Source: Pandoraea pulmonicola
GTDB lineage: Bacteria; Pseudomonadota; Gammaproteobacteria; Burkholderiales; Burkholderiaceae
Length of the DNA stretch: 64,000 bases
Assembly (NCBI RefSeq): GCF_000815105.2
Contig: NZ_CP010310.2
Coordinates: 3,658,001 to 3,722,000 of the forward strand
Direction: 5' to 3'
The position numbers were made by a program, and so were the translations under genes. The notes under the pieces were generated by a model, which worked only from the letters and a program-made list of their open reading frames with translations, was not told the DNA's origin and searched no databases. Positions 1-64,000 of this stretch are shown here, one piece after another (within the stretch, counting starts at the first letter, position 1; each line of letters begins with the position of its first letter).

Positions 1-19
1 ATCTGAATATCGTTGTCGC

Positions 20-742
20 CTAGCATCGGGACAAGTCCTCGTGATGTGTTCGGTTGCCTGTCGCATGGACAGCCGGGAGCGGACCGTCGAGATATGCCTG
101 CGCAAGCCCGTCCCGTTTCATGTCCTGCCACTGCGCCAGCGAAGGTGTCGCCATTTGGAATGCCCGCGTGACTTCGCAGTACCAGCCAGGGCTATGCAGG
201 CGGCCGATCAGGTGCATCGGCAGCGGGTCGATGAACATGCGCTGGACATCGGTCACAGCCTCATCAATCAGATGCATGCCGACAATGTCGCCGATCACCA
301 GCGTGCGTCGTCCATCGATGTCGACCAGCTCGCGCACGCGGCACTCCATGGACGCGGGGCTATCCTTGATGCGCGGCACATCGACGAGCCGTGACGGCTC
401 CATGACGAGTTCAGCCTCGACGGATTCGTCCACGGCGGCTGCGAAGTCGATGGACGTCACCGCCATGCGCCGGGCCTGCGCGGACGACACCAGATTCACG
501 ACGAACTCGCCATGTGAGGCGATGTTCAGGGCGGTGTCCTTTAGCACGCTGCGTCGAGAATCGACGCAGAAGCACAGGATGGGCGGATCACCGGACATCA
601 CGTTGAAGAACGAAAACGGCGCAACGTTGAGCTCGCCCGCGGCGCTACGAGAGCTCACCCAGGCGATGGGGCGAGGCAGGACGGCGGAATGCAGAAGATT
701 GCTGCGTTGTTCGCCGCTGAGTGAATGCATATCGAAATACAT
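20..742 (-). CDS. Flavin-reductase-like domain protein (DIM6/NTAB family)
   Basis: A 240-residue protein of the FMN-binding split-barrel flavin reductase family. The N-terminal stretch with RPIAWVSS followed by NVAPFSFFNVMS and PPILCFC is the typical FMN-binding signature of this family. Members reduce flavin for a partner oxygenase or act on small substrates; the specific reaction cannot be read from the sequence. The in-frame TTG at 748 is less likely than the ATG at 742 as start. It lies 30 bp downstream of the VOC gene on the same strand, so the two probably form an operon under the divergent MarR regulator. Confidence 0.85.
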   Translation of the reverse strand: MYFDMHSLSGEQRSNLLHSAVLPRPIAWVSSRSAAGELNVAPFSFFNVMSGDPPILCFCVDSRRSVLKDTALNIASHGEFVVNLVSSAQARRMAVTSIDFAAAVDESVEAELVMEPSRLVDVPRIKDSPASMECRVRELVDIDGRRTLVIGDIVGMHLIDEAVTDVQRMFIDPLPMHLIGRLHSPGWYCEVTRAFQMATPSLAQWQDMKRDGLAQAYLDGPLPAVHATGNRTHHEDLSRC

Positions 743-772
743 GGGCAAAGGTGTCCGTAAGGGGGTGAGCGG

Positions 773-1231
773 TTACTCGTTGCCCAAGCGCGATGCATCC
801 TGCGCTGGGACATCGACACCGGCCCGGCGAGCGTTGGACTGATGCAGTTCCACCAGATTTCCCGCCGGATCGCGCATGAACAGCTGTTTCAGGCTGGGCG
901 ATGCCACGTTATCCAGCGTGAAATACTCGATGCCGCGCTCGATGAGCACTTGCTCGGCGGCCAGCACGTCCTCCACCGCCAACGCGATGTGGTTCGACAC
1001 CGGGTCCTGATCGGGCCCTTTCGCGTAACGAGACAGACCCTCGCTGCCAAGTATGTGCAATTGCGTGCCGTTGGGCAGGTTGATCCACGAACCATAAATG
1101 CCAGGAATCTTCCAGCGTGCCGGGTCCTGAGGCAGGCTCAGGATGTCCCGGTAGAAGTCGAGCATGGCATCGGCCTTGGCGTGGTTGACGCCGAATCCGA
1201 CGTGATGAAGTTCGAGAACCTTGATGGGCAT
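773..1231 (-). CDS. VOC (glyoxalase/bleomycin resistance/dioxygenase) family protein
   Basis: A 152-residue single vicinal-oxygen-chelate protein. It opens with a beta strand ending in LHHVGFGV, the usual first metal-ligand His region, and closes with FMRDPAGNLVELHQ, the usual C-terminal Glu ligand motif. The family includes glyoxalase I, extradiol dioxygenases and fosfomycin-type resistance enzymes; sequence alone does not choose among them. A GGAG sits 6 bp upstream of the ATG. First gene of a probable two-gene operon with the flavin-reductase-like gene, facing away from the MarR gene. Confidence 0.85.
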   Translation of the reverse strand: MPIKVLELHHVGFGVNHAKADAMLDFYRDILSLPQDPARWKIPGIYGSWINLPNGTQLHILGSEGLSRYAKGPDQDPVSNHIALAVEDVLAAEQVLIERGIEYFTLDNVASPSLKQLFMRDPAGNLVELHQSNARRAGVDVPAQDASRLGNE

Positions 1232-1330
1232 AACAGACTCCGTGAGATGTTCATGGGCGGTCCATCGGACCGCCCATGGGTCGAATGGCAGGGTTGCCGC
1301 TGCTCACAATTATAGTACGTTAGCCAAATT

Positions 1331-1344
1331 ATACGTAAACGTAT
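1331..1344. promoter_or_regulatory. Palindrome ATACGT-AA-ACGTAT, candidate MarR operator
   Basis: A perfect 6+6 inverted repeat with a 2-bp centre lies in the AT-rich 172-bp intergenic region between the divergent VOC and MarR genes. A TATAAT at 1358-1363 could be the -10 of the MarR gene, placing the palindrome over its -35 region; ATTATA at 1328-1333 could be a -10 on the other strand. Position and symmetry suggest a MarR autoregulatory site also controlling the VOC operon. This is inference; no binding data are available. Confidence 0.5.
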
Positions 1345-1403
1345 TATTTGAGCATCGTATAATCCACCGCAAGAATCCCGACGCGACGGAAGTGATTGAC
1401 GCC

Positions 1404-1991
1404 ATGAGCGCACGAAAGAGCACGGCAAAAGCCGAAGCCCCTCACCGCAAGCCCCCGCACGAAGCCCATGCGCCTGGAAATGACGCCACCAGCGCGGTTC
1501 GCCCTCATCTGGCGTTGATGGCGCAGACAGCGGAGCCGCACACCCATAGAGGAGCTGCCGGACTGGGTCTGCTGTTGTTGTGGCTTGCGGACGACGTCGA
1601 ACATCGCGCAAACGCTGCGCTGGCAGAGTTCGGCTTATCGGAGAACAAGTTCGACGTGCTGATGATTTTTGGATTGGCTGAGCGCGGCCTGATCGACAGC
1701 AAGGTCGTGACGCCTTCCTACATCGCGGACTACTTCGGCGTGACTCGTTCGACCGTCACGGGGTTGCTGGATTGGCTGGAGAAGCGGGCACTATTGACTC
1801 GCACGCTCAATCATGACGATCGACGCAGTATCTCGCTCACGCTCACGGACGAGGGGCGCAATGTGCTTGCACGGTCCTTGCCGAAATTCTGGTCGATGTG
1901 TGCGGCGTTGGTCGATGGCCTGAAACAGGAAGATCGCGACGCGCTTGAGCGAATCCTCGGTGCGATCTGGCTGAATCTGAAGCAACGATAG
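1404..1991 (+). CDS. MarR-family transcriptional regulator
   Basis: A 195-residue winged-helix regulator. The core includes YIADYFGVTRSTVTGLLDWL (recognition helix) and LTRTLNHDDRRSISLTLT (wing with the conserved DDRR), both diagnostic for MarR. The frame is open further upstream to 1221, but the ATG at 1404 follows the AT-rich promoter region and gives a normal family length with a slightly long polar N-terminus. It is divergent from the VOC/flavin-reductase pair, which it probably represses in response to a small aromatic or electrophilic ligand; the ligand is unknown. Confidence 0.85.
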   Translation: MSARKSTAKAEAPHRKPPHEAHAPGNDATSAVRPHLALMAQTAEPHTHRGAAGLGLLLLWLADDVEHRANAALAEFGLSENKFDVLMIFGLAERGLIDSKVVTPSYIADYFGVTRSTVTGLLDWLEKRALLTRTLNHDDRRSISLTLTDEGRNVLARSLPKFWSMCAALVDGLKQEDRDALERILGAIWLNLKQR

Positions 1992-2144
1992 GCGAGGCCG
2001 AATCCGCCCGGCCCTGCATTGCGGGCGCTTGCGAAAGCGCGGCACACCTCGCATGCCGCCGCCACTGGCGCACAGGTCGGAGGGCGTCGAACGCACGCCC
2101 TCGATAGCCACGCCGCATCGCGCGCGGTGACTCGAAGATGGGCG

Positions 2145-3383
2145 TCAATCGTAGGCGCGCGCGTCCTCCACGAGCTTTCCATCGGACGGCAGCGTCCCGG
2201 CGGCGACGAAGTCGACTTCGCCGCGCAGTCTCGTCACGTCGCGCAGCGTCTCCCGCACGCGGGCGGCCAGGCCTTCGGGCGGCGCGCCGCTCGTCTCGCA
2301 AAGCAGGCGCATCCGGTCGTCGCCCACGCGCCCTTCCACACGCAGACGCACGCGCACGAGCTCGGGATAGCGCTTGCCGATCTCGCCGATCTGCCCAGGA
2401 TGCACGAACATGCCGCGCACCTTGACGGTCTGATCCGCCCGTCCGAGCCAGCCCTTGAGACGCACGTTCGTGCGCCCGCAGGGGCTGATGCCCGGCTGCA
2501 CCGCCGACAGGTCGCCCGTTGCAAACCGGATCAGCGGATAGTCGGGATTGAAGTTCGTCACCACCACCTCGCCGATTTCACCGTCCGGCACGGGCTTCGT
2601 GCCGCCCGGCTCGACCAGTTCCACCAGCACGTTCTCGTCGACGATCAGCCCAGCCTGAGCGTCGCTCTCGAACGCGATCAGGCCGAGGTCCGCCGTGCCA
2701 TACAGTTGACGCGCCGTGATCCCGCGCCCGTTGAACCACTCGCGCAACGACGGCGGCAGCGCTTCGCCGGACAGCGTCGCACGCCGGATGCTGCTGATAT
2801 CCGCCCCGGCCGCTTCGCCCTTTTCGATGAGGATCTTGAGGAACGACGGCGTACCGGCATAGGCCACCGGCTTGAGATGCCGGATGGCCTCGAGCTGCAA
2901 CTCGGTCTGCCCGACACCGGCGGGAAACACGCAGCAACCGAGCCTGGCCGCACCGGTCTCGATCATCATCCCGGCCGGCGTGAAGTGATACGAGTATGTG
3001 TTGTAGACGAGATCGCCCGGGCGCAGGCCGGCGGCGTACATCGCGCGTGCGAAGCGCCACCAGTCGCTGCCGCGCCCGTCCGGTTCGTAGATCGGCCCCG
3101 GAGACTGATACACGTGGGCAAGCCCGCCGACGGGCGTGGCGTTCAGACCGCCCAGCGGCGGATACCGCAACTGGTATGCCGACAGATCGGACTTGCGCGT
3201 GACGGGCAGCGTCGCGAGCGCATCGCGCGAGCGGATCTCGTTCGCGTCGACCGCGTCCAGCGCCTGCGCGAAATACGCCGCATGAGTGCGGGCGTGCGAC
3301 ACCTGCGCCGGCAGCGCCGCCAGCAGCGCCTGCTCGCGAGCCTCCGGCGCACGGATTTCAAGCGTGTCGAAGTAGTCGTTCAT
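2145..3383 (-). CDS. Phenylacetate-CoA-ligase-like AMP-forming ligase (PaaK-type)
   Basis: A 412-residue member of the adenylate-forming PaaK branch (YTYSYHFTPAGMMIE, then RQLYGTADLG, then PLIRFATGDLSAV). These enzymes activate an aryl or acyl carboxylate as AMP ester and transfer it to CoA in the cytoplasm. The ATG at 3383 is chosen because it starts the conserved fold; the frame continues upstream to 3428. It is the last gene of the LIV-type importer operon, 65 bp after the ATPase gene, which suggests that it activates the imported compound. The substrate is unknown; phenylacetate itself is not implied. Confidence 0.8.
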   Translation of the reverse strand: MNDYFDTLEIRAPEAREQALLAALPAQVSHARTHAAYFAQALDAVDANEIRSRDALATLPVTRKSDLSAYQLRYPPLGGLNATPVGGLAHVYQSPGPIYEPDGRGSDWWRFARAMYAAGLRPGDLVYNTYSYHFTPAGMMIETGAARLGCCVFPAGVGQTELQLEAIRHLKPVAYAGTPSFLKILIEKGEAAGADISSIRRATLSGEALPPSLREWFNGRGITARQLYGTADLGLIAFESDAQAGLIVDENVLVELVEPGGTKPVPDGEIGEVVVTNFNPDYPLIRFATGDLSAVQPGISPCGRTNVRLKGWLGRADQTVKVRGMFVHPGQIGEIGKRYPELVRVRLRVEGRVGDDRMRLLCETSGAPPEGLAARVRETLRDVTRLRGEVDFVAAGTLPSDGKLVEDARAYD

Positions 3384-3448
3384 AGTGACGGGAATTCGTT
3401 GAAGATTGACGGTCGGCCAGTCGCGCATTCACGCGCCCACGCGTTCGC

Positions 3449-4261
3449 TCATGCGATCCAGCGCTTGCGCCGGCGGTAGCTCTTGACGTTGCGAAAACTC
3501 CCCGTGCTGCTGGCGCCGTCCTTGGCGATCCCCAGGTAGAACTCCTTCACGTCCTCGTTGTCTCTGAGGGATGCCGCGTCGCCGTCCATCACCACACGCC
3601 CGTTCTCGAGGATGTAGCCATAGTCCGCGTAGCGCAGCGCCGCCATCGTGTTCTGCTCGGCAAGCAGAAAGCTCACGTTCTCCCGCTGATTCAGATCGCG
3701 CACGATCGTGAAGATCTCCTCGACGATCTGCGGCGCCAGTCCCATCGACGGCTCGTCGAGCAGAATCATCGACGGCTGCGCCATCATCGCGCGCCCGATC
3801 GCGCACATCTGCTGCTCGCCGCCCGACGTGTAGCCGGCCTGCGACTTGCGGCGCGTCTTCAGGCGCGGGAAATAGGCGTAGATCCGCTCCAGCGCATGCT
3901 GCTGCGCGCTGCGCGAGGCATGCTGCACATAGGCGCCCGTGAGCAGGTTCTCCTCGATCGTCAGATGCCCGAAGCAGTGGCGCCCCTCCATTACCTGAAT
4001 CACGCCACGCTTGACCAGGCCGTTGGGCGAGAGCTTCTCGACGCGCTCGCCGCGATAGTCGATGGTGCCCTTCGTCACTTCTCCACGCTCGGCATGCAGC
4101 AGATTCGAGATGGCCTTGAGCGTCGTGCTCTTGCCCGCGCCATTCGCGCCGAGCAGCGCCACGATCTTGCCCTGCGGCACTTCCAGCGACACGCCCTTGA
4201 GCACCAGAATGACGTGGTCGTAAATCACTTCGATGTTGTTGACGCGCAAACTCGCTTCCAT
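3449..4261 (-). CDS. LIV-type ABC transporter ATP-binding protein (LivF-like)
   Basis: A 270-residue ABC ATPase. Walker A is GANGAGKST, the signature is SGGEQQM and Walker B is ILLDEPSMGL; the LivF-like ending includes LAEQNTMAALRYADYGYIL. It would energise import through the two permeases encoded upstream. The ATG at 4261 is preferred over the upstream in-frame start at 4300, because MEASLRVNNIEVIY is the usual N-terminus of the family. The next gene downstream is the PaaK-like ligase. The partner ATPase is at 7914-8738. Confidence 0.9.
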   Translation of the reverse strand: MEASLRVNNIEVIYDHVILVLKGVSLEVPQGKIVALLGANGAGKSTTLKAISNLLHAERGEVTKGTIDYRGERVEKLSPNGLVKRGVIQVMEGRHCFGHLTIEENLLTGAYVQHASRSAQQHALERIYAYFPRLKTRRKSQAGYTSGGEQQMCAIGRAMMAQPSMILLDEPSMGLAPQIVEEIFTIVRDLNQRENVSFLLAEQNTMAALRYADYGYILENGRVVMDGDAASLRDNEDVKEFYLGIAKDGASSTGSFRNVKSYRRRKRWIA

Positions 4262-4315
4262 GCTGCGTGACTCCGAAAGTCGCTCAAACCGGCGCCGCAC
4301 CCCGGCCGTCGGGCT

Positions 4316-4378
4316 GGCTCCCCGCCCACCTCACACAGCCCGCCCGCACAGCGCGCGCAGGCGAGGTGGGCGGGAGCC
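4316..4378. promoter_or_regulatory. Long inverted repeat between binding-protein and LivF-like genes
   Basis: A 16-17-bp inverted repeat (GGCTC CCCGCCCACCTC at 4316-4332 pairing with 4363-4378, one bulged C) encloses a loop of about 30 bases. It fills most of the gap between the substrate-binding gene (stop at 4383) and the LivF-like gene. There is no T-tract, so it is more likely an mRNA-stabilising or partial attenuating hairpin than a full terminator. Such structures commonly raise the level of the binding-protein message relative to downstream genes. Confidence 0.6.
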
Positions 4379-4382
4379 TCCA

Positions 4383-5708
4383 TCACATCTTGTAGCAGGC
4401 GGGCGTGATGCCCTTCTCCTTCGCGTACTGCTTGGCGGAGGCCTCGAACAGCGGGTGGATCAGCCGGCGATTGCCCTCGATCCAGTCCGAGACGAGCACC
4501 CACTTCGTGCCATCCCATTGCTGGATGCGAACCTTGCCCGAGCCTTCGTGATCGGTGCAGCTCGTCTTGATGTCGGGCAGCAGGCCGGTGGCGCCCAGCG
4601 CCTTGAGGCGGGCCGCGTCGATGTTCAGGTTCTCCAGCGCCCAGCGGACCTGCACCGGCGTCATCACCTTGCCCTTGCCGAACTTGTTCTGCGCGGTGTT
4701 GAGCGCCTCGACCGTCGCCACGGCCGCCGACACGCCGCGGTTGTAGAGCACCGAACCGACCTTCGACGGGTCCTGCATGTTGCCCTTGCCCGCGCCGTAG
4801 ACCACCTTTTCGATGTCGGCGATCAGAGGCACCTGCTTGCCCGCAACATTCCACGTGGCGCTCATGTAGCCCTTGGCGGCCGGACCGGCCGGGACCGTGT
4901 CCTCCTCGGAACCGGCCCACCAGCTGCCGACGATCTTCTCGCGCGGATAGCCGACCTTCTGGGCGGCCTTGAGCGCGGTCTGGTTCATCACGCCCCAGCC
5001 CCAGAACACCACGTAGTCGGGGTTCTCCTGCCGAATCCGCAACCACTGCGCGCCCTGCTCGTTGCCCGGATGCGCGACCGGGATTTCAATCAGGTTGAAC
5101 TTGTTGATCTTCGACTCGGCCTGCATGGCCACGATCGGTTCCTTGCCGTATGCCGAGTCGTGATACAGGAAAACGATCTTCTTGCCGGCCAGCGAACCGC
5201 CGTTCTTGTCGGCGAGGAACTTGACGATGGCCGACGCCTGCATCTGGTACGTGGTCACCAGCGGAAACGCCCACGGGAACACGGTGCCGTCCACCGCGTC
5301 GGTGCGCCCGTACCCCATCATGACAAGCGGCACCTGATCGGTCGCGGTCTTGTCGATGAGCGCATAGGAAATGCCCGTGGCCATCACGTGATAGGCGGTG
5401 CCCTTGGTGACCGGGTTCTTGCCCTTCAGGCGCTCGTAGCACTCCACGCCCTTGGCGTTGTTGTACTCCGTCTCGCACTCCTCCCAACTCAGCTTGACGC
5501 CGTTCACGCCGCCATTCTTGAGGTTGACGTATTGCAGATAGTCGATGAAGCCGCCATAGAACGACTGTCCGTTCGCACCATACGGGCCGACGCGATAATC
5601 GGCCAGCGCGATGAACTGATCGTTCGACTGCGCGAACGATGTGCTCGTGCTCCCCATGCCGAGCACGAGCGCCGTACCCAACGCGACCGCCAAGTGTTTC
5701 GTGTTCAT
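4383..5708 (-). CDS. LIV-type ABC transporter periplasmic substrate-binding protein
   Basis: A 441-residue type I periplasmic binding protein. It begins with an n-h-c signal peptide (MNTKHLAVALGTALVLGMG...SFAQ) with likely cleavage after FAQ. The mature part has the Leu/Ile/Val-binding fold pattern (LADYRVGPYGANGQ, VFLYHDSAYGKEP, PDYVVFWGWGVMNQTAL). It would capture the ligand for the adjacent permeases. This larger subfamily is typical of aromatic or amide ligands rather than leucine, but the ligand cannot be deduced here. Confidence 0.9.
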   Translation of the reverse strand: MNTKHLAVALGTALVLGMGSTSTSFAQSNDQFIALADYRVGPYGANGQSFYGGFIDYLQYVNLKNGGVNGVKLSWEECETEYNNAKGVECYERLKGKNPVTKGTAYHVMATGISYALIDKTATDQVPLVMMGYGRTDAVDGTVFPWAFPLVTTYQMQASAIVKFLADKNGGSLAGKKIVFLYHDSAYGKEPIVAMQAESKINKFNLIEIPVAHPGNEQGAQWLRIRQENPDYVVFWGWGVMNQTALKAAQKVGYPREKIVGSWWAGSEEDTVPAGPAAKGYMSATWNVAGKQVPLIADIEKVVYGAGKGNMQDPSKVGSVLYNRGVSAAVATVEALNTAQNKFGKGKVMTPVQVRWALENLNIDAARLKALGATGLLPDIKTSCTDHEGSGKVRIQQWDGTKWVLVSDWIEGNRRLIHPLFEASAKQYAKEKGITPACYKM

Positions 5709-5802
5709 GCTGTGTCTCCGTCTGTGGTTTTATTCGTTGGCAAAGCGACAAGACATTTCGGGGCGACGCACGATGTCCCGGTGTGCGCCCCCGGCCCGAG
5801 CC

Positions 5803-6879
5803 TCAATGCGGGAAAGGCCAGATGCGCAGCTTCTCCTTGGCAATCTGCCAAAGCCGTGCGAGGCCGTGCGGCTCGGCAATCAGGAAGAAAATGATGAGGC
5901 CGCCGAACACCATCAACTGGATGTGCGAGACGGTCGCATTGGTGAACGGCAGATGCAGGACCGAGGCGATCGACGGCAGTGCGCTGTCGAGCAGGATCGG
6001 CAGCAGCAGGATGAACGCGGCGCCGAGGAAGCTGCCGAGAATGCTCCCCACGCCGCCGATGATGATCATGAACAGGATGCGGAACGAGAGGTCGAGCGAG
6101 AAGCCGTCCGGCTCCACGGAACCGAGATAGCAGTAGGCGTACAGCGCGCCCGCGACCCCGCAATAGAACGAGCTCACCGCGAACGCCATGAGCTTCACGC
6201 GCATGAGCGGAATGCCGATCACCTCGGCCGCCACGTCCATGTCGCGCACGGCCATCCACGCGCGCCCGATGTGCGAGCGCACCAGGTTCTTCGCCACCAG
6301 CGCCATGACGCTGACCACGCCGAGCACGAACAGGTACTTGCGCACGGGCGTGTCGACGTCGACGCCAAGGATCGATATCTTCTGCGCCGTGATCACGCCC
6401 GAGGAACTATGGTTCGACAGCCACGGAAATTTCGTGAGCACCCACAGCACGAAGAACTGTGCCGCGAGCGTGGCCACCGCCAGATAGAAACCCTTGATGC
6501 GCAGCGACGGCAGCCCGAACGCAATGCCGACGAGCGCCGCGCACACGCCGCCGAGCGCGAACGACGCAAGGATCGGCATGCCCTCGATGCGCAATTGGAA
6601 GTTGTACGAGGCGTAGGCCCCGACGGCCATGAACGCGGCCGCCCCGAGCGAAAGTTGCCCGGCGTAGCCGGTGAGCAGGTTGAGCCCCAGCGCGGCGAGC
6701 GAGAACACCAGGAACGGCACCAGAATGGCCGTGAGCCAGTACTCCGATGCCACCCACGGCAACACCCCGAACGCGATCACCAGCACCGCGCTGAGCGCCA
6801 CCCGGTCCTGCCGGATCGGGAATATCTGGCTGTCGGCCTGATAGGACGTCTTGAACTGCCCGGCTTCGCGATAGAACAT
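5803..6879 (-). CDS. LIV-type ABC transporter permease (LivM-like)
   Basis: A 358-residue inner-membrane protein with about eight to ten hydrophobic segments. It contains the LivM hallmark GLNLLTGYAGQLSLG near residues 65-80 and the EAA-like cytoplasmic segment IGRAWMAVRDMDVAAEVIGI. It pairs with the LivH-like permease encoded immediately upstream to form the channel. It is third or fourth in the operon, between the LivH-like gene and the binding-protein gene. Confidence 0.9.
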   Translation of the reverse strand: MFYREAGQFKTSYQADSQIFPIRQDRVALSAVLVIAFGVLPWVASEYWLTAILVPFLVFSLAALGLNLLTGYAGQLSLGAAAFMAVGAYASYNFQLRIEGMPILASFALGGVCAALVGIAFGLPSLRIKGFYLAVATLAAQFFVLWVLTKFPWLSNHSSSGVITAQKISILGVDVDTPVRKYLFVLGVVSVMALVAKNLVRSHIGRAWMAVRDMDVAAEVIGIPLMRVKLMAFAVSSFYCGVAGALYAYCYLGSVEPDGFSLDLSFRILFMIIIGGVGSILGSFLGAAFILLLPILLDSALPSIASVLHLPFTNATVSHIQLMVFGGLIIFFLIAEPHGLARLWQIAKEKLRIWPFPH

Positions 6880-6953
6880 GGGTGGCCTCTGCTATGAATG
6901 CTTTTGGGTGCGTATGCGTGCGTGGGAGGGCTTCGCTGCGAAAGCCGGCCGGC

Positions 6954-7868
6954 TCAGACGCGATCGATATGCCGCTCGCCGAACAGCCCTTCCGGGCGAA
7001 TCAGCAGGAACAGCAGCGCGAAGACATACGGGAACCAGCCCTCGATGCCGCCGAAGTTGCCGGCGAAATGGCTTTGCAGCAATTGCGGGATGTAGATCTC
7101 GGCGAGCTTTTCCGCCGCGCCGATGATCAGACCGCCAACAATCGCGCCGGGAATCGACGTGAAGCCGCCCAGGATCAGCACGGGCAATGCCTTGAGCGCC
7201 GTCATGGTGAGCGCGAACTGCACGCCGTTGCGCGACCCCCACAGCATGCCGGCCACGAGCGCCACGAACCCGGATACGCTCCACACCACCACCCAGATGC
7301 GCTGCAGAGGAATGCCCAGCGAGAGTGCCGCCTGGTGATCGTCGGCCACGGCGCGCAGCGCGCGACCGATGCTCGTCGCCTTGAAGAAGAGCGCGAGCAA
7401 CGCGACGAGCAACGCGGCAATGCCGGCCGCGGCCAGATCGAAGCTGCTCACCAGCAAGCCGGTCGAATCCATGATCGAGGCGATCGGTTCGTCGACGATG
7501 CCCAGCGACAGCGCACGCACCTCGTTGCCCCACAGCAGCGGGGCGAGCCCTTCGAGGAAAAAAGACAGGCCGATGGTCGCCATGAACAGCGTGATCGGCG
7601 ACTGGTTCACCAGCTTTCTCAGCACGAAGCGCTCGGTGGCCATGCTCACGAGGATCATGACGACAAATGCGCCGATGGCCGCCGCCCACAACGGCAACCC
7701 GTGCTCCATCAGGCCGACCACGGACAGCGCGGCGAAGTACACCATCGCGCCCTGCGCGAAGTTGAATACCCCGGAGGCCTTGAAGATCAGCACGAAACCG
7801 AGCGCCACGAGCGAATACATCACCCCCGAGAGCAGCCCGCCGATCAGGATTTCCAGAAAGAACTGCAT
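6954..7868 (-). CDS. LIV-type ABC transporter permease (LivH-like)
   Basis: A 304-residue inner-membrane permease. It starts with the LivH-type MQFFLEILIGGLLSGVMYSL, carries the GRALRAVADDHQAALSLGI cytoplasmic loop and ends with LFLLIRPEGLFGE. A good ribosome-binding site (GGGAG, 7 bp before the ATG) is present. It is the partner of the LivM-like protein. The gene follows the LivG-like ATPase with a 45-bp gap. Confidence 0.9.
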   Translation of the reverse strand: MQFFLEILIGGLLSGVMYSLVALGFVLIFKASGVFNFAQGAMVYFAALSVVGLMEHGLPLWAAAIGAFVVMILVSMATERFVLRKLVNQSPITLFMATIGLSFFLEGLAPLLWGNEVRALSLGIVDEPIASIMDSTGLLVSSFDLAAAGIAALLVALLALFFKATSIGRALRAVADDHQAALSLGIPLQRIWVVVWSVSGFVALVAGMLWGSRNGVQFALTMTALKALPVLILGGFTSIPGAIVGGLIIGAAEKLAEIYIPQLLQSHFAGNFGGIEGWFPYVFALLFLLIRPEGLFGERHIDRV

Positions 7869-7913
7869 CGATGTCTCCCTATCGCCAGCGCGAAGCCGGT
7901 TTGCTGACGTCGC

Positions 7914-8738
7914 TCATGCCGCCGCGGGCACGCCGTGCGCTGCGCCCAGATAGGCGCGAATGACCTCCGGATCCGAGCGGACTTCGCCCGGCGTGCCGTC
8001 GCCGATTTTCTTGCCGTAGTCGAGCACCACCACACGGTCGGAGATATCCATCACCACCCCCATGTCGTGCTCGATCAGCACGATGGTCGTGCCGAACTCC
8101 TCGTTCACTTCGAGAATGAAGCGGCACATGTCACGCTTTTCTTCGAGGTTCATGCCGGCCATCGGCTCGTCGAGCAGCAGCAGCTCCGGCTCGGCGGCCA
8201 GCGCGCGTGCGAGCTCGACGCGCTTTTGCAGGCCGTACGGCAGACGGCCGACCGGCGTCTTGCGAATGTGCTGGATTTCGAGAAAGTCGATGATCTCCTC
8301 GACCTTCTCGCGGTGCGCCATTTCCTCGCGCTGCGCGCGTCCCCACCAGAGCGCACTGGCGAGCAGCCCGGCGCGCATCTGCGTGTTGCGCCCCGTCATG
8401 ATGTTGTCGAGCACGCTCATGCCCTTGAACAGCGCGATGTTCTGGAAGGTGCGCGCCACGCCCTGGCGGGCGGCCGCCGTCGGATGCATGCGCTGGCGGA
8501 CCTGACCGCGGAACACGATGGTTCCCTGCTGCGGGTGATACACGCCGTTGATCACATTGAGCATCGAACTCTTGCCCGCGCCGTTCGGGCCGATGATCGC
8601 GCGGATCTCGTGCTCGTACACGTTGAACGAGATATCGGTCAACGCCTTCACTCCGCCAAACGACAGGCTGATGTGCTGCAGATCGAGCAGTACGTCGCCG
8701 GTCTTGCGTCTATCGTTGCTGCCAGTCGTGCCGTTCAT
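7914..8738 (-). CDS. LIV-type ABC transporter ATP-binding protein (LivG-like)
   Basis: A 274-residue ABC ATPase with Walker A GPNGAGKSS, a degenerate signature in LPYGLQKRVELARAL, and Walker B LLLLDEPMAGM. The ATP-binding core is followed by a LivG-type C-terminal extension (VVVLDYGKKIGDGTP). The start at the ATG 8738 (MNGTTGSNDRRK) fits better than the longer in-frame extension to 8801. It lies between the acyl-CoA ligase gene and the LivH-like permease gene in one minus-strand operon. Confidence 0.9.
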   Translation of the reverse strand: MNGTTGSNDRRKTGDVLLDLQHISLSFGGVKALTDISFNVYEHEIRAIIGPNGAGKSSMLNVINGVYHPQQGTIVFRGQVRQRMHPTAAARQGVARTFQNIALFKGMSVLDNIMTGRNTQMRAGLLASALWWGRAQREEMAHREKVEEIIDFLEIQHIRKTPVGRLPYGLQKRVELARALAAEPELLLLDEPMAGMNLEEKRDMCRFILEVNEEFGTTIVLIEHDMGVVMDISDRVVVLDYGKKIGDGTPGEVRSDPEVIRAYLGAAHGVPAAA

Positions 8739-8816
8739 GCCAACTCCCGCGAATTCGCTCCGGCTTGGTGCCGATGAAGGGGGGCGCTGCGCGCGCCGCA
8801 TGCGTCAGGCTGCATG

Positions 8817-10790
8817 TCAGGCCGCACAACGCAGTCGGACAGGCGCAGGATCGTCGACGGGCGAGCGCGCACCGATCACGCGCGCCGGGTGAATGGTCAG
8901 CGTGGCGCTCACGCTGCCCTCGCGACCGTCCTCGAACTTCACACGCGTTTCCACGAACTGCGAGGTCTTGCCGGTGTAGAGCGCGTCGATCAACACGTCG
9001 TATTTCTGCGCGATGAACCCTCGACGCACCTTGCGCGTGCGCGTGAGTTCGTCGTCGTCCGGATCGAGCTCCTTGTGCAGAATCACGAAGCGATGGATCT
9101 GCGCGGCCGCGAAGGCCGACTCGCGCGCCAGGTCCGCGTTCACCTGCTCGATGCAGCCGAGAATGAGCTCCGCCACGCGCGGGTTGGTGGCCAGGTCGAT
9201 ATAGCCCGCGTAGGCCAGATTCTGGCGCTCGGCCCAGTTGCCCACGGCGTCCATGTCGATGTTGACGAAGGCGCAGACGCTGTCGCGCCCATCGCCGAAC
9301 GCCACCGCTTCCTTGATGTACGAGAAGAACTTGAGCTTGTTCTCGATGTACTTGGGCGCAAACAGCGAGCCGCAGGCAAGTTTGCCGACATCCTTGGCGC
9401 GGTCGATGATGCGCAGATGCCCGTCGGCGTCGATGATGCCAGCGTCGCCCGTGCGGAAATAGCCCGACTCGTCGAGCGCCTCGCGCGTGGCGTCCGGGCG
9501 CTTGTAGTACTCCTTGAGCAAGCCCACGCCGCGCACCAGCACTTCGCCGTTGTCGGCAATCTTGATCTCCATGCCGGGCGCGACGGGCCCCACGCTGTCG
9601 AAGCGCACCTGCCGGTCCGGCTGCAGGCACACGTACGCGCACGTCTCCGTCTGCCCGTAGAACTGCTTGAGGTTCACGCCGATGGCGCGGTAGAACCGGA
9701 ACAGGTCCGGACCGATGGCTTCGCCGGCGGTGTACGCCGTGCGGATCCGGCTCATGCCGAGCGTATTGCGCAGCGGGCCATACACGCAGAGGTTGCCCAG
9801 CGCGTACTGCAGCCGGTCGAGCAGCGGCACGGGTTGTCCGTCGAGCACTGCCGCGCCGCAGCGGTTCGCCACCGCCATGAAGTGCGAGAACATCCCGCGC
9901 TTGAGACGGCTGGCGTCTTCCATGCGGATCATGACTTGCGTGAGCACGTTCTCGTACACGCGCGGCGGTGCGAAGTAGTACGTCGGCCCGATCTCGCGCA
10001 TGTCGGTGGAGATCGTGTCGGGCGACTCGGGACAGTTGACGGTGAAACCCGCGACCAGCGCCTGCGCATAAGAGAACAGGTGGTCGCCGACCCAGGCCAT
10101 CGGCAGATACGACAGCACTTCGTCGCCCGGGCCGAGCCGGTCGAACTCGCTGCCGTGGTAGGCGGCGCCGATCAGCCCCGCGTGCGAGTGGCAGACGCCC
10201 TTGGGCTTGCCGGTCGTGCCGGACGTGTAGAGAATCGTCGCCGTGTCGCCCGGGGAGACACCGGCCACCGCGTCGTCGAAGTAGCGCGGATGTTGCGCAT
10301 CGAACGCGCGGCCTCGCGCGAGCGCGGCGTCGTACGACTGCAGACCGGCGGCGTCGTAGTTGCGCAGGCCGCGCGGATCCTCGTAGATGATGTGCGAGAG
10401 GTGAGCTCCTCGCTCACGCAATTCCAGCAGCTTGTCGACCTGTTCCTGATCTTCGGCGATGACGAAATCGATCTCGGCGTCTTCGAGCACATGCGCCATC
10501 TCGGCGGCAACGGCATCCTGGTACAGCGGCACGGCCACACCGCCGAGCGCCTGTGCGGCGGTCATCGCCCAGTACAGGCGAACGCGGTTGTTGCCGACGA
10601 TGGCCAGATTGTCGCCACGCTTGAAACCGACGGCGGCGAGCGCGCAGGCGAGCATGCGCACTTCGTGCGCCGCCTCCTGCCAGGTCCAGCATTGCCAGAT
10701 CCCCAGGTCTTTTTCCCGATAGGCCGTCTCGGCGCCTCGTGTCGCGGCATGCGCCAGCAACAAACGCGGGAAGGTGGTCCGCTCCTGCAT
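8817..10790 (-). CDS. Long AMP-binding acyl-CoA synthetase (COG1022-like)
   Basis: A 657-residue adenylate-forming enzyme. The P-loop-like motif is TILYTSGTTGKPKGV, followed by LKQFYGQTETCAYV, GYFRTGDAGIIDADG and a C-terminal hinge. Its length and domain order match the long-chain acyl-CoA synthetase (FAA1/COG1022) branch rather than short acetyl-CoA synthetases. A GGAG precedes the ATG. First gene of the seven-gene importer operon, it probably converts an imported or membrane-derived carboxylate to its CoA thioester. A second, unrelated ligase closes the same operon. Confidence 0.85.
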   Translation of the reverse strand: MQERTTFPRLLLAHAATRGAETAYREKDLGIWQCWTWQEAAHEVRMLACALAAVGFKRGDNLAIVGNNRVRLYWAMTAAQALGGVAVPLYQDAVAAEMAHVLEDAEIDFVIAEDQEQVDKLLELRERGAHLSHIIYEDPRGLRNYDAAGLQSYDAALARGRAFDAQHPRYFDDAVAGVSPGDTATILYTSGTTGKPKGVCHSHAGLIGAAYHGSEFDRLGPGDEVLSYLPMAWVGDHLFSYAQALVAGFTVNCPESPDTISTDMREIGPTYYFAPPRVYENVLTQVMIRMEDASRLKRGMFSHFMAVANRCGAAVLDGQPVPLLDRLQYALGNLCVYGPLRNTLGMSRIRTAYTAGEAIGPDLFRFYRAIGVNLKQFYGQTETCAYVCLQPDRQVRFDSVGPVAPGMEIKIADNGEVLVRGVGLLKEYYKRPDATREALDESGYFRTGDAGIIDADGHLRIIDRAKDVGKLACGSLFAPKYIENKLKFFSYIKEAVAFGDGRDSVCAFVNIDMDAVGNWAERQNLAYAGYIDLATNPRVAELILGCIEQVNADLARESAFAAAQIHRFVILHKELDPDDDELTRTRKVRRGFIAQKYDVLIDALYTGKTSQFVETRVKFEDGREGSVSATLTIHPARVIGARSPVDDPAPVRLRCAA

Positions 10791-11095
10791 GCCTGTCTCC
10801 TGTGTCTCGCCACGTTTCGACGTCCGTCGAGGGGGAGTGGCGTGGCTCGGTCGGCGCGCGTGCGTGCGGCACGCTCGTTATGCATTTCACGTCGATGAAC
10901 GACGCCTTTTTTCTTGTGATCCTGCGATACCACGACGACAGCTATGCCTGACAACGGGCAGCTTCTATACTTGTGCTTCGGCGCCGTGCAGGCACGCCAT
11001 CGTTGCTGTGTCTCGCCGTTGTCTGGCAAGGTCAAGATACCTCATGGCCCACGGCGGATTTGTCACCCGGATGACAATCGAGGGAAAATCCCTAT
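10791..11095. other. Divergent intergenic region (ligase operon / Crp-type regulator)
   Basis: This 305-bp non-coding stretch separates the minus-strand ligase/importer operon from the plus-strand Crp-type gene. It must hold both promoters. The clearest element is the TTGTCA-N6-TGACAA palindrome at 11060-11077, annotated separately. I see no further gene or RNA. Confidence 0.6.
11060..11077. promoter_or_regulatory. Palindrome TTGTCA-N6-TGACAA, candidate Crp/Fnr-type operator
   Basis: A perfect 6-bp inverted repeat with a 6-bp spacer ends 18 bp before the ATG of the Crp-type regulator. Half-site length and spacing are those expected of a dimeric Crp/Fnr protein, although the sequence matches neither the classical CRP (TGTGA) nor FNR (TTGAT) half-site. 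An autoregulatory site is inferred. Confidence 0.5.
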
Positions 11096-11767
11096 ATGTC
11101 GCTCGAAACCCTGTTGCAGCGCAGCGCGTGGGCGCAAGGGCTCACGCCCGAGCAGCGCGAACGCGTGGTGTCGGAGATCCAGGTTCGCCCAGTGGAGAAC
11201 GGCGGCTATGTCTGCCGCAAGGGCGATCCCACGCATGCGTGGTTCGGCGTCATCGAAGGCCTGGTGAAGATCACGACGGCGTCGGCCAGCGGCAAGTCGG
11301 TCACCTTCACGGGAGTGCCCGCGGGCGCGTGGTTCGGAGAGGGTTCGGTGCTCAAGCACGAGATCCGGAAATACGACGTCATGGCATTGCGCGACTCCGT
11401 GCTCGCCCATATGCCGATCGCCACCTTCGACTGGCTGCTCGACACCAGCATCCCGTTCAACCGCTTTCTCACGCTTCAGCTCAACGAGCGGCTGGGGCAG
11501 TTCATCGCCGCCGTCGAGCACGAGCGGCTGCTCGACACGGACGCCCGTGTCGCCCGTTCGCTGTCTTCCATGTTCAATCCGAACCTCTACCCGTCGGACG
11601 ACAACACCGTGCAGATTTCGCAGGAAGAGTTGAGCTACCTCGCGGGGGTGTCGCGCCAGCGGGTGAATCTGGCGCTCAAGGTGCTGGAGCAGGCAGGGCT
11701 GGTGAAGGTCGACTACGGCGTGCTGACGATCCTCGATCTGGAAGGGCTGCGCGAATTCGGGATGTGA
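11096..11767 (+). CDS. Crp/Fnr-family transcriptional regulator
   Basis: A 223-residue protein with an N-terminal cyclic-nucleotide-binding-like beta-barrel (GYVCRKGDPTHAWFGVIEG, then GAWFGEGSVL) and a C-terminal helix-turn-helix (ISQEELSYLAGVSRQRVNLAL). It lacks the N-terminal cysteine cluster of oxygen-sensing FNR, so it is more likely ligand- or redox-independent CRP-like. It is divergent from the LIV-type importer/CoA-ligase operon, which is a plausible target. It ends 22 bp before the convergent acyltransferase gene of the siderophore locus. Confidence 0.85.
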   Translation: MSLETLLQRSAWAQGLTPEQRERVVSEIQVRPVENGGYVCRKGDPTHAWFGVIEGLVKITTASASGKSVTFTGVPAGAWFGEGSVLKHEIRKYDVMALRDSVLAHMPIATFDWLLDTSIPFNRFLTLQLNERLGQFIAAVEHERLLDTDARVARSLSSMFNPNLYPSDDNTVQISQEELSYLAGVSRQRVNLALKVLEQAGLVKVDYGVLTILDLEGLREFGM

Positions 11768-11788
11768 TGGCCGGCAGCCCCGCCAGAG

Positions 11789-12913
11789 TTACCACGGCGC
11801 GTATTGTTCGAAGTTCGTCTGGCGCTCGAATGCGATCAGCACGGCGCGCTTGTGCGGAAAATCGAACTCCCGCAGGCGCGCCGCGCCCTGCCCCTGCATA
11901 TACGCGATCCATCGATCGTGATCGATGCGCGGCTCGCCCACGATGCGCTGCGTGCGCGGATCGTCGAGGAAGATGTAGTGAATGATCGAGCGCAGCCACG
12001 CTTCGGTGCGCCCCGGGGAACGAAACCGGGTCGAGCCCACGAGCAGATGGAAACCCCGGTCGTGGTCGGCGGCGTCACAGAACGGCGCGATGCGATCTTC
12101 CTTCGCCCAGTACACCTCGAAGTAGGCGAACGGTTCGTCGTCGAAGCAGCCGAACAGCGTCACCGTGTGCGGATCGGCCTGCATCTTCGCGAGATATTCC
12201 GCGTGCTCTGCCAACGTGCCCGTCTGCTCCCAGAAATGCGCCACGCTGTCGAGGTTCATCCATTCGTGGAATTTCTCCACGTCGCCCGGCTGATCGATGG
12301 TGCGCAGGCTGAAGGTCGTCCCGAGGCGGGCAATGTGCCGCCGATAGACTTCGCCGACCGGCTTGGGCGCGCGCAGCGGATGGCGCTTGCCATCGCTCAT
12401 GCGGTACTGCTGCGCCATGCCGGCCGAGGACGGGCCGCGCAGCCACAGCGCCGGGTGCTGCCAGAACGTCTGCCGGCTCACATGCAGCGTACGGACCCCT
12501 TCCGCATGCGACAGATGTTCGCCGACGCCGTCGCGTACGGCAGCCACCAGCCACGTCGCCAGCGCGCCATCGGCCGCCGCGTCCGGCCACACCACGTTCA
12601 CCCGTTTGCATGCCTTGTGATGGCAGAACGCCGCCGCCAGCACCGGCAGCAACGCCTGCACCGGCAAGGCGAGGTCGGCCGGCGCGCCGGCCTGCAGCGT
12701 CATGGCACCGTCCTGCTCGCTCACGCGAAAGACGGCAGCGGCGCATCCGTCGCGCCACAGCGTGAGGTCCTGCCCGGCGCGCGCAGCCCCGCCTTCCGCA
12801 CCACTCGCGTGGTAGCGATGGCCGTCGGCGAGGTGCAGCGCGTACGGACTGTCCTGCCCTGGCGCCACGGACGATGCGGCGTTTTCGATGGGGGCGGTCA
12901 AAGTGATAGGCAT
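11789..12913 (-). CDS. Siderophore GNAT acyltransferase (OrbK/PvdYII/AlcB-like)
   Basis: A 374-residue protein whose C-terminal half is an IucB/AlcB-type GNAT domain. Landmarks are FHEWMNLDSVAHFWEQ, FAYFEVYWAKEDRI, the acyl-CoA region FHLLVGSTRFRSPGRTEAWL and the ending RIVGEPRIDHDRWIAYMQ. Family members acylate N-hydroxylated amines, here most likely the N5-hydroxyl of ornithine made by the PvdA-like enzyme, to form the hydroxamate iron ligand. Acetyl is the expected acyl group but this is not proven. GAGGAG lies 8 bp before the ATG. It is the last gene of the FhuC-FhuB-FhuD-acyltransferase unit. Confidence 0.8.
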   Translation of the reverse strand: MPITLTAPIENAASSVAPGQDSPYALHLADGHRYHASGAEGGAARAGQDLTLWRDGCAAAVFRVSEQDGAMTLQAGAPADLALPVQALLPVLAAAFCHHKACKRVNVVWPDAAADGALATWLVAAVRDGVGEHLSHAEGVRTLHVSRQTFWQHPALWLRGPSSAGMAQQYRMSDGKRHPLRAPKPVGEVYRRHIARLGTTFSLRTIDQPGDVEKFHEWMNLDSVAHFWEQTGTLAEHAEYLAKMQADPHTVTLFGCFDDEPFAYFEVYWAKEDRIAPFCDAADHDRGFHLLVGSTRFRSPGRTEAWLRSIIHYIFLDDPRTQRIVGEPRIDHDRWIAYMQGQGAARLREFDFPHKRAVLIAFERQTNFEQYAPW

Positions 12914-12964
12914 GATTCGTTCTCCTCACAAGCAAGCCGGACGCCGCCACGGCGTCCGTCAGTT

Positions 12965-13975
12965 TCAGACGCCGGCGGCGCGGCGGCGCATGGCGGGCGC
13001 CATGGATGCAAACGCCGAACTCACGAGACCGATGATCCGGTCGAGCGACACGGGCCCGCCGAAGCCCCACGACGGCGGCAGGAAAGCCACACGCCCGTCG
13101 CGCACGGCGGGCAGCGCGCGCCACACGGGCAGTTGGTAAGCCGGCGCGGCACCGTTGTCGACCACCATCAGCGACCACTCGGGATGCCGCGCCAGATCGC
13201 CGAGCGACAGGTTGACCATCGACGCACGGGCGTCGAGCCAGCCGAGCGCATTACGCGCTCCGAGGTGCCCGATCAGCGCGCCGATCATGTCCTTGTTGTC
13301 GTACGCCCAGAAGTTGCCGCCGCCCGCGTTGGCGTTGAGCAGCGCGATCGGCGCATCGCGGAATCCATCCTGCAGGGCGCGCGCTCGCGCACTCGCGATG
13401 CGCGCCTGACAGTCGCGCACGATCTGCGCCGCGAGCGCCGATCTGCCGGTCATGCCACCGATGGATCGGAAGATTTCCAGCATGCGATCGAGCGCGTCGC
13501 CCTCGCCCGGCGCTGGTTGCACGTTGAAGACGACGGTGGGCGCGATGCGCACCAGCGCGTCGAACAACCGTTCATGGCGATAGGCGTAGGCCACGATCAA
13601 GTCGGGGCGCAGCGCAGCGATGGCCTCCAGGTTGGGTTGCTCGCGAGTCCCGACCGACACGCCGGCAGTCTCGCCGCCCTCGAGCCGATCCGCCCGATAC
13701 TTGACCCAGTGCGCATAGCCGCGCGGATCCGCGACGCCCACGGGCGTGACGTCGAGCGCGAGCAGCGATTCGGTGAACAGGAATTCGAGCGACACGACCC
13801 GGCTCGCTCGCGTCGGCAGGTCGGGCGACGCACGGTTGAAGAGACCGCGATAAGTCTGCGCCGGTATCCGCGGCGAGACCATGCCGGTCGCGACCGCCGC
13901 GCCGGCGACCAGACCGCGCAGGCAGCGGCGACGCCCGGCCGACGCCGGACGAGTGGGAAGTAATTTAGCCGGCAT
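12965..13975 (-). CDS. Siderophore-binding periplasmic protein (FhuD/OrbB-like)
   Basis: A 336-residue type III (helical backbone) binding protein. The N-terminus contains GRRRCLRGL followed by a hydrophobic stretch, a twin-arginine-type export signal as seen in FhuD relatives. The mature domain has VVSLEFLFTESLLALDVTPVG and LRPDLIVAY, typical of ferric-siderophore binders. It would hand the ferric siderophore to the FhuB-like permease. Its start overlaps the permease stop by 11 bp, indicating translational coupling. Confidence 0.88.
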   Translation of the reverse strand: MPAKLLPTRPASAGRRRCLRGLVAGAAVATGMVSPRIPAQTYRGLFNRASPDLPTRASRVVSLEFLFTESLLALDVTPVGVADPRGYAHWVKYRADRLEGGETAGVSVGTREQPNLEAIAALRPDLIVAYAYRHERLFDALVRIAPTVVFNVQPAPGEGDALDRMLEIFRSIGGMTGRSALAAQIVRDCQARIASARARALQDGFRDAPIALLNANAGGGNFWAYDNKDMIGALIGHLGARNALGWLDARASMVNLSLGDLARHPEWSLMVVDNGAAPAYQLPVWRALPAVRDGRVAFLPPSWGFGGPVSLDRIIGLVSSAFASMAPAMRRRAAGV

Positions 13976-16052
13976 GGGCGTGCGACCTCAGGAACGTGCG
14001 GGAGAGCAGCCACAGGAAGAGCGGCGTGCCGACGGCGGCCGTCACGATGCCCAGCGGCAGATCGAGCGGCGCGAACAAGGTGCGGCCGAACAGATCGGCC
14101 ACGCCCAGCAGCAACGCGCCCGACAGAGTGGCGGCCACGAGGCGCTCGCGCGTGCCGGGCAATGGCAGTGCGCGCAGGGCGTTCGGGACGATCAACCCGA
14201 CGTAGGCGACTGGGCCGACGGTCGATACCGCGGCAGCGGCCATGGCGCTCGCCAGCACGAGCAGCCCCAGCCGCGCGCGCACCACCGGCACGCCGAGCGC
14301 CTCGGCGGTCTCGTCGCCCAGGCTCAACAAGTCGAGCCAGCGCGCCGCATGGACCGCAAGCGGAAGGCACACGACGAGCCACGGCAGCAATGCCCGCACG
14401 CCGTGCCATGACTGGCCGTAGCTACTGCCGACGAGCCACACCAGCGCCTGCGTCGCGTGAACGTGGAACTGCAATACGAGCAGGTTGGCCAGTGCCGCGA
14501 GCAGCCCCGCCATCGCCATGCCCGTAAGAATCACTCGCATGGGCGCGAGCCCCCAGCGGGCGTTGACGCCAAGCACCACGGCGAGCACCGTGGCACTCGC
14601 GCCCCATGCCACCGGCATCGCCCCATACGCGGCGGCCTCGGGCGCCACCAACAGCAGCGCGAGCACGGCCAGGCCCGCCGCCTGATTGACGCCCAGCAAC
14701 TCCGGCCCGGCCAGCGGATTGCGACAGGTCCCCTGCAGCAGCACGCCGCTGCCGGCCAGCAACGCGCCCGCGCCCATCGCGATCAGGCTGCGTGGCAGAC
14801 GCAGATCCACGAGCAGACCCGCTTCGGTGCGCGCGTCGAACACGTCGCGCCAATGCCATTCGGACGGCCATGGCAGTGTGCCGAGCGCGAGCGTCAGCAC
14901 GACCGTGACCAGCAACGCGAGCGCGATGAGCGCCACCGTCGTACGCATGACTCGGCGCCGCGGCGTCCGGCTGGCGCCCGCCATCGGCGCCGTCATCTCG
15001 GCAGTGCTCGCGGGCAACCCGTAACGCAACAGCAGCAGCAGGACCGGCGCGCCGATGACGGCGCTCATCACGCCGACGGGCAACGCGCCGAACGCCACGA
15101 GCGCACGGGCCACGGCGTCCGTCACGATCAGCATGGCGCTCCCCCACAGGGCAGCCAATGGCACCAGCCACGCCGGCCGGTGCACGCCCATGAGACGCAC
15201 GAGGTTCGGCGCGGCCAGTCCCACGAAACCCACGGGGCCGGCCAGGGCAATCGCAATGGCCGACAGCGCGGCCGCGAGCAGGATGGCGCTCACGCGCACC
15301 GCTCCGACCCGCTGACCGAGCGCGGCGGCTTGCGATTCGCCGAAGCGCGCGAGACCGAGCGGATGCAGCAGCGTGAGCAACGCCAGAGATGCCGGAATCA
15401 GCAGCCAGAGCGCCTCGGTTGCCCCTTGCTTGCCGAATTGCTGCAGCGAACCGGTGCTCCACTGCACGACGCCCACGGCGGCCCGCGTGTACAGCGTGAG
15501 CGCCACCATGCACAACGCCGAGAGCGCGAGCGCGTTCGCGGCGCCGGCGAGCGTGAGGCGCAGCGGCGTGGTCCGCGTGCCGCCCGCCAGCGCAAAGGTA
15601 AAAAGCGCCGCCAGCACGCCGCCGCCGAGCATCATCGGCAACACGGCCAGGCCCGGGACCAGCAGGGCCAGGATCAAGCCGAGTTGTGCACCGGCCGACA
15701 CGCCGAGCAGTTCGCCCGAGGCCAGCGGATTCTGGGTGATGGTCTGCAGCAGCGCACCGGCCAGCCCGAGGCATGCGCCGGCGGCGAGCCCCGCGCGGAT
15801 CTGCGGCAACCAGGCGTCGGCAAACAGCAGCCAGTCGAGCTCAACATCGCCATGCAGGCGGCCCTGCAATGCCAGTGCGAAGGTCTGCGCACCAGGCCAC
15901 GCATCGTTCGCCCAGGCGTGCACCGCCACGGCCAACGCCAGGGCCAGCCAGCCGCCCCACAGCACGCGCGTGCGCCGTTCGTACTGACGCGGCGCCGCGT
16001 GGGCCGGGACGGAAAGCAGGCGAGGAAGTCTCAACGTACGGGTTGTGCGCAT
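13965..16052 (-). CDS. Fused double-length ferric-siderophore permease (FhuB/OrbD-like)
   Basis: A 695-residue inner-membrane protein made of two homologous halves of about 340 residues. Each half carries the BtuC-family loop (QNPLASGELLGVSAGAQ in the first, RNPLAGPELLGVNQAAG in the second) and about ten membrane segments, as in FhuB. One polypeptide therefore forms the whole channel. The ATG at 16052, 4 bp after the FhuC-like stop, is chosen over the out-of-character Arg/Cys-rich extension upstream. It works with the FhuC-like ATPase and FhuD-like binder. Confidence 0.92.
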   Translation of the reverse strand: MRTTRTLRLPRLLSVPAHAAPRQYERRTRVLWGGWLALALAVAVHAWANDAWPGAQTFALALQGRLHGDVELDWLLFADAWLPQIRAGLAAGACLGLAGALLQTITQNPLASGELLGVSAGAQLGLILALLVPGLAVLPMMLGGGVLAALFTFALAGGTRTTPLRLTLAGAANALALSALCMVALTLYTRAAVGVVQWSTGSLQQFGKQGATEALWLLIPASLALLTLLHPLGLARFGESQAAALGQRVGAVRVSAILLAAALSAIAIALAGPVGFVGLAAPNLVRLMGVHRPAWLVPLAALWGSAMLIVTDAVARALVAFGALPVGVMSAVIGAPVLLLLLRYGLPASTAEMTAPMAGASRTPRRRVMRTTVALIALALLVTVVLTLALGTLPWPSEWHWRDVFDARTEAGLLVDLRLPRSLIAMGAGALLAGSGVLLQGTCRNPLAGPELLGVNQAAGLAVLALLLVAPEAAAYGAMPVAWGASATVLAVVLGVNARWGLAPMRVILTGMAMAGLLAALANLLVLQFHVHATQALVWLVGSSYGQSWHGVRALLPWLVVCLPLAVHAARWLDLLSLGDETAEALGVPVVRARLGLLVLASAMAAAAVSTVGPVAYVGLIVPNALRALPLPGTRERLVAATLSGALLLGVADLFGRTLFAPLDLPLGIVTAAVGTPLFLWLLSRTFLRSHAHAG

Positions 16053-16056
16053 GCCG

Positions 16057-16860
16057 TCAGTCACCCAGCACGGGCAGGCACATCGGCACGCCCTGAAAGT
16101 CCACACGCTGCATCGGCGTGGCGAACACGTCCATGAGCCGGTCCGGGTCCATCGTCTCGTCCGGCGTGCCGGCGAAGACGAGCGCGCCGTCGCGCATGAG
16201 CAGCATCGCGTCGGAAAACGCCGCCGCATGATTCAGGTCGTGCAGCACCCACACGACCGTCATACCCGTCTCGCGGTTGAGTTCGCGAATGCGCGCGAGG
16301 ATGTCGATCTGATGGCGGACGTCCAGATAGGTGGTCGGCTCGTCGAGCAACAGCACGCTGCCCTCCTGCGCAAGCGCCATCGCAATGAAGGCGCGTTGGC
16401 GCTCGCCGCCCGACAAGGCGGCCACGTCGCGCGTGCTCAGGGTGCCGAGTTCCATCAGGCTCAACGCCCGCTCAATGGCCGCGTTATCGCGCTCGCCGAG
16501 ACGCCCGCCGATGCCTGTGTGGCTGTAACGCCCGCACGCGACGAGTTCGGCCACGGTCATGCCGTGCGGAATGCCTTGCGTCTGCGCGAGCAAGGCGATG
16601 CGCCGGGCGCGCTCGCGTGCGCGCAGCGCGTCGAGCGGCGTGTCGTCGAGCCACACACGGCCCGACACGGGTTTGAGCAGGCCGCCCAGCGTGCGCAACA
16701 GGGTGCTCTTGCCGCAGCCATTGGGGCCGCACAAGGCGCTGACGCGCCCGGCGGCGAAGGTCACATCGACGTGGTCGAGCACGTTGCGCGCGCCTACGGC
16801 AACGCTAAGTCCTTGTGCGCGCAGGGTCGCGCCGGCGGACGGGGTCGGGGATACATTCAT
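16057..16860 (-). CDS. Ferric-siderophore ABC importer ATPase (FhuC/OrbC-like)
   Basis: A 267-residue ATPase of the FhuC/FepC family: Walker A GPNGCGKST, signature ALSGGERQRAF, Walker B VLLLDEPTTYLD and the switch VVWVLHDLNHAA. It powers the fused FhuB-like permease. Start choice is uncertain: ATG at 16860 (MNVSPTPSAG) or at 16884, neither with a good ribosome-binding site. First gene of the importer/acyltransferase operon, transcribed from a sigma-type promoter at 16987-17011 that interlocks with the divergent acylase promoter. Confidence 0.9.
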   Translation of the reverse strand: MNVSPTPSAGATLRAQGLSVAVGARNVLDHVDVTFAAGRVSALCGPNGCGKSTLLRTLGGLLKPVSGRVWLDDTPLDALRARERARRIALLAQTQGIPHGMTVAELVACGRYSHTGIGGRLGERDNAAIERALSLMELGTLSTRDVAALSGGERQRAFIAMALAQEGSVLLLDEPTTYLDVRHQIDILARIRELNRETGMTVVWVLHDLNHAAAFSDAMLLMRDGALVFAGTPDETMDPDRLMDVFATPMQRVDFQGVPMCLPVLGD

Positions 16861-16953
16861 GTGCAATGAGGAGACGGGCGGCATATAGCGCGATACGGGC
16901 AATACAAGTCGGTACGTGGGCGCCGGGAGCGCCTGGGGCCGGTGCCACCCGCC

Positions 16954-16978
16954 TAAACTCCTGAAGTCGTGGTTCGTC
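16954..16978 (+). promoter_or_regulatory. TAAA-N17-CGTC promoter (iron-starvation sigma type) for acylase gene
   Basis: TAAA at 16954-16957 and CGTC at 16975-16978 are separated by 17 bp, with the acylase ATG 37 bp downstream. The arrangement is that reported for OrbS/PvdS-class sigma factors. It recurs upstream of the other units of this locus. Confidence 0.65.
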
Positions 16979-16986
16979 GCTCAAAA

Positions 16987-17011
16987 GACGTATCACCAGC
17001 CCGCATATTTA
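16987..17011 (-). promoter_or_regulatory. TAAA-N17-CGTC promoter (iron-starvation sigma type) for FhuCBD operon
   Basis: On the minus strand TAAA (17011-17008) and CGTC (16990-16987) are spaced 17 bp, about 85-130 bp upstream of the FhuC-like start. It starts 8 bp from the end of the oppositely oriented acylase promoter, so the two promoters lie back to back in a 58-bp segment. Confidence 0.65.
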
Positions 17012-17015
17012 CTCC

Positions 17016-19649
17016 ATGTCACCCTCGCTCCTGCCGCAGTGCCTGCTCCGCCGTCGTGCACCGTCCTCCCCCCTCGTTGCTTCCCCTGCTTCCTCCGCTT
17101 CTTCCTTCGCTCCTGCCGCCTCGTTCCCGGGCGCCTGGACCGCCCGCCTGTGCGCTACGGGATTCGTGCTGACCTTGGGCGCCTGCGCGCAAACGGCGCC
17201 GCCTTCGACCGGGACGCCAACCTCTGCGGCCGACGCCCCTGCCGTCGCCGGCGCCACGGCGCCCGCCCCGCGCCAGCACTACACCGCCGACATCCGCCGC
17301 ACCCGCGACGGCACGGCGCACGTCCGTGCAGACGACTGGGGCGGCCTCGGCTACGGCTTCGGTTACGCGCAGGCTGAAGACAACCTCTGCACGCTGGCCG
17401 AAAGCGTCGTCACTTTCCGCGGCGAACGCGCGCTGAACTTCGGCGTGAACGGCCGGGTCGCACAGCGCGCCACCTTCGGCCAGCCCACGAACCTCGACGC
17501 CGACCTCTACTTCCGCCTGGTCTTCGACGGCACCACGCTCGTCCGTTACCGCGATGCACAGTCGCCGCGCGGGCGCGCGCTCGCCCAGGGGTTCGCCGCA
17601 GGCATCAACCGCTATCTGGGCGACTTGCGCTCAGGCGCCGACAGCACCCGGCATGGGGCCTGCCGCAACGCCGATTGGTTGCGCGATCTACCGCCGATCA
17701 CGGAAACCGATGTCTATCGCCGGCTCTACGCCGCCACGATCGCGGCCGGCTCGGCCACCCAGATCGCCGCCATCGCCCACGCGCAACCGCCGTCGGCACT
17801 CGCGACCGCAGGTCCCTCGGTGAACGCCGCCTCGCACGCCGATACCCGTGCGGCGCTGGCATCGTTTGCCGACGCCGGCATCGGCAGCAATGCCATTGCC
17901 TTCGGGGCGAAGCTGAGCGCGAAGGGTCAACCGATTCTCTATGGCAGTCCGCACTGGTATTGGCAAGGCGCCGACCGCCTCTACCCGGCCCATCTGACCA
18001 TCCCCGGCGCGCTCGACGTCTCGGGCGTCGGCCTGCTCGGCACGCCGTTCGTGATGATCGGTTTCACGCGGCAGGTCGCCTGGACGCACACCGTCTCGAC
18101 GGCAAGGCGTTTCGGGCTCATGGCACTGACGCTCGATCCGGCCGACCCGACCCGGTATCGCCTCGACAGTCGCACCGAAGCGCTGCGCAAGGTGACGATC
18201 GAGATTCCCGTGCGCGACGCGCAGGGCCGCGTGTCGGTCGTCTCGCGCACGCGCTACCGCAACGCCGACGGGCCAGTGGTGGATCTGTCCGCGATCTCGC
18301 CGGCACTGGGATGGACGACGCGCCAGGCGTTCGTGCTGCGCGACGCCAACGCCGCCAACTTCGGCCTGCTCGAGCATTACCTGCACATGGCGCAGGCCAA
18401 CTCGCTCGACACGCTGGCGAGAAACGCCCGTGCCGACGCGGCCAACCCATGGGTCAACACGCTCGCCATCGGCCGGGGCGATCCGCGCGTGTGGTACGGC
18501 GACATCGGCCCGGTCCCCGGCGTGTCCGATGCGCTGGCGGCCGAGTGCACGGCGAAGCCTGCCGGCGAGGCGTTTGCCAAGGTGGCCCCCGGTTTGCCCG
18601 TCCTCGACGGGAGTCGCAGCGCCTGTGCCTGGCAGACGACCAGCGACAGCCCCTTGCCGGGCACGCTGGGCCGCGCGCTGATGCCCGACGTGATGAGCGA
18701 CACCGTCGTCGCCAACATGAACGACAGCGCCTGGCTGTCTGCCCCCGACGCGCCTCTCCCGCATCTGATTCCCATCCTCGGGCCCAGCAACGTCCCGCTG
18801 TCACTGCGCACCCGCGCCGGACTGGCCCGTATCGCCGCCCTGCGCGCCGGCGGCCCGATCTCCCCGCAAGCGGTGCGCGACGCCGTCCTGCATGCGCAAC
18901 CCTACTCGGCAACGCTTACGCGCCAGACGTTGCTCGCGCGCGCTTGCGAGGCACCCATCGCACCCAACGCCTCAATGCCGGTGCAAGTTTCGCGCGATCC
19001 GCTCGACGGGAAGCCGCTCGCGGCGACGGCGAGCGTCGATATCGCCCCGGCGTGCCGCGTGCTGGCCGCATGGGACGGCAGCGCGGAGGGCGCATCACGA
19101 GGCGCCAACCTGTGGGACGCCGTGTGGATCCGGCTCGCCGGCGTCGATCCGACAGGTCGCCGCGCATTGGCCGGGCCCTTCGATGCCGCCCACGCCGCCA
19201 CCTCGCCCAATGCGTTGAGCGCCGGGCGCGACGCGCTCAGGCAGGCGCTCGGCGCCGCGGTACTGGAGATGCAGCGCATGGGACTGGCGCTCGACAGCCG
19301 CCGCGACGAGGCGCTCCACGCCGCGCGCGGCGGGCGACGTATCGGGCTGGCCGGAGGCTGCGACATCGCAGGCTACTTCTCGGTGATTTGCGCCGACGCT
19401 CGCATGGGCCCGGGTCGCTACGCCATGGACATCAGCCCGCGCGGCGACACCTATCTGCAAGTGGTGGCGTTTCCGGCCGAGGGCGTCGACGCCACCACGC
19501 TCGACGCCTCCGGGCCGGCAGACGATCCCGCCGACCCGCGCAATGGCGCAGCGCTCCAGGCGTGGGCCGACAAGCGCTGGCAGCGCGCGCCGTTCGACGA
19601 CGCCGACGTGGCCGCCGCCACCGTCAGCGAGCGCCGCATCAGTCAATGA
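17016..19649 (+). CDS. Periplasmic penicillin-acylase-family Ntn-hydrolase (PvdQ-like)
   Basis: An 877-residue N-terminal-nucleophile amidohydrolase. A long N-terminus ends in the lipobox-like TLGAC, suggesting a lipoprotein or exported precursor. The alpha-chain region contains GYGFGYAQAEDNLCTLAE. The beta chain would begin at Ser291 in the GSNAIAFG motif after autoproteolysis. Relatives cleave acyl-amide bonds: penicillins, acyl-homoserine lactones, or the fatty acyl chain of pyoverdine precursors (PvdQ). The siderophore-type promoter upstream and a FAAL-initiated NRPS in the same locus favour a role in siderophore maturation or turnover. AHL hydrolysis is an alternative. Confidence 0.85.
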   Translation: MSPSLLPQCLLRRRAPSSPLVASPASSASSFAPAASFPGAWTARLCATGFVLTLGACAQTAPPSTGTPTSAADAPAVAGATAPAPRQHYTADIRRTRDGTAHVRADDWGGLGYGFGYAQAEDNLCTLAESVVTFRGERALNFGVNGRVAQRATFGQPTNLDADLYFRLVFDGTTLVRYRDAQSPRGRALAQGFAAGINRYLGDLRSGADSTRHGACRNADWLRDLPPITETDVYRRLYAATIAAGSATQIAAIAHAQPPSALATAGPSVNAASHADTRAALASFADAGIGSNAIAFGAKLSAKGQPILYGSPHWYWQGADRLYPAHLTIPGALDVSGVGLLGTPFVMIGFTRQVAWTHTVSTARRFGLMALTLDPADPTRYRLDSRTEALRKVTIEIPVRDAQGRVSVVSRTRYRNADGPVVDLSAISPALGWTTRQAFVLRDANAANFGLLEHYLHMAQANSLDTLARNARADAANPWVNTLAIGRGDPRVWYGDIGPVPGVSDALAAECTAKPAGEAFAKVAPGLPVLDGSRSACAWQTTSDSPLPGTLGRALMPDVMSDTVVANMNDSAWLSAPDAPLPHLIPILGPSNVPLSLRTRAGLARIAALRAGGPISPQAVRDAVLHAQPYSATLTRQTLLARACEAPIAPNASMPVQVSRDPLDGKPLAATASVDIAPACRVLAAWDGSAEGASRGANLWDAVWIRLAGVDPTGRRALAGPFDAAHAATSPNALSAGRDALRQALGAAVLEMQRMGLALDSRRDEALHAARGGRRIGLAGGCDIAGYFSVICADARMGPGRYAMDISPRGDTYLQVVAFPAEGVDATTLDASGPADDPADPRNGAALQAWADKRWQRAPFDDADVAAATVSERRISQ

Positions 19650-19718
19650 GCGACCGATGTGCGATCAATGTGCGGTCAATCCCCCGGCAACGACGCAACG
19701 ACGACTCATTCGCGCACC

Positions 19719-19743
19719 TAAACATCGCGCCGTTTGAATCGTC
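19719..19743 (+). promoter_or_regulatory. TAAA-N17-CGTC promoter (iron-starvation sigma type) for TonB receptor
   Basis: TAAA at 19719-19722 and CGTC at 19740-19743, with 17 bp between, lie 86 bp before the receptor ATG. The receptor thus has its own promoter rather than relying on read-through from the acylase gene. Confidence 0.65.
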
Positions 19744-19828
19744 CACTCTCGTTAGGTGCTGGCGCCCGGGGATACGAGTGCGCACGCCGCCTCTGTTTTC
19801 TCATAAGTCAGAACCAAGGAGTGTTTAG

Positions 19829-22087
19829 ATGAAGCACAACCGGAGCGTCCGTGGCCGGGCGCCCAGCAGCCGACGTCGGATCCATTGTCCCATCCATCGC
19901 CACATCGCCCTCGCCGCCGGCCTCGTCGCCGCACCGCTGGTCTTTGCGGTCAATGCTCATGCACAGGCGCCCGCGCGACCGTCCGGCGAGACAGCCGCGC
20001 AGACGAGCCCTGCGCAGACCGGCGGCGACGTGACGCTCGCACCGACGCGGGTAAGTGCCGAGCGTGCGCAGGAGAACGGCGCCGGGCCGGTGGACGGCAT
20101 CGTCGCGAAGCGCACCACGACCGGCACGAAGACCGACACACCGCTCATCGAAACGCCGCAGTCGGTCTCAGTGATTCCCAAGGAGATGATCCAGGATCTG
20201 GGCGCGCAAACCGTCAGTCAGGCCATGCGTTACAGCGCGGGCGTGCTGCCGGACAACGCGGGCTTCGAGACGCGCTTCGACTGGATCAACATCCGCGGCT
20301 TCTCCGCCTCGACGCTGGGCCTGTACATGGACGGCACCCGTTTGCAGTCGAACACAGAGTTCCAGCTGGAACCCTACGGACTGGAGCGCATCGAGATTCT
20401 GCGAGGGCCGGCATCGGTGCTGTATGGTCAGAACACGCCGGGCGGTCTCGTCAACATGGTGACGAAAAAGCCGCTGGACACGCCGCTGCATGAAATCCAA
20501 CTGACGGGCGGCTCGTTCAAGAACAAGCAGGCGGCGTTCGATTTCAGCGGCCCGCTCGATGCCGACGGCAAGGTGCTCTACCGCCTCGTCGGCCTGTTCC
20601 GCGACAGCGGCACGCAGGTCGATCACACGCCGAACGATCGCATCTACATTGCGCCGTCGCTCACGTGGAAGGCCACCGACAAGACGACGATCACGTTCGA
20701 GGCTAGCTATCAGCGCGACAAGCTCGGCTTCGGTCAATTCCTGCCCGCCTCGGGCACGGTGCGGCCCAACCCGAACGGCCAGATTCCGGTCGGACGCTTC
20801 GTCGGCGACCCAAACTACGACAACATCAAGCGGGAGCAGGTCTTCGCGGGCTACCAGATCGAGCACCGCTTCAACGACCAGGTGACGTTCAAGCAGAGCG
20901 CGCGCTATTCGTACTTCGACTACAAGGTCGATACCGATGGCTACGGGCTCGGCTACGCGGCGGGCAGCACCTCGATGCTCAACCGGCTGCCGTTCGCCGA
21001 TTACCGTCAGACCGACGTCGTGACCATCGACAACCAGTTGCAGACGAAGTTCGACACGGGCCCGTTCTCGCACGTCGCGCTCTTCGGCTTCGACTATTAC
21101 TACTACAACGAGCATCGCAGCATGCGCCAGGGTGTGGCGAACGCGGCGAACCAGATCAGCATCTTCTCGCCGAACTACGGCGCGGCGGTATTCGGCCTGA
21201 CGCGTCAGGCGGCCGACTCCGACTCGCGCTACACGCAGGGCGGCCTGTACTTCCAGGACCAGATCAAGTACGGCAAGCACTGGCTGCTTACCTTCGGCGT
21301 ACGTCAGGATTGGGCGGCCCAGAACGTGTACAACCGGCTGACGAACCGCTCGTCGAATCAGTCCGACTCGCAGGCGACGTATCGCGCGGGCCTGACCTAT
21401 CTGTTCGACATGGGGCTGGCGCCGTACTTCAGCTACTCGGAATCGTTCCAGCCCAACGTCGGCACCGACCGCTTCGGCAACCAGTTCAAGCCGTCCAAGG
21501 GCAAGCAGTTCGAGATCGGCGTGAAGTACCAGCCGGTCGGCTACAACAGCTTCGTCACGCTGTCGCTGTTCGATATCCGCATGTCGAACGTGCTGACGCC
21601 CGACCCGGCCAACACCGCCTATTCGGTGACGACCGGCGAGCAGCACTCGAAGGGCTTCGAGATCGAGGCGGTCGGCGAAGTCACCGACAACCTGAAGGTG
21701 ATCGGCTCGTACACGAACACCAACATCACCAACTCGAAGGCCAACGATCCAACGCTGCTCGGCAAGGTGCCGCCGCAGCAGCCGCGCACGGCCGCCGCCC
21801 TGTGGGCCGACTACACGTTCCACGCGGGCATGCTCAAGGGCTTCGGCTTCAACGGCGGCATTCGCTACGTCGGGCCGACATACATCGAAGCGACCAACAC
21901 GGTCGGTCAGGCGCCCTCGCGTACGCTCGTCGATCTCGGCCTGCATTATCAGTACGACAAGCACTGGCGCTTCCAGCTCGATGGCAGCAACATCTTCGAC
22001 AAGACCTACGTGGTGTGTGTCACGGCTTCACAGTGCGCCTACGGCGCGCGCCGCACCATCCTCGGCACGGCAAAGTACACGTGGTAA
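19829..22087 (+). CDS. TonB-dependent ferric-siderophore receptor
   Basis: A 752-residue outer-membrane receptor. A long signal peptide ends at NAHA-QA, then a Pro/Thr-rich segment, a plug domain (ETPQSVSVIPKEMIQDLG, WINIRGFSASTLGLYMDG, LERIEILRGPASVLYGQ) and a 22-strand barrel ending in the typical aromatic terminus AKYTW. There is no N-terminal secretin/STN-like signalling domain, so it should not drive a FecI/FecR-type surface signalling cascade. AAGGAG lies 7 bp before the ATG. It imports the ferric form of the siderophore made by the adjacent NRPSs. Confidence 0.93.
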   Translation: MKHNRSVRGRAPSSRRRIHCPIHRHIALAAGLVAAPLVFAVNAHAQAPARPSGETAAQTSPAQTGGDVTLAPTRVSAERAQENGAGPVDGIVAKRTTTGTKTDTPLIETPQSVSVIPKEMIQDLGAQTVSQAMRYSAGVLPDNAGFETRFDWINIRGFSASTLGLYMDGTRLQSNTEFQLEPYGLERIEILRGPASVLYGQNTPGGLVNMVTKKPLDTPLHEIQLTGGSFKNKQAAFDFSGPLDADGKVLYRLVGLFRDSGTQVDHTPNDRIYIAPSLTWKATDKTTITFEASYQRDKLGFGQFLPASGTVRPNPNGQIPVGRFVGDPNYDNIKREQVFAGYQIEHRFNDQVTFKQSARYSYFDYKVDTDGYGLGYAAGSTSMLNRLPFADYRQTDVVTIDNQLQTKFDTGPFSHVALFGFDYYYYNEHRSMRQGVANAANQISIFSPNYGAAVFGLTRQAADSDSRYTQGGLYFQDQIKYGKHWLLTFGVRQDWAAQNVYNRLTNRSSNQSDSQATYRAGLTYLFDMGLAPYFSYSESFQPNVGTDRFGNQFKPSKGKQFEIGVKYQPVGYNSFVTLSLFDIRMSNVLTPDPANTAYSVTTGEQHSKGFEIEAVGEVTDNLKVIGSYTNTNITNSKANDPTLLGKVPPQQPRTAAALWADYTFHAGMLKGFGFNGGIRYVGPTYIEATNTVGQAPSRTLVDLGLHYQYDKHWRFQLDGSNIFDKTYVVCVTASQCAYGARRTILGTAKYTW

Positions 22088-22144
22088 GCCTTTGAAGGGC
22101 AGCGTCCAGGCCGACATCGAGGCCCGGACGCCGAGCCAACGAGA

Positions 22145-22174
22145 AGGGGCAGCCGTCGCCGGCCGCCCCTTTTT
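22145..22174. terminator. Rho-independent terminator downstream of receptor gene
   Basis: GGGGC-GCC pairs with GGC-GCCCC (22146-22169) and is followed by five T residues at 22170-22174. It lies 58 bp after the receptor stop. The convergent NRPS gene ends at 22254, so it separates the two converging units; the A residues preceding the stem may also allow some function on the other strand. Confidence 0.75.
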
Positions 22175-22253
22175 CCATGCGTCGACATGGCGTGTCGCCG
22201 GGCAACATCCGCATCCCGGCGCCTGCCCCACTACGCGACGGCCCGCCGCCGAT

Positions 22254-26504
<4,251 letters not shown>

Positions 26505-26566
26505 CGAAAGATCCTTCTTCAGAGAACATCCACGAATCGAATGGCGGCGACACGCCGCGCGCCCAT

Positions 26567-29500
26567 TCAGGCCGCATCGGCCTCCAGGTCGCCGAGCAGA
26601 TCCTCGAGCGCGTCGCGGGCGCCGGCATCGAGCGCCGCCGGCGCGGCGGCCGACCACGCCGCACAGAAGTCGGCGAGCACCGGCGTTTCGAACACCTGCC
26701 GCAACGCCACGGAACGGCCCGACGCGGCCTGAAGCCGCGCCACCATCTGCGTGGCCAGCAACGAATGTCCACCGAGCGCAAAGAAGTTGTCGTGACGTCC
26801 CACGCGCGGCACGCCCAGCACCGTCCGCCACACCTGCGCGACGTCGGCCTCCGCGCCCGGCCGCGGCGCCACGAACTGCGCGGCGACCGCTTGCGGCGCC
26901 GGCAGCGCGCGGCGGTCGAGCTTGCCATTGGGCGTGAGCGGCAAGGCGTCGAGCCGCAGCCACTGACCGGGCATCATGAACGCCGGCACGCGCGTGGCGA
27001 GGTGATCGCGCAGACGCATCCACAAGCTGTCGCCGCCGCCGCCGCCACCACCGCCCGTCACCACGTAGGCCACCAGTTGCTCGCCCGCGCCGTCGTTGCG
27101 AACCATCACCGCGGCGTCGCGCACCTCGTCGTGCGCGAGCAACTGCGCTTCGATCTCGCCCGGCTCGATGCGAAAGCCCCGCAGTTTGACTTGCTGATCG
27201 CCGCGTCCGAGGTAGTCGAGCGTGCCGTCGGGCAGACGCCGCACACGGTCGCCCGTCAGGTACATCCGTGTTCCCGGTGGCCCCCACGGGTCGGGCACGA
27301 AGCGCTCCGCACTCAACGCCGGACGGCCGAGATAGCCGCGCGCGAGCCCATCGCCGCTCACGTAGAGATCGCCGGGCACGCCCATCGGCACTTCCGCCAG
27401 CGACGCGTCGAGCACCCGCCAGCCGATGTCGGGCAGCGGCTCGCCGATGGGCGAAGCACCGAGGCCGCCCACGGGCGCCACCACGCCGTAGCTCACATAG
27501 ACCGTCGTCTCCGTCGGGCCGTACATGTTGACGATGCGCGTACGCTCACCGACGCGCTGCCACCACGGCGCCAGTCGGCGAGGCGTGAGCGCTTCGCCGG
27601 CGAGCACGATGTTGCGCAACGACGTCTGCGACACCGCCTCCGGGAGCGCGCCGAGCATTTGATAGAACGCCGAGGGCGTCTGGCACAGCACCGTCACCGC
27701 CTGCTGTCGAATCAGCGTCCAGAGCGCCTGCGGTTCGCGGCTCGTGTAATACGGCACGACGACGAGACGGCCCCCGTGCGCCAGCGCGCCGAAGATCTCC
27801 CACACGGACACATCGAACGCGTAGGAATGGAACATCGTCCAGACGTCTTCGGTACCGAAACCGAACCAGTCTTCGGTGGCGTCGAGCAGCCGCGTCAGTT
27901 GACGGTGCTCGACCTGCACGCCTTTGGGCCGCCCCGTCGAGCCCGACGTGTAGATGACATAGGCGAGTTGAGCGGCGTCCACGGCCTCGGCCGGCGGCGC
28001 GGCAGGCAACGACGCATCGTCGAGCAGCGTCTCGACGGCCAGACTCACCGGCGGCAGCCAAGCCGCGCCCAGCATCGCCGCTTCGGTAAGCACCACGGCG
28101 ATATCGGCGTCATCGACGACATAGGCGAGACGTTCCGCCGGATAGGCGGGATCGAGCGGCACGTACGCTCCGCCCGCCTTGAGCACGCCGAGGATGGCAA
28201 CGATCAGTTCCACGCGACGCGTCATCGCAATGCCCACGCGGTGCTCGCGCGCCACGCCGTGACGCAGGAGCGCATGCGCGATGCGATTCGACTGTTCGTC
28301 GAGCGCCGCGTATGTCAGCGAGTGCTCGCCGTCGGTCACGGCGATGGCGTCCGGTTGCGACCGACCGAAAGCCGCGATGATGCGATCGACCGTCGCGCCC
28401 GCGTCGAAGGTGCGGCGCGGTCCACGCTGCGCGGCCCATGCCGGATCGGTCTCGTGCAGCACCACGTCCGCCACGCGAAGCGGGGCGTCTTGCGGCGCGC
28501 ACAGTTGTTCGAGCAGATCGCGCAACTGCGTCCACAGACGCTCGACGGCCGGGCCGTCGAAATGCTCGCGGTCATAGCTCATGCGCACGTCGATCGTCTC
28601 GCCCGAGGCGATACCGATCGTGAGCGGGTAATGCGTCGTTTCCACGTTCACGATGTCGCCGAAGCGCAGCGCCTGCGCCCCTTGCGAGCGCAGCGCACGG
28701 TCGACGGGGTAGTTCTCGAAGACGATCAGCGAGTCGAACAGCGCCTGTCCGGGCCAGCCGACCCAGCGCTGGATGTCGTAGAGCGGCGTGCTCTGCGCTT
28801 CGCGCATGGCCAGGTTGTCTTCCTGCAGACGATGCAGCCAGTCGTCGAGCCCGTCGCCCGGCCGTGGCCCCTGCACCACGGGCAGCGTATTGATGAAAAG
28901 CCCCATCATGCGCTCGGCGCCCGGCAACTCCGGCGGACGGCCGGACACGGTGACGCCGAAGCAGACGTCGCGCCGTCCCGTGTAACGCTGCAGCAGCAAC
29001 GTCCACGCGCCTTGCACCAGCGTGTTGACGGTCAGACGCCGGCTGCGCGCCGCACGCTGCCATGCCTGCGCGCGCTCGGCGTCCACCTGGAAAGTGCGTT
29101 CGCCGTGGCCGGTCTGCGGGGCCGACGTGCGCAACACCGTCTCGTGCAGCCGTGTCGGTGTTTCGAAGGCACGCAACGCATCGCGCCAGAACGCCTCGGC
29201 ATGCCGCGGGGCGTGTCGGTCGAGCCACGCGATGTAGTCGCGATAGCGCGGTGCGGGCGGCACGGCGTCGGGCGAACCGGACAGATACGCCTGCAGGATT
29301 TCGCCGATGAGCTGGGCGCTGCTCCAGCCGTCGAGCAGCACATGATGCAACGTCCAGATCAGTTGCCACGCGTCCTCGCCGACACGCACGAGCGCCACGC
29401 GTTGCAGCGGTGCACTCGCAAGATCGAATCCCTGCGCCCGTTCGGCTTCGGCCAGTTCGCGCAGCACGCCGTCGCCGTGCTGTCCGACGCGCTCACGCCA

Positions 29501-32500
29501 GTCGAGCACCCGTAGCACCTGCGGCACCTCGCGATGCACGAGTTGCAGCGGCGGCGCGCCTTCGCGCCAAACGAAACTCGTGCGCAGGATCGCGTGGCGT
29601 CGCACGGCGGCTTGCCACGCGGCCGCGAATCGGTCCGGTTGCAGCCCTTCGAGCCGGATTTGCAACTGATTGACGTAGGACGCGCTGTCCGGCGCCAGAC
29701 GCGCATGGAACACCATCCCCTGCTGCATCGGCGAGAGCGGATAGACGTCCTCGAGCTGGCTCGCCGACACCGGCAGGTCAGCCAGGGCGGCTTCGCTCAA
29801 GTTCGCAAGCGGGAAGTCGGCCGCGCTCGCGCCCTGCCCGTCGGCGCATGCGTCGACCAGTTGTGCCAGGGTCGCCCGCATGCGCGCCGCAACCTTCTCG
29901 ATGGTCGCCTCGTGGAATCGCGCGCGCGAGAAACGCCATTGCAGACGCAGCACGCTCCCGATCACGGCGCCGTCGACCGACAACCAATTGCCCAGCGGCG
30001 CCGACGCGTCGCGTGCAGCACCGGCAGGCGCGTCGCTCGGGGCGAACCGACCGTCGCCGAAACCTGCATCGAGACGACCGAGATAATTGAACGTCACACG
30101 CCCTTGCGGCAATGCCGCCATCGCGTCGCGCACGGACGCGGCGCCGTGATGGCGCAACGCACCGAAGCCGAGTCCGGCGTTCGGTATCGACCGCCACGCG
30201 CGCTTGAGTGCGAACAGCGTGTCGCGCGGCATCGCCGCCACCTCGACGGCGAGCGGATAGACTGCCGTGAACCAGCCGACCGTGCGCGAAAGGTCGAACG
30301 CTTCGGCGCCCGGCATCTGGACTTCATCGCGCCCGTGGCCTTCGACACACAACGCGATGCGTTGCCCACCCGTCCACTCGCCGACGGCCTGCGCCAGCGC
30401 CGCCACCAGCAACTCGTGGATCCGCGCGCGATCGTTGGCGACGTCCAGCAATCGGCGCGTTGCGTCGGCGTCGAGCGTCAGCGTGACTTCGGCGGCATCG
30501 GCCTGCCTGTCGCCGTCGGGTGGCGTCGCGTCCGTCGGCAACGTGTCATGAGCGCCGTGCAGGGCGTCCGCCCAGTATTGCGCTTCCTGCACGCCCTCGG
30601 ACGACACCGCCCAGTCACGCCAGAAGGCAGCCCACGCGTGCGGGGAGCCCGCCTCCGGCAACGTCACCGGCTGACCGACTTCGATCTGGGCAAGTACGCG
30701 TTGCAGATCCGCGAGCAGAATACGCCAGGAAACCCCGTCGACGACCAGGTGATGACACACGAGCAACAGACGCTGCACGCCACCGGGCAAGGCGACGAGC
30801 AAACCGCGCAACAACGGGCCGTCGGCAAGCGACAGACCGCGCTGTGCCTGCTCCGCGGCTGCCAGCGCCTGCGCTTCGTCGGCGGCATCGACCGCATCGA
30901 GCAGGACGAGCGGCGCGCCACTTGCCGCACGATGCGGCTGCCAGCCCTCGGGCGTCCGGCGATAGCGCATATGCAGCGCGTCGTGATGCGCGGCAACGGC
31001 CTGCAAGGCCTGACGCAAGGTCGGCGCATCGAGCGGGCGCCCGGCGTCGCGAACTTCCACCTGCACCCATTGATTCCAGTGGTCGCGATGCTCGACCGGC
31101 GACGCGAAGAACCACGCCTGCACCGGCAGCAGCGCCGGCGTATCGTCATGCGCGGCGTTATCGGATGGCACCCCGGCTTCCCGCGCTTCGTGTCCCGCTT
31201 CCGCCACGGCGGCCAGTTCCGCCAGCGTCTGATACCGGAACACGTCGCGCACCGTGATGCGCCAGCCGGCCTCGCGCGCCCGGCTCACCAGTTGCAGCGC
31301 GACGATCGAATCGCCGCCGAGGGCGAAGAAATTGTCATGGCGACCGACTTGCGCCGCGCTCAGCAATTGCCGCCATACCTCTGCCAATGCCGCCTCCGCG
31401 CCGTCACGCGGCGCTTCTTCGCTCGCACTGTGCCACTGCGGCGCGGGCAGCCGCTTGCGATCGAGCTTTCCGTTCACGAGCTTGGGCAACGCATCGAGCA
31501 CGACGATCTGCGCGGGCACCAGATAGGACGGCAGCCGTGCGGCGAGCGCCTGACGCAACTGCTCGCCGAACTCGACGGGGTTCGTCCCGTTCGTCCCATT
31601 CATCCCGACCGGCAGCCCCGCGCTCACGTGCGCGACGAGCTGCACGCCCGCCGGTCCCTGCGCCGTGCCGACAACGGCCTCGCGAACGCCCGCCTCGGCA
31701 AGCAGTTGTGCTTCGACCTCGCCCGGTTCGATGCGAAAGCCGCGCACCTTGAGTTGCTGGTCGCGGCGTCCGAGGTATTCGAGCGTACCGTCGTCGAGCC
31801 AGCGCACGCGGTCGCCCGTGCGATACATGCGCGCGCCCGGCGCCCCCCACGGATCGGGCACGAAGCGTTCGGCGGTCTGTCCCGGCCGCGCCAGATAGCC
31901 GCGTGCGACGCCTTCGCCGCCCAGATAGAGCTCGCCCGCCACACCGACCGGCGCCGGCACAAGGCGGTGGTCGAGGACGTAGGCGCGCCGTTTGCCTACG
32001 AGCGACCCGATGGGAGCATACGGTGTGGGGCTTTCGCCACCCGCGAGTACGGTCCAGTTCACCGGTGTGACGACGGTCTCCGTTGGCCCATAGCCGTTGA
32101 GCAACCGGGACGGCTGCAACGTGCGCATGACAAGGGCGAGCGTGTCGCGCGACAGCGCCTCGCCGCCGCACGAGTAGATCAGTCCGGGCGGCACGGCATC
32201 CGGATGCGCATCGACCCATTGCGCCACGTGGCGCAAAAGCGCGGTCGGCAGTCCGGCATTCGTCAGACGCCGGGTCGTCAGTTGCTCGCAGATTTCCTGC
32301 GGCGTCCATTGGCGCTCGCCGCGCAGCACCACGCATGCGCCGTGCGAGAGCAGCGTGAGCCACCGTTCGTGCGAACCGTCGAACGAGAGCGAGGCCACAT
32401 GCAGTTCCCGGAACGCCGGCGTCATGCCGAAGAGGCGGCCGATCGCGCGGCAGTGCATTGCGATAGGCCCGTGCGGAACCGCCACCCCCTTGGGTCGCCC

Positions 32501-34527
32501 CGTCGAGCCCGACGTGAAGATGACGTAGGCGAGTTGAGCCGGATGCAGCATTGGCAGGGCAACACCTCCCGCGTCGTGAAACGCGCTCGCCTCGATTTCC
32601 ACGGCCTGCACGCCGGCCGGCAGGCGATCGCGCCCCCGTACGTCGGTCACGACCATGCGAATCCCCGCGTCCGTGCAAAGTTCGGCCACACGCTCGGTCG
32701 GATGCTCGACGTCGAGCGGCACATAAGCGCCGCCGGCACGCAACACGCCGAGCATCGCCACCAGCGCCTGCGGCGAACGAGGCAGCCATACGCCCACGCG
32801 CGCTTCGGGCTCGACGCCGTTGGCGAGCAAGCTGGCCGCCACGCCATCGGCACGACGCAGCAACTCGCGGTAGGTCAGCACTTCGCCGTCGCATTCGATG
32901 GCGTGCGCCTCGGGACGCCGCGCGGCGTGCGCCGCGATCATCTCCGGTAGCGTACGGGTGTCGGCATCGTCGATGGACGCGCCGCCGTCGACACACGGCG
33001 GCGCCCCCCATTCGGCGATGGCCGCTTGCTCTTGCGCATCCGCCAGCGGCAAGTCCCAGATTGGCGCATCCTCTTGCGCAACGAGCGCCGCGAGCAACGT
33101 CTGCCAATGCGTGCAGATTCGTTGGGCGGTCGACGACGAGAGCACGTCGCAAGCGTAGCCCAGCCCGCCACTCAGCGAGCCGTCGGGATGCTCGACGATG
33201 CCGAGGTCGAGGTCGAACTTTGCCTGCGACGTTTCGCCGTCGAGCACCGTCGCGCTCACACCGGGCAGTTGCAACGCCGCCGCGTGGCGCCGCTGATGAT
33301 TGACCATCACCTGAAACAGCGGACTGTGGCTCAGGCTGCGCGTTGGCGAGAGTCGTTCCACCACCTGCTCGAACGGGACGTCGGCATGACGCTGCGCGTC
33401 GAGCAGCGTGTTGCGCACCTGTGCGAGCAAGCCGCGAAAACCGCCCGACAGATCGACGCGCGAGCGCACGACCACCGTGTTGACGAAACAACCGACCACG
33501 CGTTCGAGCGCCGTATGGCTGCGATGGCTCACCGGTACGCCGACGCGCACGTCGACCGGCGCGGCCGGGACCTCGTCTCCCTGCCCGGCGGCGTAGCGCG
33601 CAAGCAGCGCCTGGAACGACGCCAGCAACACGGTGAACGGCGTCGTCTGCGCCTCCCGCGCGACGTCTCGCACGCGCTGCGCCAACGACATCGGCAACGC
33701 GAACGCGACGCGTCCGCCCGCCGTATCGCGCTGCGCGGGACGATGTCGGTCGAGCGGCAGGGCCAGCAGGTCGTCGGCGTCGGCCAACTGCGTCGCCCAA
33801 TAGTCGAGTTGACGCGTCAGCGCTTCGCCGCCGAGGCGTAGGCGCTGCCAGACCGCAAAGTCGCCGTACGTCGGTCCGTTCGGCAAAGGCTGCAGCGCTC
33901 GGCCCTCGCGCACCGCGGCATAGTCGCGCGCGATTTCGCCGATGAGCACATCGAGCGAACCGCCGTCCGAGATCAGATGATGCAAGGTGAGCACCAGCAC
34001 GTGCGCCTGCGGCGAGCGCCGCAGCAACGTCGTGCGCACGAGCGGCCCGCGCGTCAGGTCGAACGCGCGGGCACTCGCCGCCGCGACGCGCTCGTGAAGA
34101 TCGTCGGCGGACGCCAGGTCCATCACCTCGAGCGGGACGTCGCTGTGCGCATGCACCACCTGCACGAGCTTCCCGTCCTCGACGTCGAAAGTCGTGCGCA
34201 AGGCCGCATGCCGCGCGACGACCGCCCCGAACGCCTGAGCAAGCGCCTCGACGTCGAGCGCGCCGTCGAGCCGCACCGCGCCGGTGATGTGATAGGTGTC
34301 CGGGCGCTCGTCGAGTTGCAGCAGCGTCCACATGCGTTGCTGCGCAAAGGATGCGGACACGCGATAGGGCTGCTTATCGGTACCGCGGGTGGCGCCGGTA
34401 GCGCGCGGCACCCAGCCGTCCAGCGGCAGATGCTCACGCACCTCCACGCCCTTGCGCTCGAGCAGCGCGATCATCGCCTGACGCTGTGCCGGCGCGAGAC
34501 GCGCGAGCGTCGTTTGAATATCGTCCA

Positions 34528-34528
<1 letters not shown>
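26567..34528 (-). CDS. NRPS, modules 4-5: C-A(OH-Orn)-PCP-E-C-A(?)-PCP
   Basis: A 2653-residue two-module synthetase. Module 4: C with HHLISDGGSL, A with FTSGSTGRPKG and pocket code D-G-E-A-S-G-G-V-T-K (hydroxyornithine-like), PCP with LGGDSI, and an epimerase with HHLVVDG, GHGRDEV and RTVGWFT. Module 5: C with HHVLLDGW, consistent with a D-residue donor, A with code D-V-W-C-V-A-M-V-Y-K for which I recall no exact match, and PCP with LGGHSL. A run of eight glycines (near 27040) sits in the C-terminal A subdomain. Its ATG overlaps the stop of the upstream NRPS gene (ATGA), so expression is coupled. Confidence 0.93.
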
Positions 34529-47790
<13,262 letters not shown>

Positions 47791-47886
47791 GACGGTAGCG
47801 ACTCGCGAAGCAGGGACGAATTCGAAAATTGGGGCGCAGAAGCACAAACGTGCAGGCGCAGGCGCGGGCAGCGCCCGCGGCGCATT

Positions 47887-48861
47887 TCAGCGGTCGGCGC
47901 CGTGCGCCTGCGCCATTGCCACGACCACCTTGCGCGGGCCCTTGAACGGCGAACGCGCGTGAGCGGCGAGCATGTTGTCGAGCATCAGCACGTCGCCGCT
48001 GTGCCACGGGAAGCTGATCTTCTCGGCTTCCAGAACATGGCGAATGGTGGCGAGCGCCTCCTCTTCGAGGGGACTGCCGTCGCCGTAGTACACGTTGCGC
48101 GGCAGGTCCTCCTCGCCCACGACGTCCAGCAGCGTCTCGCGCACGTCGGGTTCGAGATTCGAGATGTGGAACAGGTGCGCCTGGTTGAACCAGACCCAGT
48201 CGCCGGTCGCCGGATGCTGCGCCACGGCCTGACACACCTGACGCGTGCGCAGCTCGCCGTCCTCCTTCCACTCGCACGCGATGCGGTGCGCACGGCAATA
48301 GGCTTCGACTTCGGCACGATCCTCGGTGTTGAAGACCTGCGACCACGGCACGTCGAAGCCGTTGCCGAAGTTGCGCACGTACATCAGCCCCTTTTTCGCG
48401 AAACGCTCGCGCAGATCCCGCGGCAGACGCGCGTAGACGCGACGGCTGTCGGCGATGGGCGTCTCGCCGCCCTCCTGCGCCGCCTGCACGCAATGGAACC
48501 AGATCTTCATGGGCCAATCGCGCGTGTACGATTGTTCGTTGTGTAGAGGGATGTGCTGGTGCGGCGGGTACTCGGTGGACGTGTAGACGCCCTGGGCGAC
48601 CTTGCTGCGCGGCGTGGAGCCGAATTCGTAGGTAAGCAGCGCGTGGCCGAACGACGCGGCGAACTCGCGGAAGGCGGCGTCGCCGTCGACGCGAAAGCCC
48701 CGGAACAGAACGCCGCCGTGCGTCGGCAGATATTCCTCCACCAGCGCATGCAGGGCGCTGCCTGCTGCGTCGATCGGCACACCGGCATCGCGCGGCTCGA
48801 CCACCATCGGCAAGCCACCTTCGGTGCGCAGGGCACGCACATCGAGCATCGTATCGAGCAT
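47887..48861 (-). CDS. TauD/SyrP-like Fe(II)/2-oxoglutarate oxygenase (aspartyl beta-hydroxylase, OrbG-like)
   Basis: A 324-residue non-haem iron oxygenase. The facial triad appears as H-N-E in IPLHNEQSY and the distal His in MLDNMLAAHAR; an HxE rather than HxD first pair is usual for SyrP-type enzymes that act on carrier-bound Asp. It probably hydroxylates aspartate on one or both Asp modules, giving the beta-hydroxy-Asp iron ligand. The ATG at 48861 (MLDTMLDV) is preferred to the upstream 48909. It precedes the first NRPS gene by 96 bp and should be cotranscribed with it. Confidence 0.87.
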   Translation of the reverse strand: MLDTMLDVRALRTEGGLPMVVEPRDAGVPIDAAGSALHALVEEYLPTHGGVLFRGFRVDGDAAFREFAASFGHALLTYEFGSTPRSKVAQGVYTSTEYPPHQHIPLHNEQSYTRDWPMKIWFHCVQAAQEGGETPIADSRRVYARLPRDLRERFAKKGLMYVRNFGNGFDVPWSQVFNTEDRAEVEAYCRAHRIACEWKEDGELRTRQVCQAVAQHPATGDWVWFNQAHLFHISNLEPDVRETLLDVVGEEDLPRNVYYGDGSPLEEEALATIRHVLEAEKISFPWHSGDVLMLDNMLAAHARSPFKGPRKVVVAMAQAHGADR

Positions 48862-48910
48862 GATTGGATCCTCAACGAAACCGCGGCGCAAATCGCGCCG
48901 CCTTATCAAG

Positions 48911-48934
48911 GACGATCCTCACGCGCGCAATTTA
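48911..48934 (-). promoter_or_regulatory. TAAA-N16-CGTC promoter for hydroxylase/NRPS operon
   Basis: Minus-strand TAAA (48934-48931) and CGTC (48914-48911) are spaced 16 bp, one less than in the other sites. CGTC ends 50 bp before the hydroxylase ATG. The first three bases of TAAA are also the TAA stop codon of the exporter gene. If used, it drives the hydroxylase and all three NRPS genes. Confidence 0.55.
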
Positions 48935-50617
48935 AGTCCTTCGCGCGGACGATTGCGGTTTTTCCGCTGCCGACGCCGGACCTGCGTGCACGACCGCATC
49001 GTCGGCGACCAGTTGACCGTTCTCCATCTTCACCAGCCGGTCGGCGAGCGCGAAGTAGCGATCGTCGTGCGAAATCACGAGCACGGTCTTGCCCTGCGCC
49101 TTGAGCTCCGGCAGGATTTCGCGATAGAAGACCTCCTTGAACGCCGGGTCCTGGTCCGCCGCCCACTCGTCGAACACGAGGAACGGACGATCCTCGACGC
49201 ACGCCGCCACCAGCGCGAGCCGCTTGCGCTGCCCCTGCGAGAGATCTCGCGTGGAGAACGCGCCGTTCGTCACGCTTACCTTGTGTTGAAGATGCAGACG
49301 GGCAAGCCAGCGCGCGGCGAAGGCGTCGATGCGCGCCGGATCGGTCTGCGCATCGTCCGCGCCCAGCAGCGTCTCGAACAGATGGAAGTCGAAGAAGATC
49401 GCGGAGAACAGCTGGCGATAACGATCGCGATTGCTGGCATCGACCGGCTGACCGTTCCACACGATTTCACCACTCTCCGGCACGTACAGTCCCGTGAGCA
49501 ACTTCGCGAGCGACGTCTTGCCGCTCCCGTTGCCGCCGATCAGGAACGTGATCTCGCCGGGCCTGAACGTCAGATCGATGGGCCCCAAGCGGAAGATCTC
49601 GTCCTGCTGCTCGTGGTAGTAGCTGTGCGTGATGCCGTGCAGCCGCACGAGCAGTGAGCCGCTGGGCCGCGTGTCGGACGCGCTCGCCTCCTCGCTGCGC
49701 ATGGCCTCGGTCACCTTCTGGATGCGCTCGCTCGCCACGCGCGCCATCGTCAGCAGCGGAATGTTGTTGAGCATCGCCTCGAGCGGCGTCACCATGTACA
49801 GAAACACGATGGCGTAGCCGGTCGCCACGTGCACACCGCCGGAGGTCGCCCCCACCAGCACGAACAGCACGAGCCCGATCAGCGCGAAGAACAGGAAGCG
49901 CACCCAGCTCACCGAGAAGATGAACAGGGTGAGGCCGCGCGAGCGGTTCTCGCGCACCGCCTCGATGGCCACGCCCAGCACGCGCGCCAGGAACGCGTCG
50001 GCGCGACGGCGGTTGAGCTTGAGTTCCTTCGCGCCCGAGGCGAGCGTCTGGAAGTGTCCGAAAAGTTCGTCCTGGCGCTTCCCGGCGGTGCGCAGGTAGC
50101 GAATCACCTTCGTATGGCTGATGTGATAGCCGAGCGCACCCAGACCGATCGCCACACAGGCCATCAGGAAGATCGGCCACGACAGGATCGCCAGATAGAG
50201 AAAGCACCCGGTGACGATGGAACCGTTCATCACCAGCGTCGGCAAACCGATGAAGAAGTTGGCGACGTGATTGGCGTCGTCCGCGAGCACGGACTGCACC
50301 CGTGCGCCTCCGGTCGACTCCACCACGCGCAGCGGTGCATTCACGATGATGCGCGAGACGTGGCGACGCAGCTCGGCCAGCGTGCGCTGCCCCAGACGCG
50401 TGAACAAGGCGCCGGCGCACATCTGGGCGAGCATCGACAGCACGGCCAGCGCCGCGAAGCGCCAGGCCAGCGAACCGAGTTCGTCCGCGCTCGCACCGAG
50501 CGCACGATTGATCGAAGCAATCAGCGTGACGTTGGCCACACCGCAGGCGAGGCTGGCGAGCACGGCGGCGGTCAGCAGCCAGCGCGACGCACGCAACAGG
50601 AACAGAAACAGGAACAC
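48932..50617 (-). CDS. Cyclic-peptide-type ABC exporter, fused permease-ATPase (PvdE/OrbE-like)
   Basis: A 561-residue half-transporter with an N-terminal six-helix membrane domain (MFLFLFLLRASRWLLTAAVL onward) and a C-terminal ATPase: Walker A GGNGSGKTS, signature LSQGQRKRL, Walker B FLVFDEWAADQD. This SyrD/PvdE family moves NRPS siderophores or their precursors across the inner membrane. The start codon is GTG at 50617, supported by GGAG 6 bp upstream. It faces away from pvdA across a 360-bp intergenic region. Confidence 0.92.
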   Translation of the reverse strand: MFLFLFLLRASRWLLTAAVLASLACGVANVTLIASINRALGASADELGSLAWRFAALAVLSMLAQMCAGALFTRLGQRTLAELRRHVSRIIVNAPLRVVESTGGARVQSVLADDANHVANFFIGLPTLVMNGSIVTGCFLYLAILSWPIFLMACVAIGLGALGYHISHTKVIRYLRTAGKRQDELFGHFQTLASGAKELKLNRRRADAFLARVLGVAIEAVRENRSRGLTLFIFSVSWVRFLFFALIGLVLFVLVGATSGGVHVATGYAIVFLYMVTPLEAMLNNIPLLTMARVASERIQKVTEAMRSEEASASDTRPSGSLLVRLHGITHSYYHEQQDEIFRLGPIDLTFRPGEITFLIGGNGSGKTSLAKLLTGLYVPESGEIVWNGQPVDASNRDRYRQLFSAIFFDFHLFETLLGADDAQTDPARIDAFAARWLARLHLQHKVSVTNGAFSTRDLSQGQRKRLALVAACVEDRPFLVFDEWAADQDPAFKEVFYREILPELKAQGKTVLVISHDDRYFALADRLVKMENGQLVADDAVVHAGPASAAEKPQSSARRT

Positions 50618-50755
50618 GAAGCTCTCCGCAGGGCGACCCGCTCACCACCCGGAATCGGCGGCACAGAGGATCTCGTTGTCGTCACAAGGATCGGCGGAAT
50701 CGGCGGGATTGCGGCATGACGCCCCCCCTTGTTCCCTTCTCCCCTTATGCTCAAA

Positions 50756-50780
50756 GACGATCCAGACAGCCGGAAATTTG
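50756..50780 (-). promoter_or_regulatory. CAAA-N17-CGTC near-match promoter for exporter gene
   Basis: Minus-strand CAAA (50780-50777), 17 bp, then CGTC (50759-50756), 138 bp before the exporter start. It differs from the locus consensus by one base in the first element. The following TTT after CGTC is shared with the pvdA and FhuC sites. Confidence 0.4.
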
Positions 50781-50831
50781 CCCGCCGAGGGGAGGCGGCG
50801 CGAGTCATGCGTGAGTCACGCGGATGCCGGG

Positions 50832-50856
50832 TAAATTTCACAGCAAGCGTCTCGTC
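50832..50856 (+). promoter_or_regulatory. TAAA-N17-CGTC promoter (iron-starvation sigma type) for pvdA
   Basis: TAAA at 50832-50835 and CGTC at 50853-50856, spaced 17 bp, lie 121 bp upstream of the ornithine oxygenase ATG. This fits the same sigma-factor class as the other sites of the locus. Confidence 0.6.
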
Positions 50857-50977
50857 TTTTGGGAAAACACCCTGTGCGCACCGTTGCTTCGCCGTACTGC
50901 GGCGCGGCAATGCGCCGGTCCGTACCCCCTGATTCAGGGTCCGGGAAATTTCTCCGGATGACCTTGCCGAGGCCCTC

Positions 50978-52333
50978 ATGCACGCAAGTACCGAACCGTC
51001 CACAACGTCCAATCCTTCCCTTACCCACGACCTGATCGGCGTAGGCTTCGGCCCGTCAAATCTGGCGCTGGCCATCGCTCTCGAGGAGCACTGTGGCCAG
51101 CGACTCGGCCCGGCCCGCTTCCTCTTTCTCGAGAAGCAGCCGGAGTTCGCCTGGCACGGCAACATGCTGCTCTCGAACAGCCGCATGCAGATCGCCTACC
51201 TCAAGGATCTGGCCACGTTGCGAAATCCGCGCAGCCGCTTCACGTTCATCAACTATCTGCACGAGAAAGCGCGGCTTTCCGCGTTCATCAACCTGCAGAG
51301 CCACTACCCGACGCGGCGCGAGTACAACGATTACCTGCGCTGGGCCGCGGCGCAGTTCCACGCGCAATGCGCCTACGGCGAGACGGTGATTGGCATCTCT
51401 CCCGTGATCGAGCGCGAGCAGGTCGTGGCGTTGCACGTCCATTCACGCAACGCGCAAGGCGAGACGCAGGTGCGGCGAGCGCGCAACGTCATTCTCGGCG
51501 CGGGCGGCACGCCGCATGTCCCGCCCGTGTTCGCATCGCTGAATGCCGCCGGGCATCCGAGGCTCTTTCACTCGTCGCAGTATCTGGCGCGCGTGGCTGC
51601 GCTCAATGGCGACGCACCGCCCCGTCGTGTCGCCGTGATCGGCGGCGGGCAAAGCGCCGCCGAGATCTTCCTCGATCTGGCCGAGCAGTGGCCGCACGCG
51701 CAGGTCGATCTCGTCATGCGCGGCCGTGCGCTCAAGCCCGCGGACAGCAGTCCGTTCGTCAACGAGATATTCGACCCGCAATTCACCGACTTCATCTATG
51801 CCCAGCCGGTCGAGCAGCGCGAGCGCATCCTGGGCGAATTCCGCAACACCAACTATGCGGTCGTCGACGACGATCTCATCGCCCGCATCTACGACGTGCT
51901 ATACCAGCAGCGCGTCGACGGCCACGGCCATCGCGCGCTGCTGACCTGTCACGAGATCGAAGATGTCGAAGCGCACGACGATCACCTCACACTGCACATG
52001 CACGAGCGACTCACAGGCAGGCACGTTACGCAGCACTACGATGCGGTGGTCCTCGCGACCGGCTACGAACGCCGCACGCACGAGCATCTGCTGACCGACG
52101 TACGCCCCTGGCTGGACGGCTTCGACGGCGAGCGCGATTACCGTCTGCGCGCGCATGCCGACTTCCTGCCCGGCATCTACCTGCAAGGGTACTGCGAGTC
52201 GACGCACGGCTTGTCCGACACGCTGCTGTCGGTCCTGGCGATTCGTTCGGCCGAGATTGCGGCGTCGCTGCTCGCACATGCGCCGCCGCAAGCCGAGGCG
52301 CCTGCATCGCGCATTGCCGCCCTGGTCGGCTGA
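50978..52333 (+). CDS. pvdA: L-ornithine N5-monooxygenase
   Basis: A 451-residue class B flavoprotein of the PvdA/SidA/IucD family. The FAD motif is GVGFGPSNLALAIAL near the N-terminus, the substrate region includes FAWHGNMLLSNSRMQIAYLKDL, the NADPH motif is VIGGGQSAAEI, and the FATGY-type motif is LATGYE. It converts L-ornithine to N5-hydroxyornithine, the hydroxamate precursor required by the two D-G-E-type adenylation domains. It is alone on the plus strand in this part of the locus, with its own sigma-type promoter. Confidence 0.95.
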   Translation: MHASTEPSTTSNPSLTHDLIGVGFGPSNLALAIALEEHCGQRLGPARFLFLEKQPEFAWHGNMLLSNSRMQIAYLKDLATLRNPRSRFTFINYLHEKARLSAFINLQSHYPTRREYNDYLRWAAAQFHAQCAYGETVIGISPVIEREQVVALHVHSRNAQGETQVRRARNVILGAGGTPHVPPVFASLNAAGHPRLFHSSQYLARVAALNGDAPPRRVAVIGGGQSAAEIFLDLAEQWPHAQVDLVMRGRALKPADSSPFVNEIFDPQFTDFIYAQPVEQRERILGEFRNTNYAVVDDDLIARIYDVLYQQRVDGHGHRALLTCHEIEDVEAHDDHLTLHMHERLTGRHVTQHYDAVVLATGYERRTHEHLLTDVRPWLDGFDGERDYRLRAHADFLPGIYLQGYCESTHGLSDTLLSVLAIRSAEIAASLLAHAPPQAEAPASRIAALVG

Positions 52334-52379
52334 CGACCCACCCCACCCCTACCCCACGGCCCACGACCCTTCATGCGAG

Positions 52380-52397
52380 GCGGCACCGCGGTGCCGC
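52380..52397. terminator. 18-bp perfect palindrome between convergent pvdA and reductase genes
   Basis: GCGGCACC-GC-GGTGCCGC forms a strong hairpin in the 137-bp gap between the converging pvdA and FhuF-like genes. There is no T-tract on either strand, so factor-independent termination would be weak; the position still suggests a bidirectional stop or a protein-binding palindrome. Confidence 0.4.
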
Positions 52398-52470
52398 ACG
52401 TCCGCAGGCGCCGGAAAAACGACGGGAACGAACGCGCGGGAGAATGGGAAAGCGCGAGAGGGATCGCGAA

Positions 52471-53397
52471 TTACTGCGGCGCGCCTTCGGCCTGCAAGGC
52501 CAATTGGCGCGCCAGTTGGCCATGCGTCATGGTGAGCAGCAACGGGCAACTGCCGCACAGCAGCGCCTCGTCGCACCGGGTGCCCTTTCCCGCGAGTTGA
52601 TAGCGCAGGCAGCACACGCGCCGCGCCCGCATCGGCGCGGGCATTGCCGGCGAAGGCGGCGAGACATAGCGCACCGTGCGGAACAGCGGATTGTCTCCCG
52701 TGCTGCCGAATCCCGCGTCGGCCTCGAAGAGCCACGTATAGTCCTGCGATGCACGCTGGGCGAGCGAAGGCACCTGCCGCATGTGCGCCACGATGAACTC
52801 GAACAGATTGCCCACGTTGCTCCACAACACGCGCGGCGAGACCCCAGCGGCGGCGTGCATGGCGGCGATCGCGGCGGGCAGATAGTCGTGCAGCAACGAG
52901 GCGAAGCGAACCGCCGGCGGCGGAGTCGGAACGGCGTCGTGTGCCGCCTGCCCCGGCGGCGTCCAGGCATCGGACGCGAAGCGCACCTGCACAGGCAAAC
53001 CGCCGCGCAGCACGATCGCGCACGTACGGGGGTCGAGCGTCAACGGGCGACCGTGCACGATGACGATCGCCAACGCGGCCGGCAGCACCGCACGGAAATG
53101 GAACTTGCTCCATTGCGACATCAGCGCACGCGGCTCGACGCCAGGCACGATCCGTCGCACCCCGTCGAACATTTCCGGCAGATGCTCGCCCAGCGCGCTC
53201 AACGCGACGACATCGTCGCCCGGCAGTCCCGCATGGGATGCGGGCGTGCCAAAGTCGAGCCCGGCACACAAGGGTCCGAGCTCGGCACGAATGGCATCGG
53301 GCAGGCTCGCTGCCAGATCGAAATTTCCCGCAGTGACGGCACTGATGGCGTTCGACATCGCTCCCTGCATTCCTCCCTTGTCGCGCAGCCGCGTCAC
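52471..53397 (-). CDS. Siderophore-iron reductase (FhuF/OrbF-like)
   Basis: A protein of up to 308 residues with the FhuF-type C-terminal cysteine cluster, CC in RRVCCLRY and CxxC in LLCGSCPLL, which binds a [2Fe-2S] centre. It would reduce Fe(III) in the cytoplasm or at the inner membrane and free it from the hydroxamate siderophore. The start is uncertain: GTG at 53397 overlaps the thioesterase stop as GTGA, while ATGs at 53370 and 53358 lie beside GGGAG sequences. Last gene of the MbtH-thioesterase-reductase unit. Confidence 0.87.
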   Translation of the reverse strand: MTRLRDKGGMQGAMSNAISAVTAGNFDLAASLPDAIRAELGPLCAGLDFGTPASHAGLPGDDVVALSALGEHLPEMFDGVRRIVPGVEPRALMSQWSKFHFRAVLPAALAIVIVHGRPLTLDPRTCAIVLRGGLPVQVRFASDAWTPPGQAAHDAVPTPPPAVRFASLLHDYLPAAIAAMHAAAGVSPRVLWSNVGNLFEFIVAHMRQVPSLAQRASQDYTWLFEADAGFGSTGDNPLFRTVRYVSPPSPAMPAPMRARRVCCLRYQLAGKGTRCDEALLCGSCPLLLTMTHGQLARQLALQAEGAPQ

Positions 53398-54143
53398 GCG
53401 CAGGTCGCGGGACGCGGCGAGTGCATGACCGGCGCCAGTCCGTTGGCGATCACGGCCAGCAGATGCGCCGGATCGTCACGCACGAAGAAGTGATCGCCAT
53501 CGAAGTCGGTCCGCTCGTACCTTGCATCGGTCTCGCAGCGCCAGTCGTCGAGCACTTCGGGGGCGAACGCGTCGCGCCGCCCGGCAAGCGCATGAATGGG
53601 TACGGGCAACGGACCGCGCGCTTGCGGCGAAGGGCGGCGATAGCGCCCGCACAACTGGAAATCGGCCTTGATCACCGGCAACACCATTGCCATCAACTCA
53701 GGCTCGGCGAGCAGTGCGTCGGGCGTGCCGCCCAGCGCACGCATCTCCGCCAGCACGTCGGCGTCGTCGCGCAATGCCGCATAGCGGCTGTCGTCGCGCG
53801 TGGCGGGCGCACGGCTTGCCGCGACGAACAGCGCCACCGGCGTGCAACCGCGCGCGTGCAGTCGGTGCGCGATTTCAAATGCCAACAGCCCGCCCAGGCT
53901 ATGCCCGAACAACGCGAAACGCGTGCCCGGCCCGATGTGCTGCGCCAGGCACTCTTCGCTCAACTGGTCCGCCAGCAGGTGTGGATCGGAAGAGAGCGGC
54001 TCGCGATGACGCGTGCCACGCCCCGGCAGTTCGAGCGGCCGCACCGCCAGCCACGACGGCGCGGCTTGCGCCCAGCGGGCGTACACCGTGGCACTGCCTC
54101 CGGCGCACGGCAGACACAACAGGTGGCATACGTCAAACGCCAT
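53394..54143 (-). CDS. Type II thioesterase (editing) for NRPS
   Basis: A 249-residue alpha/beta hydrolase of the GrsT/SrfD family: [14 protein letters not shown] at the N-terminus, [12 protein letters not shown], nucleophile elbow FGHSLGG near residue 80, and the C-terminal catalytic His in DGDHFFV. Such enzymes hydrolyse wrongly loaded acyl groups from carrier domains. It overlaps the MbtH gene upstream by 11 bp and the reductase gene downstream by 4 bp. Confidence 0.92.
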
Positions 54144-54360
54144 GGCGCCCGTCGCCCTGTGCTGCCAGATGTTCGCGCAGGCTGCGAGGCCGCATGTCGG
54201 TCCACACCGTCTCGATGTGCGCCAGGCACGTCGCCTTGTTGCCGCTCACACCCACTTCGCGCCAGCCCGCCGGGACAGGGCGGTAGTCGGGCCAGATGGC
54301 GTACTGTTCTTCGTCGTTGATGACCACACGGAACACGCCGTTCTCGTCGTCGAAACTCAT
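54133..54360 (-). CDS. MbtH-like protein (adenylation-domain partner)
   Basis: A 75-residue MbtH protein. It has [10 protein letters not shown], the conserved N-x-E-x-Q...WP signature, followed by GWREVG and [13 protein letters not shown]. MbtH proteins bind the N-terminal part of adenylation domains and are needed for solubility or activity of many of them. The ATG at 54360 with GAGGAG 6 bp upstream is chosen; an in-frame TTG at 54381 is less likely. First gene of the unit driven from 54423-54447. Confidence 0.94.
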
Positions 54361-54422
54361 CGATGGCTCCTCTATAGGCAATTGTTATGCGAGGCGCGAG
54401 CTGCGCCCGGCTCCTTCGAGTA

Positions 54423-54447
54423 GACGGCTCAGGCGCCGCCCGATTTA
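54423..54447 (-). promoter_or_regulatory. TAAA-N17-CGTC promoter (iron-starvation sigma type) for mbtH unit
   Basis: Minus-strand TAAA (54447-54444), 17 bp, then CGTC (54426-54423), 63 bp before the MbtH ATG. TAAA contains the TAA stop codon of the phosphopantetheinyl transferase gene, so the promoter is tucked against the end of that gene. Confidence 0.6.
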
Positions 54448-55281
54448 GCCCCGCCGCCGCGCCTCCGCCCGCACGACTAACGCGGTTGGCGCCATCGACG
54501 CGACCGGCAGCAGCGCCACGGCCGCACCGTAGCCCGGCGGAGCAGGAAGCAGATGCAGCGTCATGCCGGCAAGCGCCCGAATCAGTGCTTCGTCGTGGAC
54601 ACGCCAGGCCAGGGGGACATCCGGCAATACCGGCGGGCGGCCCGCGTCGAACATCCCTCCCATTGCCTCGACCTGCCGCCACAGACGCGCCACATCCAGG
54701 CTCAGCATCGGAAGCCCCTCCTGCAGCCCCGTCCCCAGCGCCTTGAACGCAGCCTCCTTGGCACACCACAGCCAGTGAAACGCCTCTCGCGCGTGAGCAC
54801 CGCTCCATCCGCCGAGCCGGGTGAGCATCTGCTGCTCGCAAGGGTGAAGGCACGCTTGCCAAAGTTCGCGCGGATCGGTCACGGCATCGACGCGCTCGAC
54901 ATCCACGCCGATGCGAGCGCCACGCACGCAGGCGATCAGTCCCCATTGGCCCGCATGGCTCTCGTTGAAGTCGAGTCGCCCTTCGCCACCGGCCAGCTTC
55001 GGCCGGCCGTGCTCGCCGGTCTCGAGCGCCACCTCGGCTGGGGCAATGCTCAATTCCTGGCCCAGCATCTCACGCAGCGCCACACGCGTGGCGGCAAAGC
55101 GCAGACGATCCGCTTCACGCCGCCATCGCGCCATACGCGCCAGTTCCTCCCCAGACAGGGTGAACGGGGCGCGCAGGTCGGTCGGGGCGAATACGGCGGC
55201 CGCCTGGCCCGAATCGTCGGAGCCGTCTGAACCGCCGGATTCGGGAATCCTGATGAACCGCAAAGTTGCACTCATTGGCAT
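54445..55281 (-). CDS. 4'-phosphopantetheinyl transferase (Sfp-like)
   Basis: A 278-residue PPTase. The Mg/CoA-binding motifs are visible: IGVDVERVD and WLWCAKEAAFKALGTGL, preceded by RLDFNESHAG, the third family motif. It attaches the phosphopantetheine arm to the ACP and six PCPs of the NRPSs. Start ambiguous between ATG 55281 and ATG 55275, neither with a clear ribosome-binding site. It lies upstream of mbtH and is divergent from the sigma factor gene across an AT-rich region with a Fur-like box. Confidence 0.9.
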   Translation of the reverse strand: MPMSATLRFIRIPESGGSDGSDDSGQAAAVFAPTDLRAPFTLSGEELARMARWRREADRLRFAATRVALREMLGQELSIAPAEVALETGEHGRPKLAGGEGRLDFNESHAGQWGLIACVRGARIGVDVERVDAVTDPRELWQACLHPCEQQMLTRLGGWSGAHAREAFHWLWCAKEAAFKALGTGLQEGLPMLSLDVARLWRQVEAMGGMFDAGRPPVLPDVPLAWRVHDEALIRALAGMTLHLLPAPPGYGAAVALLPVASMAPTALVVRAEARRRG

Positions 55282-55658
55282 AACGAAACTAAGAATCAAA
55301 CATTGGCTGAAACTCGAGTATCAAAATATTAATTGCAAATCGTTATCATTTTCACTATTGTTTACATTAAATTTGCTTCGCGCCCTGTGAGAATGAATGT
55401 GAATGGGCATGCCGGGGCCGTGCGGCGGTTCGCGGGCCACGGATCGACAGCGCGTGCAGCAGACGATCAGTAGTCCTGTCTAACTCTGCACTGTCGTGTC
55501 GGAACGCGCTTTGGGCGCCGCTCCCGGCGGCGTTCGCCTGTCGTTTTGTCATCGGCCGGACATGCGCTCCCGAAGGCGCGCTCGAGCCGCGTGCCAGGCG
55601 ATGCTCGCAATGCGTCACTACGCGGTAGTGCTTTCGATGCCGAGTTGGAGGCAAAAGC
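55282..55658. other. Divergent intergenic region (PPTase / ECF sigma factor)
   Basis: This 377-bp non-coding stretch begins with about 100 bp that is much more AT-rich than the rest of the window. That part carries the candidate promoter and Fur-type box (55333-55361). The remaining 290 bp to the sigma ATG has normal composition and may be a long leader; no gene is recognisable in it. Confidence 0.6.
55333..55361 (+). promoter_or_regulatory. Sigma-70-type promoter with Fur-box-like sequence in the spacer
   Basis: TTGCAA (55333-55338) and TATTGT (55356-55361) are spaced 17 bp. The 19-bp segment 55335-55353, read on the minus strand, agrees with the classical Fur consensus at 14 of 19 positions (it contains AATGATAA). 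A Fur dimer here would occlude the promoter of the iron-starvation sigma factor gene when iron is plentiful and could also repress the divergent PPTase gene. Confidence 0.6.
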
Positions 55659-56243
55659 ATGAGCGAGCAGTGCCAGCAGTGCCGTTACGCCGGGCATCCC
55701 GGCAGGTCCCCCGTGTGCGACGATGTCGCGCAGGACGGTGTGGTGGGACAGATTTTCGTCACGCATCGGCGCGCCCTCGTCGGGCTGGCTATGCGCATTC
55801 TCGGTTGTCCCTGCCGTGCGGAAGACGTCGTGCAGGACGCCTACATCAAGCTGTGCGACGCCCGCAGCGCCTGCCCCGTGCGACATCCGGCCAGTTACGT
55901 GATGCAGGTCGTGCGCAACCTCGCGCTCGACGGCTACCGCCGTCAGCAGATCGAGAACCGCGTGTTCACGGTGGAGGATGAAGCCATCGACGTGCCGGAC
56001 CGGGACGCCTCGCCCGAAGCGCAAGTCACCGCGCGACAGATGATCGCCGGCATGATCGAGCGTCTCAAGACGCTGCCCGAGCGCACTCGCACCGTCTTCG
56101 AGATGTATTACTTCGACGATTGCACGCAGCGTGAAATCGCCCAGTCGCTGGGCGTGTCGACCACGCTCGTGAACTTCATGATGCAGGACGCGCGACAGGC
56201 GCTCACGCCGTGGATCAACGCGGCGACCAATGGCCCGAATTGA
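55659..56243 (+). CDS. Iron-starvation ECF sigma factor (OrbS/PvdS-like)
   Basis: A 194-residue ECF sigma factor. Region 2 contains AEDVVQDAYIKLCD and NLALDGYRRQ; region 4 contains TQREIAQSLGVSTTLVNFMM. A Cys-rich N-terminus (CQQCRYAGHPG) precedes region 2. GGAGG lies 7 bp before the ATG. No anti-sigma factor gene is adjacent, as in PvdS/OrbS systems under direct Fur control. It probably recognises the TAAA-N16/17-CGTC elements in front of the siderophore units. Confidence 0.9.
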   Translation: MSEQCQQCRYAGHPGRSPVCDDVAQDGVVGQIFVTHRRALVGLAMRILGCPCRAEDVVQDAYIKLCDARSACPVRHPASYVMQVVRNLALDGYRRQQIENRVFTVEDEAIDVPDRDASPEAQVTARQMIAGMIERLKTLPERTRTVFEMYYFDDCTQREIAQSLGVSTTLVNFMMQDARQALTPWINAATNGPN

Positions 56244-56304
56244 GCGGCTGGACGACGAGTGGAACGCTCGGGCAGATGCCGCCCCTCCCTACCCGCTCTA
56301 CCCG

Positions 56305-57405
56305 CTAAGGCAGCACCGCTCCCTCGAAGCCGCCGCCGGCGCGTGCGACCACGACGCGGTCCTTGCCGGAACGCTTGGCTGCATAGAGCGCACCATCGGC
56401 CAGCGCCAGCCAGGCCGTCGGCGACCCCAGATCGGCGTCGTAGTTCGCTACGCCAACGCTCAGCGTCACGCTGCCCGACGCGTCGAGCCCGCGCGTCGCC
56501 TCGGCGAATGCGGCGCGCACCCGCTCGAGCTTCCTGCGCGCCTTCTCGGCCGATTGCCCGTCGAACAGCACGCAGAACTCGTCGCCGCCGTACCGGCCGC
56601 TGACGTCCTGAGCGCCCAGCTGATTCACGAGTACATCGGACAGAATGCGAATGAGCGAATCGCCTTGCAGATGTCCGTGAACGTCGTTGATCTCCTTGAA
56701 TCCGTCAATATCGATGAGCGCAATGCTCGCCGCGCCGCCGCGCCCGACCCGCTTGTCGGCATAGCATGTCGTCAGCGCCCGCATCCACGAGCGGCGATTG
56801 AGCAGCGAGGTCAGATCGTCTTGCTCGCTGATGCGCCGCAGCGTCCGCTCGCTTCGTGCGAGACGCTTCGCCAGCCGGAAGCTCGTCAACCCGACGAGCG
56901 TCGGATAGATCAGCAATAGCGGCAGGCTCGCCAACAGCTCGGAGAAGTCGACGACCGTCTTGAACGCGAAACCGACGATCGCGCCGATGACGAGGCCGCC
57001 GCCAATCATCGCGAGCACGCCGTCGCGCAGCAGCCGATAGCCGCCTGCCGACGCGTTGTGCATCAGCAGGACGGACACGAGCACGGCCGACGGCGCGCCG
57101 CTGAACTGCATGGCCACCACCCAGCCGCCGCCGAATGCTGAATCGCACAGCAGATTGCGCCGCTCGGCCGACACCGGATCGGGCGACGCCATCGCAATGG
57201 CGTGGGCGAACGCGGGCCACAGAAAGGCGTTGAGCGCCCAGATCCCATAGCCGAGATGCGAGGCGCCCGCGTGCCGGATCGCCGTGTAGACGGCAATTGC
57301 GCTCAATGCACAGCCCAGACTGCGCAGCCCCAGCACACGGCGAGAGAAGTCCCGCCCTCGTTTGGTCTGGGTGCGCATGGCCGGGTTTGTCGATGCGTCC
57401 TTCAT
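56305..57405 (-). CDS. Membrane diguanylate cyclase (MASE2-GGDEF)
   Basis: A 366-residue protein. The first 170 residues are a MASE2-type membrane sensor (RDFSRRVLGLRSLG, then several hydrophobic helices); the C-terminal part is a GGDEF domain with QDDLTSLLNRRSW and the intact active-site loop GRYGGDEFCVLF. It should make cyclic di-GMP from GTP. No RxxD inhibitory site is seen at the usual place before GGDEF. It is convergent with the sigma gene and is probably not part of the siderophore regulon. Confidence 0.9.
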   Translation of the reverse strand: MKDASTNPAMRTQTKRGRDFSRRVLGLRSLGCALSAIAVYTAIRHAGASHLGYGIWALNAFLWPAFAHAIAMASPDPVSAERRNLLCDSAFGGGWVVAMQFSGAPSAVLVSVLLMHNASAGGYRLLRDGVLAMIGGGLVIGAIVGFAFKTVVDFSELLASLPLLLIYPTLVGLTSFRLAKRLARSERTLRRISEQDDLTSLLNRRSWMRALTTCYADKRVGRGGAASIALIDIDGFKEINDVHGHLQGDSLIRILSDVLVNQLGAQDVSGRYGGDEFCVLFDGQSAEKARRKLERVRAAFAEATRGLDASGSVTLSVGVANYDADLGSPTAWLALADGALYAAKRSGKDRVVVARAGGGFEGAVLP

Positions 57406-57723
57406 GTCGCCGGATTCGGAGGCGTAATGGGTGAAGATTCGATGGATGTTGCGTGGACAATCGGCGGTAAACCGCGCGATCGAGAGTGGCGGCCGGTCCG
57501 GCCGCCACGCGCATTATGCCTGTGCTTGTCGCCCGCCAGTGCGCGAGTTGACGACGGATCGACGCGTTTCGCTCACCACAACGTTGATCGGCCTTCCGCC
57601 CGACAACCAACCTCGCCCCACAATTCGAGCGGCACTCCGCGACGAAAACAAAAAGGCCTGCGGATTCCCGCAGGCCTCGCCGGCTCGCGACGCATTCGGA
57701 CGTCGCTTACCTCCTGGCGCCGC
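57406..57723. other. Intergenic region between diguanylate cyclase and RidA gene
   Basis: A 318-bp non-coding stretch upstream of the cyclase gene and downstream of the RidA gene. It contains the RidA-operon terminator at 57650-57677. The rest should hold the cyclase promoter; I see no other gene or RNA. Confidence 0.55.
57650..57677 (-). terminator. Rho-independent terminator of the oxidase/RidA operon
   Basis: A perfect 10-bp stem (AGGCCTGCGG / CCGCAGGCCT, 57654-57663 and 57668-57677) with a 4-base loop. On the minus strand it is followed by a T-rich tract (plus-strand ACAAAAA at 57649-57654). It lies about 46 bp after the RidA stop codon. Confidence 0.85.
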
Positions 57724-58080
57724 TTACTTCGCCGCCGCGATCACGGCGATCTCGACGAGCAGGTCGGGGGCGGCCAGTCGCGATTCCACGGTGGCGCGCG
57801 TCGGCGTGTTGCCGGGGCTCGTCCAGGCGTCCCATACGGCGTTCATGCCGGCAAAGTCCGACTCGATGTCCTTGAGCCACACCTGCGCCGAAAGCAGACG
57901 CGACTTGTCGATGCCGGCGTCCTTCAGATAGCCGTCGATCTTCGCCAACACCTGCTGCATCTGGCCGGTGATGTCCTGACTGCGATCGTCCGCGGTCTGG
58001 CCGCCGATGTAGACCGTACCGTTGTGAACCACGACCCGACTCATGCGTGCGTTGGTGTGATGGCGTTGAATGTCGCTCAT
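57724..58080 (-). CDS. RidA/YjgF-family protein (imine deaminase)
   Basis: A 118-residue RidA-fold protein. It contains VVVHNGTVYIGGQTADD, the YLKDAGIDKSRLLSAQVWL segment, the family's conserved Arg in PTRATVESRLA and the Glu in LVEIAVIAA. RidA proteins hydrolyse reactive enamine/imine intermediates. GGAG 9 bp upstream selects the ATG at 58080. As last gene after a flavin amine-oxidase system, it probably clears the imine released by that oxidase. Confidence 0.88.
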   Translation of the reverse strand: MSDIQRHHTNARMSRVVVHNGTVYIGGQTADDRSQDITGQMQQVLAKIDGYLKDAGIDKSRLLSAQVWLKDIESDFAGMNAVWDAWTSPGNTPTRATVESRLAAPDLLVEIAVIAAAK

Positions 58081-58162
58081 TGACTGCATCTCCAAAAAGA
58101 GTTTCAGAAGGTTCTCTACGTCGAATAAAAGAAAGCAGGCGGGGATGCCTGGGAGATCCCAC

Positions 58163-59596
58163 CTACTTGGGGAAACCTGCGCGCTCGCTCAGGAATTCGG
58201 GGGTGTCGACGGCGCTCGCCAGTTCGCCGAGCGTGACCGGCTTGACCGGCGGACGGATGCGGTAGTAGCCGACTTCGGGGACCGCGCATCCTTGCGCCTG
58301 CGCCAGCAGTTCGGCCACCGTCTGACCGCAGAACCGGCCCTGGCATGGCCCCATGCCGCACCGCGAAAAACTCTTCGTCTGGTTGGGCCCGACACAGCCG
58401 AGCGCCGCCATCTTGCGCACGTCGCCGGCCGTGACCTCCTCGCAACGGCACACGATGGTGCTGTCGTCGGCCGGCACGCGAAACGCCTCTGCCGGCCGAT
58501 AAAGGGCGTCGAGGAACGGCCGAATCGCCGTGTGCGCCGAGAGTTCACGTCGCAACGTCAGCGCGCGGGAGTCGCGTTTGGCCGCGTCGAGCTTGCCCAG
58601 ACGCTTCGCCGCCTGCAGCGCGGCAAGTCGCCCCGACGGCTCCGCCGCCAGAGCGCCGGCGATGCCGGCCCCGTCGCCCGCGACGAAAATGCCCGAAAGG
58701 TTCGTCTCGCCCCATGCGTCCGTGCGCACGCGCCAGCACAACTGCGCCTCGTCCCAGACGTGCTCGCAGCCGACCGAGCGCGTGACCTGCGTGTTCGGGA
58801 TCACGCCCTGATGCAGCAGCACCATCTCGGTGTCGATGCGCGACGCCCGGCCGTCCACGACATACTCGACGGCTTCGGCACGCGTCTGCCCGATCACGCG
58901 CAGCGCCTGCACCTGCTTCACGTGCTCAACCCCCGCCGCTCGAATGGCGCGAAGCAGCTTGAAGCCCTTCATGAGGTAAGACGGCGCGCGCAACGCACCG
59001 CCGGCATGACGCAACGCCTCACGCCGCCCGCCCGCCTGCGCGGTGTCGAGAATCGCACGGACAGGCACGCCGGCATTGATAAGCTGCCACGCGAACAGGT
59101 AGAGCAGCGGCCCGCATCCGGCCAGCACCGCCGGCGATTGAGGCACGAGCGCGGAGGCCTTGAGCAGTGTTTGCGCCGCGCCCACGCCCATCACGCCCGG
59201 CAGCGTCCAGCCCGGAATCGGGAACGGACGTTCCTGCGCGCCGGTCGCGAGCACAATGGCTCCCGCCTCGATCTGCAACGTGCCGCCGCCCGGGCTCTGC
59301 CGCGTGACCGACACGCGCCGGTCCGCGCCGATCTGCCATGCGAGCGTCTGCGGCCAGTAGGCGATGTCCTGCGCGGCGAACGCATCGACAAGTGCGCGTC
59401 CACGCAGGTAGTCCGACCCGAGCACGCCCGGATCGGCCAGGGGCGAGCGGCTCACGCTGCGGTAGATCTGACCGCCCGGCAGCGTGTTCTCGTCGATGAC
59501 GAGCGGCGCGAGCCCGTGGCGCTTCGCTTCGAGCGCGGCGGCCAGTCCGGCCGGGCCGGCGCCCACGATCAACAGGTCGACAACCTTGGTACTCAT
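58163..59596 (-). CDS. FAD oxidoreductase with BFD-type [2Fe-2S] domain (OoxA/HcnB-like)
   Basis: A 477-residue flavoprotein. It begins with the dinucleotide-binding motif LLIVGAGPAGLAAALEA, has the second motif GVMGVGAAQTLL, a C-terminal VAGDGAG, and a BFD-like iron-sulphur domain (CRCEEV, then CGMGPCQGRFCG). This architecture is that of the alpha subunit of opine oxidases, HcnB and D-hydroxyproline dehydrogenases. It partners with the small ferredoxin-like subunit and the DadA-like subunit encoded upstream, overlapping the former by 4 bp. Confidence 0.88.
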   Translation of the reverse strand: MSTKVVDLLIVGAGPAGLAAALEAKRHGLAPLVIDENTLPGGQIYRSVSRSPLADPGVLGSDYLRGRALVDAFAAQDIAYWPQTLAWQIGADRRVSVTRQSPGGGTLQIEAGAIVLATGAQERPFPIPGWTLPGVMGVGAAQTLLKASALVPQSPAVLAGCGPLLYLFAWQLINAGVPVRAILDTAQAGGRREALRHAGGALRAPSYLMKGFKLLRAIRAAGVEHVKQVQALRVIGQTRAEAVEYVVDGRASRIDTEMVLLHQGVIPNTQVTRSVGCEHVWDEAQLCWRVRTDAWGETNLSGIFVAGDGAGIAGALAAEPSGRLAALQAAKRLGKLDAAKRDSRALTLRRELSAHTAIRPFLDALYRPAEAFRVPADDSTIVCRCEEVTAGDVRKMAALGCVGPNQTKSFSRCGMGPCQGRFCGQTVAELLAQAQGCAVPEVGYYRIRPPVKPVTLGELASAVDTPEFLSERAGFPK

Positions 59597-59901
59597 GCCA
59601 CACTCCTCGCGCCGTCCATGCGGCGCACCTGCATGCCTTCACGCACCGGCGTCATGCAGCCCTGGCGGTTCGGCACGCCGTCGATTTCCACGAGACAGTC
59701 GAAGCACACGCCCATCATGCAGAACGGCGCGCGCTCGCTGCCCGACACGGGCGTGGTGCGGCAGGCCGTCACGCCGGCGAACAGCAGCGCGGCGGCCACA
59801 TTCATATCGCGCGGCACCTCGACCGGCGCGCCCTCGATAAACACTCGCACGGTCGCGCCGTCCTGGCGCGCCAGCGACTTAAGCAGCGAAACGTTTGGCA
59901 T
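59593..59901 (-). CDS. Small (2Fe-2S) subunit of oxidase (OoxX/HcnA-like)
   Basis: A 102-residue plant-type ferredoxin-fold protein. Cysteines in VTACRTT, CMMGVCFDC and a later QGCMTP match the cluster-binding pattern of HcnA-like subunits. It would relay electrons between the two flavoprotein subunits. The ATG at 59901 (MPNVSLLKSL) lies inside the end of the upstream gene (23-bp overlap), and the stop overlaps the next start, showing tight coupling. Confidence 0.85.
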   Translation of the reverse strand: MPNVSLLKSLARQDGATVRVFIEGAPVEVPRDMNVAAALLFAGVTACRTTPVSGSERAPFCMMGVCFDCLVEIDGVPNRQGCMTPVREGMQVRRMDGARSVA

Positions 59902-60979
59902 AGAACTGATCCAGAAGCGCGGGACGCGCAGCGCCGAGAATCCACGGCGCGATGGTTTCACAATGGGCGGCGGCAAGCGTCACGCCGCTGTGGCAGGTCG
60001 CGAGAAACGCGCCGGGACAGGCTTCGGACGCCTCGTAAATCGGCAAACCATCCGCCGTCATCACGCGCAGCGCACCCCACGCGCGCACGACGCGCACATT
60101 CTTGAGCAGCGGGAACGGGGCGATGCCGCGCCGCGCGATGTCGGCCAGCACGTCGGGCGTCACGCCGTCGTTGAAGCCCACGTCCTCCGCGGAGTCGCCC
60201 AGCATCACGGAGCCCTCGACGGTCTGACGCACATAGATCGTGGGATAGGCGAGGAACGGCTTGACCCGCTCGGTCACGAGAATCTGGCCGCGCAACGGCT
60301 TGACTGGCGCACTGAGCCCGACCATCGGCGCGAGGTCGCGGTTGCCGAGCCCCGCGGCCAACACCACGCGTCCGGCGTCGATCGTCGCGTTGCCCACCTT
60401 CACGCGAAACGCGCTGCCCACGGGCCGGATATCGGTGACGCGCACGTTGGGCGCATATTCGCCGCCCGCCTTCTCGAACGCGGCGAACAACGCGCGCAGT
60501 GTGTACAGCGGGCTCACGTGGCCGTCGTTGGGCGAATAGATGGCGCCCGCCACGTCGGGGCCGATCGCCGGCAGACGCTCGGCGAGCGCATCGTGATCGA
60601 GCACTTCGTAGCACAGTGCCGGCTCGGCCGCCTGCAACTGTCGCATGCTCTCGGTCTTGACGGCGAGTTCCTCGGGGGTCTGTGCGATGTTGAAGCCGCC
60701 CGGGCGTTGAAAGCCGACCGACACGCCTGTGTTCGCCAGCAACTCGTCGGCGAAACCCTGCCACGTGTTGGCCGAGTGCAGCGACCAGCGCGCGTAGTTG
60801 GTGCAGGTCGAGCCCTTGCCTTGCACCCAGACCAGCCCGAAGTTGCCGCGTGCGGCACGCAGCGAATTGTCTTCGCCATCGCACACGACGACGCGTTGTC
60901 CGCGCTTGGCGAGCCCGTAGGCGATCGCCATGCCGACGAGGCCGCCGCCTATGACGGCGATATCGTATGTCTTTTGCAT
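59879..60979 (-). CDS. DadA-like FAD amino-acid oxidoreductase (OoxB/HcnC-like)
   Basis: A 366-residue DAO-family flavoprotein: DIAVIGGGLVGMAIAYGLA at the N-terminus, SPNDGHVSPLYTLRALF, VVLAAGLGNRDLAPMVG and a C-terminal MTADGLPIYE with CHSGVTLAAAHCE. It is the likely catalytic subunit that oxidises a C-N bond to an imine. Together with the two following subunits it forms a heterotrimeric dehydrogenase of the octopine/nopaline-oxidase or hydroxyproline-dehydrogenase type; the substrate is not determinable from sequence. Confidence 0.88.
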   Translation of the reverse strand: MQKTYDIAVIGGGLVGMAIAYGLAKRGQRVVVCDGEDNSLRAARGNFGLVWVQGKGSTCTNYARWSLHSANTWQGFADELLANTGVSVGFQRPGGFNIAQTPEELAVKTESMRQLQAAEPALCYEVLDHDALAERLPAIGPDVAGAIYSPNDGHVSPLYTLRALFAAFEKAGGEYAPNVRVTDIRPVGSAFRVKVGNATIDAGRVVLAAGLGNRDLAPMVGLSAPVKPLRGQILVTERVKPFLAYPTIYVRQTVEGSVMLGDSAEDVGFNDGVTPDVLADIARRGIAPFPLLKNVRVVRAWGALRVMTADGLPIYEASEACPGAFLATCHSGVTLAAAHCETIAPWILGAARPALLDQFYAKRFAA

Positions 60980-60982
60980 GTT

Positions 60983-61786
60983 TTAGTGATTTCCAACCAG
61001 AACCTTGTTGAGCCCGTAGATGCGATCGAGCACCAGCATGACCGCCAACGTGAGCCCGATGAGCAGCGTCGAGATCGCCGCGACGCTCGGGTCGACCGTC
61101 TCGCTCATGTTCATGTAGATGCGCACCGGCAGCGTGATCGTCGTGGGCGAGGTCACGAAGATGGTGGCCGTGAGTTCGTCGAAGCTGTTGATGAACGCCA
61201 GCACCCAGCCGCCCGCCACGCCCGGCACGATCGCCGGGAGCGTGACGCGCCGGAACGTCGTCCAGCGGCCCGCGCCCAGCGAGCGCGCCGCGCGCTCGGC
61301 TTCGTCCGCCTGTCCCGCGAGCGCCGCCATGATGAGCCGCAGCGCGTACGGGAAGATCAGCAGCGCATGGCATGCGACCAGGCTCACGAACGAGCCGCCC
61401 ATGTCGAGCAGCGTGAACAGCCGCAGGAACGCGATGCCCAGCACCACCGGCGGAATCATGAGCGGCGAGAGCAGGAACGAATTGATGGCGTCGCGCCCCG
61501 GAAAGCGATAGCGCGAGAGCCCCATCGCCGTGGGTACCGCCAGCGCCGTGGAAACGGTGGCCGACGTCACGCCCAGCCACAGGCTCGTACGCAGCGCCGA
61601 CTGGAAGTCCTCGTCGCTCATGAGCGACGTGAACCAGCGCAGCGAGAAGTGCTGCGTCGGGATCGACAGGAAATTGTCCGGCGTGAAGGCGACCAGACAC
61701 ACCACGACCAGCGGCGCGAGAATAAAGACGAGAAACAACGTGTGAAACGCGAGCGCGGCCGCACCGTTGCGATCATGCTGATTCAT
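60983..61786 (-). CDS. Spermidine/putrescine-type ABC permease (PotC-like)
   Basis: A 267-residue permease with six membrane segments. It has FHTLFLVFILAPLVVVCLVAF at the N-terminus and the cytoplasmic EAA loop AERAARSLGAGRWTTFRRVTLP. The ATG at 61786 (MNQHDRNGAA) gives the family length; the open frame upstream is a shadow of the neighbouring permease. Three base pairs separate it from the DadA-like gene. Confidence 0.9.
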   Translation of the reverse strand: MNQHDRNGAAALAFHTLFLVFILAPLVVVCLVAFTPDNFLSIPTQHFSLRWFTSLMSDEDFQSALRTSLWLGVTSATVSTALAVPTAMGLSRYRFPGRDAINSFLLSPLMIPPVVLGIAFLRLFTLLDMGGSFVSLVACHALLIFPYALRLIMAALAGQADEAERAARSLGAGRWTTFRRVTLPAIVPGVAGGWVLAFINSFDELTATIFVTSPTTITLPVRIYMNMSETVDPSVAAISTLLIGLTLAVMLVLDRIYGLNKVLVGNH

Positions 61787-61806
61787 AGGCGCTCCTTCCT
61801 CTTCTC

Positions 61807-62751
61807 TCAGCCGAGACGACGCGTGAAGCGCTTCTCGAGTGCACGGTTGTAACCACTGATGATCGCCACGTTCACGATCAGCAGCACGATGGCGATGGCG
61901 GCGCCCAGCGGCCAATTCAGCGTGCCGAGGAATTCGTCGTAGGCGGTGGTGGCCACGACCTTCAGGCGACGTCCGCCGATGAGCGCCGGGGTCGCAAACG
62001 CGCTCGCCGTGAGCGCGAACACGATGAGGCTGCCCGACAGAATGCCCGGCGTGATCTGCGGCAACACGACGCGCCACATCACCGTGGCCCGCCCGGCGCC
62101 CAGCGAGCGCGCGGCGTTCGCCACGGCCGGATCGAGGCGCGTGAGCGAGGTCCACACCGAGAGCACCATGAGCGGCACCAGCACGTGCACGAGCGCCACC
62201 GTGACCGCGCCCATCGTGAACAGCATCTGCAACGGATGCTCGATGAGCCCCAGGCGGGCAAGCACGGTGTTGATGAGGCCCTCGCGGCCGAGCAGGATCG
62301 ACCAGCCCAGCGTGCGCACGACGACCGAAATGAGCAGCGGACCGAGCACCAGCACGAGACACAGCGAGCGCCACGGATCGCGCATGCGAAACAGGAAGTA
62401 CGCCTCCGGCACACCGACCAGCACGCACAGCAGCGTGACGCCGACCGAGAGCAGCAGCGTGCGCAGGAAAATCTCGTAGAAATAGCTGTCGGTCAGGATG
62501 TCGACGTAATGCTGCAGCGAGATCGTGGGCAGCACGCCGCCGAGGTTCGCGTCGAAACCGTGCAGACTCAGCACGAATGTGAGCCCGAGCGGCACCGCCA
62601 GCAGCACCACGAAGTACAGCGTCGCCGGCACGACCAGCGCCCAGCCGGCGCGGCGATGGCGGGCCGCCTCCGGCGACAGCGCCCGCACGGCCAGCATGTC
62701 CGGCACTGCCGGTGCGCCGGGAGGGGTGGGCCTCGACGTTGCGGCGTTCAT
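61807..62751 (-). CDS. Spermidine/putrescine-type ABC permease (PotB-like)
   Basis: A 314-residue permease with six membrane segments, starting after a short Pro-rich N-terminus. The EAA loop reads VANAARSLGAGRATVMWRVVLP. It forms the channel with the PotC-like protein. Its ATG at 62751 overlaps the stop of the ATPase gene (ATGA). The substrate is likely a cationic amine or opine-like compound, given the linked oxidase. Confidence 0.9.
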   Translation of the reverse strand: MNAATSRPTPPGAPAVPDMLAVRALSPEAARHRRAGWALVVPATLYFVVLLAVPLGLTFVLSLHGFDANLGGVLPTISLQHYVDILTDSYFYEIFLRTLLLSVGVTLLCVLVGVPEAYFLFRMRDPWRSLCLVLVLGPLLISVVVRTLGWSILLGREGLINTVLARLGLIEHPLQMLFTMGAVTVALVHVLVPLMVLSVWTSLTRLDPAVANAARSLGAGRATVMWRVVLPQITPGILSGSLIVFALTASAFATPALIGGRRLKVVATTAYDEFLGTLNWPLGAAIAIVLLIVNVAIISGYNRALEKRFTRRLG

Positions 62752-63824
62752 GCGCCCTCCTGCACGAGACGCAGTGCGTCGTCGGCCCAATCCAGCCCGA
62801 CCGCTTCCCCATCGTTCGCGGCCGCCACGCCGTCGTTGGCCACGAGCACGCGCAACTCGCCCAGCGCCGTGCTCACGGTGAAGACCCAATGATTGCCGTG
62901 GAAGCTGCGCTGACCGACTCGCCCGGCCAGACGCCCCGCCGTGGCGGACGTCAGACGAATGCGCTCGGGTCTCAGACTGAACGTGGCCGGGCCGCCGTTG
63001 CCGGTGTGCGACGCCAGACCGCCGCCCGGCGAGACCGCCAGTCGATGTCCCCGGGCGTCAAGCACGGCCACGTCGCCGCGCACGTCGAGACGACCGGTGA
63101 TGAGATTGGTCTGGCCGATGAAATGCGCGGCGAACGTGGCGCGCGGGTCCTCGTAGACGTCGTGCGGCGTATCGATGCGCACCACGCGCCCCATGTTGAG
63201 CAACACCACGCGGTCGCTGATCGCCAGTGCCTCGGCCTGATCGTGCGTGACCATGATGGTGGTCGTGCCGACCTTGCGTTGAATCGCGCGCAGCTCGTCC
63301 TGCATCTGCTCGCGCAGTTTCGCGTCGAGGTTCGACAGCGGCTCGTCGAGCAGCAGCACGGGCGGCGCGATCACGAGCGCACGGGCGAGCGCCACGCGCT
63401 GGCGCTGGCCGCCCGAGAGCTCGCGCGGATAGCGCTGCGCGTGCTGACCGAGATGCACCAGTTCCAGCGCTTCCCGCACGCGACGCTGCTTGGCGGCGGC
63501 GTCCACGCGACGCATGTCCAGACCGAACGCCACGTTCTGCGCGACGCTCATGTGCGGGAACAGTGCGTAGCTCTGGAAGACGATCCCGAGCCCGCGCTTT
63601 TCCGGCGGCACCGGCGTGAGATCGCGGCCTTCGAGCAGAATGCGCCCGACGCTCGGCGCGACGAAACCTGCAATCATCTGCAACGTCGTGGTCTTGCCGC
63701 AGCCCGAGGGGCCGAGCAAGGAAATGAACTCGCCCTGCGCTATCGACAGGTCGACGCCTTCCACGGCAACGGTTTCACCGAAACGCTTGCCGAGTTGTTC
63801 GAGACGCAAATATGGGGTGCTCAT
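62748..63824 (-). CDS. Spermidine/putrescine-type ABC transporter ATPase (PotA-like)
   Basis: A 358-residue ATPase: Walker A GPSGCGKTT, signature LSGGQRQRV, Walker B VLLLDEPLSNLD and a C-terminal OB-type (TOBE) regulatory domain from about residue 240, as in PotA. It energises the PotB/PotC-like channel. It follows the truncated substrate-binding gene at the right edge with a 34-bp gap. Confidence 0.92.
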   Translation of the reverse strand: MSTPYLRLEQLGKRFGETVAVEGVDLSIAQGEFISLLGPSGCGKTTTLQMIAGFVAPSVGRILLEGRDLTPVPPEKRGLGIVFQSYALFPHMSVAQNVAFGLDMRRVDAAAKQRRVREALELVHLGQHAQRYPRELSGGQRQRVALARALVIAPPVLLLDEPLSNLDAKLREQMQDELRAIQRKVGTTTIMVTHDQAEALAISDRVVLLNMGRVVRIDTPHDVYEDPRATFAAHFIGQTNLITGRLDVRGDVAVLDARGHRLAVSPGGGLASHTGNGGPATFSLRPERIRLTSATAGRLAGRVGQRSFHGNHWVFTVSTALGELRVLVANDGVAAANDGEAVGLDWADDALRLVQEGA

Positions 63825-63858
63825 GACGCTTGTGATCTCCTGCGCGCGGTTCGGTCAA

Positions 63859-64000
63859 TCAACGCTCGATCTGACGGTTCCAACGCTGCGTCCAGTCGGC
63901 GCGCTTGGCGTTGACCACATCCCAGTCGACGCGCACGAGCTTGTCGATCTGCGCCGGCGACGGCACGCGGGCCGCCACCGCCATCGACAGCTGCGTCTTG
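63859..64000 (-). CDS. PotD-like substrate-binding protein, C-terminal fragment (cut by window edge)
   Basis: The last 46 or so codons of a minus-strand gene end at a TGA at 63859. The translated tail (VPSPAQIDKLVRVDWDVV, then WTQRWNRQIER) is the usual C-terminus of polyamine-type periplasmic binding proteins that precede PotABC-like genes. The start lies beyond the window. It should be the first or an early gene of the importer/oxidase/RidA operon. Confidence 0.75.
   Translation of the reverse strand, partial: KTQLSMAVAARVPSPAQIDKLVRVDWDVVNAKRADWTQRWNRQIER

Follow-up and report, generated by a model that had tools for sequence, protein, structure and literature searches.

Six transcription units of a pandorabactin-type siderophore locus in Pandoraea are each preceded by an exact copy of the dyad TAAA-N16/17-CGTC, and the dyad is found at 72 of 72 promoter positions (six units in each of 12 genomes, own included). 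From the sequence, we judge it probable (about 0.88) that these elements are -35 and -10 boxes read by the locus's own Fur-controlled ECF iron-starvation sigma factor, and that the acylase encoded downstream of one of them belongs to the siderophore pathway. The 12 genomes are all those of this one genus found to carry the sigma gene. Table 1 lists the features of the window, by which we mean the whole 64-kb stretch of DNA that was analyzed.

Table 1. Promoter elements and genes of the siderophore locus, in window coordinates.
Feature	Position	Strand	Basis
Promoter element TAAA-N17-CGTC, acylase	16954..16978	+	exact pattern match; 12/12 genomes
Promoter element, fhuC-fhuB-fhuD-acyltransferase	16987..17011	-	faces acylase element; 12/12 genomes
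Promoter element, TonB-dependent receptor	19719..19743	+	exact match; 12/12 genomes
Promoter element, 16-bp spacer, TauD-type hydroxylase and NRPS operon	48911..48934	-	12/12 genomes
Weak variant CAAA-N17-CGTC, peptide exporter	50756..50780	-	-10 CGTC in 12/12 genomes, -35 never TAAA
Promoter element, ornithine N-hydroxylase (pvdA-like)	50832..50856	+	12/12 genomes
Promoter element, mbtH-thioesterase-FhuF-like operon	54423..54447	-	12/12 genomes
Fur-box-like site upstream of sigma gene	55335..55353	.	14/19 matches to E. coli consensus quoted in PMC4786211
ECF sigma factor, proposed reader of elements	55659..56243	+	Pfam Sigma70_r2 and Sigma70_r4_2
GNAT acyltransferase, candidate PanQ	11789..12913	-	PF13523
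FhuD-like binding protein	12965..13975	-	profile matches
FhuB-like permease	13965..16229	-	profile matches
FhuC-like ATPase	16057..16902	-	profile matches
Ntn-hydrolase acylase, MacQ/PvdQ-like, predicted lipoprotein	17016..19649	+	PF01804, 304.5 bits
TonB-dependent siderophore receptor	19829..22087	+	profile matches
NRPS 3 ORF, module 6 and thioesterase	22254..27287	-	domain content
NRPS 2, modules 4-5	26567..34528	-	domain content
NRPS 1, N-terminal FAAL-like domain and modules 1-3	34528..47847	-	domain order and sequence
TauD-type (aspartyl beta-hydroxylase), candidate PanH	47887..48864	-	PF02668
Cyclic-peptide-type ABC exporter	48932..50617	-	TIGR01194 above cut-off
Ornithine N-hydroxylase	50978..52333	+	PF13434
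FhuF-like ferric reductase	52471..53397	-	PF06276
Type II thioesterase	53394..54143	-	PF00975
MbtH-like protein	54149..54361	-	PF03621
Phosphopantetheinyl transferase	54445..55299	-	PF01648

The promoter dyad and its distribution

An earlier note on this DNA described the six TAAA sites and a CAAA site, and their coordinates, strands and spacings were all confirmed in the sequence. The window holds eight exact matches to TAAA-N16/17-CGTC, against 0.84 +/- 0.92 in shuffles of the window sequence, none of 100 of which reached eight. The genome-wide scan that the note had suggested bears out the clustering: the genome has 76 dyads, 68 of them outside the window, and the outside density predicts 0.75 per window. 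Six of the eight window dyads are promoter-placed. The other two, 59838-59862 and 60036-60059 (both plus strand), absent from the earlier note, lie inside called genes and were rejected as promoters, being intragenic and chance-like. The cluster in the siderophore locus is real.

A pattern-free scan of the 200 bases upstream of ten locus starts, with spacers of 14-20 and regions chosen post hoc, ranks TAAA-16/17-CGTC first. Of 23,139 pairs of four-base words, each taken with two neighbouring spacers and seen at least once, no other occurs in six regions. Among 96 letter-permuted dyads, the real one included, the runner-up is AAAT/CGTC with four, which represents the identical sites moved by one base plus the exporter variant; three have one and the others none.

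The exporter variant is present where it had been placed, but it is not the equal of the six others. Its -35 box, read from the alignment, is CAAA in five of the 12 genomes, AAAA in six, AGAA in one, and TAAA in none, and CAAA-N16/17-CGTC alone shows no enrichment in the window (three matches vs 4.2 expected). The exporter may follow the regulon through this weaker variant.

The facing elements of acylase and fhuC form a 58-bp composite (16954-17011) whose start-to-start offset is 33 bp in all 12 genomes, and the acylase ATG lies 36-37 bases past the -10 box in every one. Of 32 genomes of the genus, 12, with the own genome among them, have a close sigma orthologue, and the acylase, at 70-75% identity, occurs in those same 12; this co-occurrence is not independent evidence, because both genes ride in one locus.

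Homologous sigma loci with the dyad were found in Caballeronia insecticola, Cupriavidus campinensis and a further genome, G043. On plasmid p1 of C. insecticola the dyad precedes the post-sigma operon, the NRPS and the exporter, the same three places as in G043, and C. campinensis has one dyad, between sigma and hydroxylase gene. The exact dyad is absent from the sigma-bearing stretches L172 (genome G033) and L173 (G032), and from 20-kb stretches of all five relatives that carry a different acylase-bearing siderophore locus without a close sigma orthologue. In a wider stretch, one of these five control loci (L217, in G010) has one dyad, inside a receptor gene.

It is very improbable that the dyads are chance matches or sites of some other sigma factor, with their sequence shared only through common descent of the locus. 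The 12 genomes do share ancestry, and the own genome has 13 sigma-like matches at E <= 0.001, 12 of them besides this sigma. Against this, spacers and flanks vary, yet all 66 promoter positions in the relatives hold the dyad (the invariance of the boxes in the kin alignment is by construction); the dyad is also common to six different upstream regions of one genome, and accompanies homologous sigma genes in three further genomes.

Outside the window, 19 of 65 dyads examined are promoter-placed, according to a home-made gene finder whose training set was the window. The downstream gene has some Pfam family in 17 of these 19 cases, one with a Rieske [2Fe-2S] domain, and an iron-uptake or siderophore Pfam family in none, so a wider regulon outside the locus was rejected.

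The sigma factor and its proposed regulon

The proposed reader consists of sigma regions 2 and 4 only, is encoded within the siderophore locus, and scores 186 bits against the best NCBIfam model, just below its cut-off of 190. It had been called OrbS/PvdS-type. Its ECF sigma domains and the Fur-box-like site upstream fit that label; its position in a tree does not, since it fails to group with OrbS-like sigmas among 18 hand-picked rows, which include no named OrbS or PvdS and in which L219 is OrbS-type by gene order. There it groups with L218, P0011 and P0029 (99/97), L171 and L219 form a pair (100/99), and the fork joining these two groups is not settled by the tree. A search with NF005448 for a named PvdS-type reference put no control genome above cut-off. 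The C-terminal tail contains no Cys, vs at least one in 67 of 88 usable rows. The likeness of the promoters to those of OrbS/PvdS-type sigmas, also claimed in the note, is well supported: the OrbS consensus quoted in PMC4786211 contains both TAAA and CGTC, and conservation is 12/12.

No other place in the window matches the Fur consensus as well as the Fur-box-like site, which falls within a block conserved in the 12 genomes. No anti-sigma gene was found among the immediate neighbours of sigma, which are an ORF without Pfam hit, a GGDEF gene on the opposite strand and, on the other side, the phosphopantetheinyl transferase. Two ideas about Cys residues in the sigma factor were rejected. An N-terminal CxxC sensor is contradicted by the other 11 genomes, where the C5/C8 pair is missing. 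One four-Cys metal site near region 2.2 conflicts with an AlphaFold2 model (mean pLDDT 81, pTM 0.45; alignment of the own sequence with 54 of 83 proteins found), in which C52 and C66, 14 residues apart, sit on one helix as judged from the helix ends; in the model, therefore, the four Cys cannot share one site per chain. Two pairs are a possible arrangement.

In the mechanism we propose, Fur with Fe(II) would block the sigma gene at 55335-55353 in iron-rich cells. When iron is short, the sigma factor would be made, join RNA polymerase, read TAAA as -35 and CGTC as -10 box, and switch on at least six units together from predicted start sites: the acylase; fhuCBD and the acyltransferase; the receptor; the hydroxylase and NRPS; the ornithine hydroxylase; and mbtH-thioesterase-fhuF. 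The acylase and fhuC promoters face each other across the fixed 58-bp element, so that one polymerase should exclude the other.

This regulation is a further example of the familiar iron-starvation sigma kind, and ordinary as such, because the switch matches a type known from related bacteria. The OrbS regulon (ornibactin, Burkholderia cenocepacia), as described in PMC9023288, PMC4786211 and PMC8908255, likewise has an in-locus ECF sigma, a Fur box, TAAA/CGTC promoters and no adjoining anti-sigma gene found. According to PMC9023288, OrbS acts at three promoters, PorbE, PorbH and PorbI, whereas the Pandoraea locus has six or seven and adds the acylase. OrbS has a C-terminal cysteine cluster, an on-board Fe(II) sensor, whereas the Pandoraea sigma clusters with sigmas of Cupriavidus and lacks Cys in its C-terminal tail. 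This suggests that the same promoter code serves a second sigma lineage, distinct from OrbS, in which the iron-sensing tail is missing. The PvdS regulon (pyoverdine, Pseudomonas aeruginosa), whose -35 is very similar to that of OrbS promoters, resembles the present one in its iron-limitation-induced PvdQ acylase and acyl-primed NRPS (PMC6206403), but no counterpart of its anti-sigma FpvR was found in the genes adjoining the Pandoraea sigma. The result is a sequence-level regulon map for a pandorabactin-type locus of a genus that causes lung infections in cystic fibrosis; such a map was not found in the accessible pandorabactin paper text or the literature searched.

The acylase in a pandorabactin-type locus

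Judged by its sequence, the locus is of pandorabactin (pan) type, as it has the features that define that BGC: a FAAL-started six-module NRPS, two E domains (deduced from the number and arrangement of the domains) and the accessory genes. The pan cluster of Pandoraea oxalativorans and P. sputorum likewise combines a hexamodular NRPS, FAAL, TauD, ornithine hydroxylase, acyltransferase, PPTase, MbtH, thioesterase II and TonB receptor. The FAAL-like domain of NRPS 1, labelled from order and sequence, has a 54% relative in G033, and NRPS 3 probably starts near 26570. Genome G008, of which a 3-kb piece is 100% identical to a P. oxalativorans plasmid, has the sigma gene together with the promoter sites and the acylase gene. 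The accessible main text of the pandorabactin paper (PMC12144892) mentions no acylase, sigma or promoter; it reports that pandorabactin retains its N-acyl chain and has one hydroxyornithine acylated and one free.

The earlier note regarded the acylase as not obviously iron-related. We take the opposite position, because it lies inside a pan-type locus, is an Ntn hydrolase of MacQ/PvdQ fold, and has relatives in other siderophore NRPS loci. We propose that it functions within the siderophore pathway as a periplasmic amide hydrolase, in most genomes a lipoprotein. Its best PDB relatives are 5c9i, 8so5, 4yf9 and then PvdQ; we take 5c9i to be MacQ, so that the nearest solved fold would be MacQ of Acidovorax sp. 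MR-S7. Against the PvdQ equivalog model NF051460 it scores 471 bits, vs a curated cut-off of 950. G290-S291-N292 (the Gly-Ser nucleophile site), the His and NMNDS are kept in all 12 genomes. The nucleophile Ser and six of ten pocket positions named in PMC5566955 (hand-mapped) are shared with MacQ, whereas MacQ Phe32, Phe50, Gln57 and Trp165 are replaced by Leu, Leu/Met, Met and Tyr. The accessible text of that structure paper does not mention siderophores.

The apparent kinship with MacQ bears on another reading, that the regulon is real and the acylase a quorum quencher, cleaving acyl-homoserine lactones at low iron and leaving the siderophore untouched. MacQ degrades AHLs and beta-lactams (PMC5566955), PvdQ serves both quorum quenching and the siderophore (PMC6206403), and a 44% Caballeronia relative has no siderophore genes nearby (8 of 24 listed ORFs scanned). 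We consider this unlikely, as all 12 genomes have the acylase within the siderophore locus, and divergent copies adjoin siderophore genes in five other Pandoraea and in G033, there accompanied by FAAL, TauD and thioesterase.

Within the siderophore pathway, the step served by the acylase may be sought at either end. PvdQ, which is induced by iron limitation, matures pyoverdine by stripping the fatty acid of the precursor (PMC6206403); acyl removal of this kind during synthesis misfits pandorabactin, because it retains its acyl chain. Recycling, in which the acylase would cut imported ferri-siderophore in the periplasm and so free the iron, is therefore worth considering, though we would not bet on it. 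The gene lies among those for uptake, being transcribed away from fhuC and located immediately 5' of the receptor, and a lipobox-like Cys is present in 10 of the 12 acylases. In a second Pandoraea locus, L165, the acylase precedes fhuD, a FecCD permease, fhuC and an exporter. The regulon, however, already includes a FhuF-like ferric reductase, the more usual route of iron release.

The pathway in which this MacQ/PvdQ-type acylase is placed makes a siderophore that retains its acyl chain, so that the natural substrate of such acylases becomes a question testable in P. oxalativorans DSM 23570, which the pandorabactin paper assigns to risk group 1; we find this the more interesting part of the system, moderately so, ahead of its regulation. 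A tailoring role, with post-export removal of 3-hydroxybutyryl from the second hydroxyornithine, is quite doubtful, a shade more so than quorum quenching. On that proposal both ornithine modules load 3-hydroxybutyryl-N-hydroxyornithine, and the acylase leaves the N-terminal chain of the lactone uncut. Such trimming would give the one-acylated, one-free pattern of pandorabactin. Adenylation domains 1 and 4, alike at eight of nine hand-read specificity positions (presumably the PheA positions), favour it; domains 3 and 5 count against it, being 66% identical, yet corresponding to Thr and Ala in the product. Adenylation codes and identity are poor guides, which weakens the tailoring proposal.

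Distribution of the TAAA/CGTC dyad

A comparison of the window with the rest of the genome, proposed in an earlier note, shows that the promoter-like dyad described in the note is enriched in the window. An exact search for TAAA-N16/17-CGTC found eight instances in the 64-kb window, where dinucleotide shuffles give 0.84 and the density outside (68 of the 76 genomic matches) predicts 0.75. All seven sites that the note assigned to the siderophore locus were recovered in place, strand and spacing; six are among the eight exact matches, and the seventh is a CAAA variant before the exporter. The two additional matches fall within called genes, and we take them as chance. CAAA-N16/17-CGTC itself is not enriched in the window (3 seen, 4.2 expected).

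Dyads and associated features, in window coordinates
Feature	Coordinates	Strand	Remark
dyad	16954-16978	+	before acylase
dyad	17011-16987	-	before fhuC operon
acylase	17016-19649	+	MacQ/PvdQ-like
dyad	19719-19743	+	before receptor
NRPS genes that include modules 1 and 4	26567-47847	-	
dyad	48934-48911	-	before tauD/NRPS operon
CAAA variant	50780-50756	-	before exporter
dyad	50832-50856	+	before pvdA
dyad	54447-54423	-	before mbtH
phosphopantetheinyl transferase	54445-55299	-	
Fur-like box	55335-55353		predicted from sequence
sigma factor	55659-56243	+	ECF
extra dyad	59838-59862	+	within called gene
extra dyad	60036-60059	+	within called gene

In a pattern-free count of pairs of four-base words at spacers of 14-20 (neighbouring spacers merged), taken over the 200 bases upstream of ten locus starts that were picked once the dyad finding was already known, TAAA-16/17-CGTC alone among the 23,139 combinations occurring reaches six of the ten regions, in which genome density predicts 0.012 dyads. 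Among 96 letter-permuted dyads, the real one included, the runner-up AAAT/CGTC reaches four (one-base shifts of those very sites, plus the exporter variant), three reach one, and the remainder none.

Inspection of 65 of the 68 outside dyads, leaving out three copies of one repeated sequence, placed 31 in called genes, 25 between genes and 9 across a gene end. Nineteen are positioned as promoters, and the genes of 17 have a Pfam family at 1e-5; an iron-uptake or siderophore family follows none of the 19. On these matches the regulon appears confined to the siderophore locus, at exact-match sensitivity. The dyad match TAAAGGTTCATGGGGTCTTTCCGTC (stretch L012) is present four times in the window genome and once in Cupriavidus campinensis (stretch L218, 24116), and is probably part of an insertion sequence common to both genomes.

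Conservation and arrangement of the proposed promoters in Pandoraea

A close orthologue of the sigma factor (85-89%) is found in 11 of the 31 other genus genomes. In all twelve sigma-bearing genomes, the window genome included, exact dyads precede receptor, tauD, pvdA and mbtH, and the acylase dyad and the dyad facing fhuC are both kept, although the contig of genome G016 stops short of fhuC. An exact match therefore occupies 72 of 72 promoter positions, 66 of them in kin. Across genomes, invariant alignment columns number 48 of 101 in the spacers, 22 of 150 in the 5' flanks and 63 of 150 in the 3' flanks; invariance of the boxes in this alignment is by construction, and what counts independently is that every genome has a match. 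The exporter variant is less constant: CGTC is kept in all twelve, but the -35, as read from the alignment, is CAAA in just five, AAAA in six and AGAA in one. Among the genes compared, the phosphopantetheinyl transferase is least conserved, at 46-53% in 10 kin; tauD, exporter, pvdA, thioesterase and sigma range over 82-94%.

In all twelve genomes the elements of the acylase and of fhuC point towards each other, their starts separated by 33 bp and their -10 boxes by 8 bp; the acylase ATG lies 36 bases (37 in the window) past its own -10. Transcripts usually start about 7 bases after CGTC. With such starts, the two transcripts would begin within a few bases of one another and each would traverse the -35 of the opposite promoter, from which we infer mutual exclusion of the two promoters.

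The sigma factor and its relatives

The sigma factor has ECF regions 2 and 4, and no anti-sigma gene was found among its immediate neighbours. The Fur-like box (14/19) is the best in the window and lies within a conserved block. The OrbS/PvdS-type reading first suggested is well supported, but the sigma does not group with the OrbS-like ones: in a tree of 18 hand-picked rows, some of them long (8 of the 83 proteins found, nine loci and the window sigma), its neighbours are Cupriavidus sigmas (99/97), and the OrbS-like pair L171/L219 (100/99) stands separately, on a backbone without resolution. Both OrbS-like loci carry the same dyad; an OrbS consensus with TAAA and CGTC is quoted in PMC4786211, and the OrbS promoters are PorbE, PorbH and PorbI (PMC9023288). 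In L219, from Caballeronia insecticola plasmid p1, it precedes the operon following sigma, the NRPS and the exporter, and a further copy upstream of sigma overlaps a Fur-box-like stretch; in L171, from genome G043, all three of these positions carry it too. The exporter in these loci has TAAA, unlike that of the twelve Pandoraea genomes. In Cupriavidus campinensis (L218) one dyad lies between sigma and a hydroxylase gene and one within the repeated sequence, and the sigma-bearing stretches L172 (G033) and L173 (G032) contain no exact dyad.

C-terminal cysteines, which sense Fe(II) in OrbS according to PMC9023288, are missing from the window sigma. They are present in most homologues; the window sigma and its nearest kin instead have cysteines around region 2.2. 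These (C50, C52, C66 and C72) are found in 12 of 12 Pandoraea by reading the alignment, and also in the sigma-like proteins P0004 and P0006 and in L218. Of 88 usable rows among 89, nine have at least three cysteines around region 2.2, and eight of these nine lack a C-tail cysteine, as do 13 of the remaining 79; because the rows are related, the swap may be a single event. In the predicted model the two cysteine pairs sit at either end of a single helix, an arrangement that argues against one four-Cys site, though this group may have an on-board sensor of another kind, for metal or redox state.

The acylase and what it may cut

The acylase is a penicillin-amidase-type Ntn hydrolase (PF01804) that scores 471 bits against the PvdQ model, below the cut-off of 950. 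Among solved structures the closest chains are 5c9i, 8so5 and 4yf9, which we take to be MacQ, followed by PvdQ. PMC5566955 fits that assignment. All twelve acylases retain the nucleophile site G-S-N, the His that follows it and the Asn of NMNDS, and ten have a lipobox-like cysteine.

Its function had been called not obviously iron-related; by context it is iron-related, since it or its relatives lie in siderophore loci of the twelve genomes, of five other Pandoraea and of genome G033. The acylase (70-75%) occurs in exactly the twelve genus genomes with sigma; both belong to one locus, so their co-occurrence reflects that shared position and adds no independent proof. The best seven relatives with a named record are all Pandoraea (68-75%; P. 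aquatica, commovens, terrigena, anapnoica, captiosa and two further Pandoraea), followed by Caballeronia at 44%. Diverged acylases (42-44%) in the five other Pandoraea lie in a different siderophore locus (stretches L163-L167, L213, L214, L217) with fhuD, fhuC, exporter and phosphopantetheinyl transferase in five of five, NRPS genes with tauD and receptor upstream in G027 and G010, and a FecCD permease in G027. Probes found no FAAL there, and an acyl-primed start is therefore not established for that locus. The five 20-kb stretches contain no dyad; the wider stretch L217, of G010, has one, inside the receptor match. In G033 (L168, L215) the acylase lies together with a thioesterase, tauD and an NRPS that starts with a FAAL, and that locus has no exact dyad. 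Around the Caballeronia copy, neither probes nor a scan of 8 of its 24 listed ORFs found siderophore genes, and probes around the copies of G039 and G057 found none beyond general ABC ATPase matches. The family is thus mixed in context, but this branch, judged by gene neighbourhood, is siderophore-linked.

The window gene set agrees with the pandorabactin (pan) locus as described in PMC12144892. The NRPS has a FAAL-like domain at its N-terminus and a terminal thioesterase, together with six more adenylation domains, seven carrier domains and eight of the condensation type, which we read as six C plus two E; TauD and ornithine hydroxylases, a GNAT acyltransferase, MbtH, PPTase, type II thioesterase, FhuCBD, FhuF and a receptor accompany it. 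A 3-kb test piece of genome G008, which carries sigma, dyad sites and acylase like the window genome, is 100% identical to a P. oxalativorans plasmid over matching coordinates. A producer strain in PMC12144892 is P. oxalativorans DSM 23570, so by this species-level match a species that makes pandorabactin has this sigma, these sites and this acylase as well. Such regulation is already known; among the papers listed from a mostly open-access literature, with a word search of the PMC12144892 main text, we found no published pandorabactin iron-starvation sigma regulon, acylase member or face-to-face element.

PvdQ removes the fatty acid from a pyoverdine precursor in the periplasm (PMC6206403). 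A plain PvdQ copy does not fit, because pandorabactins (PMC12144892) retain a lactone-closed 3-hydroxyhexanoyl or -octanoyl chain, with one 3-hydroxybutyrylated and one free N-hydroxyornithine. The enzyme may recycle imported siderophore, may be a quorum quenching enzyme, or may trim the second ornithine of pandorabactin. The trimming idea draws on adenylation domains 1 and 4, which are 53% identical and share 8 of the 9 code residues read, at the positions where we take the code to lie; the argument is weak, because domains 3 and 5 are 66% identical although Thr and Ala are their expected substrates. The adenylation domains of modules 1 and 4 have a near-identical specificity code, yet the two ornithines of the reported product differ in their side chains.
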